Shown here: in pieces, positions 1 through 64,000 of the stretch | Position numbering within the stretch: position 1 is the stretch's first letter | How the letters are laid out: every line of letters starts with the position of its first letter | Assembly: GCA_022376925.1 (NCBI GenBank) | Contig: JAIOJX010000025.1 | Coordinates: 138,591,301 to 138,655,300, forward strand | Length of the DNA: 64,000 nt | DNA from: Tragulus kanchil | Lineage: Eukaryota > Chordata > Mammalia > Artiodactyla > Tragulidae | Direction: 5' to 3' | Notes under the pieces: model-generated | The model's database searches: none | The model's input: the letters and a program-made list of their open reading frames with translations, nothing else | Told to the model about the DNA's origin: nothing | Translations under genes and position numbers: made by a program

Positions 1-542
1 ACACATTTAACAGTCAGCTCTTCAGGGATTGGAGAGATATCTGATTTGTAGTATCTGGTGTTTTCTGTGGTGCAAATACTTCCAACCATGCCTGCCTGCT
101 TTCCTGGAAGAGCAGGCAGGATCCACAGGCCACAGGGAGGAGGGATCTAGGGCATGCTTGGTAGAGGAAGTAGCTTTTAACCTTACCAGCTCACAGGTTC
201 AAGCTTCCAACCACTGGTTTAATCTTTTCATTCATGAAATTGACTGGCTATATGACTTAGAATCACAGAATTTACCTTTTATTATCATCAGGCAGGCATA
301 GCTTCTATGCACAGAGAAAATTAGGTTTCTAGAAATTCGCTGAAATTAGAATGGACTGCACTGTGATTACTATAATTCTGTATACAACTGTTTTGATCAT
401 GTAACTTTCTTCCCCTAATTCGTCTCACCAGAGATGCTCAGTGCTTCACTGGTTTTTCCTTTCTGAATCTTATACTTGTGATAAATGCAAAATGTGGCTC
501 TGACTTAATTCATTTCTCCTTTTCCTTCAAAACGCAACGTAG

Positions 543-703
543 TGGAGATCTCTGATTCAGCTCCCCCAGCACCGCTGGTGAAAGAAGTCACAAAGAGGTT
601 CTCTACCCCCGATGCGGCCCCCGTGTCCACAGAACCGGCCTGGCTGGCGCTGGCCAAGAGGAAAGCCAAGGCCTGGAGCGACTGTCCACAGATTATTAAG
701 TAA
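543..703 (+). CDS. CRACD: CRACD (KIAA1211) last coding exon, partial gene
   Basis: This is the 3'-terminal coding exon of the capping-protein-inhibiting regulator of actin dynamics, a cytosolic actin-regulating protein. The exon follows a pyrimidine-rich tract and an AG at 541-542. It opens in phase 2, reads 53 codons without a stop, and ends at TAA 701-703. The last residues (EPAWLALAKRKAKAWSDCPQ, then IIK) match the conserved C-terminus I know for the CRACD/CRACDL family. The position upstream of a minus-strand AASDH agrees with the human 4q12 order, which favours CRACD over its paralogue CRACDL. All earlier exons lie outside the window. The 540 bases before the exon are intron and hold nothing I recognise. 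Confidence 0.85.
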
Positions 704-1489
704 AGAGTGACTCTTATCCACTCCTATTGCCAGTTATTGGCTCTTTTCTCTTTTATTTATTTATTTTTTTATATGAGGTAAAGAAAACCACACTAGGGAA
801 AAGAAGCATGTTTTATAGGCTCTAAAATAATGTTTAGAAACCAGACCGGTGGTGTTCCTTGTAAAGAGTGTATTTGCACAACCCTGGGTCCTGGTGCCTT
901 GAGCTCCTCCTAGTTCTAAAGAGAAAATTCCGTCCGAGGGACCACATGAAGCAAAATCTCGCAACTAAAGACCTCCTCGTAAGAGCCTGCCATACCCACT
1001 CCATGGCCCTTCCACACTGACACCCACACACCATTCAGGACATGCACTTGTGCCAGTCTCTGTAATTGTCTTCTTGACTCTTTACTCCAGTTTCTTTTCT
1101 CCAAACCATTTATTTGCCATGTACTTGGGGATTTCTACCTTTTTCTAGAGTAATAGTGAAAGGACCATATATAAATAAGATTGCCCCCTCTCCTGAATGC
1201 AGTAACTGGGAACCGCATGTCAAAGTCTGGCTTTCAACTCTGCCCGTCTCTGCTTCTCATGATTTTGCCCCAGCCAGAAAGTGTGTAACACGGAGAGTGA
1301 GTCCATTCACTCTTCTGCTGCACTGTTGAGCTATAGACTCAGTTATACCAGAACTCTCCTTAAGGACATGTTAGCCATTTGGCCTGGCTGGCTTCCTAGA
1401 GGAAAAAAAAATTTTTTTTTTCTTTTCTAAATTCTGTCTCTGAGATCTCCATTTAGTGCAGTTGTTCTTAACAGGTTCAGACTATCCCA

Positions 1490-1645
1490 GACTCATTCAG
1501 CTCAATCGCTTAAGTCGTATCTGACTCTTTGTGACCCCATGGACTGCAGCTCACCATACTCCTCTGTCCATGGAATTTTCTGGGCAAGAATACTGGAGTG
1601 GGTTGCCATTTCCTTCTCCAAGGCCTACCAGAGATCCTGTGAAAA
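1490..1645 (-). mobile_element. Bov-tA SINE, antisense
   Basis: The sequence reads as the reverse of the Bov-tA body. It carries the 'gaccccatggactgcag' and 'caagaatactggagtgggtt' blocks that are diagnostic of ruminant SINEs. It is truncated and diverged. The duplicate of the region carries a second copy at about 2591-2746. Confidence 0.85.
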
Positions 1646-2590
1646 CAGGGCCAGAGTGTGTATATTCTGGTCAAACATCTTCAGAAAACTTCTCATATTA
1701 TCACAAAGGGTGAGAAACATAAGATACATTGCTTCTAGTGTTAACTAGTTTTTAAAACTCGGACAGGGAGGCTCATTTCACCCAAAGAAGCAAAGGTGAG
1801 ACAAGAAACATAATAAAACAACCAACCCCTCAAGCCAGCCATTTACTATGGGGTATAAGAAACTACTGACATTACATGTCTCTGAAAATCTTTTAAGTCT
1901 CTAGGGAAAGTTAACAGTGAAGACAAGATTTGAAGCCTTTTGTACTGAGGACTTCTTATAGGGAACTTCTTTCTTTACCAAAATGGTACCATATTTACCA
2001 TTATCAGATAATTCATATTTAGAGTCAAATGTTCAGTAGCATTAAAATATCTCAAGAGTTTTAAGTGGCCTTGCTATTACACACATGAGGTTTTTTTTTA
2101 AAGTGGGGGAGGGGCTTGGCCATTTAAAAGGCACATATATTCACTTTTATTTCCTAAATGTGCTTTACATGAAACACAGACCTACAGCAAGCCCACACAT
2201 TGCTAGTACTTACATTTCATGCTGTTGACCTGTTCCTTTCTTTGATTCTAAGTACAAATCCTTTGCCTAGTGCAGCAAAATTTTTTGTAAGAGTCCAATG
2301 CAGTAACTGGGAACCGCATGTCAAAGTCTGGCTTTCAACTCTGCCCGTCTCTGCTTCTCATGATTTTGCCCCAGCCAGAAAGTGTGTAACACGGAGAGTG
2401 AGTCCATTCACTCTTCTGCTGCACTGTTGAGCTATAGACTCAGTTATACCAGAACTCTCCTTAAGGACATGTTAGCCATTTGGCCTGGCTGGCTTCCTAG
2501 AGGAAAAAAAAATTTTTTTTTTCTTTTCTAAATTCTGTCTCTGAGATCTCCATTTAGTGCAGTTGTTCTTAACAGGTTCAGACTATCCCA

Positions 2591-2746
2591 GACTCATTCA
2601 GCTCAATCGCTTAAGTCGTATCTGACTCTTTGCGACCCCATGGACTGCAGCTCACCATACTCCTCTGTCCATGGAATTTTCTGGGCAAGAATACTGGAGT
2701 GGGTTGCCATTTCCTTCTCCAAGGCCTACCAGAGATCCTGTGAAAA
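2591..2746 (-). mobile_element. Bov-tA SINE, second copy inside duplication 1
   Basis: This is the same antisense element as the one near 1.5 kb, shifted by 1101 and differing by a single base (tttgtgacc/tttgcgacc). It reflects the segmental duplication, not a new insertion. Confidence 0.85.
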
Positions 2747-4906
2747 CAGGGCCAGAGTGTGTATATTCTGGTCAAACATCTTCAGAAAACTTCTCATATT
2801 ATCACAAAGGGTGAGAAACATAAGATACATTGCTTCTAGTGTTAACTAGTTTTTAAAACTCGGACAGGGAGGCTCATTTCACCCAAAGAAGCAAAGGTGA
2901 GACAAGAAACATAATAAAACAACCAACCCCTCAAGCCAGCCATTTACTATGGGGTATAAGAAACTACTGACATTACATGTCTCTGAAAATCTTTTAAGTC
3001 TCTAGGGAAAGTTAACAGTGAAGACAAGATTTGAAGCCTTTTGTACTGAGGACTTCTTATAGGGAACTTCTTTCTTTACCAAAATGGTACCATATTTACC
3101 ATTATCAGATAATTCATATTTAGAGTCAAATGTTCAGTAGCATTAAAATATCTCAAGAGTTTTAAGTGGCCTTGCTATTACACACATGAGGTTTTTTTTT
3201 AAAGTGGGGGAGGGGCTTGGCCATTTAAAAGGCACATATATTCACTTTTATTTCCCTAAATGTGCTTTACATGAAACACAGACCTACAGCAAGCCCACAC
3301 ATTGCTAGTACTTACATTTCATGCTGTTGACCTGTTCCCTTTTTCTTTGATTCTGACTTCAGAGTCTAAGTACAAATCCTTTGCCTAGTGCAGCAGGAGA
3401 AGGAGTTACCTCCTTTTTTCCTGTCCCACAAAAAGACATTTTATTAATATTTTATTAGTATGGTTTTCCTTTATTCTTATGCAATAGACAGTGTGCTGTC
3501 ATTCTATCATGTACCTTAAAGAAAGGATGAGTGTGAAGTTATTTACCACATACGAGGCATTTTCTTGCTGGAAACAATGGCTCGGCCTCATGGTAGCAGC
3601 TGGCATGTGTGATGAAGTGGACAGCTTTACTTTTGCAAGTTGCAGTTCTTAGTATATAGAGTGGAGTTTCAGACTGTTAAGAATCAATGGAACGTTAATT
3701 TTTTTATGGCTATGAGACACAATATTCCACTGCATGTTTTTCACCCTGTTCATTTCTAAACCAAGTATGTAGGCATTTGTTAGCTTTGATGATTTCCTCA
3801 CTAATACAACACTTTTTTAAATAGGAATCTTTCCACCTAGAGCCCTAGAATTATATTAATTCTTCTGCATTGACTTTTTCTTTCATCCTGTCAGCTTTGA
3901 ATAATATCACAGTAATGGCAGAGAACAGGTGAAGAAATCAGGTCATTAACAAAGAACGGTAGACAGGTCAACTCTGTACTGACCTACTACCACTGAGCCC
4001 ATACAAAGGAGGAGAAATACCTCAGTTAAAAAATTCCCATCAAAATCTTCAAGAGTATACTGAGGAAAGGACAGTCATAGCACTTACTTCCAACAATGTG
4101 TAAAGGCTACATGTTTAATACTTCATGTAAAATTACTCCAAATTTGCACTAAATACCAATGAAGTGTTATTTTGCTTTAGTTGTGTTGCAGTCTTTTCTG
4201 ATTAGCAAACTATGGGGAAAATTCTGTAAAGAATATAAAATGTCAAAACTTTTGAAAGAAATGAATGATTGCTAGTTAAATACACAAGCTGTTTTTTTTT
4301 TTTTTTAATTTAAACAAACATACACTTCTCCTGGCAAGGTTATAGATGATTAACCTCTGTTCATAAGACTTATATGTACAAAACTAGAGGTTTTTCGTTT
4401 ACTTTTTTTAAAATTTTTCAAGTGCAATTGTTTCTTATACATTAATTACTATTAAATTATCATTTTGGCCAGTTACTAGCAAATTGTAGTATGTATTGTC
4501 TCTTCTTGTGACGTTTCGTTTTAATTGCTTATTTTAAAGCAGAAACATTAGAACTACAAATGTCTTGCAATATTTTTATCAACAGTAAGATGAAGTAGAC
4601 TTAATGAAAATACCTTAGTGTGATTTTAATATTATTTTGAGATTTTGGTTGTATAAAGTTTTAATGTAAAATGTCCATTCTTGAGGGAAAAAGACCTTTC
4701 AATAAAAAATACCCACAAGATCTTCAGCACTGATGGAATTTTTTTCAACCTGAAGTTTTTACTGATTTCAGAGACCATCTATAGAAAGCTCATATTTACA
4801 CAGCTTTTGTTGAGAAAGAAAAACTTCAAGGCATTTTATATGGTACCTTGTTAATTTTTAGTTAAATACTTTTCGAGAAAAATAATGAGTAAGGGACAAA
4901 TAAAAT

Positions 4907-5094
4907 GGGCTTCCCTGTGGCTCAGACAGTAATCTGCCTGCAATTCAGGAGACCCGGGCTTAATCCTTGAGTTGGGAAGATCTCCTGGAGATAGCAGTGG
5001 CCACCCACTCCAGTATTCTTACCTACAGAATTCCATGGACAGAAGAGCCTATTGGGGCATGGGGTCGCCAAGAGTCAAGTGCAACTGCGCGACC
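4907..5094 (+). mobile_element. Bov-tA SINE
   Basis: A tRNA-derived head (gggcttccctgtggctcag) is followed by the BovB-like body ('ctccagtattctt', 'ccatggacagaag') and ends near 'caactgcgcgacccta'. It is full length and diverged. Its duplicate lies at 6001-6190. Confidence 0.9.
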
Positions 5095-6000
5095 CTAACT
5101 CTATCACTTCTATGAGTAGGGGACAAATAAACTATTTATCTGAATCCTAAATTGGAATTGAATGGTCTGTGTCTCAGAAAATGATCCTCGACGTCTTTAC
5201 TCAAAATGTGTAAAGGCTATGAAAATTTTCTCCAAATTTGCACTAAATACCAATGAAGTGTTATTTTGCTTTAGTTGTGTTGCAGTCTTTTCTGATTAGC
5301 AAACTATGGGGAAAATTCTGTAAAGAATATAAAATGTCAAAACTTTTGAAAGAAATGAATGATTGCTAGTTAAATACACAAGCTGTTTTTTTTTTTTTTT
5401 AATTTAAACAAACATACACTTCTCCTGGCAAGGTTATAGATGATTAACCTCTGTTCATAAGACTTATATGTACAAAACTAGAGGTTTTTCGTTTACTTTT
5501 TTTAAAATTTTTCAAGTGCAATTGTTTCTTATACATTAATTACTATTAAATTATCATTTTGGCCAGTTACTAGCAAATTGTAGTATGTATTGTCTCTTCT
5601 TGTGACGTTTCGTTTTAATTGCTTATTTTAAAGCAGAAACATTAGAACTACAAATGTCTTGCAATATTTTTATCAACAGTAAGATGAAGTAGACTTAATG
5701 AAAATACCTTAGTGTGATTTTAATATTATTTTGAGATTTTGGTTGTATAAAGTTTTAATGTAAAATGTCCATTCTTGAGGGAAAAAGACCTTTCAATAAA
5801 AAATACCCACAAGATCTTCAGCACTGATGGAATTTTTTTCAACCTGAAGTTTTTACTGATTTCAGAGACCATCTATAGAAAGCTCATATTTACACAGCTT
5901 TTGTTGAGAAAGAAAAACTTCAAGGCATTTTATATGGTACCTTGTTAATTTTTAGTTAAATACTTTTCGAGAAAAATAATGAGTAAGGGACAAATAAAAT

Positions 6001-6190
6001 GGGCTTCCCTGTGGCTCAGACAGTAATCTGCCTGCAATTCAGGAGACCCGGGCTTAATCCTTGAGTTGGGAAGATCTCCTGGAGATAGCAGTGGCCACCC
6101 ACTCCAGTATTCTTACCTACAGAATTCCATGGACAGAAGAGCCTATTGGGGCATGGGGTCGCCAAGAGTCAAGTGCAACTGAGCGACCCT
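6001..6190 (+). mobile_element. Bov-tA SINE, second copy inside duplication 2
   Basis: This copy is nearly identical to the element near 4.9 kb, shifted by 1094. It arose with the surrounding ~1.1 kb repeat. Confidence 0.9.
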
Positions 6191-6301
6191 AACTCTATCA
6201 CTTCTATGAGTAGGGGACAAATAAAATATTTATCTGAATCCTAAATTGGAATTGAATGGTCTGTGTCTCAGAAAAATGATCCTACGACGTCTTTACTCAA
6301 A

Positions 6302-7079
6302 ATACGGGCCACGGCAGCATGGGCGCAAGCTGAAAGCATGGGAGAAGCAGAGCTTAGGGCCCCAGACCAGCCCTACTGACTCACAGGGACAGACAAGGGC
6401 AAAGTGAGTGAAGTGCCAAAAAAACCAGGTTATCAGAGAAGTGCTATTTTAATGCAATACTTAAAAAATAAGATTTATGCAAATTCCATGATGAATGAAT
6501 ACCAAAATTTTAAATAAAGATGGGGTCAGTATTACTCACTTTTCCTTTTGCCTCAGTCTCCAGTGTGGCTCAGCCAAGCCCCGTCCTTCCAGCCCTCTCA
6601 GCTGTTTAGCAGCAGCTCCAGGTGGTGAATACGTTACAGATGAAGCAGCATGGATCTAAAACCTGGCAGAAGTCATGCTGTTCCTTTTGAACTGGCCATG
6701 ACCCCAGTCCCCTTCTGTGGTTGGGGAAGTCCCCACCTTGTGGGTCTTGGTATACCAAGGACAGCACTTACCTCCTTGAAGTGCCTGTTAGGTGCTTTTC
6801 TATACCCTTGTGGCCATGACATCCTGTGTCACTTCAGATTGGAAGGGGTTAAGGATTGGGAGCAACTGACCAAAAGACAGGGAACTGTGAGGAAGTCTGG
6901 CTGGGGTAGGAAACAGTGTCCAGTGTTAGGGGGGTCAACTATACGCATTTAGAGTTTCAAGGACAGGAGCTGTCTTCAGCCCAAAATGATGCGATGATTT
7001 TAGGCATTTCTTTCTGGCTGTATAGCTCTAGCCCTCTGTAATTCTGCAAGAGACTAGACATTCTTTTAAAAATTCACTC
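6302..7079. other. Intergenic single-copy sequence
   Basis: No exon, repeat or RNA gene is recognisable here. A 100-codon open frame on the + strand (6650-6952) has no similarity that I recognise and is probably chance. Confidence 0.5.
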
Positions 7080-7335
7080 TGGAGGACAATGGCCAAGATG
7101 GCGGAATAAGAGAGCCTGAGCTCAACTTCTTTCATGGGCACACCAAAATCACAACTTTTTGCAGACAACCTTTGATGATAACAACTGGAATCCACCAGAA
7201 AAGATCTTCAACAACTAAAGCATAAAGAATGATCTTACACAACTAAAGCACAAAAGGAAAAAAAAAAACAAGAATGAACCACAACAAAATGGATAAAGGG
7301 TAGTATTCATATAGTCTAGGCCTGTACCCTTGGAA

Positions 7336-7530
7336 GGGCTTCCCTGGTGGCTCAGATGGTAAAGAGCCTGCCTGCAATGGGTTTGATCCCTGAATTGGGA
7401 AGATCCCCTGAAGAAAGTGGCAACCCACTCTAGTATTCTTGCCTGGAGAATTCCATGGGAAGACAATCCTGGTGGGCTACAGTCCATGAAATTGGAAAAG
7501 AGTTGGAAATGACTGAGCGACTAACACTTT
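7336..7530 (+). mobile_element. Bov-tA SINE
   Basis: The element has the 'gggcttccctggtggctcag' head, a body with 'ctagtattcttgcctggagaattccatggg', and the 'gactgagcgactaac' end. It is inserted in the 5' part of the L1. Confidence 0.92.
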
Positions 7531-7910
7531 AAATATCCTTGGAAAGAAGACCCACAAGTGGGAGAGTAATTACACTGCAAAGGTTCTCCCAAAGGACTAT
7601 GAGGTCTGAGCTTCATGTCTGGCTCCCCAGCCCAGGGGTCCTGCACCAGGACGATAAGCCCCCAAGAGCATATAGCTTTGAAGGTCAGTGAGGTTTACTT
7701 TCAGGAGGGCTGGGGGAAATAGAGAATTAATCTTAAAGGGCACACATAAAATCACATATGCCCTGGGACTTGACATAAGAGGTAATTTGATAGACGCCTG
7801 GATCAGACCTACCAGCTGATCGTGAGGTCTCCCGAAGAGGAAGGAGGCAGCTGCAGCTCACCCTGGGGACATAGACACTGGCAGAAGCCATTCTTGGGAG
7901 TTCCTTCTAC

Positions 7911-10214
7911 CACACAGATAGTGTCGGCAAGGGCCATTGTGGAATCTTCCCTCTAGTTTGTACCTCCAGGACCCAACCCTGCCATGGTGCTGCTATCCAA
8001 GGAGCCAGCTTGAACCTCTGGACCAGCCTCACCTACCATAGAACAGACACCAGATGCAAGAAAACCTGCAGTCTGCAGTCCCACCAGCAGCCCAGGCCGT
8101 GTCCTGGGACTACATGGGCCTGAGTTCTGGCCCTGCCCACTAGCAGCCCAATATAAGCTTTAGGACACCCCTGACCCTGTACCCAAACTATGTCAGCAAT
8201 AGCCACTCCCTTCCCTGCAGAGATCTAACAACAGCTCTGGGACCCCTGGCCTTGCATTTAAGCTCCGAGACCTGGCTCTGCCTGTTAGTACACCAGGACT
8301 AACACCAGGACTTGGCTTCACCCACCACAGAATGGGCAATAGCCTTGGAGTGTTCTAGACCCTGACTACCCACCAATGAGCCAGTACTACTGGGGTCCCT
8401 GGGGTTCTACAATCAGCCACCCTATGACCTGGCCCTACCAACCAGTGGCCAGCAGCCTCTACACAGGGCAGGGCTTAGCAACCAACCTGACCAGAAGCCA
8501 ACCAAGCCTACCAGACAGCCCACATAATTAGCTCACCACAACAGAAGGACCTGCACCGCCCTCTGAGCAGGGAGCCATCAGAGCATATAGCCTGGGTGAT
8601 AAGAGGGGAGCGCACTGTCTCCTACAGAAGGCCACTTCTCCAAGGTCGGGAAGCATAGCACCTAACCAGAAACATAAGGGATAAACAGCAACTTAGAGGA
8701 GCATGTTCTAGGTAAATGAGCAAGATAAAACCCAACAAGACGAACTAAATGAAGTGGAGATAGGCAAATACCTACGAAAGAGTCCAGGGTAGTGATCATA
8801 AAGATGATCAGAGAACCTGGGAAAAGAATGGGTACACAGAGTGAAAGTTAAAGGTTTTTAACAAAGACTAGAAAACATAACGAATAACCAAAGATGAAAA
8901 ACAGAATAACTGAAATTGAAAATACACTAAAAAGTATCAACAGTAATGTAAATGATACAGAGAAATGGATCAGTGATCTGGAAGAGTACTGGAAATCACT
9001 GATGCTGAACAGAAAAAGGAAAAGAAATGAAGACCGTGTAAGAGACCTCTGGGGCAACGTTCCACCACAGATAGTGTCGGCAAGGGCCATTGTGGAATCT
9101 TCCCTCTAGTTTGTACCTCCAGGACCCAACCCTGCCATGGTGCTGCTATCCAAGGAGCCAGCTTGAACCTCTGGACCAGCCTCACCTACCATAGAACAGA
9201 CACCAGATGCAAGAAAACCTGCAGTCTGCAGTCCCACCAGCAGCCCAGGCCGTGTCCTGGGACTACATGGGCCTGAGTTCTGGCCCTGCCCACTAGCAGC
9301 CCAATATAAGCTTTAGGACACCCCTGACCCTGTACCCAAACTATGTCAGCAATAGCCACTCCCTTCCCTGCAGAGATCTAACAACAGCTCTGGGACCCCT
9401 GGCCTTGCATTTAAGCTCCAAGACCTGGCTCTGCCTGTTAGTACACCAGGACTAACACCAGGACTTGGCTTCACCCACCACAGAATGGGCAATAGCCTTG
9501 GAGTGTTCTAGACCCTGACTACCCACCAATGAGCCAGTACTACTGGGGTCCCTGGGGTTCTACAATCAGCCACCCTATGACCTGGCCCTACCAACCAGTG
9601 GCCAGCAGCCTCTACACAGGGCAGGGCTTAGCAACCAACCTGACCAGAAGCCAACCAAGCCTACCAGACAGCCCACATAATTAGCTCACCACAACAGAAG
9701 GACCTGCACCGCCCTCTGAGCAGGGAGCCATCAGAGCATATAGCCTGGGTGATAAGAGGGGAGCGCACTGTCTCCTACAGAAGGCCACTTCTCCAAGGTC
9801 GGGAAGCATAGCACCCTAACCAGAAACATAAGGGATAAACAGCAACTTAGAGGAGCATGTTCTAGGTAAATGAGCAAGATAAAACCCAACAAGACGAACT
9901 AAATGAAGTGGAGATAGGCAAATACCTACGAAAGAGTCCAGGGTAGTGATCATAAAGATGATCAGAGAACCTGGGAAAAGAATGGGTACACAGAGTGAAA
10001 GTTAAAGGTTTTTAACAAAGACTAGAAAACATAACGAATAACCAAAGATGAAAAACAGAATAACTGAAATTGAAAATACACTAAAAAGTATCAACAGTAA
10101 TGTAAATGATACAGAGAAATGGATCAGTGATCTGGAAGAGTACTGGAAATCACTGATGCTGAACAGAAAAAAAGGAAAAGAAATGAAGACCGTGTAAGAG
10201 ACCTCTGGGGCAAC
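7911..10214 (+). repeat. Direct ~1.15 kb tandem duplication 3
   Basis: Bases 7911-9058 recur at 9064-10214 with a shift of about 1153. Both copies lie wholly within L1 sequence. The first copy ends at 'ctggggcaac' and five bases of filler precede the second. The copies differ by only a few bases and single-base indels. Confidence 0.9.
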
Positions 10215-10728
10215 ATCAAATGCACTAATGAGTGTAATAGGGGAGAACAGAGAAAGGGATTGAGAACATATCTGAGTCATAATATCTGAAAATCTCTCTA
10301 AGAAGTGCACTGAGTCCCATATAGGATTAACCCAAAAAAGAACACACTAAAAATACTGTAATTAAATGTCAAAAATTAAAGATGGGAGGGATGTTCCAGA
10401 GGGAGGGGACACGTGTACCTATGGCTAATTCATGTTGCTGTCTGGCAGAAACCAACAAAATTCTGTAAAGCAATTCTTCTTCAATTAAAAAATAAACTTA
10501 AAAAAATTAAAGATAAAGTGACAAAATTAAAAGCAGCAAAGGAAAAGCAACAAATAACATAGAAGGGAACTACTGAAAGGCTATTGGTTGACTTTTCATC
10601 AGAAACTGCAGGCCAGAAGGACAACATATTTAAAGTGATGAAAAGAAAAGTAAACGTATAACCAAGAATACTCTACCCAGTAAGGCTCTCTTTCAGATTT
10701 AATAGTAAAGATTAAAATCTTTTCAGAT

Positions 10729-11021
10729 GGGGCTTCCCTGGTGGTCCAGTGGGTAAGGACACCACCTTGCAGTGCAAGGGGTGCTGGTTTGATCCCTGGC
10801 CTGGGAAGATCCCACGTGCCGCGGAGTGGCTGGACCCATGTGTCCAATTACCGAGCTGGAGCTCTGGAGCACATGCGCCCAGAGCCGGTGCTCTGCAGCA
10901 ACAAAGGCCACCGCGATGGGAGGCCCACACGGGCCAAAGAACAAAGATGGATGAAAATAGATAAATGAAGGACCAATAGAAGTGGCATGCCCACCCCCCT
11001 CCCTACCCACTGCACCCCCCC
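10729..11021 (+). mobile_element. Young CHR-like SINE with C-rich tail
   Basis: A tRNA-Glu-derived head has an A-box-like 'tggtccagtggg' and a B-box-like 'ggtttgatccc'. The body contains 'ccacgtgccgcggag' and 'gcatgcgcccagagcc', and a C-rich 3' block closes it. A 14-base target-site duplication (aaatcttttcagat) at 715-728 and 11022-11035 relative to 10000 and 0 flanks it, which proves a discrete insertion into the L1. Confidence 0.92.
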
Positions 11022-14000
11022 AAATCTTTTCAGATAAGCAAGAACTAAAAGGGCTCTGCACTATCAAATCAGCTTTACAAGAAATATTAAAGGAATTTCT
11101 CTTAGTAAATAAAAGGCCACACCTAGAAAAATGAAAATTATGAAATGAAAAATCTCATTGGTAAAGGCAAGCTTTCAGTAAAGGTAGGAAATCATCCATG
11201 CACAAAGCTACTAGGAAGGTTAAAAGACAAAAGTAGTAAAGTTATCTATATCTAAAATAAGCAGTTAAGGGATACAGAGGACAACCAGAGTAAAAATACA
11301 ATATCAAAAGCAGTCATTATAAAGGGAGGAGAGTACAAATGCCGGATTCTTAAAATGTATTTGAAATTAAGAAATCAAGAACTGAAAACAATCATGTGTA
11401 AATACAGGTTGCTATATAAAAACCTCATGGTAACTACAAGTCAAACATCTATAATAGATACACAAAAGAAAAGGAATCCAAATGTAACACTAGTCATCAA
11501 ATCACAGGAAAACAAAAGAACGAGAACAAAAACTACAGAAACTACTCCCAAACAACAAAATGGCAATAAGAACATATATAGCAATAAACATCAGTAAACT
11601 AAATGTTCCAATCAAAAGACATTAAGTGGCTGAATGGAAAAAAAAAAAAGAGAAAGAAGACCCATACACATCCTGCCTATAGGAGATTCACAAACTGAAA
11701 GTGAAGGGATGCAAAAGGTGTTAAATACAAATGGAAATCAAAAGAAAGCCAGAGTAGCAATGCTTATTATATCTGATAACATAGATGTTAAAGATTGTTG
11801 GAGGAGACAACACTACATGATGGAGGCTAAACGATACCCTACTAAGGAAAACCAATGGATTCCTGAAAAAATCAAGGAGGAAATTAAAAAAGAATACCTA
11901 GAGCAAAAAAATTTTAAAGGCTAAGAAAAAAAAATACCTAGAGACAAATGAAAATGAAAAACAGTTATCCAAAATCTATGGGGCATAGCAAAAGCAGTTC
12001 TAAGAAGTAAGTTTATGGCAATACAAGACCTCAAGAAAATCTCAAACCACAAAGCCTTACAGCTAAACTAGAAAAAGAATAAACAAACCCATAGTATAAG
12101 GTAAGAAATCATAAAGGCCAGAGCCAAATAAATGAAAGAGACTTTAAAAACAATACAATGACCAATGAAACTAAAAGATTCTCCTTTGACAAGATTCCTA
12201 TCTTTCTCAAACCATTCCCGAAAAACTGCAAAGGAAGGAATGCATCGGAACTCATTCTAGGAAGCTAGCATCATGGTGATACTAAAACCAGATAAAGATG
12301 TATCTGTATATATCTATATTTCTTTCTATAAAGAAAATTATAGGCCAGTATCGCTAATAAACATAACTGCAGAAATTCCTGAACCAAATACTAGTAAACT
12401 GAAACTAACAATACATTAAATAGAGCGTAAAATATGATCAAGTGGGATTTATCCCAGGGATGCAAGGGCTTTTTGATATCTGCAAATCAATAAGTATGGT
12501 ATACCACATTAACAAATCGAAGAATAAAACCCATATGATCATCTCAACAGATGCAGGAAAAGCTTCTGACAAAATTCAACATCTATTTATGATAAAATCT
12601 CTCCAGGTGTACATAAAGGGAACCTACCTCAACATAACAAAGGCCATATATGACAAACCCATAGCTAACATCATACTCAATGGTGAAAGGCTGAAAGCAT
12701 TCTCTCTAAGATCAGGAGTAAGACAGAGGAGTTCATTCTAGCTACTTTTATTCAGCGTAGTATTGGATGTCCTAGCCATAGCAAGACAAGAAAAATAAAA
12801 GGAATCCAAACTGGAAAGGAAGAAATAAAACTCACTATTTGCAGATAACATGATACTATACACAGAAAATTCTAAAGATACCATCAGAACACTACAAGAG
12901 TTCATCAATGAAATTAGTAAAGTTGTTGGATACAAATTAACATACAAAAGTCTGTTCCATTTCTATACACTAAAAATGAACCATCAGAGGAATGAAGTGT
13001 ATAATCCCATTTACCACTGTATCAAAATGAGCAGAATATCTAGGAATAAACCTTCCTTGAGGAGGTAAAATACCTGTATTTGGAAAACCATAAGGCACTG
13101 ATGCAAGATATTTGAAACTGAAAACTACACACACAGATAGAAAAATACCATATTCAGGGATTGGAAGAATTAATGTTAAAATGTTCATACTACCAAGGAA
13201 ACCTGCAGATTCAATGCAGTCTCTTATCACAATACCAAAGGTACTTTTCACAGGTAATTTTAAAATTTGCATGGAAACACAAAAGATCCAAAGTAGCCAA
13301 AACATCTTGAGAAAGAAGAATAGATCAGAACGAATCATACTCCTTGACTTCAAACTATGCTGCAAAGCTGCAATAATCAAAACAGTATGGTACTGGCAGA
13401 AGAGAGAGATATACATCAGTGGAACAGAATAGAGGGTCCAGAAATAAACCCACACACTTATGGTCAATTAATCTATGACAAAGGAGGTAAGAATACTAAA
13501 TGTAGGGGAAAAAAATCTATTCAATAACTGGTGCTGAAAAAACTAGACAGCTACATATAAAAGAATGAAATTAGAACATTTTCTAACACCATATACAGAA
13601 ATAAATTCAAGACGGATTAAAGACATAAATGTAAGACTGGAAACCATAAAACTCCTAGAGGAAAACATAGGCAGATTACTCTGACACAAATTGGAGCAAT
13701 ACTGTTTTGGATCTGTCTCCTAAAGCAAAGGAAATAAAAGCAAAAATAAACAAGTGGGACCTAATTTAGCTTAAAAACGTTAGTACAGCAAAGGAAATCA
13801 TCAACAAAGTGAAAAGAAAATCTACTGAATGGGAAAAAATATCTGCAAATGATATGACCAACATGTGGTTAAATCCAACACATATAAATCGCTCATACAA
13901 TTCAACATCATAAAAAATAAACAACCTTGACTAGAAACTGGGCAGAAGACCTAAAGAGAGATTTTTTCCCCAAACAGAAATGCAGATGACTAACAGGCTC

Positions 14001-14065
14001 ATAAAAAGTTCCTCAACATCACTAATTACTAGGGAAATACAAGTAAAAACTACAATGACAGCTCA

Positions 14066-15115
14066 CAGAATGGGAGAAAATCATAGCAAATGAAATAACA
14101 GACAAAGAATTAATCTCCAAAATCTACAAGCCAGTCAGACAACTCAGCACCAGAAAAATGAACAACCCAATCAAAAAATGGGAAAAACATCTAAATAGAC
14201 ATCTCACCAAAGAGGACATACAGATGGCCCAAAAGCACATGAAACAATGCTCAACCTTGCTTATTATTAGAGAAATGTAAATCAAAACTACAATGAGAGA
14301 TCACCTCACACCCGTCAGAATGGCCATCATCCACAAATCGACAGGCAATAAATGCTGGAGAGGGTGTGGAAAAAAGGCAACACTCCTGCATTGCTGGTGG
14401 GAATGTAAATTGATACAGCCTCTATGGAAGACAGTATGGAGATTCCATTAAAAACTAAAAATGGAAGTACCATATGACCCAGCAATCCTACTCTTAGGCT
14501 TATACCCTGATGAAATCAAAACTGAAAGAAGCATCTGTACCCCAATGTTCATTGCAGCTCTCTATACAATAGCTAGAACATGGAAGCAACCTAGATGTCC
14601 ATCAACAAATGACTGGATAAAGAAGCTCTGGTACATAGATACAATGGAATACTACTCAGCTGTTAAAAGAAATGCGTAAGAATCAGTCCTAATGAGGTGG
14701 TTGGATCTAGAACCTATCATAAAAAGTGAAGTAAGTCAAAAAGAGAAAGACAAGTACAGTATACTAACACACATATATGGAATCTAGTAAAAGGGTAATG
14801 ATAATACACGCAGTGAACCCATGGAAAAAAAGACAGAGAATAGACATATGGACATTGTGGGGAATGAACAGTGGGTGGGAGGCACAGAGGGAGTAACATG
14901 GAAACCTATACTATCATGTGTGAAAAAGATAGCTATTGTCATTGCGTTGAGGGAAAGGAGTACTTACAATGGCTTGGTGCGATGGCCTGGAGGGGTGGGA
15001 TCGGGGGCTGGGAGGGGGGAGGGGACCAGGGATATGTATATGACTGATCTGGGAACATGCATGTCTGTGAACAACAAAACTCTGTAAAAACTTTAAAATA
15101 AAGAAATAAATTTTT
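14066..15115 (+). mobile_element. 5'-truncated L1 nested in the older L1
   Basis: At 14066 the L1 text jumps back to an upstream ORF2 position and then runs to the ORF2 C-terminus ('[20 protein letters not shown]' near 14570-14630), a 3' UTR and an A-rich tail near 15110. The host L1 resumes with 'cctacaatgagatagc'. The flanks 'aaaactacaatga' and 'aaaacctacaatgaga' look like a diverged target-site duplication. The element is 5'-truncated, as is usual for L1. Confidence 0.75.
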
Positions 15116-15850
15116 AAAAAAAAAAACCTACAATGAGATAGCACGTCACACAGGTTAGGATGGGTATCATCAAAAAGAAAACAAATTTTGGCAAGAATGT
15201 GGAGAAAGGGAGCCCTCATATACTGTTGGGGGAAACATAAATTGCTGCAGCCACTGTGGAAAACAGTATGAAAGTTTCTTTAAAAAAAAAAGGCTAAAAA
15301 CAGAACTACCATATGATCCAGCAATTCTACCACTCTTGGATATATGTATCCAAAAAAAACAAACAAAAAAACACTAGTTCAAAAAAATATATGCACCCCA
15401 ATGTTCATAGCAGTATAATTCATAACTGCCAAGATATGGAAGCAACTTAAGTGTCCATCAACAGATGAATGGGTAAAGAGGATGGGTGGATGTATACAAT
15501 GGAATACTGCTCAGTCAAAAAAGAACAAAATTCTGCCATTTGCTACAAAATGGAGAGACTTGGTGGATATTACGCTAAATGAAATGAGTCAAAGAATGAT
15601 AAATACAGTATGATATTACTTACATTACCAGTGGGGAGAGGGACAGAAATAGTGACAAGAAATTAAGAGGTACAAACTATTATGTACAGAATAAATAAGC
15701 TGCAAGGATATATTGTATAACACAGGAGTATAGTCAATATTTTATAATAAAAATAAAGGAGCATAACATTTAAAAACTGTGAATTTCTACATAATCCTTA
15801 TATAATACTATACACTAACTCTACTTCAGTAATAAATAAATACATAATTT

Positions 15851-16378
15851 CTACTTAAAATAGCCCACATTTAGTTTCTACTGCTTGCAGCCAAGAACTC
15901 TGGCATGTTTGATATTTGAGATTCTACTGATGAATGAATGAACGAACACATGAAATGATACTACAGCTGACTGCAAAATCAGGGGAAAGGTCAGTAACTG
16001 AATATCTAAAGTTGTCTGGAATGCTGAGGGCCATATGGTTGGCTGTCACTGTTCACTGGCTTTGTTGGTTCTTCTCAGTATAGTCTTAGCTCACGACTCC
16101 CTCCCCACATGGCTTCTCCAGTAGATAGCCAGACTGATATGACCATTCAAGTGTTTCCCTGGCTATAAAAGTAGAAGCTACCAGACCTTAAAATTTAGGC
16201 TCAGAAGTGGCACAGTGTCACCATCACTGCATTCTGTTGGTTAAAGTAACTCACAGGCCAAGTCCAGGAGTAAAAGAAATTTCTTAAGAGATAATCTCTA
16301 ACATAAGACTATTCACATGCTCAATAATGTAAAATACCTTCAAACATGTCTTAGATATATTCTAAGGATTGTACTTCA
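15851..16378 (-). other. Downstream flank of AASDH, with MaLR-like LTR remnant
   Basis: This stretch should hold the AASDH 3' UTR. I see no clear AATAAA on the - strand. From about 16020 to 16300 the - strand resembles an MLT1-type LTR ('gacactgtgccacttctgagcc'). The true polyadenylation site remains unplaced. Confidence 0.4.
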
Positions 16379-16768
16379 TTATCTTTGATTGTTACCCAAT
16401 AAATCCAGGCAATAAACATAATTATTTCTACAGCCAATAATAAGCATTGATTCCCAGACCACAGGAGAAGAGAAAACTTCCCCAGGAAGTTGATATACAC
16501 TTTGCAACTGTCCACTTTTAGATTCCAAGATCCATAGTTTCCCATCAGTAGATGCTGCTGCCAGCAACATTTCACTGCTACAGTTGTGGTCATGGAAAGT
16601 AAATGGTGTTGAATACACTCTTGAAGTAGTTTCAAATTTCCACTGGAGGTGACCTTTCATACTACAACAGTAGATAAAGCAGTCATGGGAACCAAAAAAT
16701 ACCTCTTGCTCTGATGCTGAGGTACACGGGGATGAAAAGATCGGCTCACTGGTAGAGAACCGCCAAAC
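16379..16768 (-). CDS. AASDH: AASDH exon 15: last propeller blades and stop
   Basis: The acceptor 'tcaccctccag' precedes [20 protein letters not shown]. Repeated blades include '[20 protein letters not shown]', '[20 protein letters not shown]' and '[20 protein letters not shown]'. The stop TAA is at 16381-16379. The tail matches the human C-terminus closely. Confidence 0.95.
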   Translation of the reverse strand, partial: VWRFSTSEPIFSSPCTSASEQEVFFGSHDCFIYCCSMKGHLQWKFETTSRVYSTPFTFHDHNCSSEMLLAAASTDGKLWILESKSGQLQSVYQLPGEVFSSPVVWESMLIIGCRNNYVYCLDLLGNNQR

Positions 16769-19700
16769 CTGGAGGGTGACAGGAGCAAACATAATTCATC
16801 TCATTTCAACAGTTCTGTGGATTAAAGCTTTATGAAATTCTTAAGAAAATGTGAGAGATGTAGGCTACTGAATGGTAACTATACACAGAGAAAACAATGC
16901 TTTCTCCAAAAAGTAGCACCCTCAGGTTAGACCTCTGTCCCAGTGGTAAAATCTAGCACAAACATACAAAACGCCCTCATTATATAAATCACCGATTTGC
17001 GTAATATTATGAAGTAAAGTTAATTTTGAACCTCATTTAAACATTATTACTAATATGTTCTGAGACACTGATTTCTAAGATAAAACTGCACTGATTTTTC
17101 AGTGTATCTTATTAAAAACTGTATCTTACTCCTAATGTAGGAAGAAGGAGGTAGGTAAATAAGCTGAAAAGTTTATGTGTAATAAGTTAAACTAAAACTT
17201 TAAACAAAGAGCTATGAGTCATATGTCTACCCCTGGCTATATACTATTTGCTTATTTCAAAGCTACATAGATTACCCTGTCAGCCAATATTTTAAAACAC
17301 ACAGGAAGAAGAGGCATAAGTCTAAGATAGTGTTTACAAATCCACAGTAACAGAAAATTAAAAGACTGGGTATATTCATGATACATGATTTGTAATCTCA
17401 ATTTTCTTCCTGACTTGGGCAAAATCATTTTAATCTTTCTTTGGTGGATTCAAAAAAGAAAAAAAAAAGGAGTAATAATATTTGCCTTTTCTAACTATTT
17501 AGAAATCTAAAGGTGAGGGTATATTCAAATTACTCTGTAAATAAAAAATATTTATACCAACTAGTATGCCTTTGAGAAAGATAAGTAAAACAGAACTAGA
17601 CATTTTTAACTGTTTTTCAAAGTGAATGAACTTAATAAAAGATTTCACCACAGTATTTCCCTGGTGGCACAGTGGATAAGAATCTGCCTGCCAATGCAGG
17701 GGACACAAGTTCGATCCCTGGTTCAGGAAGATTCCATATGCCGTGGGCAAAAGGAAAAAAAAAAAATCCAGTGTACCACAACTACTGAGCTCAAGTTCTA
17801 TAGGCCTCAAGCTGCAATCAATGAGTCCCTCTGTTGCAACTGCTAAAGCCCATGATCCTACACCCTGCGCTCCACAACAAGAGAAGCCATCACAATGAGA
17901 AGCCTGTAACAAAGAGTAGTCCCTGCTCACAACTAGAGAAAGCCTGTACTCAGCAAGACCGGCACAACCAGAAATTTAAAATTTTTAAAAGTTAAAAAAA
18001 AAAACTATTAAAAAAGAACAATTTGGGCTTCCCTTGGTGGTCCAGTGGACACCGCCTTGCAGTGCAAGGGGCGCCGGTTCGATCCCTGGCCTGGGAAGAT
18101 CCCACGTGCCGCGGAGCGGCTGGACTGATGTGTCCAATTACCGAGCCAGAGCTCTGGGACGCATGCGCCCAGAACCAGCGCTCTGCGACGATAGAGGCCA
18201 CCGTGATGGGAGGCCCACAGGAGCCAAAGAACAAAGACGGATGAAAATAGATAAATGAAAGACCAATAGAAGTGGTCCGCCTGCTCCCCCACTCTCCAAA
18301 CCAACCCCCCCAAAAGAAAATAAATGTTTAAAAAATAAATAAATAAATAAAAAAGAACAATTTCATCACCAGGTAACTGTCACGCAGAATAAAAGAAATT
18401 GCTAGTATATGAGGGATAAAAACAGAATAAAATGCACTCAGGATCAACCCTAGCCATCAAAGAGGGCTAACTTATGTTGGAGCTAGAATACTCTCACATC
18501 CACCAAATAATCCCTCAAATCAAAACAGAGAAGCTGTGTCACAGTCTCTTGTGGGTGAAGAAGTAGAGATTATTATCCCAGCAAAAGATCTAACAAAACT
18601 CAGAAGGACCCTACCCTGCCAACCATAAAGTTGAATGTGGAACCTCCGTACAAAGTAAACAGATTTTGGTTTTCATAGAAAAAAGCATGGATTTACTTCA
18701 ATTTTTACAACCTAAACAGAGGTTATAATCAAGTTGGCTGACAATTAAAACAGAACTAGCTTTCAACACAATGGGTTAAATAATGTTGCTTAAAATTTTA
18801 CTTTAGTTGTCACTATTATGCCTTTGAGAAAGATAAGCGAAACAGAAGTAGACATGTTTACCTGTTCTCCACAGTGAGTAAAACAGAGTAAATTTCCATC
18901 TACGCAGCCAATCAGAATATACTGCAGGCAACACCGTGGAGAAGAAAAGAGTGGTTTTCCACAGGAATGTTTCCACACTCGGTCCCCAGTGGCCTGTCAC
19001 AGGCAAAATGCAAATTCACAACATTTAAATCACTCCACTAATCGATCACTTTTATAAAACAAATTCATAAACCTCCCAGAGGTTACCTCAGAAAACGATG
19101 ACATTATAAATGAAGCCAGTACACATATACACAGCTGTAAAATTAATGAATGCTGTTTATGAGAGCTAAGATAGAAACCTGCAATAAAACCAGGAAAGAA
19201 ATAACTAGCACATAAACTCTATCCCTAGAATGGGCATGAAGTTCTTGACAGGACTGAGAACATTCTGTGAATTAAAAAAACTGATAGGGGCTTCCCCTGG
19301 TGGTCCAGTGGGTAAGGACACCACCTTGCAGTGCAAGAGGCGCCGGTTCGATCCCTGGCCTGGGAAGATCCCACGTGCTGCAGAGTGGCTGGACCGATGT
19401 GTTCAATCACCGAGCCAGAGCTCTGGGGCGCATGTGCCCAGAGCCGGCACTCTGCGACGACAGACACCACCGCGGTGGGAGGCCCACAGGAGCCAAAGAA
19501 CAAAGACGGATGAAAATAGAGAAATGAAAGACCAATAGAAGTGGCCTGCCCACTCCCCTCCCTCCCCAACCCGACCCCCGTCCAAAATAAATAAATAAAT
19601 AAATCTTTAAAAAAAAAAAAAAAAACTGATAAAGGACATACACAGAACTTAGATTTTTCTCATCTCTCGCTAGACTTCATGTGAATCATTTTCATGAATT

Positions 19701-22700
19701 CTGGTTCAGTAATGTATGGACTATATCTAATTGGGATCTACTTCAAATGGTCAGAATTCAAAGCAAAAATAAAAAATATTAAAGAAAAACAGGTAATAAA
19801 TCAATAAATATTATTTTAGGCCTACAGGATTTACAGCCAGTAAAAGTCCTCCCAGTGTAGCAAAATACAAGTGATATGGAGTCAGGTTCAAACAGGGTGA
19901 AGACAAAACAGTTCCTCCTTCACTTCCCACACTTTAGAGGTTATAATCAAGTTGGCTGACAATTAAAACAGAACTAGCTTTCAACACAATGGGTTAAATA
20001 ATGTTGCTTAAAATTTTACTTTAGTTGTCACTATTATGCCTTTGAGAAAGATAAGCGAAACAGAAGTAGACATGTTTACCTGTTCTCCACAGTGAGTAAA
20101 ACAGAGTAAATTTCCATCTACGCAGCCAATCAGAATATACTGCAGGCAACACCGTGGAGAAGAAAAGAGTGGTTTTCCACAGGAATGTTTCCACACTCGG
20201 TCCCCAGTGGCCTGTCACAGGCAAAATGCAAATTCACAACATTTAAATCACTCCACTAATCGATCACTTTTATAAAACAAATTCATAAACCTCCCAGAGG
20301 TTACCTCAGAAAACGATGACATTATAAATGAAGCCAGTACACATATACACAGCTGTAAAATTAATGAATGCTGTTTATGAGAGCTAAGATAGAAACCTGC
20401 AATAAAACCAGGAAAGAAATAACTAGCACATAAACTCTATCCCTAGAATGGGCATGAAGTTCTTGACAGGACTGAGAACATTCTGTGAATTAAAAAAACT
20501 GATAGGGGCTTCCCCTGGTGGTCCAGTGGGTAAGGACACCACCTTGCAGTGCAAGAGGCGCCGGTTCGATCCCTGGCCTGGGAAGATCCCACGTGCTGCA
20601 GAGTGGCTGGACCGATGTGTTCAATCACCGAGCCAGAGCTCTGGGGCGCATGTGCCCAGAGCCGGCACTCTGCGACGACAGACACCACCGCGGTGGGAGG
20701 CCCACAGGAGCCAAAGAACAAAGACGGATGAAAATAGAGAAATGAAAGACCAATAGAAGTGGCCTGCCCACTCCCCTCCCTCCCCAACCCGACCCCCGCC
20801 CAAAATAAATAAATAAATAAATCTTTAAAAAAAAAAAAAAAACTGATAAAGGACATACACAGAACTTAGATTTTTCTCATCTCTCGCTAGACTTCATGTG
20901 AATCATTTTCATGAATTCTGGTTCAGTAATGTATGGACTATATCTAATTGGGATCTACTTCAAATGGTCAGAATTCAAAGCAAAAATAAAAAATATTAAA
21001 GAAAAACAGGTAATAAATCAATAAATATTATTTTAGGCCTACAGGATTTACAGCCAGTAAAAGTCCTCCCAGTGTAGCAAAATACAAGTGATATGGAGTC
21101 AGGTTCAAACAGGGTGAAGACAAAACAGTTCCTCCACATTTCAACTTCCAAACACACTTCTTTTTCTGTAAAAAAAGAAATTTAAAAAAAAGAAGAAAAG
21201 CAAATTAACTGGTTTCTGCTGATGATTAACAAAATCCACATATCCTGTCCTTTCTAATGTTATGTCTATCTAGTTAATATAATCTTTATTTTTACCATAA
21301 AGGTAATAAATATCACTGTGGAGAATTAAGTAGCATAAAAAGGAGACAAAAGGCAATCCCCAGGGGCTTCCCCTGGTGGTCCAGTGGGTAAGGACACCGC
21401 CTTGCAGTGCAAGGGGCGTCAGTTCGATCCCTGGCCTGGGAAGATGCCGCGTGCTGCGGAGCGGCTGGACCGGTGTGTCCAATTACCGAGCCGGAGCTCT
21501 GGAGCGCATGCGCCCAGAGCCAGCGCTCTGCAACCACAGACGTCACCGCGATGGGAGGCCCATAGGAGCCAAAGAACAAAGACGGATGAAAATAGATAAA
21601 TTAAAGACCAATAGAAGTGGCCCACCCGCTGCCCTCCCTCCCCAACCCGACCCCCGCCCAAAAATAAATAAACAAATAAATCTTTAAAAACAAACAAACA
21701 AAAAAGGCAATCCCCAGAGATTACCACTGTTAAGATTTTAGTATTTTCCCTTGTGATCTTTCTGGTAGACACACACACACAGTTTAATATACCTGAATAT
21801 TATAATTATCATATTATAATTCTGAATATTATATACTTTGTATCTAATTTAGTTGACTTATAGAACTTGCTAATATTACATTAATGGATCATATCCTATA
21901 TGAACATAGAATAACTTCTCTACCTTATCACTGAAAATTATTTGCAACTAATTTTTTAACATTATTAACAACTTGGAAGTAGACATTTTGGTGCTTATAT
22001 TTGTCCATGTTTCTGATTACTTTACCATGACAGATTTCTAGAAAAAGAATTTTACTGAATCAAAGGCTATGAAACAGTCACCTATTCAAATTGTCATACT
22101 GTCTTCCTCAAAAGCTTACTTTCCACCATTCTCATCAGCATTTAATGTTACCTTCTAATCTAGTAACATTTGCTTCTCTATCTCAAATTTGAAATTCTCA
22201 TTCCCTTGACTCTTAAACATATGAAATATTCAGATACATTTATTAGCCATTTCTTCTTCAGGGTCCTGTGCATTTATATCCTTTTTTATTTTTCTATCTC
22301 TGCATTTTTCTTATAGACTTGTATTTGCTCTTAACTTCACTTATAAATATAAATGAGTTTTAACTTTGTCATATTTGCTTCAAAAATTCTTCCCAGGGAC
22401 TTCCCTCGTGTTCCAGTGGCTAAGACTCTTGCTCCCAATGCAAGGGGCATGGGTTCAATTCCTGGTCAGGGAACTAGATCCCACATGCCACAACTAAGAC
22501 CCAGTTCGACCAAATAAATAAATTAAATACATTATTAAAAAAAAAAATTCTTCCCAATTTATTTCTTTTTAATTTTACAATTCTTAAATTTTATGTAATT
22601 AGGTCTCACTGATACTTTTGTGATTCTCCTCTATTGTTAAGATGGTAAACTCTAAGTTCTTCATATTTCATAAATGAGTCGATGGGAGGCCCACAGGAGC

Positions 22701-25700
22701 CAAAGAACAAAGACGGATGAAAATAGATAAATTAAAGACCAATAGAAGTGGCCCACCCGCTGCCCTCCCTCCCCAACCCGACCCCCGCCCAAAAATAAAT
22801 AAACAAATAAATCTTTAAAAACAAACAAACAAAAAAGGCAATCCCCAGAGATTACCACTGTTAAGATTTTAGTATTTTCCCTTGTGATCTTTCTGGTAGA
22901 CACACACACACAGTTTAATATACCTGAATATTATAATTATCATATTATAATTCTGAATATTATATACTTTGTATCTAATTTAGTTGACTTATAGAACTTG
23001 CTAATATTACATTAATGGATCATATCCTATATGAACATAGAATAACTTCTCTACCTTATCACTGAAAATTATTTGCAACTAATTTTTTAACATTATTAAC
23101 AACTTGGAAGTAGACATTTTGGTGCTTATATTTGTCCATGTTTCTGATTACTTTACCATGACAGATTTCTAGAAAAAGAATTTTACTGAATCAAAGGCTA
23201 TGAAACAGTCACCTATTCAAATTGTCATACTGTCTTCCTCAAAAGCTTACTTTCCACCATTCTCATCAGCATTTAATGTTACCTTCTAATCTAGTAACAT
23301 TTGCTTCTCTATCTCAAATTTGAAATTCTCATTCCCTTGACTCTTAAACATATGAAATATTCAGATACATTTATTAGCCATTTCTTCTTCAGGGTCCTGT
23401 GCATTTATATCCTTTTTTATTTTTCTATCTCTGCATTTTTCTTATAGACTTGTATTTGCTCTTAACTTCACTTATAAATATAAATGAGTTTTAACTTTGT
23501 CATATTTGCTTCAAAAATTCTTCCCAGGGACTTCCCTCGTGTTCCAGTGGCTAAGACTCTTGCTCCCAATGCAAGGGGCATGGGTTCAATTCCTGGTCAG
23601 GGAACTAGATCCCACATGCCACAACTAAGACCCAGTTCGACCAAATAAATAAATTAAATACATTATTAAAAAAAAAAATTCTTCCCAATTTATTTCTTTT
23701 TAATTTTACAATTCTTAAATTTTATGTAATTAGGTCTCACTGATACTTTTGTGATTCTCCTCTATTGTTAAGATGGTAAACTCTAAGTTCTTCATATTTC
23801 ATAAATGAGTAGCAAATTTATTTGTGAAAATTTGGTAAGGAAATTAAATATATCTTAAGATATTAAGGCTGTTAATTAACCCCTTAATTTTTCCAGAAAA
23901 TAGTGAATAACTGCTTCACTAGTCACCACCACCAGATAAATTTCACGCTCTTCTGTCTATGCTTATGGTGTAAAGCTGATGCAGTGAATTCTTACATATA
24001 TATCCAAAGCGTATGCGTGCTGGTCATGAGAGCCAATGTAAACAAGCCCTGTGGTTGGATCCACGGTGGCTGAGCTTTTGACAGCATCCTCAGTCCAAAA
24101 CATCCAGTATTTTTCTCCACTATTGCTCTTCAAAACATAAACTAACCCATCATAACAGCCTATTGGCAAACAGAATATGAAAGATCAGATTTAGATATGT
24201 CACTGGAAAATAATTCTTTGGCTTAAATCATGACAACATATATTCGATGTTCTTCATGCATACCTAGGCTCTATGTCTGGCTCAAATTCACATTTCAGCA
24301 AAACAGAAACTTAACAGTAATCAGTTATGTAAAAAATCCCTATTCAATAAGTACACCGTCCATTTTCAAGGTACTATAATATAAAGTGCTTCACTATCAA
24401 GAAAACAATGAACATGAGCATGTTGCAGTAGAAACAGGCTTTGACAGACCCAGATTCAACCTTGGGCAAATTATCCAGCATTTCTGGGCCTCAGATTGTC
24501 TTTCTGCTGAATGTGGATACACCTACAGCGACAATTAGGATTATAAATGCCCAGTCTGTAGAAAGTGTTCAAAAAATGCTAAGATTGGGATTTCCCTGGC
24601 AGTCAAACAGTTAAGACTGTTTCCAATACAGGGGTTGCAGTTTTGATCCCTGGTCAGAAAACAGATCCTGCATGCCACATGGGCTTCCCTGGTGGTCTAG
24701 TGGTTAAGAATCCACTTGCCAAGGCAGGGGACACAGGTTTCATCCCTGATGTGGCAGGATCCCAATACCATGAAGCAGCTAATAAGCCCAAGCACCACAA
24801 CTACTGAGCCTCTGCTCTAGAACCTGGGGGCCACAACTACTGACCCTAAGTGCCACAAATACTAAAGCCCACGTGCCCAGGAGCGTGTGCTCCACAAGAC
24901 AACCACTGCAATGAAGAGTAGCCCCTGCTCACTGCAACTAGAGAAAGCTTACGTGCAGTAATGAAGACCCAGCACAGCCAGATAAATAAATAAATGTTTA
25001 AAAAGAGAAATGCCAATATTAGCAATATGAATAATCATTGGAGGGACTGACTGAAGTTCCAATACTTTGGCCACAGACCCCGATGCTGGGAAAGACTGAA
25101 GGTAAAAGAAGAGGGCGGCAGAGGATGAGATGTTTAAATAGCATCACTGACTCAATGGACCTGAATCTGAGGTCTCCTGAAACTCCAGGAGACAGCACAG
25201 GACAGGGAAGCCTGGCGTGCTGCAGTCCTTGGGGTCACAAAGAGTCAGACACGGATTAGCAACTGAATGACAACAAATGTTTACTGACCTTTTATATTAT
25301 GGTGGAGGTACTAATGTAAGAATTTTATATCTATTAACTCAAGTTAATCCTCACAGTGAAATGTGACTATATGCACATTTTATAGAGGACAAAACTGAAG
25401 CACGGAGGGTTAAGTTATGGGAGTTATGGGCAAAACTACTCAGCTAGAAAGTGGCAGAGCCAGGATTTGAATATAAGAAGTCAAGCTCCAGAGCCCATCC
25501 TCTTAACAACTATACCAGACTGATTCTTCCAAAATGCTGCTTCGATGAGAAGATAGGGTAGGAGGCCTGACTTGCTATGACCAAAAAAAAGAAACAAAAA
25601 CCCAATTAGAAGTGGGAGTGGTCAAAATCCACAAAGTAAAGATCACTCAAGTTTCTGGAGTGCATGTAAGTCAGGGGAAGTGAAATCTAGGCCTTGGCCT

Positions 25701-28700
25701 AACACTCTAGGTGGCCCTGTCTATGATTATAACCACCGCTGCCCACTTGAGGCCCAGTTTTCAGAATGTCTGCTGTGCTTTCTCCTGGCAACTACCACTT
25801 AGAAGCGAGAGGCCAGCTTACTTAGTGATGGTGAAAAGAACTGTCCTAAACAGTGGAACACACCAGGATTAGCTGGGTAATGAGAACTCTTTGAGTTCAG
25901 CTCCAGAAGAAAATTCCTGTGACCTTTGGTTAGGCAAAGATCTCTTGGATAGGACATCAAAAGCATGATTCAGAAAGAAATTATAAAGTGGACTTCACTG
26001 AAATTACTATGGTCATCCACATGTATAACTGAAAGCCTGCTCAAAAAAATTAGCAGTAATGAATACCCAGCACAGCCAGATAAATAAATAAATGTGTAAA
26101 AAGAGAAATGCCAATATTAGCAATATGAATAATCATTGGAGGGACTGACTGAAGTTCCAATACTTTGGCCACAGACCCCGATGCTGGGAAAGACTGAAGG
26201 TAAAAGAAGAGGGCGGCAGAGGATGAGATGTTTAAATAGCATCACTGACTCAATGGACCTGAATCTGAGGTCTCCTGAAACTCCAGGAGACAGCACAGGA
26301 CAGGGAAGCCTGGCGTGCTGCAGTCCTTGGGGTCACAAAGAGTCAGACACGGATTAGCAACTGAATGACAACAAATGTTTACTGACCTTTTATATTATGG
26401 TGGAGGTACTAATGTAAGAATTTTATATCTATTAACTCAAGTTAATCCTCACAGTGAAATGTGACTATATGCACATTTTATAGAGGACAAAACTGAAGCA
26501 CGGAGGGTTAAGTTATGGGAGTTATGGGCAAAACTACTCAGCTAGAAAGTGGCAGAGCCAGGATTTGAATATAAGAAGTCAAGCTCCAGAGCCCATCCTC
26601 TTAACAACTATACCAGACTGATTCTTCCAAAATGCTGCTTCGATGAGAAGATAGGGTAGGAGGCCTGACTTGCTATGACCAAAAAAAAGAAACAAAAACC
26701 CAATTAGAAGTGGGAGTGGTCAAAATCCACAAAGTAAAGATCACTCAAGTTTCTGGAGTGCATGTAAGTCAGGGGAAGTGAAATCTAGGCCTTGGCCTAA
26801 CACTCTAGGTGGCCCTGTCTATGATTATAACCACCGCTGCCCACTTGAGGCCCAGTTTTCAGAATGTCTGCTGTGCTTTCTCCTGGCAACTACCACTTAG
26901 AAGCGAGAGGCCAGCTTACTTAGTGATGGTGAAAAGAACTGTCCTAAACAGTGGAACACACCAGGATTAGCTGGGTAATGAGAACTCTTTGAGTTCAGCT
27001 CCAGAAGAAAATTCCTGTGACCTTTGGTTAGGCAAAGATCTCTTGGATAGGACATCAAAAGCATGATTCAGAAAGAAATTATAAAGTGGACTTCACTGAA
27101 ATTACTATGGTCATCCACATGTATAACTGAAAGTTTCCTGTAGTATAAACCTATCTTTTCAAAATACAGGTTTTCAATAGGAAAGGATAAAGCTTAAATT
27201 CAAGTAGATCCTAGTCAGGATAACATAAGTAGGGAGATATATTCCTAAGTATTTAGACTGAAAAGCTTTGGTAAACAGATTCCATGAGCTCTAAAATAAA
27301 TTGTAGTTGCAGATGGACGGGGGGTAAGCAAATAAAAAGAGAGTGACAGTGGAGGAGACATGACACTTGGACCCCACATCTTCGTAAAGTAAAAGTCACC
27401 TGCACCTTAAGGAAACTGTGTAGCAGGTACTAGCTAACACTTAATGAGCATTTTGTCCCTGAAAAAGAAAATGAAAGTGTTAAGCCTGTCAATTGTATCC
27501 AAAATTTTATCACCCTATGGGATTTTCCAGGAAAGAATATTAGGGCAGGCAGCCATTCCCTTCTCCAGGGGATTCCCTTCTCAACTCAGGGATCGAATCC
27601 AAGTTTCTTGTATTGCAGGCAGATTTTTTACTGTCTGAGCCACCAGGAATATACTAAAGGACTCAGGAGCAATTATCGCATTTAATCCTCTCAGAAGCAC
27701 TATTGACTATTCTGGTAGTTTTAAAATAGACCCATAAATTCTTTGATACTCTTCCTTTCAAGAGGTGGAGACAATTCCTCTCCTTTTGAGTGTGGGCCAG
27801 ACTTAATGGTGTGCTTCTAATAGCACAATAAAGCACAAATGATGATTTACAGCTTTACACACTAAACTTTAGGCATTCCTCCTCACTCACTCTTTTGGGT
27901 CACTCAAGAGAGAAACCCATGTCACAAGAAACTGAAGCTTCCTGCCAAAAACCAGCCCAGAACTGACTTGTGTTAGCCTCAGTGTCAGTAAGCTATCTTG
28001 GAAGCAGATTTTTCCAGCTCACGTCGAGCCTTCAGCCAGCTGCAACCATATGAGAAACTCTGAGCCAGAACGTTCAGCCGAGCTTCTCCTAAATTCCTGA
28101 TACCCCTCAAAACTGTGAAATAATAAATGTTTATTGCTCGAAGCCATTAAGTTTGGGGAGGATTTGTGAGGTAGCACCATGTTTTATTATGCTCATCTAC
28201 TCATGAGAAAACTGAAGTTCTAAGTTCAGCAACTTGTTAAAGGTCACAGAGCGGGTAACAGCTTTAGAGCTAGGTTCAAACCCAGAAACTCTGACCCAAG
28301 GCCCAAACTGTGAATCAGCATGTAATTAAGTGCTATTCTTTGACAACAACCAAACCCACTACACACAGATTTTTTTAAATTTAACTTGGCCCAACTAGTA
28401 TTATCATATGGTAATTACATCTAATGCTATAAACCTCAATTTCAGAAACTTACCCACTACAATAAAGTTTCCACACTTTGATACACATGCCGAGGATTCA
28501 ATGCGATCTCCTAAAATCTGTTCCCATTTCACCTTTCCAGAGTAAAGATCAACAGCCATCATTCTGTGAGAATGGGAGCCAATGTACACAGTGGCAGATG
28601 ACTTGCCAACAGCTGGTATCACAACCAGAGGTGAAGCATCCACACACTTGCCTGTGTCTGACCTCCATTTCACACAAACCTCCATTTTCTCAGCCCCCAT

Positions 28701-31700
28701 CACAGCTGTTTCCTCTTTAGGAACTTCTGCAACGCAGGACGGATCTTTTGACTTCCCAGTAAGAGCCGGAGGATTCAGGCTTTTTGTATTTTGAATGTCG
28801 GGATGTGCAATTAAAGCAGAACAACAGGCTGAAGGGCAATGTCTCAGCTCAGGTAAAAACCTCGTAGTATTCACAGACAAAATCTGACTCCCTCGGCTCA
28901 GCGCAATAAAAGCACTGATCTCGTCATCATGATTTAAAGGCGTGACAGATCCCTGATGTAAAGATTTTCCACTGGTTTCCTCTTGATTAACATCACTGAA
29001 TTTTCTTTTCATGGTGTAATTCTTGCTAAATGTCAGATCATTATCCGGGAACACTGTTTGAAGGATGTGATTGTAAATCTCTAAAATAGAACTGTTAAGA
29101 ATAACTTCCAGAAGACCAGGTACTGATGTGCCAACAAAGTCTTCAATCTCATTAAGGAGCCGTATGGACTTCAAGGAATCTCCACCACTATTTAAGAAGA
29201 GGGACTCATCAGGAATCTTCCAAGAGTCTTCTGAGAGACTCAGAACAGACTACAGATTGGAGAAGGGAGAAACAGGTTGAAGTTCAAGGCCTATAACCAG
29301 ATTTACAGGTAATATATAGATGATAGTACTTACATTAATGAGATGAACACAAAATACACACAGTAAGTTTAATTAAAATAAAAATTTAAAGTATTTTTTG
29401 TAAAGGAGACCCTCATCTTACCAATTGCATCACAAGCCTACCTGAGAACTGCAAATTACACTGCCTTTTAGAGCAGTTTTCTACCCATACAATATATTAC
29501 ATTATAAAGTTATAAACTGAAATTATAAAATGAAATTATAAAAACATCTGATTTACTAATGATAAGACCCACAGATAATATCTGATAATTCTATAATATA
29601 GGGATAGTTATTTTTAGTAACTTCACATATATCAAAATTATTTTCCAAGAATCTAAAAATGAAATGGATAATACTTTTATTTAGATACCCTCTATTTTCA
29701 GATAAGACTGTACAATTATATCCTCCTTATAGAACCCTTTAGAAAACTCCATATTTTGTCTAAGAAAAATTATACTGACCTATAAATCATAGGTAATAAT
29801 ATATATATTTCAAAATAAATTTTTAATTGTTATACATATAAATTTCCTTAAGAAGAAACATACATGTCATTGAAACTTCTGGAATAATAACATTAAGCCT
29901 TATACCACAGACTGTGGTAGAGCCAGATTTTTTTTTTTTTTTTTTTTTTTTAATATTTATTTATTTATGCTGGGTCTTAGTTGCAGTATGTGGAATCTAG
30001 CTCCCTGACCAGGGATCGAACCCAAGTCCCCTGCACTGGAGCCTGGGGTCTTAGCCACTGGACCACGAGAGAAGTCCCAGATTTGGTTTTTTCTACTCTG
30101 ATTAAGTGTAACTGCCCTCGACTGCCCCTTTTAGGGAAAACTTACATCAAGGGAAGTCTTGTCTACTTGTGCCTTTTATGACCACTACCTCACTTCCAAT
30201 AAGCCTCTATATGGGGAGCTTAATTTAACCTTGCATTAGAGAACCTAACTTTTAATACAAAGTGAACAAAGTTATGCTACTTAACATCTAGGCAGCAATA
30301 ACATTCTTAGAAAATTTTATCAGACTTATTAGGATGCTACATTCCCTGAAGGTATACAAAGACCTCTTTATAACAACAAATGTGTATCTTAAAAGTTGTA
30401 CCTTCCACAAATGGTGTAATTTTCCCCACAGTTCCTCTTTTCCACTGAGCTTACATTCAGACTTCAAGGTTATGTAGTTTAAATAAATCTTATTTAATTC
30501 AGAAACATCAATTTTGCCTTAATATAAAAGAGAAATAATAATTTTTAAATTTCAGCTTGTACCCTTTATGTCTTCCTTAGTCACAATACACACATTTTTC
30601 ATCATTAAGGTTAGAAATCCTATAGAATAGTTTGTCACAGATCTTCAGCAATAAAGAAAGCAGCTCCATGATATCCAGAATGTAGTGGCTTTCAGGTAAG
30701 AAGAAAAGAGGGGCTAACGTTCATCTGATTTAAACAGCTAAATACACAGTGCTATTGACTGAACAATTACCACATTGTAAAACAAATATGAAATAAACAT
30801 GAAATTGAGAAAGTAATAGAATTTAGTGATTAAGAGTACATGTTTTGAAGTCAAACAGTCCCCAACAGAATTTCAACCCTACCATTAACTAGCAGTGTGA
30901 TTTGGGGAAAATTACTTAACCTCTCAGGTCTTATTTTCCACATGAGTAAATGGGAATAATACCCCCTACTCACAGTCTGAAATAAAATGAATTATTATAC
31001 AAAGTTTTAACAAAGAGTCTACCATAGTATATATTAGTTATTACATATAATAAGGATTTAAGCAGCCTTTAGACTAGTTATGAACACAATTAGTATCATT
31101 CAGCACTGAAATAAGCAGCTGCAAATTATTTTACCATGAGATGTAAACGGTAGAGAATCAATCAATACAAGCTCATCTGGGACTGCATGACTTGGAAGAT
31201 GTTTCTGCAGCTCTTCAAAGATGTAAGCCTTCACTAAGTCACTTTTAATACAAAAAGCCTCTATATGGAGCTTAATTTAACCTTGCATTAGAGAACCTAA
31301 CTTTTAATACAAAGTGAACAAAGTTATGCTACTTAACATCTAGGCAGCAATAACATTCTTAGAAAATTTTATCAGACTTATTAGGATGCTACATTCCCTG
31401 AAGGTATACAAAGACCTCTTTATAACAACAAATGTGTATCTTAAAAGTTGTACCTTCCACAAATGGTGTAATTTTCCCCACAGTTCCTCTTTTCCACTGA
31501 GCTTACATTCAGACTTCAAGGTTATGTAGTTTAAATAAATCTTATTTAATTCAGAAACATCAATTTTGCCTTAATATAAAAGAGAAATAATAATTTTTAA
31601 ATTTCAGCTTGTACCCTTTATGTCTTCCTTAGTCACAATACACACATTTTTCATCATTAAGGTTAGAAATCCTATAGAATAGTTTGTCACAGATCTTCAG

Positions 31701-34700
31701 CAATAAAGAAAGCAGCTCCATGATATCCAGAATGTAGTGGCTTTCAGGTAAGAAGAAAAGAGGGGCTAACGTTCATCTGATTTAAACAGCTAAATACACA
31801 GTGCTATTGACTGAACAATTACCACATTGTAAAACAAATATGAAATAAACATGAAATTGAGAAAGTAATAGAATTTAGTGATTAAGAGTACATGTTTTGA
31901 AGTCAAACAGTCCCCAACAGAATTTCAACCCTACCATTAACTAGCAGTGTGATTTGGGGAAAATTACTTAACCTCTCAGGTCTTATTTTCCACATGAGTA
32001 AATGGGAATAATACCCCCTACTCACAGTCTGAAATAAAATGAATTATTATACAAAGTTTTAACAAAGAGTCTACCATAGTATATATTAGTTATTACATAT
32101 AATAAGGATTTAAGCAGCCTTTAGACTAGTTATGAACACAATTAGTATCATTCAGCACTGAAATAAGCAGCTGCAAATTATTTTACCATGAGATGTAAAC
32201 GGTAGAGAATCAATCAATACAAGCTCATCTGGGACTGCATGACTTGGAAGATGTTTCTGCAGCTCTTCAAAGATGTAAGCCTTCACTAAGTCACTTTTAG
32301 ACACCATGAACAGAATTAATTTTTCCTGATTATACCATGTAACTGCACAAGACTCCACTTGTTGAAGACCTTCAGCAACCTATGAGAGAGATTATCCCAA
32401 TTTGCCAAATGAGGGCATTTAAAAATACTCTGAAATAAACACACTCAAATTCTGGATTTCCCTAGAGAATTGTTTCTTACCATCACTATTACCAGCACAC
32501 AGGGTTCTTAATGTTTTCCAAAAATAATAGCTCCCAGAGCAAAATAAACTTACTTTCATAGTTGTCAAAATCCACTCTGTCACTTCATTAAAAAAACAAC
32601 TCTCGGGCTTCCCTGGTGGTCCAGTGGGTAAGGACACCGCCTTGCAATGCAAGGGGTGCTGGTTCGATCCCTGGCCTGGGAAGATCCCACGTGCCATGGA
32701 GCGGCTGGACCGATGTATCCAATTACCGAGCCGGAGCTCTGGAGCGCATGTGCCCAGAGCCAGTGCTCTGCGACAACAGAGGCCACCGCGATGGGAGGCC
32801 CACACAGGCCAAAGAACAAAGATGGATGAAAATAGAGAAACGAAAGACCAGTAGAAGTGGCCCGCCCGCCCCTCTCCCTCCCCACCCTACCCAAAAATAA
32901 TAAATAAATAAATGTTTTCTTTTAAAAAAACAAACCCTCTCTTCAAGTTGAGAGTAAAGTATACAATAAATTATCATATCTTCTACTGTAATTCATCTTT
33001 AAGACAAAAGTCTTAAGTCTAAATAATACTCATAGAGAACCCTGGCAAAGAAATTTTAGTTATGGCTGCCTCTAATACCTATATATATATTAATAGATAT
33101 TTAATATTTAAACAGCAGTACCTGCTGTACAAGTTCTATGTTAAGACGTTTGCCATGACGTTTGATCTGACTGTCCTTTCGTCCCAAGAAAAATATCTCT
33201 CCATCTTTTATGGTCACAAAGTCTCCTGAGGCTCTCATTGTGCCAAGTGGTACTGTCACTTCGTCATCGAGAAAACAGACTCTGTTCCTGCCACCTTCAC
33301 AAGATATAAACACCGATATAATAAAAATATTCATGGAAAGTATACTTAAACCCATCAAATCAGAACATTTCCAAAAGCTCAGTCACTAAGTTTCAAAGTT
33401 TTAATATAGATATAAAATTGGGGACTCACTTTTAAATGTTATATGATAAAATTATATACAATAAAAACCTTAACAAAATAAGCAAAGGGATAAAACAAAA
33501 TTTATCTGTAAAAAATATGTGATTAAACACATTTTAAAAATACATTTTAAAATATTTAAATATTCTAATTAAATAGAATTTGGGCTATAAACAAAAATAT
33601 AAACAACCAAGTTACAGTTTCTAAATTCCTTTCTATCCTTCCTTAAGAGTACTAGACACTGTTATCTAATAACAAGGAGATAATTATGGCAACTTATTAA
33701 ATGTTTCATGACTGTGAGGATGAGATTAAAAATTATCATCACTGAAAAGAATACTAGACTTAAGAAAAATTGAGGAAAGAATAAAATTAACATGGATTTC
33801 TGTTCTTGAAAAAAAACCAAAATTATTCCCAATCAACAAATGTAAAACAACCTAAAAATACTTGGCCATTGCCTTCTTGAATTGTGAAACCATTAGTATC
33901 TCTGACTTCAACTACTGTTCCAAGCAGTGGAAATCCCAGTTGCACAGGCAATTCACATCTATGAAAACACAACAATCCAAACCAAATTTTAAAATTTTCA
34001 CTTGAATCGATTATTTTGCAATGTATTTAAATCACATTGTACCAAATAAAGAAAAAAGTTTCTGTTATAATTCAAAGACTGCCAAGTGCAAAAGATTAGG
34101 CAGAAAAATTACGTTATTCATTGCTGTTTAGTTATAAAAAGGTCTAGCAGGATCTGTAGTACCTGTTTTCTGGATTCCCAGATTAAAATTCTAGATAAAA
34201 TAGTGTTTCTAATATAAAGACCTCAGTGCCTATCAAAGACAGCATTTGTGTTAAGATACTGGAAAAAAATAGTCTCTCTCCCCTCTGTAGTTAACTGAAA
34301 CCCTTACTTCAAAGTACAGTCAAGAATCTTCTCTGGAATCTTGTAAAAAGTTGCCCAACTTGATACCTCTGTGATGCCATAAATATTAAATATTTGTGTT
34401 TTATTGCCTGCTCCTCTCCAGCTTTTGAGAACAGTTAATGATGGAAATGCTTCACCACCAAGGGCCAATACACGAAGAGAAGTATTGGTGGATAAAACAG
34501 TTGACTTGAGAAGCTGAGATCCAAATCTTCTAAGCAAAGTAGGTGTTGCCTATAGATACATGAAAATATAAAATTATTTCTTTCCCTTCACTTAGTTAAA
34601 AAAAAAGAAAATTGTAGTTATTAGTCCAAAGTTTAACACTGGGTGCACCCATAGAAATTAAAGCTGTGTTTGTGGTTAGCCACTCAAGCCATGTCCAACT

Positions 34701-37700
34701 CTTTGTGATCCCATGGACTGCAGCCCGCCAGGCTCCTCTGTCCATAGGGATTCTCCAGGCAAGAATATTCGAGTGGGTTGCCATGCCCTCCTCCAGAGGA
34801 TCTTCTCAGCCCAAGGATGGAACCAGGTCTTCTGCATTGCAGGCAGATTCTTTACCATCTGAACCACCAGGGAAGCCCATTTCTTTCTTAGATTGACTAA
34901 TTATCCATCAACACATTTTGCATTTCCTGAGACTTGTTTTGTAGCCTAGCATATGTTTTATGCTAAGAAATATTTAATTTACCTGAAAAGACTGTGCATT
35001 CTGAGGGACAGTGTTCTGCATATGGATTTTGGCTGACAAGGTTGTTCAAGTTTTCTTTATTATATGCACACTGAATTGTTTTCATTTAATTCCTGAAAGT
35101 GGGGTATTAAAATTTCTAAACCACTGAGTCAATTTGTTTCCCTTTTCAGTTCTGTCCATTTCTGCTTCGTATATTCAGAACGTCTATTTTTAGGCAGGTA
35201 ACATCTTCCCTTATTTTTCATTTTCTTGATATAACAAAGTACTTCTTTTTTTTTAAAGATTTACGTATTTATTTATTTTGGTGGGGGTGGGGTGAGGAGG
35301 GAGGGGTGCAGGCGGGCCACTTCTATTGGTCTTTCATTTGTCCATTTTCATCCATCTTTGTTCTTTGGCCCGTGTGGGCCTCCCATCGCGGTGGCCTCTG
35401 TTGTCGCAGAGCACTGGCTCTGGGCGCATGCACTCCAGAGCTCCAGCTCAGTAATTGGACACATGGGTCCAGCCGCTCTGCGGCACGTGGGATCTTCCCA
35501 GGCCAGGGATCGAACCAGCGCCCCTTGCATTGCAAGGCGGTGTCCTTACCCACTGGACCACCAGGGAAGCCTCAACAAAGTACTTCTTAATGTCCTGACC
35601 ATTTTATTGTTATGAAATGTTTGTGTAGCTGATTTTCTGTTTGCCTATTTATTTCTTTGTAGCTTTGTAACAACAAGAGAAGCCACTGCAATGAGAATTG
35701 CTGGGCTAAATGTGAATTCTGTCTCCCTTGTGATGTATGGCTACAGACATTGAGCTTAATTGATTTTTAAAATATATATTCAGGAATTTCCTGGATGTCC
35801 AGTGGTTAGGACTCAGTACTTTCACTGCTGTGGCTCAGATTCAATCCCTGGTAGGAGAACTAAGATTCTATGAACTTTGTAGTACAGCCAAAAAATAAAT
35901 AAATGATACAATAAAATACATATTCTTATTTTCAAGTCTTGTTTTTAAGTCTTACTTCCTTAGGGTCACCTCATGTCTGCATGACTCAGAAGTCAACCGA
36001 TGACTGGACAGATTGACCACACAGATGAGTCTGTGTATGGACAGGGGAGCTTATTCAAAATTCAGTCATTTTCCAGTCTAATCCAGCTTTTATTTTCCAT
36101 GGGCCCTTTTGAGTCTCTCACATGCATGCATGCAGGCTCAGTGTCAGTCAGCAACGTGCTTGCCCTCCTCAGCTCTGCAACCTCAGGCCATGGAGCTGCA
36201 GGCCCATCTTGCTGGCTAGAATGCCACAGATTCCCATTCCTATTGCAAAACTCAGCAGTTCTTAAAAACCATTTTCAGATAGTTGTATGCTTTTATTTGA
36301 TTTCCAAAGTGTGGAAATGGTGATTTTTGTCAATTTTGTCCAGCTTTATAGTTGCTTTTGGGGGAGAGGATCTGCCAATCTCCTCACTTGGTCATAGTCA
36401 GAGGTTCCATGTGAATATTTTTAAATGGCTGCTCTCAATAAATGCTGAAAGGACAACCTTAATTTTAATTCATGCAGATTACTTAAGGTCATGGCTTGTC
36501 AAAATATTTAAGTAGCAGGATAGGCCCTGCATTGCAGTATGCACTTACTGTTCCAGGTTCCTATCTAGGAATTTAGTGCTTTCATTCATTCTCAAGATAC
36601 TAAGTTTTTAGCCATTCTATTTATCATTAAATGATCTTCAACAAAATTCTGAGGGGTTCTACCAGGAGTTTTATATAAGGAAAATCTCCTTTCAAAATTA
36701 TGACTTCCCTGGTGTCTCAGTGGTAAAGAATCTTCCTGCCAATGTAGGAGACCTGGATGTGACCCATGATGTGGGAAAGATCTCACATGTTGCAAGGCAA
36801 CTAAGCCGGTGCACCACAACTCTGTTAAGCCCAGATCCACAACTACTGAAGTCCTTGTGTCCCAGAGCCCAAGGTCTACAACAAGAGAAGCCACTGCAAT
36901 GAGAAGTCCGCGCACTGCAACTAGGTAGCTCCTGCTTGCTGCAACTGGAGAAAAGCACGGAGGCAATGAAGACCCAGAACAGGCAAAAATAAATAAAATC
37001 ATAAAAAAGAAATGACAGCTGAATGGTCCTGTTCTCCATTTTCAATAAGGTGAATCTGAAACATTCTGGAGTAATTTCTAGTGTTAAATATAATTCCAAC
37101 TTTGAACTCTACATGAATGCACAACTATCAATATTCTACAACGTAAAGCATAGTATCACTTTTCGGATACTCATAAGCTGAACTGATAAATTTAGTGGCA
37201 CAGTACAAGTCAATATCCTTTGCAACCAATCATCTTAGACACAGAAAAATAGAACTTAACAAATAACACGGAAAAAAGCTATAGAAAATTTTAGAGCTTA
37301 TAGTTCCAAATTGTCTAATTAAAAATTCATGTAAAAATGAAAGAAAAAACAGGAAAAAAAAGAAAAAAAATTCATGTAAAAATGAAAAACACTTACGTTG
37401 ACAATTCGGTAGCTTAGCAATCTAAGATTTTGCTCTAAGTAAAATGCTTCACTTTTAAAAGGCGTCAAGTTTAGATAATTCACCCTTTTTATCCAGAGTA
37501 TGCAAAAAATGCCAAAATACTTTTGGTCTGATATATTTTTAAATGGCTGCTCTCAATGGAAAGGACAACCTTAATTTTAATTCATGCAGATTACTTAATG
37601 TCATGGCTTGTCAAAATATTTAAGTAGCAGGATAGGCCCTGCATTGCAGTATGCACTTACTGTTCCAGGTTCCTATCTAGGAATTTAGTGCTTTCATTCA

Positions 37701-40700
37701 TTCTCAAGATACTAAGTTTTTAGCCATTCTATTTATCATTAAATGATCTTCAACAAAATTCTGAGGGGTTCTACCAGGAGTTTTATATAAGGAAAATCTC
37801 CTTTCAAAATTATGACTTCCCTGGTGTCTCAGTGGTAAAGAATCTTCCTGCCAATGTAGGAGACCTGGATGTGACCCATGATGTGGGAAAGATCTCACAT
37901 GTTGCAAGGCAACTAAGCCGGTGCACCACAACTCTGTTAAGCCCAGATCCACAACTACTGAAGTCCTTGTGTCCCAGAGCCCAAGGTCTACAACAAGAGA
38001 AGCCACTGCAATGAGAAGTCCGCACTGCAACTAGGTAGCTCCTGCTTGCTGCAACTGGAGAAAAGCACGGAGGCAATGAAGACCCAGAACAGGCAAAAAT
38101 AAATAAAATCATAAAAAAGAAATGACAGCTGAATGGTCCTGTTCTCCATTTTCAATAAGGTGAATCTGAAACATTCTGGAGTAATTTCTAGTGTTAAATA
38201 TAATTCCAACTTTGAACTCTACATGAATGCACAACTATCAATATTCTACAACGTAAAGCATAGTATCACTTTTCGGATACTCATAAGCTGAACTGATAAA
38301 TTTAGTGGCACAGTACAAGTCAATATCCTTTGCAACCAATCATCTTAGACACAGAAAAATAGAACTTAACAAATAACACGGAAAAAAGCTATAGAAAATT
38401 TTAGAGCTTATAGTTCCAAATTGTCTAATTAAAAATTCATGTAAAAATGAAAGAAAAAACAGGAAAAAAAAGAAAAAAAATTCATGTAAAAATGAAAAAC
38501 ACTTACGTTGACAATTCGGTAGCTTAGCAATCTAAGATTTTGCTCTAAGTAAAATGCTTCACTTTTAAAAGGCGTCAAGTTTAGATAATTCACCCTTTTT
38601 ATCCAGAGTATGCAAAAAATGCCAAAATACTTTTGGTCTGTGTGGAACCAAATACTGTGTCTTAGTGAGAGAAAACTCCTTACTCCTGAAATAAAGAGGT
38701 TCTTAATTTCCTCAAATATATGGACTATGTGAGATTTTTATAATATGTACCAAGTACACAGTAAAATTTTCTAGACAGAATTAACTGATTTTTTTCATTC
38801 TCAAAAAGTGACATCAGCAGGAGGCAGTCCTTGATAATCTAACTAGATCACCATGAATCCATTGTAAAGAGCTACAGAAATATAAAATACTCTCTAACAT
38901 ACTTACAATGCTGAATAATGAAAGACAAAACATTTCATTTGCTCCTAAAACATACCTGTAAAACAGTAACTCTGTGATGAGAAAACATAACAGCAGCTAG
39001 TTTTGCCGGGACCACTTTAACAGAAGTTGGTACAATAAGCAGAGAGGCACCACTTGACAGAGCAACAAACATTTCCACCACAGAAGGGTCAAAGGTCAGA
39101 GGTGAAGCCAGAAACACAACATCATCAGGAGTGATTCCAAACAGCACCCTAAGGCAAAACAGAATACAACGAGACAGGTCTAACATTTAGTAAACATATA
39201 CCCTAAAAAAGTATTTATGACCACTAAGTTTCCAAGACTGGCTAGATTTTATTTTTCTCTCTTAGATTAACCAAAGTGGTGCTATTAATTCTAGAACTCT
39301 TCTTAATAAATATAAGGATTATAAGTCATTTTAACCAATGTCTACTTTTTGCCATGATGTATTTTACCATATGTGATGGCCTTCTGATATGTCAAAAGGT
39401 GGGCTGAATTAGTCCCTAGAATTCCCTTTCTAGTATGTTTCCCATTAGGGTAGAAGACAAGGGATAGCTTCTCTTGACAGCCTAAGGGCAAAAGTAGGGC
39501 AGGCGTCACTTGGTAGCCCCCATGCCTTTTTCTAGTTATTCAATCCAACACCAACTTAGGTGCTGCTGTGAGGGATTTCATAGATACGATTAAGGTTCCT
39601 AATCATCTGACCAGCCAAGGTCTTGGATTGGCTGGATTTATACAGTTGGTGGGCCTTTACCAGAGTGTTTAGGAGACCTTCCCTGGTGTCTAGTGGTTAA
39701 GACCCTGTGCTCCTAATGCAGAGGGCATGAGTTCAATCCCTGGCCAAGGAATTAAGATCCCGCATGATGCTTGGCATGGCCAAAAAGAACAAAACAGACA
39801 GAGAGCATGATTAGGCCTTCTCTGAAGAAGAAACTTCATAGAGTAGCTGGTCAGAAATTACTCGTCCTTTACCCTGGATCCTCATTTCTGACTCCTCTGT
39901 GGACAAGCACATGCCCATTGGGTTCCAGTCTGTTCACGATCAACCTTTCTAAGTGTCTAATGAACTTCAGCCTTGCTTAGGCACCCCCTACAAGTGTAAA
40001 TCAATTCCTTGTAAAAGGTCTCTGATAAATCTTCTGGTTCTGTTCTTCCGACAGAATCTTGACTCTATACTACATATCCAGTGATGATCAATAGACACCT
40101 CTGTCTCCCTTTTCTCACTATTTGGCTTTTTTTCTCAGTATCTCAACAAAGAGCGGAACAGTATGTATGTGGTAAGGATATTACAGAGCATGTATGGTAA
40201 GTGATAAGCCCATGACACTGCTTGAACTTACAGAAAAAAACTGGGAATTCCCTGGCAGTCCAGTGGTCAGGACTCGATACTTTCACTGTTGTGGCCAGGT
40301 TCAATCCCTTGTTGGGGAATTAAGATCCTGTAAGCCACTTGGCATAGCCAAGAAACGAACCAACAAAACCTCACTCTATCCAGAACCAGGAATTAACCTT
40401 AACTTCAAAATACCTTCAAGTACAGTATTGTGAAGACCCACCTGGAACCCAGGCTTGGTATAAGAATTATATTAAGCTGAAGACATTTTGGATTCAGAAT
40501 ACAGAAAGAAACATTCTTGGAACTTTCCTCATCTGACTGATAGCAGAAACCTCTGGGGAATGAGACTGCCATGAATTCCATCTTCAGGGTGACTTGTACT
40601 CCAAGAGAGTGCCCCAATAGCAAACCTACCATAAACCCCCTCTACAGGGAGATGAACAAAAATCTTGGTAACTTTCCTGATACGATTAAGGTTCCTAATC

Positions 40701-43700
40701 ATCTGAACAGCCAAGGTCTTGGATTGGCTGGATTTATACAGTTGGTGGGCCTTTACCAGAGTGTTTAGGAGACCTTCCCTGGTGTCTAGTGGTTAAGACC
40801 CTGTGCTCCTAATGCAGAGGGCATGAGTTCAATCCCTGGCCAAGGAATTAAGATCCCGCATGATGCTTGGCATGGCCAAAAAGAACAAAACAGACAGAGA
40901 GCATGATTAGGCCTTCTCTGAAGAAGAAACTTCATAGAGTAGCTGGTCAGAAATTACTCGTCCTTTACCCTGGATCCTCATTTCTGACTCCTCTGTGGAC
41001 AAGCACATGCCCATTGGGTTCCAGTCTGTTCACGATCAACCTTTCTAAGTGTCTAATGAACTTCAGCCTTGCTTAGGCACCCCCTACAAGTGTAAATCAA
41101 TTCCTTGTAAAAGGTCTCTGATAAATCTTCTGGTTCTGTTCTTCCGACAGAATCTTGACTCTATACTACATATCCAGTGATGATCAATAGACACCTCTGT
41201 CTCCCTTTTCTCACTATTTGGCTTTTTTTCTCAGTATCTCAACAAAGAGCGGAACAGTATGTATGTGGTAAGGATATTACAGAGCATGTATGGTAAGTGA
41301 TAAGCCCATGACACTGCTTGAACTTACAGAAAAAAACTGGGAATTCCCTGGCAGTCCAGTGGTCAGGACTCGATACTTTCACTGTTGTGGCCAGGTTCAA
41401 TCCCTTGTTGGGGAATTAAGATCCTGTAAGCCACTTGGCATAGCCAAGAAACGAACCAACAAAACCTCACTCTATCCAGAACCAGGAATTAACCTTAACT
41501 TCAAAATACCTTCAAGTACAGTATTGTGAAGACCCACCTGGAACCCAGGCTTGGTATAAGAATTATATTAAGCTGAAGACATTTTGGATTCAGAATACAG
41601 AAAGAAACATTCTTGGAACTTTCCTCATCTGACTGATAGCAGAAACCTCTGGGGAATGAGACTGCCATGAATTCCATCTTCAGGGTGACTTGTACTCCAA
41701 GAGAGTGCCCCAATAGCAAACCTACCATAAACCCCCTCTACAGGGGAGCTTTATGAACGCTAAGATGATAAAACCTACTCTCATGCACAGAGGCCAATAT
41801 TAACCACGGTTTATCTCCTTGTCTTTCCTAAAAAACTTATTTGTATTACACATAGAAGCCTCTTCCTCCCCCTCCTTTCCCCTCCTACATTAGGTACATA
41901 AGCCCCAATCTTAACCATTTCTAAAGAGGATCCACACCCACCCAATACTTTAAATATCATCTCTTCCCATCTCATAGTATTGTACTGCTTTACCATATTC
42001 CTACTACTTGATTTTTCAAACTAATCCTCTCTACCAATTCCCTATGTCCAGCCTACCCCTCCTCTATCTAAATACAAAGGCAAAAAAACCCTTACACCTT
42101 CCCAGAATTCCTTCTTTCATTTCTATTAAAACTGTGTGGGTTTAGTCGCTCAGTAATGCCCAATTCTTTGTGGCCCTATGGATTGTAGCCCACCAGGCTC
42201 CTCTGATCAAGGGATTTTCCAGGCAAGAATACTGGAGTGAGTTGTCATTTCCTTCTCCAGAACATCTTCCCGACCCAGGGATCCAAGCCACGTCTCCTGT
42301 GTCTCCTGTTCTTTACCTCCTCAGTCACTGGGTAAGTCCCTATTAAAACTAGTTTCTGGAAAATAACCCCTTACTTTTGTTATCCCCATTTCCTTTCTCT
42401 CACTTTTTTATCTCCAGCCTGTATAGCCTTCAGCTCTGGGCATTAGAGGTAAAAAGTCACTAAAGACCAGACTCACTCACAACTGACACCTCTGCAGTAT
42501 TTAGCCATTCTTTCCTTCTAGATCTGTGCATCCAATATAGCAGCCACTAGATACCTATGCCTACTGAGCACTAACAACTACCATACAAAAGAAAAAAACG
42601 TAAAATACCTCACTAATAATTTTTATACTGATTATATATTAAAATGATAATATTTAGGGCATACTGGGTAAGATAAATTCTTAAAATTAATATACTTTTT
42701 ACTTCTTAAATGTGATTACTAAAAAAATTTTAATTACATAAAACTCACAATGACATAAAACTACACATGTGTCTCATGAGGTTTCCATTTCTACTTCTGT
42801 TTCCTCCCCTGATTTCCTAAGACTGCTTCTCTCTGGTTCCCTTCCCCTTCTATGTCCTTTTTTAGTTCAAAAGGTGAGAATCTCAACTTTACAGAGATTT
42901 CTTATCTTCCAACTATAATAGGAAAACCAACGCAACAATGCTACAGGTGTAAACTTAATGAAATGCAAAAATTTTAATGGTTATTTATCATCTTTTAGAG
43001 TAAGTTCAAAGAGAGACTATCAGACTCCCGCTCTCTCAGGTCCTAAAACTCCTAGCCTCCCACACTGTAGCTTAGCCCAAATGCACTCTAGCAAGCCGAA
43101 TTCCTTCTTCCTCCCATCCCGCTGCTAGGAATGTTTTCTCTCTTCTTATTAATAATTAAGAAGCAAAGCTTCCAAACACCTCATCTGTTGTTTGGCTCCA
43201 GGTCTGGATTAAACAGATAAACCCCTACTCTGCAGAGACCTAAAGTTCAGATATAGCTGAAACAAGAGACCCAATTACTTAGGACTGTTAATAGGAACAA
43301 CAGTTACAAAAGAACAGATATTTCACAATTTATTTTTTCCTTTAAAATACAACCATTGAAAGATTCTGAAGAGGGAACTTACCGGAAATGCTGGATGTTT
43401 GGCACTATACATGCATGGGGGACTCTGACCATCCTCGGTGTCCCCGTAGTGCCTGAGGTGTGGAGCACGTAGGCCAGGCAATGCTCTAGCCTCGCATCCA
43501 TGTGCTCTTCTGACCTTTCTTCACTGCCGTTCTCAGAATTCATGCTCTTCGTCATTTTTTCTTTTTCATATTTCTCTTCCTTAACATTTAGCACCAAGCT
43601 CACCTCAACGTTTATCCAGTGGAGTCTGAAGAGTACTAGGTCATGATGTTTTACTGTAAGTGTATCATAGTTCAATAATGTTTCAAAGGAAGATTTGAAT

Positions 43701-46700
43701 TTCTGTGTTAAATGGAGAACAAAGTTTACACTACTATATAGACTATTAAGCATTCATTTACTGATACAAAATGGCCTTCTCTTTTTAAGCACAGCAGACC
43801 TTTGAACATGGGTTTGAACTGCATGGGTCCACTTATATGTGGGTTCTCTTCTCAATAAATACGTACTCCTCCGAGGTTGGATGAATCTGGGGATGTGACA
43901 GTCCACAATACCAAGACCGACTGTAAAGTTAAAGGCATATTTTCCACTGAGGTAACTGGTGCTCCTAACTCACAATTTGTTCAAGGGTCGACTGCACAGG
44001 CTATACATCCAAAAATAAAAACATGAAAGAGAAACCTCTAAGAGAAAAGTGCTATCCTTACTTTAAAACTCATCTTTAGGGCTTCCCTGGTGGTCCAGTG
44101 GGTAAAGAGTCTGCCTTGCTGTGCAGGGGGCACTGGTTTGATCCCCTGGCCCAGAAGGATCCCACATGCCGCGGAGCGGCTGAACCACTATGTCCAATTT
44201 TGAGCCAGCACTCTGGAGCGCATGCACCCAGAGCCAATGTTCTGCAATGAGAGGCCTCTGCAATGAGAGGCCACTGCAATGGGAGGCCCACACAAGCCAG
44301 AGAATAAAGATGGATGAAAATAAATACATAAACAATAAAAGAGGCCAAAAATTAAAAAAAAAAAAACAACTCATCTTTAACAAAGAGACATAAAAATACA
44401 CAACTGCAGCGCAATATGGTGTGGTATGTACTATGCTTTAAATGTGAATAAGAACAGAGAAGGCTGAACTTATTTTGCCTGGAAGGCCAGAGATTGATTC
44501 TTCATATGTAGTAACTGTGTTGTAAGTAGTATTCTCCAAACAAAGGAAAGGGGTATTTAGACAGTCAATAAACAACATCTGACCTGAGAAAGTTGGAAAG
44601 AACAGTAAGTATCCCAATAAGCTACAGAACAGGGGGAGAGGGAGATGAGCAGACCTGTTGACAGAAGATGAGATGCTAATCCTTAATAACTGTACTCTCA
44701 ACACCAACAAGTCTAGATCTTAATCTGTGATGGGATCCAACTGAAAATGGCAATACCATAGACTAAATTTTGCCTGTCAAGGAGAGAATGATATGTAAGA
44801 CTCTATATGTGAGAGCCTTTAATGAAACTTCCCTAATGATTCAGATATGCTTTGTGGGCTTAAACAGTCCATGGCTGCAGAAGTGAATGGAAAAGGCCTA
44901 TGAACAAAGAATCAATAGAGCTCGGTGACTTTCTGGATAGGGAGCGAGCCAAAGAAGACTGCTGAGTTTCTGGCTCAGTTATTTTGTAGATGGAAATAGA
45001 ATAATACAAGTTTCCTTTGAGTGTATCTTTGTTGGTTGGTAAGTAATAGATTACTGAAGCATAACAAGTTTTCACAATCCAGACATCACTGTAAACGAGA
45101 GGAAAAGGTCATAACCCACGAGCAAGTAGTGTTTTCTGTTTGTTTTGTGTGTATTAGGTGTAGGGTGTGGTATGTCCTATAAAGTTAAAAAAAAATTAAG
45201 GCCCACATAGTCTTAAGACCTAGCTCAAAAATCATCCTCCTCCATTACAACTATCCTATCTCTATTAGGTTATGCACACTTTGCTTAGGGCAATACCACA
45301 CAATGTATACCCTGAAAGTACTAACTTTCTCTCTCCAACTATATAAGCAACCAAGAGGCAAGAATCCTGTCTTAAGCTACTTTCACATACCAATGCCCTC
45401 CCAAACACTGTCTCTAGTGCAGGGTTTCTCAGTCTCAACATTACTGACATTATGGACCAGATAAATCTCTGTGGGGGCTGCCTTGTGCACTGAAGGATTG
45501 TGAGCAGCATCCCTGACCTCTGCCCTTAGATGCCAGTAGCCTTTTCCATTAAGACCATTCAAAATATCTCCAGACATGGCAAAATGTTTCCTGGCATGTA
45601 AGATCACAGCCAGCTGAAAACCACTGCTCTATTTATTGATCCTATGCTCAATAAATACTTCTGACTGTTCTTGTGTTAAGTGATGGAAGAACACTTAGAC
45701 TATCATCAAACAATCCAGTCAAAAAATGGGAAAGACCTAAAGAGACATCTATCCAAGGAAGACATACAGATGGCCAGAAACACATGAAAAGATGCTCAAC
45801 GTCACTTGTTATTAGATAAATGCAAATCAAAACTACAATGAGGTATTGTCTCACACCAGTCAGAATGGCCATCATCAAAAATTCTACAGAAAATAAATGC
45901 TGGAGAGGGTGCAGAGAAAAGGGAACACTCTTGCCTTGTTGGTGGGAACGTAAATTGATACAACCACTGTGGAAGACAGAAAGGAGATTCCTCAAAAAAC
46001 TAAGAATAGAAGCACCATACAATCCAGCAATCCCACTATTAGGCATATACCCAGATGAAATCAAAATTGAAAGAGACACCTGTACCCCAATGTTCATTGC
46101 AGCACTCTATACAATAGCTAGAACATGGAAGCAACCTAGATGTCCATCAACAAATGAATGGATAAAGAAGCTCTGGTACATATATACAGTGGAATACTTC
46201 TCAGCTGCAAAAAGAAATACAGAAGATTCAGTCCTAATGAGATGGATGAATCTAGAACCTATTATACAAAATGAAGTTAAGTCAAAAAGATAAGGACAAA
46301 TACAGTATACTAACACATATATATGGAATCTAGTGAGTTCATACTGATATACACGCAGAGCATTGATGGAAAAACAGTCACAGAGAACAGGCTTATGGAC
46401 ATTGGGGAGAGGGAAGAGTGGATGAGAGATATGGAAAGAGCAACATGGAACCTTATACTATCGATGTAAAAGAGATAACTATTGTCAATGCATTACAGGT
46501 CTAAGGGATCGTACATGGGGGCTATGAGACAGCCTAGAGGGGTGGGGTGGGGGGAATGGTATATACATATGACTAAGCTGGAATTATACTTATCTGTAAA
46601 ACAACAAAACTCTGTAAAATCAAGAAAGCAAAATAAAAACAAACTTGTGATTGTGGGGAAAAAAAAAAAGCCAAAGCAATCCTGAGAAAGAAGAATGGAA

Positions 46701-49700
46701 CTGGAGGGATCAGCCTCCTTAACTTCAGACTAAACTACAAAGCAACAGTCATCAAGACAGTATGGTACTGGCACAAAAACAGACATATAGACCAATGGAA
46801 CAAAATAGAGAACCCAGAGATAAACCCACACACCTATGGGTACCTTACTATTATGTTTTTTTAATTTTAAAATTTGGCCACTTTTTTTATTGGTCCTTTA
46901 AATTTATTTTCATTCATCTTTATTCTCTGGCCTGTGTGGGCCTCCCATTGCAGTGGCCTCTCTTGTTGCAGAGCATCAGCTCTGTGCACATGCGCTCTAG
47001 AGCACTGGTTTGTAATTGGACACACTGGTCCAGCCGCTCCACAGCATGTGGGATCTTCCTGGGTCAGGAATTGAACCAGTGCCCCTTGCACTGCAAGGCA
47101 GACTCTATACCCACTGCACCACCAGGGAAGCCCAGGGTACCTTATTTTTGACAAAAGAGGCAAAAATATATAAAATGGAACAAAGACAGCCTCGTCAACA
47201 AATGGTGCTGGGAAACTAGACAGCTACATGCAGAAGAATGAAGCTGGAACATTCCCTGACACCATACACAAAGATAAACTCAAAATGGATTAAAGACCTA
47301 AATGTAAGAACAGAGAACTTTTGGAGGAAAATATAGGTAAAACACTCAGTGACATAAATCAAAGCAAGACCTTCTATGACTCTCCCTCTAGAATAACGGA
47401 AATAAAACCAAAAACAAATGTGTGGGACCTAAAGAAACTTAAGTTTCTGCATAGCAAAAAAAACTACAAACAAGGTGAACAGACAACTCAAAGAATGGGA
47501 GAAAATAATAGCAAATGAAACAAACGACAAATAACTAATTTCTAAAATATACAAGCAGTTCAGACAACTCAATACTGAAAAAACAAACAACCCTATCAAA
47601 AAATGGGAAAAAGACCTAAAGAGACATCTATCCAAGGAAAACATACAGATGGCTCCCCCCTACAAAAAGACATATCGCCAAAAGGGGCATTTAAAAAGAA
47701 TTTTTTTTTTAATTGTAAGAAAAAAAAACAACTATGGAAAAGGAAGCAAGGTACTTTTTATGGGCTTTGCTATGGATCCAACTCCTTCGTATATGCAGTT
47801 ATAAAGAATAGCTTGATATTGATAATTAATTTTTCCACCTAGCCACCACATCTACAAAACATGCACCAAGGTTGTTAACCAATCTCACACTCTTTTTTTA
47901 GTTTTGTTTGCTTCTCATCAAATAACCAATGAAGAACAGAAAACTGTGGTCACACATTATAAAACTGAAAATATTTATAACCAAATAACTATTGTAACCC
48001 ACACACCTATGGGTACCTTACTATTATGTTTTTAATTTTAAAATTTGGCCACTTTTTTTATTGGTCCTTTAAATTTATTTTCATTCATCTTTATTCTCTG
48101 GCCTGTGTGGGCCTCCCATTGCAGTGGCCTCTCTTGTTGCAGAGCATCAGCTCTGTGCACATGCGCTCTAGAGCACTGGTTTGTAATTGGACACACTGGT
48201 CCAGCCGCTCCACAGCATGTGGGATCTTCCTGGGTCAGGAATTGAACCAGTGCCCCTTGCACTGCAAGGCAGACTCTATACCCACTGCACCACCAGGGAA
48301 GCCCAGGGTACCTTATTTTTGACAAAAGAGGCAAAAATATAAAATGGAACAAAGACAGCCTCGTCAACAAATGGTGCTGGGAAACTAGACAGCTACATGC
48401 AGAAGAATGAAGCTGGAACATTCCCTGACACCATACACAAAGATAAACTCAAAATGGATTAAAGACCTAAATGTAAGAACAGAGAACTTTTGGAGGAAAA
48501 TATAGGTAAAACACTCAGTGACATAAATCAAAGCAAGACCTTCTATGACTCTCCCTCTAGAATAACGGAAATAAAACCAAAAACAAATGTGTGGGACCTA
48601 AAGAAACTTAAGTTTCTGCATAGCAAAAAAAACTACAAACAAGGTGAACAGACAACTCAAAGAATGGGAGAAAATAATAGCAAATGAAACAAACGACAAA
48701 TAACTAATTTCTAAAATATACAAGCAGTTCAGACAACTCAATACTGAAAAAACAAACAACCCTATCAAAAAATGGGAAAAAGACCTAAAGAGACATCTAT
48801 CCAAGGAAAACATACAGATGGCTCCCCCCTACAAAAAGACATATCGCCAAAAGGGGCATTTAAAAAGAATTTTTTTTTTAATTGTAAGAAAAAAAAACAA
48901 CTATGGAAAAGGAAGCAAGGTACTTTTTATGGGCTTTGCTATGGATCCAACTCCTTCGTATATGCAGTTATAAAGAATAGCTTGATATTGATAATTAATT
49001 TTTCCACCTAGCCACCACATCTACAAAACATGCACCAAGGTTGTTAACCAATCTCACACTCTTTTTTTAGTTTTGTTTGCTTCTCATCAAATAACCAATG
49101 AAGAACAGAAAACTGTGGTCACACAATTATATATGTATACTTAGAAAATATTTATTAACCAAATTAATAACTTATTGTCACTTTCTGGAGGCCTTACTCT
49201 AACACCTACTTTTCTTTAGGAAGTTCTCCACATATTTGAAGCTCTGAACTGTCTTCCTGATATTATAGATGCAGATGCATATACACACATACACACAGAC
49301 AGGTAAACTACATTTATGTTACCCTCAAATATAAGATGGTTCATATAAGGAATGGGTAAGAACAGGCTAAACTGAGTATACTTTCTATGATATTTTCCAA
49401 TGATAAAATAGTATTTCATAAACAATAAATGAAGAAAAATAATGAAACATGGGCTGTACCTTGCTTAACATGTAATACCAATTTTGCACCTAAAGCAGTG
49501 TTTTTTGGTTAGACCTCTGGTAAGCAGTCACTTAAGTCAGTTAAATTTTAAAAATAACATATTTAGGGACTTCCCTGGTGGTTCAGTAGCTAAGATTCTA
49601 TGTTTCTAATGCAGGGGGGCGTGGGTTCAATCCCTGGTCAAGGAACTAGATTCCATATGCCACAACTAAGTTTGCATGCATGCCAAAACTAAGAACCAGT

Positions 49701-51170
49701 GCAGCCAAACAAATGCATGCACACACACACACACACTTAGTCTTCCAGAAAGGTTTGGTCTAAGTATCAACCTCTTTTTCAAAATCTAAGCAAGTATCAA
49801 GGATTGGGATTTCCCTGGCAGTATAATGGTAAGAGTTCCACGGGTTTAATCACTGGTCAGGGAACTAAGACTCCACATGCCACGTCGTCAAAAAAGAAAA
49901 AAGTATCAAGTATTATAAAAGAGGAACAGGGCTTCCCCTGGTGGTCCAGTGGATAGGGACACCGCCTTGCAGTGCAAGGGGCGCCGGTTCAATCCCTGGC
50001 CTGGGAAGATTCCACGTGCCGCAGAGCGGCTGGACCGATGTGTCCAATCACGGAGCTGGAGCTCTGGGGCGCATGCGCCCAGAGCCAGAGCTCTGCGACG
50101 ACAGAGGCCACCGCGATGGGAGGCCCACAGGAGCCAAAGAACAAAGACGGATGAAAACAGAGAAATGAAAGACCGGTGGAAGTGGCCCGCCCGCTCCCCT
50201 CCCTCCCCAACCAGACCCCCGCCCAAAAATGAATAAATAAAAATAAATCTTTTAAAAATAAATAAATAAATAAAAGAGGAACAACTCTGGAAAGAAAGTA
50301 AATTCAAAACAATGCACAATGCATTACTGTGAGGGAAGAAGACAGGTTCAGACCATTGAGCAGTGGTTTTCAATGGAGCATGGCGGGTGAAGGGTGCCTC
50401 CAAGAGACATTTGGCAATGTCCAAAGACAATTTTGGTCGTTCCAATTGGGGGGTGCTACTGGCACCTATTAGGTGAGGACATGGGGTTACTAAACATCTT
50501 ATAATGTACAGTACACTCTTCACAACAAACAATTACCCAACCGAAAATGTCAACAGTGCTAAAACTGAGAAACTTTGCTGAGTTAAGTGAATTTCGCAAT
50601 CAAGATGGGGACTGCACCTCCTTCTATTAAAAAGTAAATGTAACACATTAAAAAGGAGAAAACCTTAAAAGAGTCACACTTACATTAATTAGCTGTTTTT
50701 CAACAAGGATATACTTTAGATTACATTTTTTCATAAAATGAATTGATAATGCTGGTGGTGAATCTGGATCAATAGGCACATAAGCAGCAGGGACTTGGAG
50801 AATTCTAAATAAACAAAGTACAGAGTCAGCAAAGGGTATCTGTTGCAAATAATCTTACTTTAAGATATCCAAAGTTTAGTTCCAAAAAATCTCACCCTAA
50901 AATCCAAGAGGCTAAATTAACTGCAGGATGGCAGTAGAGACCAATTTCCCGAATTCCTTGAAAGTCACAGTGTAACAGCAAAAAATTTGCTAATTCTGAA
51001 GCAGCATTAATCACAGTCTTGTATGTATAGTAAACGGGAGGCTGGTTGTTACATGCATCAAAACACACAGCTATTTTATCCGAATAAAGGGAGGCAGCCT
51101 GATACACCAATTCCTGAAGAGTCATTTCACTGAAGTTTGCCTGAACATCACTGGTAGCAGAGAACTCTAC
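16379..51170 (-). CDS. AASDH: AASDH (beta-alanine-activating enzyme, ACSF4): full gene model from coding exons
   Basis: The gene encodes an NRPS-like enzyme with an AMP-forming adenylation domain, a carrier domain and a PQQ-type beta-propeller. Human AASDH activates beta-alanine in vitro; its physiological product is unsettled. The coding join on the - strand is 51125-50896, 50804-50684, 43702-43383, 39148-38956, 34549-34308, 33958-33852, 33294-33122, 32379-32187, 31569-31454, 29249-28454, 24159-23996, 21165-21043, 20211-20080, 16768-16379. Phases are consistent and the sum is 3300 bases, or 1099 residues plus stop (human about 1098). Duplications 4 and 7 add a second exon 14 (18993-18862) and exon 10 (30517-30402), and truncated copies of exons 13 and 9. 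I left these out as probable assembly artefacts. Every other exon is intact, so the gene looks functional. Confidence 0.93.
16769..17654. other. AASDH intron 14, single-copy part
   Basis: This is AT-rich intronic sequence. I recognise no repeat, exon or RNA gene in it. Confidence 0.5.
17655..17990 (+). mobile_element. CHR-2-type SINE
   Basis: A tRNA-derived head has 'tggcacagtggataagaatc' and a B-box-like 'gttcgatccctgg'. The tail carries the repeated 'gagaagcc' and 'cagcaaga' text of CHR-2. An internal A-rich patch at 17755-17766 is unusual. Confidence 0.85.
18025..18345 (+). mobile_element. Young CHR-like SINE with C-rich tail
   Basis: The element is complete, with a tRNA-like head, 'cgccggttcgatccctgg' B box and C-rich 3' block followed by (aaat)n. 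The 'aaaaaagaacaattt' before it recurs after it (about 18349-18363), so the insertion is discrete. Confidence 0.93.
18862..18993 (-). CDS. AASDH: AASDH exon 14, second identical copy
   Basis: This repeats exon 14 with intact splice sites. If the genome truly carried both, a transcript with both would stay in frame and gain 44 residues of the propeller. The uniform set of similar duplications across the window makes an assembly origin much more likely. Confidence 0.8.
19287..19624 (+). mobile_element. Young CHR-like SINE with C-rich tail
   Basis: The element is complete and flanked by 'aaaaaactgata' on both sides. Its twin in the second duplication arm lies at 20505-20842. Confidence 0.93.
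19826..19918 (-). pseudogene. Truncated copy of AASDH exon 13
   Basis: The donor side of exon 13 is intact, but the sequence stops matching at the duplication junction (19918). The first ~30 bases and the acceptor are missing. It could not be spliced as an internal exon. Confidence 0.85.
20080..20211 (-). CDS. AASDH: AASDH exon 14: propeller blade, copy A
   Basis: The exon encodes [20 protein letters not shown] and onward to CFTHCGEQ in 44 codons, phase 0 at both ends. The acceptor is 'gcctgtgacag' and the donor is 'CAG|gtaaac'. An identical exon lies 1218 bases downstream on the - strand. Confidence 0.88.
20505..20842 (+). mobile_element. Young CHR-like SINE, second copy inside duplication 4
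   Basis: It is shifted 1218 bases from the element near 19.3 kb, with a one-base change in the C-rich block (cccgtcc/cccgccc) and a slightly shorter poly-A. Confidence 0.92.
21043..21165 (-). CDS. AASDH: AASDH exon 13: propeller blade, intact copy
   Basis: The exon encodes [20 protein letters not shown] and onward to GGLLLAVNP in 41 codons, phase 0 at both ends. The acceptor is 'tttttttacag' and the donor is 'CCT|gtaggc'. A truncated copy without the first codons lies at 19826-19918 in the other arm of duplication 4. Confidence 0.92.
21364..21703 (+). mobile_element. Young CHR-like SINE with C-rich tail
   Basis: The element is complete and flanked by 'aaaaggcaatccccag'. The left breakpoint of duplication 5 falls inside it at 21549. 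Confidence 0.93.
21549..23810 (+). repeat. Direct 1131-base tandem duplication 5
   Basis: Bases 21549-22679 recur at 22680-23810 with no filler. The only change seen near the left edge is 'cccatagg' versus 'cccacagg'. The second arm begins with a headless 3' half of the young SINE (22680-22834), which no retrotransposition event would produce. Confidence 0.93.
22395..22545 (+). mobile_element. Short tRNA-derived SINE (CHR type), diverged
   Basis: The head 'gggacttccctcgtgttccag' is followed by 'gggttcaattcctggtcaggg' and ends in (aaat)n. It is repeated at about 23526-23676 by duplication 5. Confidence 0.75.
23996..24159 (-). CDS. AASDH: AASDH exon 12: propeller blade
   Basis: The exon encodes [20 protein letters not shown] and onward to [15 protein letters not shown]. 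The acceptor is 'tttgccaatag' and the donor is 'TAT|gtaaga'. The '[16 protein letters not shown]' pattern repeats the PQQ-like blade motif of exon 11. Confidence 0.94.
24590..24995 (+). mobile_element. Two CHR-type SINEs, one nested in or abutting the other
   Basis: A partial head starts near 24590 ('gggatttccctggcagtc') and is interrupted at about 24680 by a complete element ('gggcttccctggtggtctag') that ends in (aaat)n near 24995. The second contains the long CHR-2 body with 'ccacaactactgagcc'. Confidence 0.8.
25046..25275 (+). mobile_element. BovB-derived repeat (3' part)
   Basis: The text 'ttccaatactttggccac', 'gatgctgggaaagactgaagg' and 'agggaagcctggcgtgctgc' is the 3' end of the ruminant BovB LINE or a Bov-A unit. 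Its duplicate is at about 26144-26373. Confidence 0.88.
26144..26373 (+). mobile_element. BovB-derived repeat, second copy inside duplication 6
   Basis: It is the same element shifted by 1098 and appears identical throughout. Confidence 0.88.
27510..27650 (-). mobile_element. Bov-tA SINE, old and truncated, antisense
   Basis: Diverged blocks 'ttccaggaaagaatatt' and 'gggatcgaatccaagt', then 'tgtctgagccaccagg', read as reverse Bov-tA. Confidence 0.75.
27732..28185 (+). mobile_element. MaLR (MLT1-like) LTR remnant
   Basis: The text 'gagtgtgggccagactta' and an end with 'ctgtgaaataataaatgttt' followed by 'aagccattaagtttgggg' resemble MLT1-type LTRs with their own polyadenylation signal. No internal retroviral genes are present. 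Confidence 0.5.
28454..29249 (-). CDS. AASDH: AASDH exon 11: carrier-protein site and first propeller blades
   Basis: This is the largest exon at 796 bases. The acceptor is 'caatctgtag' and the donor is 'G|gtaagt'. It starts [20 protein letters not shown], followed by SGGDSLKS, whose Ser is the predicted 4'-phosphopantetheine attachment residue of the carrier domain. A less conserved linker follows. The end holds the first beta-propeller repeats: '[20 protein letters not shown]' then '[17 protein letters not shown]'. There is no stop or frameshift. Confidence 0.94.
29935..30078 (-). mobile_element. Short CHR-type SINE, antisense, with long poly-T
   Basis: A T tract (29930-29952) and 'atttatttattt' are followed by the reverse of the head: 'gaccagggatcgaaccc' and 'agccactggaccacgag'. 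Confidence 0.85.
30402..30517 (-). CDS. AASDH: AASDH exon 10, second identical copy
   Basis: This is identical in sequence to the exon at 31454-31569, with intact splice sites. The exon is 116 bases, so splicing both copies into one transcript would shift the frame. It probably exists only because two overlapping contig ends were both kept. Confidence 0.8.
31135..31247 (-). pseudogene. Truncated copy of AASDH exon 9
   Basis: The exon's donor end is present, but matching stops at the junction at 31247, so the N-terminal codons and the acceptor are absent. Confidence 0.85.
31454..31569 (-). CDS. AASDH: AASDH exon 10, copy adjoining intact exon 9
   Basis: The first two bases complete a Gly codon. 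Then [38 protein letters not shown] follows. Its Lys after 'TSHG' is the A10 catalytic lysine. The acceptor is 'tttatattaag' and the donor is 'AAG|gtacaac'. An identical exon sits at 30402-30517 inside the other arm of duplication 7. I used this copy because it lies next to intact exon 9; in an unduplicated genome the two are the same exon. Confidence 0.85.
32187..32379 (-). CDS. AASDH: AASDH exon 9, intact copy
   Basis: The exon encodes [20 protein letters not shown] and onward to SLPFTSHG. The acceptor is 'ctctctcatag' and the donor is 'CATG|gtaaaa'. It ends one residue before the A10 catalytic Lys. The lower part of the exon, 32187-32299, is repeated at about 31135-31247, where the copy is cut off and has no acceptor. 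Confidence 0.93.
32605..32925 (+). mobile_element. Young CHR-like SINE with C-rich tail
   Basis: The element is complete. The 3' block is 'cgcccctctccctccccacc', then (aat)n. Similar flanks 'aaaaaacaactct' and 'aaaaaacaaaccctct' suggest a slightly diverged target-site duplication. Confidence 0.9.
33122..33294 (-). CDS. AASDH: AASDH exon 8: cores A7 and A8
   Basis: The exon encodes [20 protein letters not shown], then [20 protein letters not shown], then [17 protein letters not shown]. 'SGDF' is A7. '[17 protein letters not shown]' is A8, the hinge that turns between the two catalytic conformations. The acceptor is 'tcttgtgaag' and the donor is 'CAG|gtactg'. Confidence 0.93.
33295..33851. other. 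AASDH intron 7
   Basis: This is AT-rich intron with no recognisable repeat. Confidence 0.6.
33852..33958 (-). CDS. AASDH: AASDH exon 7
   Basis: This short exon encodes [20 protein letters not shown] then [15 protein letters not shown]. The acceptor is 'ttttcatag'. The donor reads 'TTTTTAG|gttgtt', a weak match to consensus, but the frame and homology fix it. It matches the human sequence between A5 and A7. Confidence 0.88.
34308..34549 (-). CDS. AASDH: AASDH exon 6: core A5
   Basis: The acceptor is 'tgtatctatag' and the donor is 'AA|gtaagg'. The exon starts [12 protein letters not shown] and ends [10 protein letters not shown], with the first two bases of a Lys codon. '[12 protein letters not shown]' is the A5 motif (YGxTE). 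Confidence 0.93.
34672..34879 (-). mobile_element. Bov-tA SINE, antisense
   Basis: A full-length reverse element. It runs from 'agccactcaagccatgtcc' through 'gatcccatggactgcagcc' to the reverse head 'ccaccagggaagccca'. Confidence 0.92.
35250..35573 (-). mobile_element. Young CHR-like SINE with C-rich tail, antisense
   Basis: The element is complete in reverse: poly-T, G-rich block, body, and 'gaccaccagggaagcc' head. 'aacaaagtacttctt' flanks both ends as a target-site duplication. Confidence 0.94.
35785..35905 (+). mobile_element. Short CHR-type SINE, diverged
   Basis: The head 'ggaatttcctggatgtccag' is followed by 'cagattcaatccctggt' and an (aaat)n tail. Confidence 0.75.
36703..37010 (+). 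mobile_element. CHR-2-type SINE
   Basis: The head 'gacttccctggtgtctcag' is followed by the CHR-2 body with 'ccacaactactgaagtcc' and 'aacaagagaagccactgc', then (aaat)n. Its twin is at about 37815-38120. Confidence 0.88.
37815..38120 (+). mobile_element. CHR-2-type SINE, second copy inside duplication 8
   Basis: This is the same element shifted by about 1112 with one two-base loss. Confidence 0.88.
38956..39148 (-). CDS. AASDH: AASDH exon 5: core A4
   Basis: The acceptor is 'gttttgccttag' and the donor is 'CAG|gtatg'. The exon encodes [20 protein letters not shown], then PSVVEMF and onward to HHRVTVLQ. 'TFDPSVVE' corresponds to A4, whose Asp contacts the amino group of amino-acid substrates in this enzyme class. 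Confidence 0.93.
39676..39795 (+). mobile_element. Short CHR-type SINE
   Basis: The head 'ccttccctggtgtctagtgg' is followed by 'gagttcaatccctggcc'. Its twin is at about 40772-40891. Confidence 0.75.
40244..40360 (+). mobile_element. Short CHR-type SINE, diverged
   Basis: The head 'gaattccctggcagtccag' is followed by 'aggttcaatcccttgttgg'. Its twin is at about 41340-41456. Confidence 0.75.
42138..42340 (-). mobile_element. Bov-tA SINE, antisense, diverged
   Basis: The blocks 'tttagtcgctcagtaatgc', 'ctatggattgtagcccacc' and 'caagaatactggagtgag' identify a reverse Bov-tA. Confidence 0.9.
42341..43382. other. AASDH intron 4, single-copy part
   Basis: No repeat, exon or RNA gene is recognised. 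The sequence is AT-rich to mixed. Confidence 0.5.
43383..43702 (-). CDS. AASDH: AASDH exon 4: P-loop-like core A3
   Basis: The exon runs from [14 protein letters not shown] to NIQHFR. The acceptor is 'catttaacacag' and the donor is 'G|gtaag'. It includes '[15 protein letters not shown]', the Ser/Thr/Gly-rich ATP-binding motif A3. The middle ([20 protein letters not shown]) is a low-complexity charged insert also found in the human protein. Confidence 0.93.
43795..43995 (+). mobile_element. Tigger/MER2-like DNA transposon remnant
   Basis: The element has inverted ends ('cagacctttgaaca' and the reverse of 'tgttcaagggtcgactg') and the internal text 'ttgaactgcatgggtccac'. These fit the non-autonomous pogo-type elements common in mammals. 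The family name is from memory. Confidence 0.6.
44079..44366 (+). mobile_element. CHR-like SINE, older subtype with short tail
   Basis: The head and B box are present. The body has an extra 'gaggcctctgcaatgaga' unit. The 3' end is 'aaaagaggccaaaaatt' instead of the C-rich block. 'aactcatcttta' flanks it on both sides. Confidence 0.9.
44367..45418. other. AASDH intron 3, single-copy part
   Basis: I see no recognisable repeat or exon. A G/T-rich patch lies around 45121-45175. Confidence 0.5.
45419..45629 (-). mobile_element. MER20-like hAT DNA transposon, antisense
   Basis: The text runs from 'cagggtttctcagtctcaac' to 'tgaaaaccactgctc'. Its reverse matches the MER20 pattern with 'atgtctggagatattttg' and 'gctactggcatct'-like text. 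Confidence 0.65.
45690..46660 (+). mobile_element. L1 3' fragment (ORF2 end plus tail)
   Basis: The fragment starts within ORF2 ('caatccagtcaaaaaatggg'), carries '[20 protein letters not shown]' and a 3' UTR, and ends in an A-rich tract near 46660. It is 5'-truncated and inactive. Confidence 0.88.
46661..47660 (+). mobile_element. L1 internal fragment upstream in L1 order from its left neighbour
   Basis: The sequence continues as ORF2 text that precedes the 45690-46660 segment in a normal L1 ('cagtatggtactggcacaaa'). It ends at 'catacagatggctcccccc' near 47660. An antisense SINE interrupts it. It is repeated from 47996 by duplication 10. Confidence 0.8.
46823..49177 (+). repeat. Direct ~1.17 kb tandem duplication 10
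   Basis: Bases 46823-47994 recur at 47996-49177 with a shift of 1173 to 1169. The last ~50 bases of the first arm are a deletion-ridden version of the second arm's 'cacacaattatatatgtat' and following text. Two-base losses also appear at the left of the second arm. Confidence 0.92.
46857..47133 (-). mobile_element. CHR-like SINE, older subtype, antisense
   Basis: It lies in reverse orientation inside the L1, flanked by 'gggtacctta' on both sides. Its duplicate is at about 48028-48303. Confidence 0.9.
49567..49725 (+). mobile_element. Short CHR-type SINE followed by a (CA)n run
   Basis: The head 'gggacttccctggtggttcag' is followed by 'gggttcaatccctggtcaag'. A (CA) microsatellite of about nine units follows at 49718-49736. 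Confidence 0.8.
49808..49905 (+). mobile_element. Short CHR-type SINE, diverged
   Basis: The text 'gggatttccctggcagtata' and 'gtttaatcactggtcaggg' is a decayed tRNA-like head. Confidence 0.65.
49929..50270 (+). mobile_element. Young CHR-like SINE with C-rich tail
   Basis: The element is complete, with 'cgccggttcaatccctgg' as B box and a C-rich block. 'taaaagaggaaca' flanks it on both sides. Confidence 0.94.
50361..50575 (+). mobile_element. MER20-like hAT DNA transposon
   Basis: The element begins 'cagtggttttcaatgg', contains 'gacatttggcaatgtc' and 'ggtgctactggcacct', and ends near 'aaactgagaaactttg'. These are MER20 landmarks, in the opposite orientation to the copy at 45.4 kb. Confidence 0.7.
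50684..50804 (-). CDS. AASDH: AASDH exon 3
   Basis: The acceptor is 'tttatttag' and the donor is 'gtaagtg'. The first base completes a Gly codon, then [20 protein letters not shown] and onward to KQLIN. It carries the 'AAYVPIDP' stretch that corresponds to core motif A2 of adenylation domains. Confidence 0.93.
50896..51170 (-). CDS. AASDH: AASDH exon 2: start codon and N-terminus
   Basis: The exon follows an acceptor 'ttaatacag' at 51171 and has a 45-base 5' UTR. ATG at 51125-51123 has G at -3. It encodes [20 protein letters not shown] and onward for 76 codons plus two bases. The donor is 'GG|gtgag' at 50895. This matches the N-terminus of the human protein closely and forms the first part of the adenylation domain. 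Confidence 0.93.
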
Positions 51171-51206
51171 CTGTATTAAGAAACGTTAGGGGGACAAGGA
51201 GTCTCA

Positions 51207-53519
51207 GAGGTCTTGTTGATGGGGGGAGGTTAGAGAAAAAACTCTATGCAATCACTCCTCATAAAAATAACTACATCAAAGACACAGTTAACTGTGAGCT
51301 GTCTATGGTAAACTTGGCTTACATTTTGATATAATCAACCTAACTCCCTGTCAGAACTGGAAGTTTGGAGGGTAATGGTAGGGTGGGGATGAAAGAAGCA
51401 GAAATATAGAATTCTCCAAAACAGACCACAAAGCAAAAAAGAAATCATAAGTAAATCATCACCAAGTAATGCCAAATTTAAAGTACCAATATGCTAGGTT
51501 TGTCTTTACTTTTTTTTTTTCCCAGTTGTTACAGACTAATAAAGTGGCTAAATCCTGTATGGTAACCTTGAAAAAACTAATGTAAGTGAAGTCTGCCTTT
51601 AGAAACTGAATGTAGGTGAAAAAAAAAAAAGAGAGAGAAAATCCTTATATCCAATTTTAGTCCTCTACATAAAAACTGTGTTCATCATCATTATTAATAA
51701 TATATAATACAGTAAGATCACAGCAAATCACTTTTACAATTGCTAAGAAGCTCTTCATACTCTAGCTTGCAATATATATATATATACACACACACACACA
51801 TATATATATTTTCTGTGTGTGTGTGTGTGGGATCTTAGTTCCCCAACCAAGGCGCCCAGAAGTGAGAGCACAGAGTCCTAACTACTGGGCAGCCAGGGAG
51901 CAGCCTCTAATTCGATTTTTAAATTGCCAATAAATTCATTTAAGTTTAGACTCTATAGTATTACAACTTCATAAAATATTGTATCAATACAGTGTTCTGG
52001 GCCTTTTCAATGCTGATTATACAAAAACAAAACGTGAAACAGCATTTCATCAAAAAAAAAAAAAACAAAACGTTAGGGATGACCGAACAACAAAAACCTC
52101 ACAGGTGCTTGTATTTGAACTTATTTCCCCACTGATTCATCCACATCATTTAGTCAACATTAATTAGTGAAAATAAAATATTCCTAAAGAGAACAAAATG
52201 AACCAACAATGGCTGACACCTGTAAGATTTGGAAATACTGATTACTAAGTACAAAACTTTTAAATATAAAATAACTTTAGTACTTGCAGCATTTTTAATA
52301 AGCTTTTCTACAAATACGAGCTCTTTCTGTGACTCGAAAGATAACGTGAATTTTTTAAAAGCCGTTGAGGTCTTGTTGATGGGGAGGTTAGAGAAAAAAC
52401 TCTATGCAATCACTCCTCATAAAAATAACTACATCAAAGACACAGTTAACTGTGAGCTGTCTATGGTAAACTTGGCTTACATTTTGATATAATCAACCTA
52501 ACTCCCTGTCAGAACTGGAAGTTTGGAGGGTAATGGTAGGGTGGGGATGAAAGAAGCAGAAATATAGAATTCTCCAAAACAGACCACAAAGCAAAAAAGA
52601 AATCATAAGTAAATCATCACCAAGTAATGCCAAATTTAAAGTACCAATATGCTAGGTTTGTCTTTACTTTTTTTTTTTCCCAGTTGTTACAGACTAATAA
52701 AGTGGCTAAATCCTGTATGGTAACCTTGAAAAAACTAATGTAAGTGAAGTCTGCCTTTAGAAACTGAATGTAGGTGAAAAAAAAAAAAGAGAGAGAGAGA
52801 AAATCCTTATATCCAATTTTAGTCCTCTACATAAAAACTGTGTTCATCATCATTATTAATAATATATAATACAGTAAGATCACAGCAAATCACTTTTACA
52901 ATTGCTAAGAAGCTCTTCATACTCTAGCTTGCAATATATATATATATACACACACACACACATATATATATTTTCTGTGTGTGTGTGTGGGATCTTAGTT
53001 CCCCAACCAAGGCGCCCAGAAGTGAGAGCACAGAGTCCTAACTACTGGGCAGCCAGGGAGCAGCCTCTAATTCGATTTTTAAATTGCCAATAAATTCATT
53101 TAAGTTTAGACTCTATAGTATTACAACTTCATAAAATATTGTATCAATACAGTGTTCTGGGCCTTTTCAATGCTGATTATACAAAAACAAAACGTGAAAC
53201 AGCATTTCATCAAAAAATGAACAAAACGTTAGGGATGACCGAACAACAAAAACCTCACAGGTGCTTGTATTTGAACTTATTTCCCCACTGATTCATCCAC
53301 ATCATTTAGTCAACATTAATTAGTGAAAATAAAATATTCCTAAAGAGAACAAAATGAACCAACAATGGCTGACACCTGTAAGATTTGGAAATACTGATTA
53401 CTAAGTACAAAACTTTTAAATATAAAATAACTTTAGTACTTGCAGCATTTTTAATAAGCTTTTCTACAAATACGAGCTCTTTCTGTGACTCGAAAGATAA
53501 CGTGAATTTTTTAAAAGCC
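51207..53519 (+). repeat. Direct ~1.16 kb tandem duplication 11
   Basis: Bases 51207-52363 recur at 52367-53519 with a three-base filler. The shift drifts from 1160 to 1156 as G and A runs, an AG repeat and (TG)n lengths differ. It begins 37 bases upstream of AASDH exon 2, in intron 1. Confidence 0.92.
51769..51830. repeat. Compound (TA)n/(CA)n/(TG)n microsatellite
   Basis: Runs of TA, then CA, then TA, and then TG form a near-palindromic dinucleotide cluster. It is repeated near 52934-52990 with a shorter TG run. Confidence 0.85.
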
Positions 53520-54059
53520 ATGTTTATGACAAATTACAACGTTTACCACACATATCTATACTATTAAGATGCATAGATTACTTTTCATTGCAGTTTCCCA
53601 GTTGTTGCTATAAAAGAAGGCAAAATCTACTCTTATTGTCTAAGGTTTTCATTAACTGAATCACAAATACATTTGTCTCACCAGAGAATACCGTACTAAC
53701 TGGAACACTTCTGGGACCACATAAAAAGGAAAAAGAGAAAAAGAAAATATAGTAAAAGATTATATATGTAATGGGATCCTTAAGTTTTAAGATATTTACC
53801 ATTTTGCACCTGCAGAGACTATCTTGAGTCATCAGAGGTCTTAGGGACTCCTCCTAGGTTATTGGTTATTTTAAAGATTGATAAATCACCTAAAAACTTT
53901 ACTTTCCCGTTTCCACCGGCTTCTTAACTTTCATGAAACAAATACGACTAATTACAATGCAGTTTATACCTTCCAACATATTTTTTCAATTGCTTTTCTA
54001 AATCAGGCTATCAAGACGGGGCAAGCTTATTTCCATTTGAAATAAGGAGCGAGGGTCTA

Positions 54060-54560
54060 AGGCAGGATGAGCGGGGAGGGCACATTGGTCAAATTTAACC
54101 TCTGGTCCACTCCATCCCACCAGACACCACTGAATTCAAAACCGAGGCCAAGCGGTGGCCCGGAAGCGAAGCAAACCTGTGTGCAGCCAGCGCCTCCCTT
54201 ACACAGGTCCCCGCGGGTTACCACCTCCTACCGAGACCCACTCAGAAGGCCTAGAGGTGAGAGGGTAGCGAGGAGCCAAGCCCATCCGGACCTTCCAACC
54301 CTAACGCGTCACACACGGCGATTAAACCATAACTCTCAAAGCTTAAACCTGGCCCGGCCTGTCGAGATCTGAATGGCGCGGGCTCGCGCAGATAGCCTCC
54401 GCGTCGCGTTAGTGACGTCAACACGAGCGACCCGGCGCAGGCAGCGTTGCTCCGCCCCGCCCACGCCCGGGGTTTCGGACCCAGCTGCACGGAATTGTTG
54501 GCGTCTCGATGGCTGTTCTCATCCCAGATCTCCGCCCCAGCCGCGCTGGGTTTTGGACAG
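54060..54560 (-). promoter_or_regulatory. AASDH: CpG-rich AASDH promoter and probable noncoding exon 1
   Basis: This is the only strongly CpG-rich block in the window. It holds a perfect CRE palindrome TGACGTCA at 54413-54420 and a GC box (ccgccccgccc) at about 54452-54462. A good - strand donor (GACCTGT|gtaagg) ends a possible noncoding exon 1 at 54203, which would splice to exon 2 at 51170. The transcription start is not determined, and a second transcript on the + strand cannot be excluded. Confidence 0.65.
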
Positions 54561-54985
54561 GGTTTGTAAGGATATTTGGAGTTGACCCCCTTGGAGTCGT
54601 ACCCTTTCATTCTTGTCAAGAACTCTGGGTGATAAACTTTAATTTCAAGCAGCTGTCTCCCGTTCAGGACGTTGCTGTAAAGAGATCGCCTGGAGTTGAT
54701 GTTAAGAGCGATGAAATCTTTGTGAAATACATGAATGACTGGATTACATCCGTTGAACTTTAAAAAAAAAAAAAAAAAACCACCTCCCCTACACTGTGGG
54801 AGACTATGCAGCAATGAAGCCTGCAAACGAATTTCTTGTTATAAGCAGGCTGACATTTTAATGGGAATAGATGTATTTAAAGGATAACTAATAACATTTC
54901 AGTTTACAATGAGAGTATACATAGAAAACAGGTCTGAAGCAAGAAAGTGCCTTAAACTATGCTGCAGATTAAGAAATATCAGGGA

Positions 54986-55272
54986 TTATGTGGGAGCGAA
55001 GTGGTAGCTGGGCTGCTTTTGAACTCCTCGCTGCTTCAGTTTCTTAATAGGGCTTCCTAGCTGCGGCCTAGTGGAGAAGCAAAGATGTCTCAATATATTC
55101 GGGTAATGGAAAATGAAAATGACAAGCCCATTGAAATACCATCGGAAGACAATGGGCCAGGGCTGCTGTCCACGGGTACAGTCCAGTTTCCAGGGGCTTG
55201 TGGGTTGCACTACAGGAATCCAGTGCCTCAGTGCATGAGAGGTGTCCCTCTGGTAGAAGAGTTTTGCATGGT
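54986..55272 (+). pseudogene. Processed TARDBP (TDP-43) pseudogene, 5' fragment
   Basis: A stretch like the TARDBP 5' UTR ('tgtgggagcgaagtgg') runs into ATG at 55085. About 58 codons similar to the TDP-43 N-terminal domain follow, including 'YIRV', 'PIEIPSED', 'QFPGACGL' and 'YRNPV', across what are several exons in the real gene, without introns. Similarity ends after 'LVE' near 55260. The RNA-recognition domains and glycine-rich tail are missing. Many substitutions mark it as dead. TARDBP itself is an unlinked nuclear RNA-binding protein gene. Confidence 0.85.
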
Positions 55273-56029
55273 TACTTTGCTGCAAACTGCTGTCAAAGAG
55301 TTGGCCTTCTGGAGCAATGGCATGGTTACAAAATGATCAGGGTTTTGGTTTGGTTTTGGCTAGAAGGACTGAGGAGGTGTCCTGACATCAACAAACGACA
55401 TATGAAAAGGAATAAGGACACAAGGCACTTGTGTCCTTAGATGTTGGTGGCAAGAACAATCCAAGCAAGAGATAACCTCCACTTGCCCATGAGTATATAT
55501 ACCACACATCTTTTATTTTGTGGGATGGGGGAGGTGTCAAACCTGTATCTTTGTTTCTGTATTTGGGAATGACGCCATTATCCACCCAGCCAGCAGGTAG
55601 AGAAACCCTAGATGTTCACCCCAACCCAACTTCTTTCTTACCCTCCTGTATGCAGTTAGATCCCTCTGTCCTCCAGCCCCCAGTCTCTGGACCACTGCCA
55701 TATCAGAATTGCCTGTGGTAATGTTAAAATAACACAGATTTCTGAATCTCCATTCCAAGAAGTTCTGCATTTTCTAGTGAGGGAGGAGCTGACAATCTGC
55801 ATCCCTCCCAGACCCCCACCCTCCTTCATTTTTAAAATACTTAAATCTGCTCTCTTACTTCAGGTCTTGGTCAGCTTGTCCTAAAACCCAGTCTTGTTTT
55901 TCCCAAATAAAACAGCTTTTAGGTTGATAGGTGGTAGCATAAGGGCATAACTCATTCCCAAGTGAACTTCAAATCCTTTTAGTTAACCCTCTTTATCCCT
56001 ACTTGCAGAAGCCAGTTTCTCAGTTTTTT

Positions 56030-56235
56030 TAGGGCCCTAGTGGCTCTGTGTAAGAATTCACCTGCCAGTGCAGGAGATAAGGGTTTGATCCGTAGGTTGG
56101 AAAGATCCCCTGGAGAAGAAAATGGCAACCCACTGCAGTATTCTTGTCTGGGAAATGCCATGGACAGAGGAACCTGCCAGACTATAGTCCATGGGGTCCC
56201 AAAAGAGTTGGTCACGACCTAGTGACTAAAACAAA
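56030..56235 (+). mobile_element. Bov-tA SINE
   Basis: The body has 'gatcccctggagaagaaaa', 'caacccactgcagtattctt' and 'tagtccatggggtccc'. Its twin is at about 57125-57330. Confidence 0.9.
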
Positions 56236-57124
56236 ATGATGTAAATAGAATTGCTTGCTCCCTGCTGCGTTTAGTCTTTAGGTTTTCCAGATCAGCTAAG
56301 CTATTTGCTTTTGATATCAGAATTTTGTTTGTTATCTCTTTTCCTCTATTGGAAAAATCCATTTACTGTCATTTTCAGGAGGCCTAAGAGGAAGCAAATG
56401 TAGGAGACTATATAAGATATCATTTTTACTTGGTAATCTAGAGTGATCATTCCCAAACATACACCAGATCAACCACAGCATTCCCGAGAAGCTTCAGGGT
56501 CTCTGACTGCAGACTCTAGCAAGGCAGGTGAGATAGTTCATTATCTTTCTAGCCTAATCTCTCACAACTGGCCACAGCTTCCTCACCCCATTTAAATCCA
56601 CCCAGCCATGAAAAAAGGGATGGGGAGGTGTCAAACCTGTATCTTTGTTTCTGGATTTGGGAAGGACGCCATTACCCACCCAGCCAGCAGCTAGAGAAAC
56701 CCTAGATGTTCACCCCAACCCAACTTCTTTCTTACCCTCCTGTATGCAGTTAGATCCCTCTGTCCTCCAGCCCCCAGTCTCTGGACCACTGCCATATCAG
56801 AATTGCCTGTGGTAATGTTAAAATAACACAGATTTCTGAATCTCCATTCCAAGAAGTTCTGCATTTTCTAGTGAGGGAGGAGCTGACAATCTGCATCCCT
56901 CCCAGACCCCCACCCTCCTTCATTTTTAAAATACTTAAATCTGCTCTCTTACTTCAGGTCTTGGTCAGCTTTTCCCTAAAACCCAGTCTTGTTTTTCCCA
57001 AATAAAACAGCTTTTAGGTTGATAGGTGGTAGCATAAGGGCATAACTCATTCCCAAGTGAACTTCAAATCCTTTTAGTTAACCCTCTTTATCCCTACTTG
57101 CAGAAGCCAGTTTCTCAGTTTTTT

Positions 57125-57330
57125 TAGGGCCCTAGTGGCTCTGTGTAAGAATTCACCTGCCAGTGCAGGAGATAAGGGTTTGATCCGTAGGTTGGAAAGA
57201 TCCCCTGGAGAAGAAAATGGCAACCCACTGCAGTATTCTTGTCTGGGAAATGCCATGGACAGAGGAACCTGCCAGACTATAGTCCATGGGGTCCCAAAAG
57301 AGTTGGTCACGACCTAGTGACTAAAACAAA
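57125..57330 (+). mobile_element. Bov-tA SINE, second copy inside duplication 12
   Basis: It is the same element shifted by 1095. Confidence 0.9.
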
Positions 57331-57686
57331 ATGATGTAAATAGAATTGCTTGCTCCCTGCTGCGTTTAGTCTTTAGGTTTTCCAGATCAGCTAAGCTATT
57401 TGCTTTTGATATCAGAATTTTGTTTGTTATCTCTTTTCCTCTATTGGAAAAATCCATTTACTGTCATTTTCAGGAGGCCTAAGAGGAAGCAAATGTAGGA
57501 GACTATATAAGATATCATTTTTACTTGGTAATCTAGAGTGATCATTCCCAAACATACACCAGATCAACCACAGCATTCCCGAGAAGCTTCAGGGTCTCTG
57601 ACTGCAGACTCTAGCAAGGCAGGTGAGATAGTTCATTATCTTTCTAGCCTAATCTCTCACAACTGGCCACAGCTTCCTCACCCCAT

Positions 57687-58293
57687 GTTTCACATTCCCC
57701 ACACCTGGTCCTGTCAGATCCTGCTATAATAAGACCCTAGTAAGTCTTCTGAACCTACCAAACCCTTATCAAGTTTCCACACCTGTGCTTCACAGGCTAC
57801 AAAACCCTTTCTCTCCCCACACTGGCTCAATGAACACCCCTCTTATGGAAACACAGCTTAAACATGGCGGTTCTTCAAGCTTTGTATGAGAATATAGCTC
57901 GCCTCCTCCAACCCCATCCTATGTACCCAGCATATTGCCAGGAGGAGCAATATGCCATGGGCCCTAAATGTCCCTGAAAATTCTCGCTAAGTATGCAAAG
58001 AATGCAAGGTTGCTCAGGGTGATCAATCTTCAGAGCTCAGGTAATCTCTTCCCCAAGTAGCAGGCTTGCTTCTACTACTGTGAAAGGAGTGATCCCCCTA
58101 AACTTAGTACACCTTTCTTGTAATGCCACCCACTGCATGTACAGACATCCATCTACGTCTACCTCAGTCACCTGAGGGGGACTCCGGAGAGAACTTACAA
58201 ACGGAAGCTCTGGCCACAAGTAGTGAAATATTCTGGTCTTTGACCCAGGAACCTCATGTTCACTGCCATTTAACAGTAACAGGCGAGCTTATT
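57687..58293. other. AASDH-PPAT intergenic single-copy sequence
   Basis: I see no recognisable feature here. Confidence 0.5.
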
Positions 58294-58632
58294 AGTTTTT
58301 TTTTTTTTTTTTTTAAGATTTATTTATTTATTTACTTTGGGCGGGGGTCAGGTTGGGGAGGGAGGGGAGCAGGCGGGCCACTTCTATTGGCTTTCATTTC
58401 TCTATTTTCATTCGTCTTCGTTCTTTGGCTCCTGTGGGCCTCCCATCGCGGTGGCGTCTGTCGTCGCAGAGCGCCGGCTCTGGGCGCATGCGCTCCAGAG
58501 CTCCGGCTCGGTGACTGGACACATCAGTCCAGCCGCACGGCGGCACGTGGGATCTTCCCAGGCCAGGGATCGAACCAGCGCCCCTTGCGCTGCAAGGCGG
58601 TGTCCTTACCCACTGGACCACCAGGGGAAGCC
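58294..58632 (-). mobile_element. Young CHR-like SINE with C-rich tail, antisense
   Basis: A complete reverse element: poly-T, (attt)n, G-rich block, body and 'ccaccaggggaagccc' head. 'cttattagttttt' flanks both ends. Confidence 0.94.
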
Positions 58633-59220
58633 CTTATTAGTTTTTAAATAGAATACAAGCCTAGACCCTTCCCGAACTGTTGACTTAACAGTTACCATAA
58701 AACCTGTAGCAGCTGCATTATTTCCAAGTCTGACTTAATCCCTCTCGACAGCAGAGACTCATGTGTTTTGCACCTGTTTCCTGCACTATCTTTTTATTCT
58801 TCTCCATCTACCACATGGTTCCCATTCCTGATAATCAAATGCAGACCCCAGTATTTTGCTGATCCTTTGCACATTTTTTGATACATTCTCATTTCACTGC
58901 TTCTCTTCACCTACTTCCCAATTCATCTCTCAGTTGTCAATGTCATTGCTTCTTTTGAAAATAAAAATGACCTCAACAATAATTTTCAGAGTCCTCAACC
59001 CTACCCTGAGACAAGGTTAGGTCCCTGTTATGTGCTCTTGCAGCATCATCACCGATAACACGGTTGGGACAATGGTGTGTGATTCACTCTAAGGGAGCTC
59101 AGCTGCCCAGTTAAAGGCAGAGGAGAAACGGATGGGTGGTTGAGTTCATTCATGCGCGGCACATTTGCCTGGTGACTGAAAAAATGAAGGATGAGGGAAG
59201 TCAGACTGTGCCAGAGGGAG
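58633..59220. other. Intergenic sequence
   Basis: No gene or repeat is recognised. Confidence 0.45.
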
Positions 59221-59223
59221 CCT

Positions 59224-59610
59224 GTTAGAATTCTCCAGAGAAACAAACCCAACAGAAGAAATAGAGCTTAGGAGGTTGGCTCAAAGAAGTGTGGGGGTTG
59301 GCAAGTTTGAATCCCAGGGCAGACCAGAAGGCTGGAAATTCAGGTAAGAGTTGATGTCACAGGCCTGAAACAGCTTGGAAACTCTGGCAAGGTTTCTAGG
59401 GTGCAATCCTGAGAATTCTCATCCAGAAAACTGCCATCTGTTCTTAAGGCCTTCAACTGCCTGGATGAGGCCCATCCACGTGATGGAGGGTCATCTGTTT
59501 CACTCACAGTCTGCTGACTTAATGTTTACCACATCCAAAAAACACCTAGATGGGTGTTCGAACAACTTGGCACTAGTGCCTAGTCAAACTGAAACGTAGA
59601 ATTAACCATC
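59224..59610 (+). repeat. Old interspersed mammalian repeat, family not named
   Basis: The text 'gaattctccagagaaacaaa', 'gatgaggcccatccacgtga' and 'tagaattaaccatctcac' belongs to a widely dispersed mammalian repeat that I know by sequence but cannot assign to a family with confidence. Confidence 0.45.
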
Positions 59611-60269
59611 TCACATATTCATCAGTGAAGCCAACAAGCAATTTTCAATGACTGAGGAAGGGTGCAAGGACCAACCTGGGTCTCCTTTGTGTAATCATTT
59701 TGTGTACCATAGCGCACTGAGAAATTCCAAAATGGTTAGAAGCTTAGTTTCTGTCATCCAGTGATTTCTCAGTTACAGGAGAAGACAATTTCTTCACACA
59801 AAAACAAATTTACATTGAACCGTTGCAGTTTAGTTTACTCTTAAGGGTCTATGAGATTTTTCTTTTGAGAGGCTAGGATTTTCTCTTTGACCTCTTTATC
59901 AAACATGAGGGCAGTTTTCCTCAGAGAAGCTGATTTATCCTACTTGAAAGTCAACAAGAGGCATTAGAAACTCAACTGATGCTCCAGGGCAAGGTTCTGA
60001 GAGGCAATGATACTATTACTGGATGAAGTCTGACAAAGCTAGATTTCAGGTAAGAAGTAGAGATAAGGTTCACAATTGGTACAGTAAGAAGTAGTATGAG
60101 CTAATTATTTAAAACAGATTAATGACAAAAAACATTTAAATGTGCATGAATTACAGAAGATTGGAGTTAGCCTTTTTGTTTTCTTCATTTTTAACTATAT
60201 GTATGTATTTTGATTGTTTTTATTTTTTTGGAGGTAGGACTTTGGTATCTTTATTCTTATTTTGTGATT

Positions 60270-60395
60270 TTTTTTTTTTTTTGCCACACTGCAAGGCATG
60301 TGGGGTTGTATTTCCTGACCAGGGATTAAACCTGTGCCTGCTGCAGTGGAAGCTTGGAATCTTAACCACTGAAGACAGGAAAGTTCCCTGGTGTA
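60270..60395 (-). mobile_element. Short CHR-type SINE, antisense, diverged
   Basis: A T tract is followed by 'ctgaccagggattaaacc' and a reverse head 'aaccactgaagacaggaaag'. Confidence 0.7.
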
Positions 60396-60404
60396 TCTAC
60401 TTTT

Positions 60405-60955
60405 AAACAGACTGTTTTTAAAGCAGTTTTAGGTTCATAGCAAAACTAAGCAAAAGGCACAGAGTTCCCATATGCCCCTACCCCCACATATAATACCCCT
60501 TCTCACACCCCGAGTGGTCTGTTTGTTACAGCTGATGAACCTACCTTGACACATCATTACCACCCAAATTTTCTAGTTTACATCACGGTTCATTCTTGGT
60601 GTCATACAGTCTATAGGTTTGGACAAATATATAATAATTTATTCACCACCATAGTAATACACAAAATATTTTGACTATCCTAAAAACCCCATGTTTTACC
60701 TATTCATCCCTGTGTCCCAACCAACTACTGGGAACCAATGATCTTTTCATTGTCTCCATAGTTTTGCCTTTTCCAAAATGTCATATAGTTAGAATCACAC
60801 AGTATGTACTCTTTTCAGATTGGCATCGTTCACTTAGTCAAATCCGTTTAAGTTCACTCCATGTCTTTTCATGGTTTGATAGCTCATTTCTTTTTAGGAC
60901 CAAATAATATTCCACTGTCTGGATGTACCACAGTTTGTTGATCTACCTATTTTAT
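60405..60955 (-). mobile_element. Old L1 (L1M) 3' fragment, antisense
   Basis: The text 'aaagcagttttaggttcat', 'ctccatagttttgcctttt' and 'gtctggatgtaccacagttt' is the familiar antisense 3' part of old mammalian L1 elements. Confidence 0.75.
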
Positions 60956-60957
60956 TT

Positions 60958-61228
60958 TTAAATTTTGGCCTCTTTTATTGTTTTTTTAATTTATTTATTT
61001 TCATCCATCTTTCTTCTTTGGTCTGTGGGGGCCTCCCACTGCAGTGGCCTCTCTCGTTGCAGAGCATCGGCTCTGGGTGCACATGCTCCAGAGAGCTGGC
61101 TCGTAATTGGACACACTGGTCCAACCACTCCATGGCACGGCATGTGGGATCTTCCCAGGCCAGGGATCAAACCGGTGCCCTTTGCACTGCCAGATGGACT
61201 CTTTACCCACTGCACCACTAGGGAAGCC
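60958..61228 (-). mobile_element. CHR-like SINE, older subtype, antisense
   Basis: It begins with 'aaattttggcctcttttatt' and ends with the reverse head 'ccactagggaagccc'. The C-rich block is absent, as in the copies at 44.1 and 46.9 kb. Confidence 0.9.
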
Positions 61229-61889
61229 CCTTTATTTTTATTTTAAAAAGTACTCCAGACCAACGCACACACACAGTTTGAAAATCTAAGCCTCCCCTTC
61301 TGTGACACCCTCCCTATTCTTGCTAGCTTTCCCCAGAACTTGGCCATATCGTAGTGCTTACTTAACACTGCATTTCTAATTACCTTATTCGTCTCTCCCA
61401 CTCTCCACAGTTTTCCTTGGTTCATAAGAGACGGCCTATTTCATTGAAATGCTGGAATCAGAGAAGTAAGATATGACTAGGTGGTGCCAAGAATGGATCC
61501 TGGATGCAACTTGTCATTGTGCTGTTCACCGTGATGCACTACCTAAGAGTCACTATTTAGAAAAAGTACACACACATACTTAAATGTACTCATTACATGT
61601 ATTTGTCACCACTGTCTCACAAGGAAGTCACAAAAAGTAGGCTTGCAATATACATTCTGTGAAAACACATTTCTCATTTTCTCTGCAGTTTACCATACCT
61701 ATATAAATGTAAAGCAGTTAAACAACATTTGAGATTACACTGCTACAAAATTACAATTCACATTTCAGAAACTTGTCAGATAAAAGGTCATGATGGAGAG
61801 TTAGAAATCTGTAAAATTGCCAAATTGTCACAGTACCATTTTCCTTTATGAAAGCACCTCAATAAAACAAAAAACTATGGATAACACAA

Positions 61890-63558
61890 GTCAGATGAGA
61901 GGTTTTGGTTTATTACTTTCCCTGAGTCTCTTGTTTTATTAAAAAAAAAAAAATCAAATGTAAGTAAGGCTAGTTTAAAACAGACCCAAAGGCTTTGCCT
62001 CCTCCATGCTGCCACAACAAACACATTTCAAACAAAACGCTAAACATGCGCATGGTCCCAGGGCGTTATTCAAATGCCAGTCTGCTTGCATCACCAGCAC
62101 AGGGTTATCTGACCCACTGCTGCCGGCTGCACTTGGGCTTAAAGAGTAGTTTCTCTCGGCCTGCCATGACACAACATAGGAGACTAAATACTGAACGAAG
62201 AGATGATTATGGTCATTAATAAATAAAATTTCACATAAACAAGGGCTGAGGGCAAGTCATCGCAGATGTTAACAAATAGTGAAAAAAAAAACTTTAAAAA
62301 ATCTAATCCATTAGATCTCAATAAAACAAAGTAGAACAAGTGATCTATTAATGCTTGGAATTAGGTGAGCATGCCAACTGGAAAAGATTGTCTTCTTGTT
62401 CCTTAAAATTGGCCCCTACAGTGTCTCTACTCGATCATCTCATTGCATATATATGTTAGCAAGCACTTCATTAAAAGGTATATGATCAAATTAAGGATAA
62501 AAAATTTGTTAGAATCTAATAAAATTATTTTTTACTTCAAATGTACTAGGTTACTTTCTGTGCTTCTACCATAAAGGCACTAAGCAGTATGCATCACATT
62601 AATACTGTCTATAGTCAAATGTAGGAAAATTTTTTGCACAGACACATTTTTATAAACAGGGCACTTCAAAGGTAGGTGACAAGTCACTGCTGCATGTCTC
62701 CTTTTGAGATCTAGATTGCAGACCAACAGCCAACATTTATCAGCACTGTCTTAAAATTGATGGGTGGCTCTCACTACCAAAGTAACTGCTGCTAGTTATT
62801 AAATTTAATCATATAAGCACCTCATTGCACAGGTAGGGAAAGTGAGGCACAAAAGGTACTTGTTTTTAAAGAGAACTCTAGATGATAGATAACTGAGGTA
62901 TAATGGATTCAAAGTTTAATTGAATATGATGTACTGAATCATATAAGGAATAATTAACTCACATATTCCATTTGTATCACAACACCTTAGTCAAACCTCT
63001 TGCAAAAATCTTTAAAGCATGGAAGCATGGACCTAGCAAATACCATTTATCACTTGTCTTCTCTGACTAGGTGAAAAAGGCGAGCTAATGTTTGAGTGAA
63101 AAAACCCACATACTGCTGTATTAAATGCAATTAGTAACATTCAATTATGAAAATATTCCATAACTGAATTTCATTAACTCTCAAACATTTCAGAGAATTC
63201 TCTAAGAACCTGCAAGAGAGTATAATACCTGGCAATCCTCTCTAAAACAGAAATTCGCCTATTCGCTGCATTAATGCTGATGATCTGAAGTTAAATGTAT
63301 ATGATCTCTAAAAAAATTAGAACTAAATTACAAAATATAAACTAAAAGAATCATCGAAGTTCCTAGATGATACCAAAGTATTTATCCAGGATTACTGAAT
63401 AAATCAGAGCACTTTGGTACCTTTTTCAGAAAAAAAAAAAAAAAAAAATCCTCAAAACTTATAATATAGCATGAGGCATTTCACATTGTACCCACTGGGT
63501 AACAGTAAATGGAGGTGTAACCACTATAGCTTCTCCACCAACTTCTGTGTCTTGGCAG
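61890..63558 (-). other. PPAT: PPAT 3' UTR (probable extent)
   Basis: The sequence after the PPAT stop is AT-rich and has no SINE, which is unusual for this window and fits a transcribed UTR. Two AATAAA signals on the - strand (61940-61935 and 61914-61909) are the best 3' ends. The exact cleavage site is inferred. Confidence 0.6.
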
Positions 63559-63824
63559 CTACCATTCCAATTCCACAGGGTATTTTCCAGTCAGACAAGC
63601 TGTACAATGATCATTCTTCTCAAAACATTCCAGACCATTCCCATTTTCTCGAACCATAGTATCTTCCTTTGTACAATGACCATTGTTTTCAAAACATTCC
63701 AAACCATTCCCATTTTCTTGAACCGTAACATCTTGCTTTTTCGCTTTTTGTTTTTTAAGTCTTATTCCTTCTTGTACAGATGAAACCAGTCCTTCTACTG
63801 ACAGGTAGACAACACTGTTTGCTC
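63559..63824 (-). CDS. PPAT: PPAT last exon: C-terminus of amidophosphoribosyltransferase
   Basis: PPAT catalyses the first committed step of purine synthesis (PRPP plus glutamine to phosphoribosylamine) in the cytosol. The exon follows an acceptor 'ccccctttag' and opens in phase 2. It reads [20 protein letters not shown] and onward, and ends [13 protein letters not shown] before TAG at 63561-63559, matching the vertebrate C-terminus. A 23-residue segment with '[10 protein letters not shown]' and 'HCT' occurs twice in tandem, whereas the human protein as I recall it has it once. The frame stays open throughout. Upstream exons lie beyond the window. Confidence 0.93.
63601..63738 (-). repeat. 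PPAT: In-frame 69-base tandem repeat in the PPAT last exon
   Basis: Bases 63601-63669 and 63670-63738 align without gaps and differ at roughly a fifth of positions. Each encodes 23 residues including [12 protein letters not shown] or [12 protein letters not shown]. The divergence shows an old duplication in this lineage, unlike the ~1.1 kb repeats. Confidence 0.9.
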
Positions 63825-64000
63825 CTAAAGGGGGAAAAAGAGGGAAAGGTCATGAGACATCCTTTGGAAAGGAAGAACTACCTAACAGAGAACAGTTACA
63901 AACAGAAAAACATAAGCCAGAATAAAAATTCCTCCTTTAGCCTCTCTTTTTTTAAAATTTATTTTTAAAAATGTTACTTATTTACTTATTTATTGGTCAC
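63825..64000 (-). other. Start of the last PPAT intron
   Basis: The final ~55 bases (T-rich, then 'ttatttattggtcac') resemble the reversed tail of an older CHR-like SINE cut by the window edge. Confidence 0.4.

Follow-up and report, generated by a model that had tools for sequence, protein, structure and literature searches.

Tandem duplications of near-constant 1.1-kb spacing in a Tragulus kanchil genome assembly are probably unmerged overlaps between assembly pieces

The duplications described here most closely resemble the homotype false duplications reported from assemblies of the Vertebrate Genomes Project (VGP). In that account, homotype false duplications arise at contig boundaries, extend over roughly one (corrected) read length and are left with a gap by scaffolding, and less than 4.9% of each assembly is falsely duplicated (PMC8081667). 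The same source indicates that such copies can pass for exon duplications and that sequencing errors contribute to them. A second resemblance is to false exon gain, which one abstract attributes to haplotype divergence, with sequencing errors in a minor role (PMC9516828).

The duplications analyzed here, in a window of 64 kb and in sampled stretches of large scaffolds, depart from the VGP homotype pattern (PMC8081667) in that they have a fixed length near 1.1 kb, lack a gap and affect about a fifth of the bases sampled. In the window, the copies of each duplication abut directly, and no N base occurs between them or anywhere else. These gapless duplications would be a homotype variant in which the pieces were joined before scaffolding. 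As in false exon gain, exons appear to be falsely doubled inside their own genes, here in AASDH and in albumin-family genes; unlike what that abstract describes, the cause would be a failure to join overlapping units (PMC9516828). No earlier account of a 1.1-kb pattern was noticed in our literature search, and one may still be in print.

Twelve duplications and a doubled exon in the 64-kb window

The initial annotation listed twelve direct tandem duplications of 1.05 to 1.22 kb, and all twelve pairs were recovered, with measured spacings of 1052 to 1218 bp and each listed second-arm start either exact or displaced by at most about 20 nt. The twelve spacings add up to 13,476 bp, in agreement with its figure of about 13.5 kb. 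Throughout the window the duplication cores are identical save for a few mismatches and small indels. A chance origin of exact or near-exact tandem copies of 1 kb is out of the question.

The first duplication, D1 (1176 to 3423), consists of copies at 1176-2287 and 2288-3423 spaced by 1101 bp, with 35 bases absent in copy 1 and 11 in copy 2 over the whole pair. D2 (4095 to 6300; copies 4095-5204 and 5205-6300; spacing 1094 bp) has a frayed head on its second copy, from which 17 bases are absent, and D3 (7900 to 10214; copies 7900-9058 and 9059-10214) is spaced by 1153-1154 bp, with 1153 bp on the main diagonal. D4 (18718 to 21161; copies 18718-19935 and 19936-21161; spacing 1217-1218 bp, main diagonal 1218 bp) is the widest and contains the doubled AASDH exon described below. 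The copies of D5 (21549 to 23810; copies 21549-22679 and 22680-23810; spacing 1131 bp) differ by one mismatch. The outer end of D5 at 21549 lies inside a SINE-like copy at 21364-21663, one of the settings that the initial annotation names for breakpoints; a SINE in the sampled DNA is presumably of the cetartiodactyl tRNA type. In D6 (24924 to 27133; copies 24924-26035 and 26036-27133; spacing 1098 bp) copy 2 is short of 14 bases at its head.

The second half of the series begins with D7 (30198 to 32312; copies 30198-31252 and 31253-32312), which has the shortest spacing at 1052 bp, and continues with D8 (36409 to 38640; copies 36409-37530 and 37531-38640; spacing 1110-1118 bp, main diagonal 1112 bp). 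D9 (39546 to 41757; copies 39546-40656 and 40657-41757; spacing 1096 bp) has a junction that is uncertain by about 20 nt, as two analyses place it at 40656 and 40672. The tail of copy 1 in D10 (46823 to 49178; copies 46823-47995 and 47996-49178; spacing 1169-1173 bp, main diagonal 1169 bp) lacks 14 bases, and in D11 (51207 to 53524; copies 51207-52366 and 52367-53524; spacing 1156-1162 bp, main diagonal 1158 bp) the interior differences sit in A-rich, AG and TG repeats. D12 (55521 to 57703; copies 55521-56608 and 56609-57703; spacing 1094-1095 bp, main diagonal 1094 bp) carries a junction uncertainty of about 10 nt (56608 versus 56616 in two analyses). The window yielded no Rfam matches at gathering scores.

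A coding exon is present within both arms of D4. On the minus strand, arm 1 carries an AASDH/ACSF4 beta-propeller exon at 18862..18993 that is 132 nt long, a multiple of 3, and that gives a profile match of 45.8 bits. An identical exon in arm 2 at 20080..20211, also on the minus strand, gives 46 bits and would represent a false exon gain. Each of these matches falls, on its own, under the family cut-off, and the exon ends were placed by eye at AG/GT; the name AASDH is based on the Pfam family name together with a run of matches in the window, just one of which is over the cut-off. PF13570 was also matched elsewhere in the genome, at two places on scaffold C23. Of 14 control genomes, 10 contained matches to it, in four of them over the cut-off.

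Similar doubling affects albumin-family genes on the same scaffold, where 11 pairs of exons with the same score lie at the duplication spacing. Matches 900-1300 bp apart formed 19 pairs, of which only the 11 with identical scores were counted as doubled. The best PDB chains for two of the albumin exons are 9q8u, 5ori, 4luf, 8wdd and 3v03, and the exons differ from those chains whose alignments were displayed. We take 4luf, 5ori and 3v03 to be the sheep, goat and cow proteins, respectively. These matches agree with a ruminant source; taken together with the presence of 16 large scaffolds, the SINE type and a 2n of 32, they would tentatively suggest a basal ruminant such as a mouse-deer.

Spacing, spread and fraying of the copies

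The duplications extend well beyond the window. One 10-kb stretch was taken at 30.0 Mb from each of ten large scaffolds, and all ten carry the same duplications, 23 in these 100 kb when those cut by the end of a stretch are counted. Second arms make up about 21.7% of the bases in the ten stretches, which hold no N bases. The 10-kb flanks on either side of the window also contain duplications, as do stretches of scaffolds C14, C21 and C32, and none was found in one 5-kb stretch of the small scaffold C22. Real segmental duplications would occupy particular loci and vary in length and divergence, whereas these copies have uniform length and affect every large-scaffold stretch sampled. Removal of about 21.7% from the 3.167-Gb assembly would leave about 2.5 Gb.

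Across the non-satellite samples, 53 of 54 duplications are spaced by 1052-1218 bp (mean 1111 bp, SD 42 bp) and the remaining one by 942 bp. This count used a preset spacing class of 800-1400 bp, so that pairs at 515 bp and 2.2 kb fall outside it. A broader survey of 234,001 bases, comprising the window, its flanks and the sampled stretches, gave 58 near-identical pairs whose arms reach 250 bp or more. Of these, 52 are spaced by 900-1300 bp, five by 2175-2294 bp and one by 515 bp. The five pairs at 2175-2294 bp correspond to three successive units with one stretch in common. Such a stretch is present three times at six places, three of them in the albumin stretch and one each in the samples L007, L011 and L018, and in the four places where both junctions were mapped these lie 1.84-1.96 kb apart. 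Distances from junction to junction range from 1.85 to 10.9 kb. A satellite-like stretch (L012, scaffold C9) was left out of the counts of 58 pairs and 54 duplications and of the 44 pairs considered below, as were L001, which lies within the window, and the 100-base pieces L021-L029; the duplication-free stretch of C22 (L017) was left out of the counts of 54 and 44 and included in the survey of 58 pairs.

The differences between copies concentrate at the junctions. Of the 54 duplications, 44 are complete, and within 200 nt of their junctions 472 bases are absent in the junction-end copy compared with 106 in the other copy, along with 24 mismatches; these end counts are approximate, since junctions were picked by best alignment score and ends were forced to align. 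Over 31,316 interior bases, the copies of the same pairs differ by only 35 indel bases and 11 mismatches, a mismatch rate of 0.035%. More bases are lost from the junction-end copy in 32 of the 44 pairs, fewer in six, and six are tied. Both copies are frayed on the junction side, and what one copy has lost there is for the most part intact in its partner. Fraying is not universal: five pairs differ by at most one base, and four are fully identical. The copies are near-identical in their interiors, as would be expected of copies from one locus with no haplotype pattern. Consensus pieces built from noisy long reads are expected to fray at their ends, and the deletion-rich ends on the junction side would point to piece ends.

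Origin of the duplications and their consequences

Overlapping pieces set side by side, the explanation proposed in the initial annotation, best account for the presence of duplications in all ten large scaffolds sampled, the frayed junctions, the triple copies and the doubled exons. We assign a probability of about 0.96 to this reading, in which the duplications are spurious copies from abutted overlapping pieces. Because no N gap separates the pieces, they look like layout or consensus units derived from noisy long reads, with a segment of about 1.1 kb in common, rather than like ordinary scaffolded contigs. Under this scheme, chromosomes would have been assembled from consecutive layout units, with 1.85-10.9 kb between junctions here, and a separate consensus would have been called for each unit from noisy long reads. 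Neighboring units would overlap by about 1.1 kb by design, to be aligned and merged, and at many boundaries the merge would have failed or been skipped. Units left unmerged would then have been written in succession, such that the common segment appears twice.

The wtdbg2 assembler divides reads into 256-bp bins and uses nodes of four bins, or 1024 bp, and its consensus program expects an overlap of about one node between adjacent units. This overlap is near the observed 1.05-1.22 kb, and units called separately from noisy reads would resemble the pieces proposed here. Each unit may correspond to an edge of the assembler graph and the common segment to a node; the fixed size most likely reflects a node common to adjacent layout units. 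If the reads lose bases, a 1024-base node in a read would represent about 1.1 kb of genome. A departure from wtdbg2 is the single spacing of 942 bp, which is shorter than the node length, whereas the other 53 are longer. On balance we lean slightly toward a wtdbg-like program as the source.

A merge that failed in another tool is a tentative alternative with somewhat less than even odds; the tool could be one that fills gaps or merges assemblies, or a script that concatenates graph segments with their link overlaps untrimmed. It concerns only the program, and the duplications would be spurious either way. The anatomy of the duplications would suit any procedure in which pieces with about 1.1 kb in common are called independently and then abutted, but the narrow spacing (SD 42 bp) over ten scaffolds, the junction distances down to 1.85 kb and the three successive units with one common stretch favor a node-based layout over gap filling. 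Far less probable is a heterotype false duplication, in which each arm represents one haplotype of a diploid animal and the two were left adjacent. The few single-base differences in the interiors (11 in 31,316) are compatible with it, and some unit pairs may indeed stem from different haplotypes, yet the interior mismatch rate is only 0.035%, four of 44 pairs are identical, the differences cluster at junction ends as absent bases, and a set length of 1.1 kb does not follow from divergence between haplotypes.

Real tandem duplication through a process with a fixed 1.1-kb step is so improbable as to be negligible. The single point in its favor is that direct, near-identical tandem copies stand in the sequence. 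Against it are the count of 23 duplications in 100 kb, with none of the ten large scaffolds sampled free of them, the near absence of divergence between copies, the loss of bases from the ends on both sides of the junction, and the doubling of coding exons in AASDH and the albumin-family genes. A transposon or target-site mechanism was also considered and was dropped because all ten large-scaffold samples are affected and no common sequence was noticed by inspection.

If the duplications are abutted overlaps, a systematic error whose size is set by node length probably doubles about one fifth of a chromosome-level mammal assembly (about 0.7 Gb when the ten 10-kb stretches are extrapolated), along with a considerable portion of its exons, and the fault may extend to other products of that pipeline. 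Direct repeats spaced 0.9-1.3 kb apart with loss of bases at the junction would provide a read-free detector for it in other assemblies. Until the duplicates are collapsed, gene models, exon counts and intron lengths are unreliable here, as are repeat statistics, copy-number calls and estimates of genome size, given that the fault would double some exons and inflate the genome. A seeming biological puzzle would be replaced by a warning about the assembly, with no biology in the duplications themselves, and exon gains, intron lengths and genome sizes drawn from any assemblies of the same pipeline that share the fault would be wrong.

Tandem pairs of near-constant spacing

Comparison of the window with itself by k-mers and gapped alignment recovers twelve direct tandem pairs (D1 through D12) at the places listed in the initial annotation, whose coordinates and sizes for these duplications are correct. 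Their spacings are, in order, 1101, 1094, 1153, 1218, 1131, 1098, 1052, 1112, 1096, 1169, 1158 and 1094 bp, a sum of 13,476 bp. The two arms of each pair adjoin one another, and no N bases occur in the 64-kb window. The remaining direct repeats of 300 bp or longer are dispersed, comprising a seven-copy SINE-like family and a few weaker pairs. Copies of this family (about 300 bp) lie at 10729-11028, 18019-18318, 19288-19587, 21364-21663, 32604-32903 and 49929-50228, with a seventh placed by eye near 58300-58660; they are 80-91% alike to the reference copy and have a tRNA-like end. By eye the family is presumably of the cetartiodactyl type and unlike the common bovid kinds. Separately, a 69-bp unit is present in two tandem copies (87% matches) at 63601-63739.

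Using a preset spacing class of 800-1400 bp, we counted 54 duplications across the non-satellite samples, one at 942 bp and 53 at 1052-1218 bp (mean 1111, SD 42). The 942-bp case (L014:4224-6116, scaffold C21) is the sole class member with a spacing below 1024 bp, and small base losses are seen in this pair too. With no limit on spacing, 234,001 bases yield 58 pairs that are near-identical and have arms of 250 bp or more: 52 at 900-1300 bp, five at 2175-2294 bp, and one at 515 bp. This last pair, directly to the right of the window (L015:4263-5338, scaffold C8), falls outside the 1.1-kb class and could represent either a genuine duplication or a failed overlap of shorter length.

Base loss at the junctions

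The stretch between the well-matched cores of each pair was fitted both to copy 2 as it continues downstream and to copy 1 as it continues upstream. At the window junctions it mostly fits the duplication, but with missing bases; the fits are weak at a few junctions, such as those of D7 (30198-32312) and D9 (39546-41757). Over the twelve junctions, the copy that ends at the join lacks 170 bases, has 6 extra and mismatches at 13, in 652 alignment columns.

The same pattern is apparent among 44 complete duplications in a wider sample. Within the initial 200 nt of copy 2, 313 bases of copy 1 are absent, compared with 79 the opposite way and 19 mismatches; for the final 200 nt of copy 1 the corresponding values are 159, 27 and 5. 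Across 31,316 interior bases there are 35 indel bases and 11 mismatches. The junction-end copy has more missing bases at 32 of the 44 junctions, fewer at six, and equal numbers at six, and four pairs have identical copies. Base loss on both sides of the join is expected of a consensus end derived from few noisy long reads, whereas nothing in a biological duplication would call for it.

Extent in the assembly and doubled exons

The assembly (3,167,203,957 bases, 32 contigs) holds the window at C8:138,591,301-138,655,300. We sought 10-kb stretches at 30.0 Mb on the first 20 contigs, ten of which were long enough, and all ten stretches carry duplications, at 23 per 100 kb when those cut by stretch ends are counted. 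Of these 100,000 bases, 21,656 belong to second arms (8-34% per stretch). Duplications are also present in the 10-kb flanks on either side of the window (L015 and L016) and in sampled stretches of C14, C21 and C32; none was found in 5 kb sampled from C22. Assuming that the ten stretches are representative, extrapolation from this 100 kb gives about 0.7 Gb of redundant sequence and a true genome size near 2.5 Gb.

Two further features of the contigs were observed. A stretch of C9 (L012, 500001-510000) carries, at about 1-5700, a satellite-like array in which repeats are spaced at about 333-358 bp and at higher multiples. The sizes of C14, C16 and C25 are round (200,000, 242,000 and 225,000), suggesting that a Hi-C scaffolder cut these pieces.

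Exons are doubled as well. AASDH (ACSF4, beta-alanine-activating enzyme) lies on the minus strand of the window. Three reading frames in the window have Pfam matches: PF13570 scores 165.2 bits in one, above its cut-off, and falls below it in another, PF00550 is above its cut-off, and PF00501 is slightly under its own. A further beta-propeller exon gives two matches to profile positions 144-228 at a spacing of 1218 bp, one per arm of D4 (18718-19935 and 19936-21161), each match being individually below cut-off. As bounded by AG/GT ends, the two exon copies (18862-18993 and 20080-20211, minus strand) are each 132 nt and identical. On the same scaffold, albumin-family genes form groups at 157.01-157.18 Mb and 155.23-155.24 Mb, with 51 exon-level matches. 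Nineteen pairs of these are 900-1300 bp apart, 11 of them with the same score and spaced by 1020-1124 bp; all three same-score pairs in the 20 kb fetched lie inside duplications.

Origin of the duplications

The initial annotation proposed overlapping contig ends that were abutted instead of merged, and this interpretation is right in substance. Present in all ten large-scaffold samples, the doubled segments are near constant in length, abut without N, have near-identical interiors, and mostly show junctions frayed by base loss. We conclude, with a probability of roughly 0.96, that the copies are spurious and come from overlapping pieces placed end to end. The duplications are not a biological feature.

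We infer that the chromosome would have been written as consecutive units, called separately, with about 1.1 kb common to neighbours, and that the join step would have failed at many unit boundaries. Six pairs of about 2.2 kb, setting aside two window pairs that are SINE matches, mean that one stretch is common to three successive units. Junctions are 1.84-1.96 kb apart in the four such cases with both junctions mapped; successive junctions overall are 1.85-10.9 kb apart (median 3.3 kb, n=30). Among designs of this type the best known is wtdbg2, which divides reads into 256-bp bins and forms each node from four bins (1024 bp); its layout units span node to node, and its consensus program aligns neighbouring units over the common node. 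If reads lose bases, 1024 read bases would stand for slightly more genome, consistent with 1.05-1.22 kb. A wtdbg2-like programme is, by a slight balance, the probable source of the fault.

Homotype false duplications, as defined in PMC8081667, arise where contigs end; many are of read length, and a gap separates their copies. Compared with that description, the present case would be a variant that is gapless, fixed in size and far denser. The doubled AASDH and albumin-family exons are examples of false exon gain as defined in the text excerpted from PMC9516828, and passages of PMC9635638 link failed contig merging to gene duplication. A literature search for the 1.1-kb pattern found no report, which does not itself establish absence from print. 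Beyond the initial proposal, our analysis adds that the fault extends across the scaffolds sampled and doubles exons, and the junction signature allows it to be recognised without reads.
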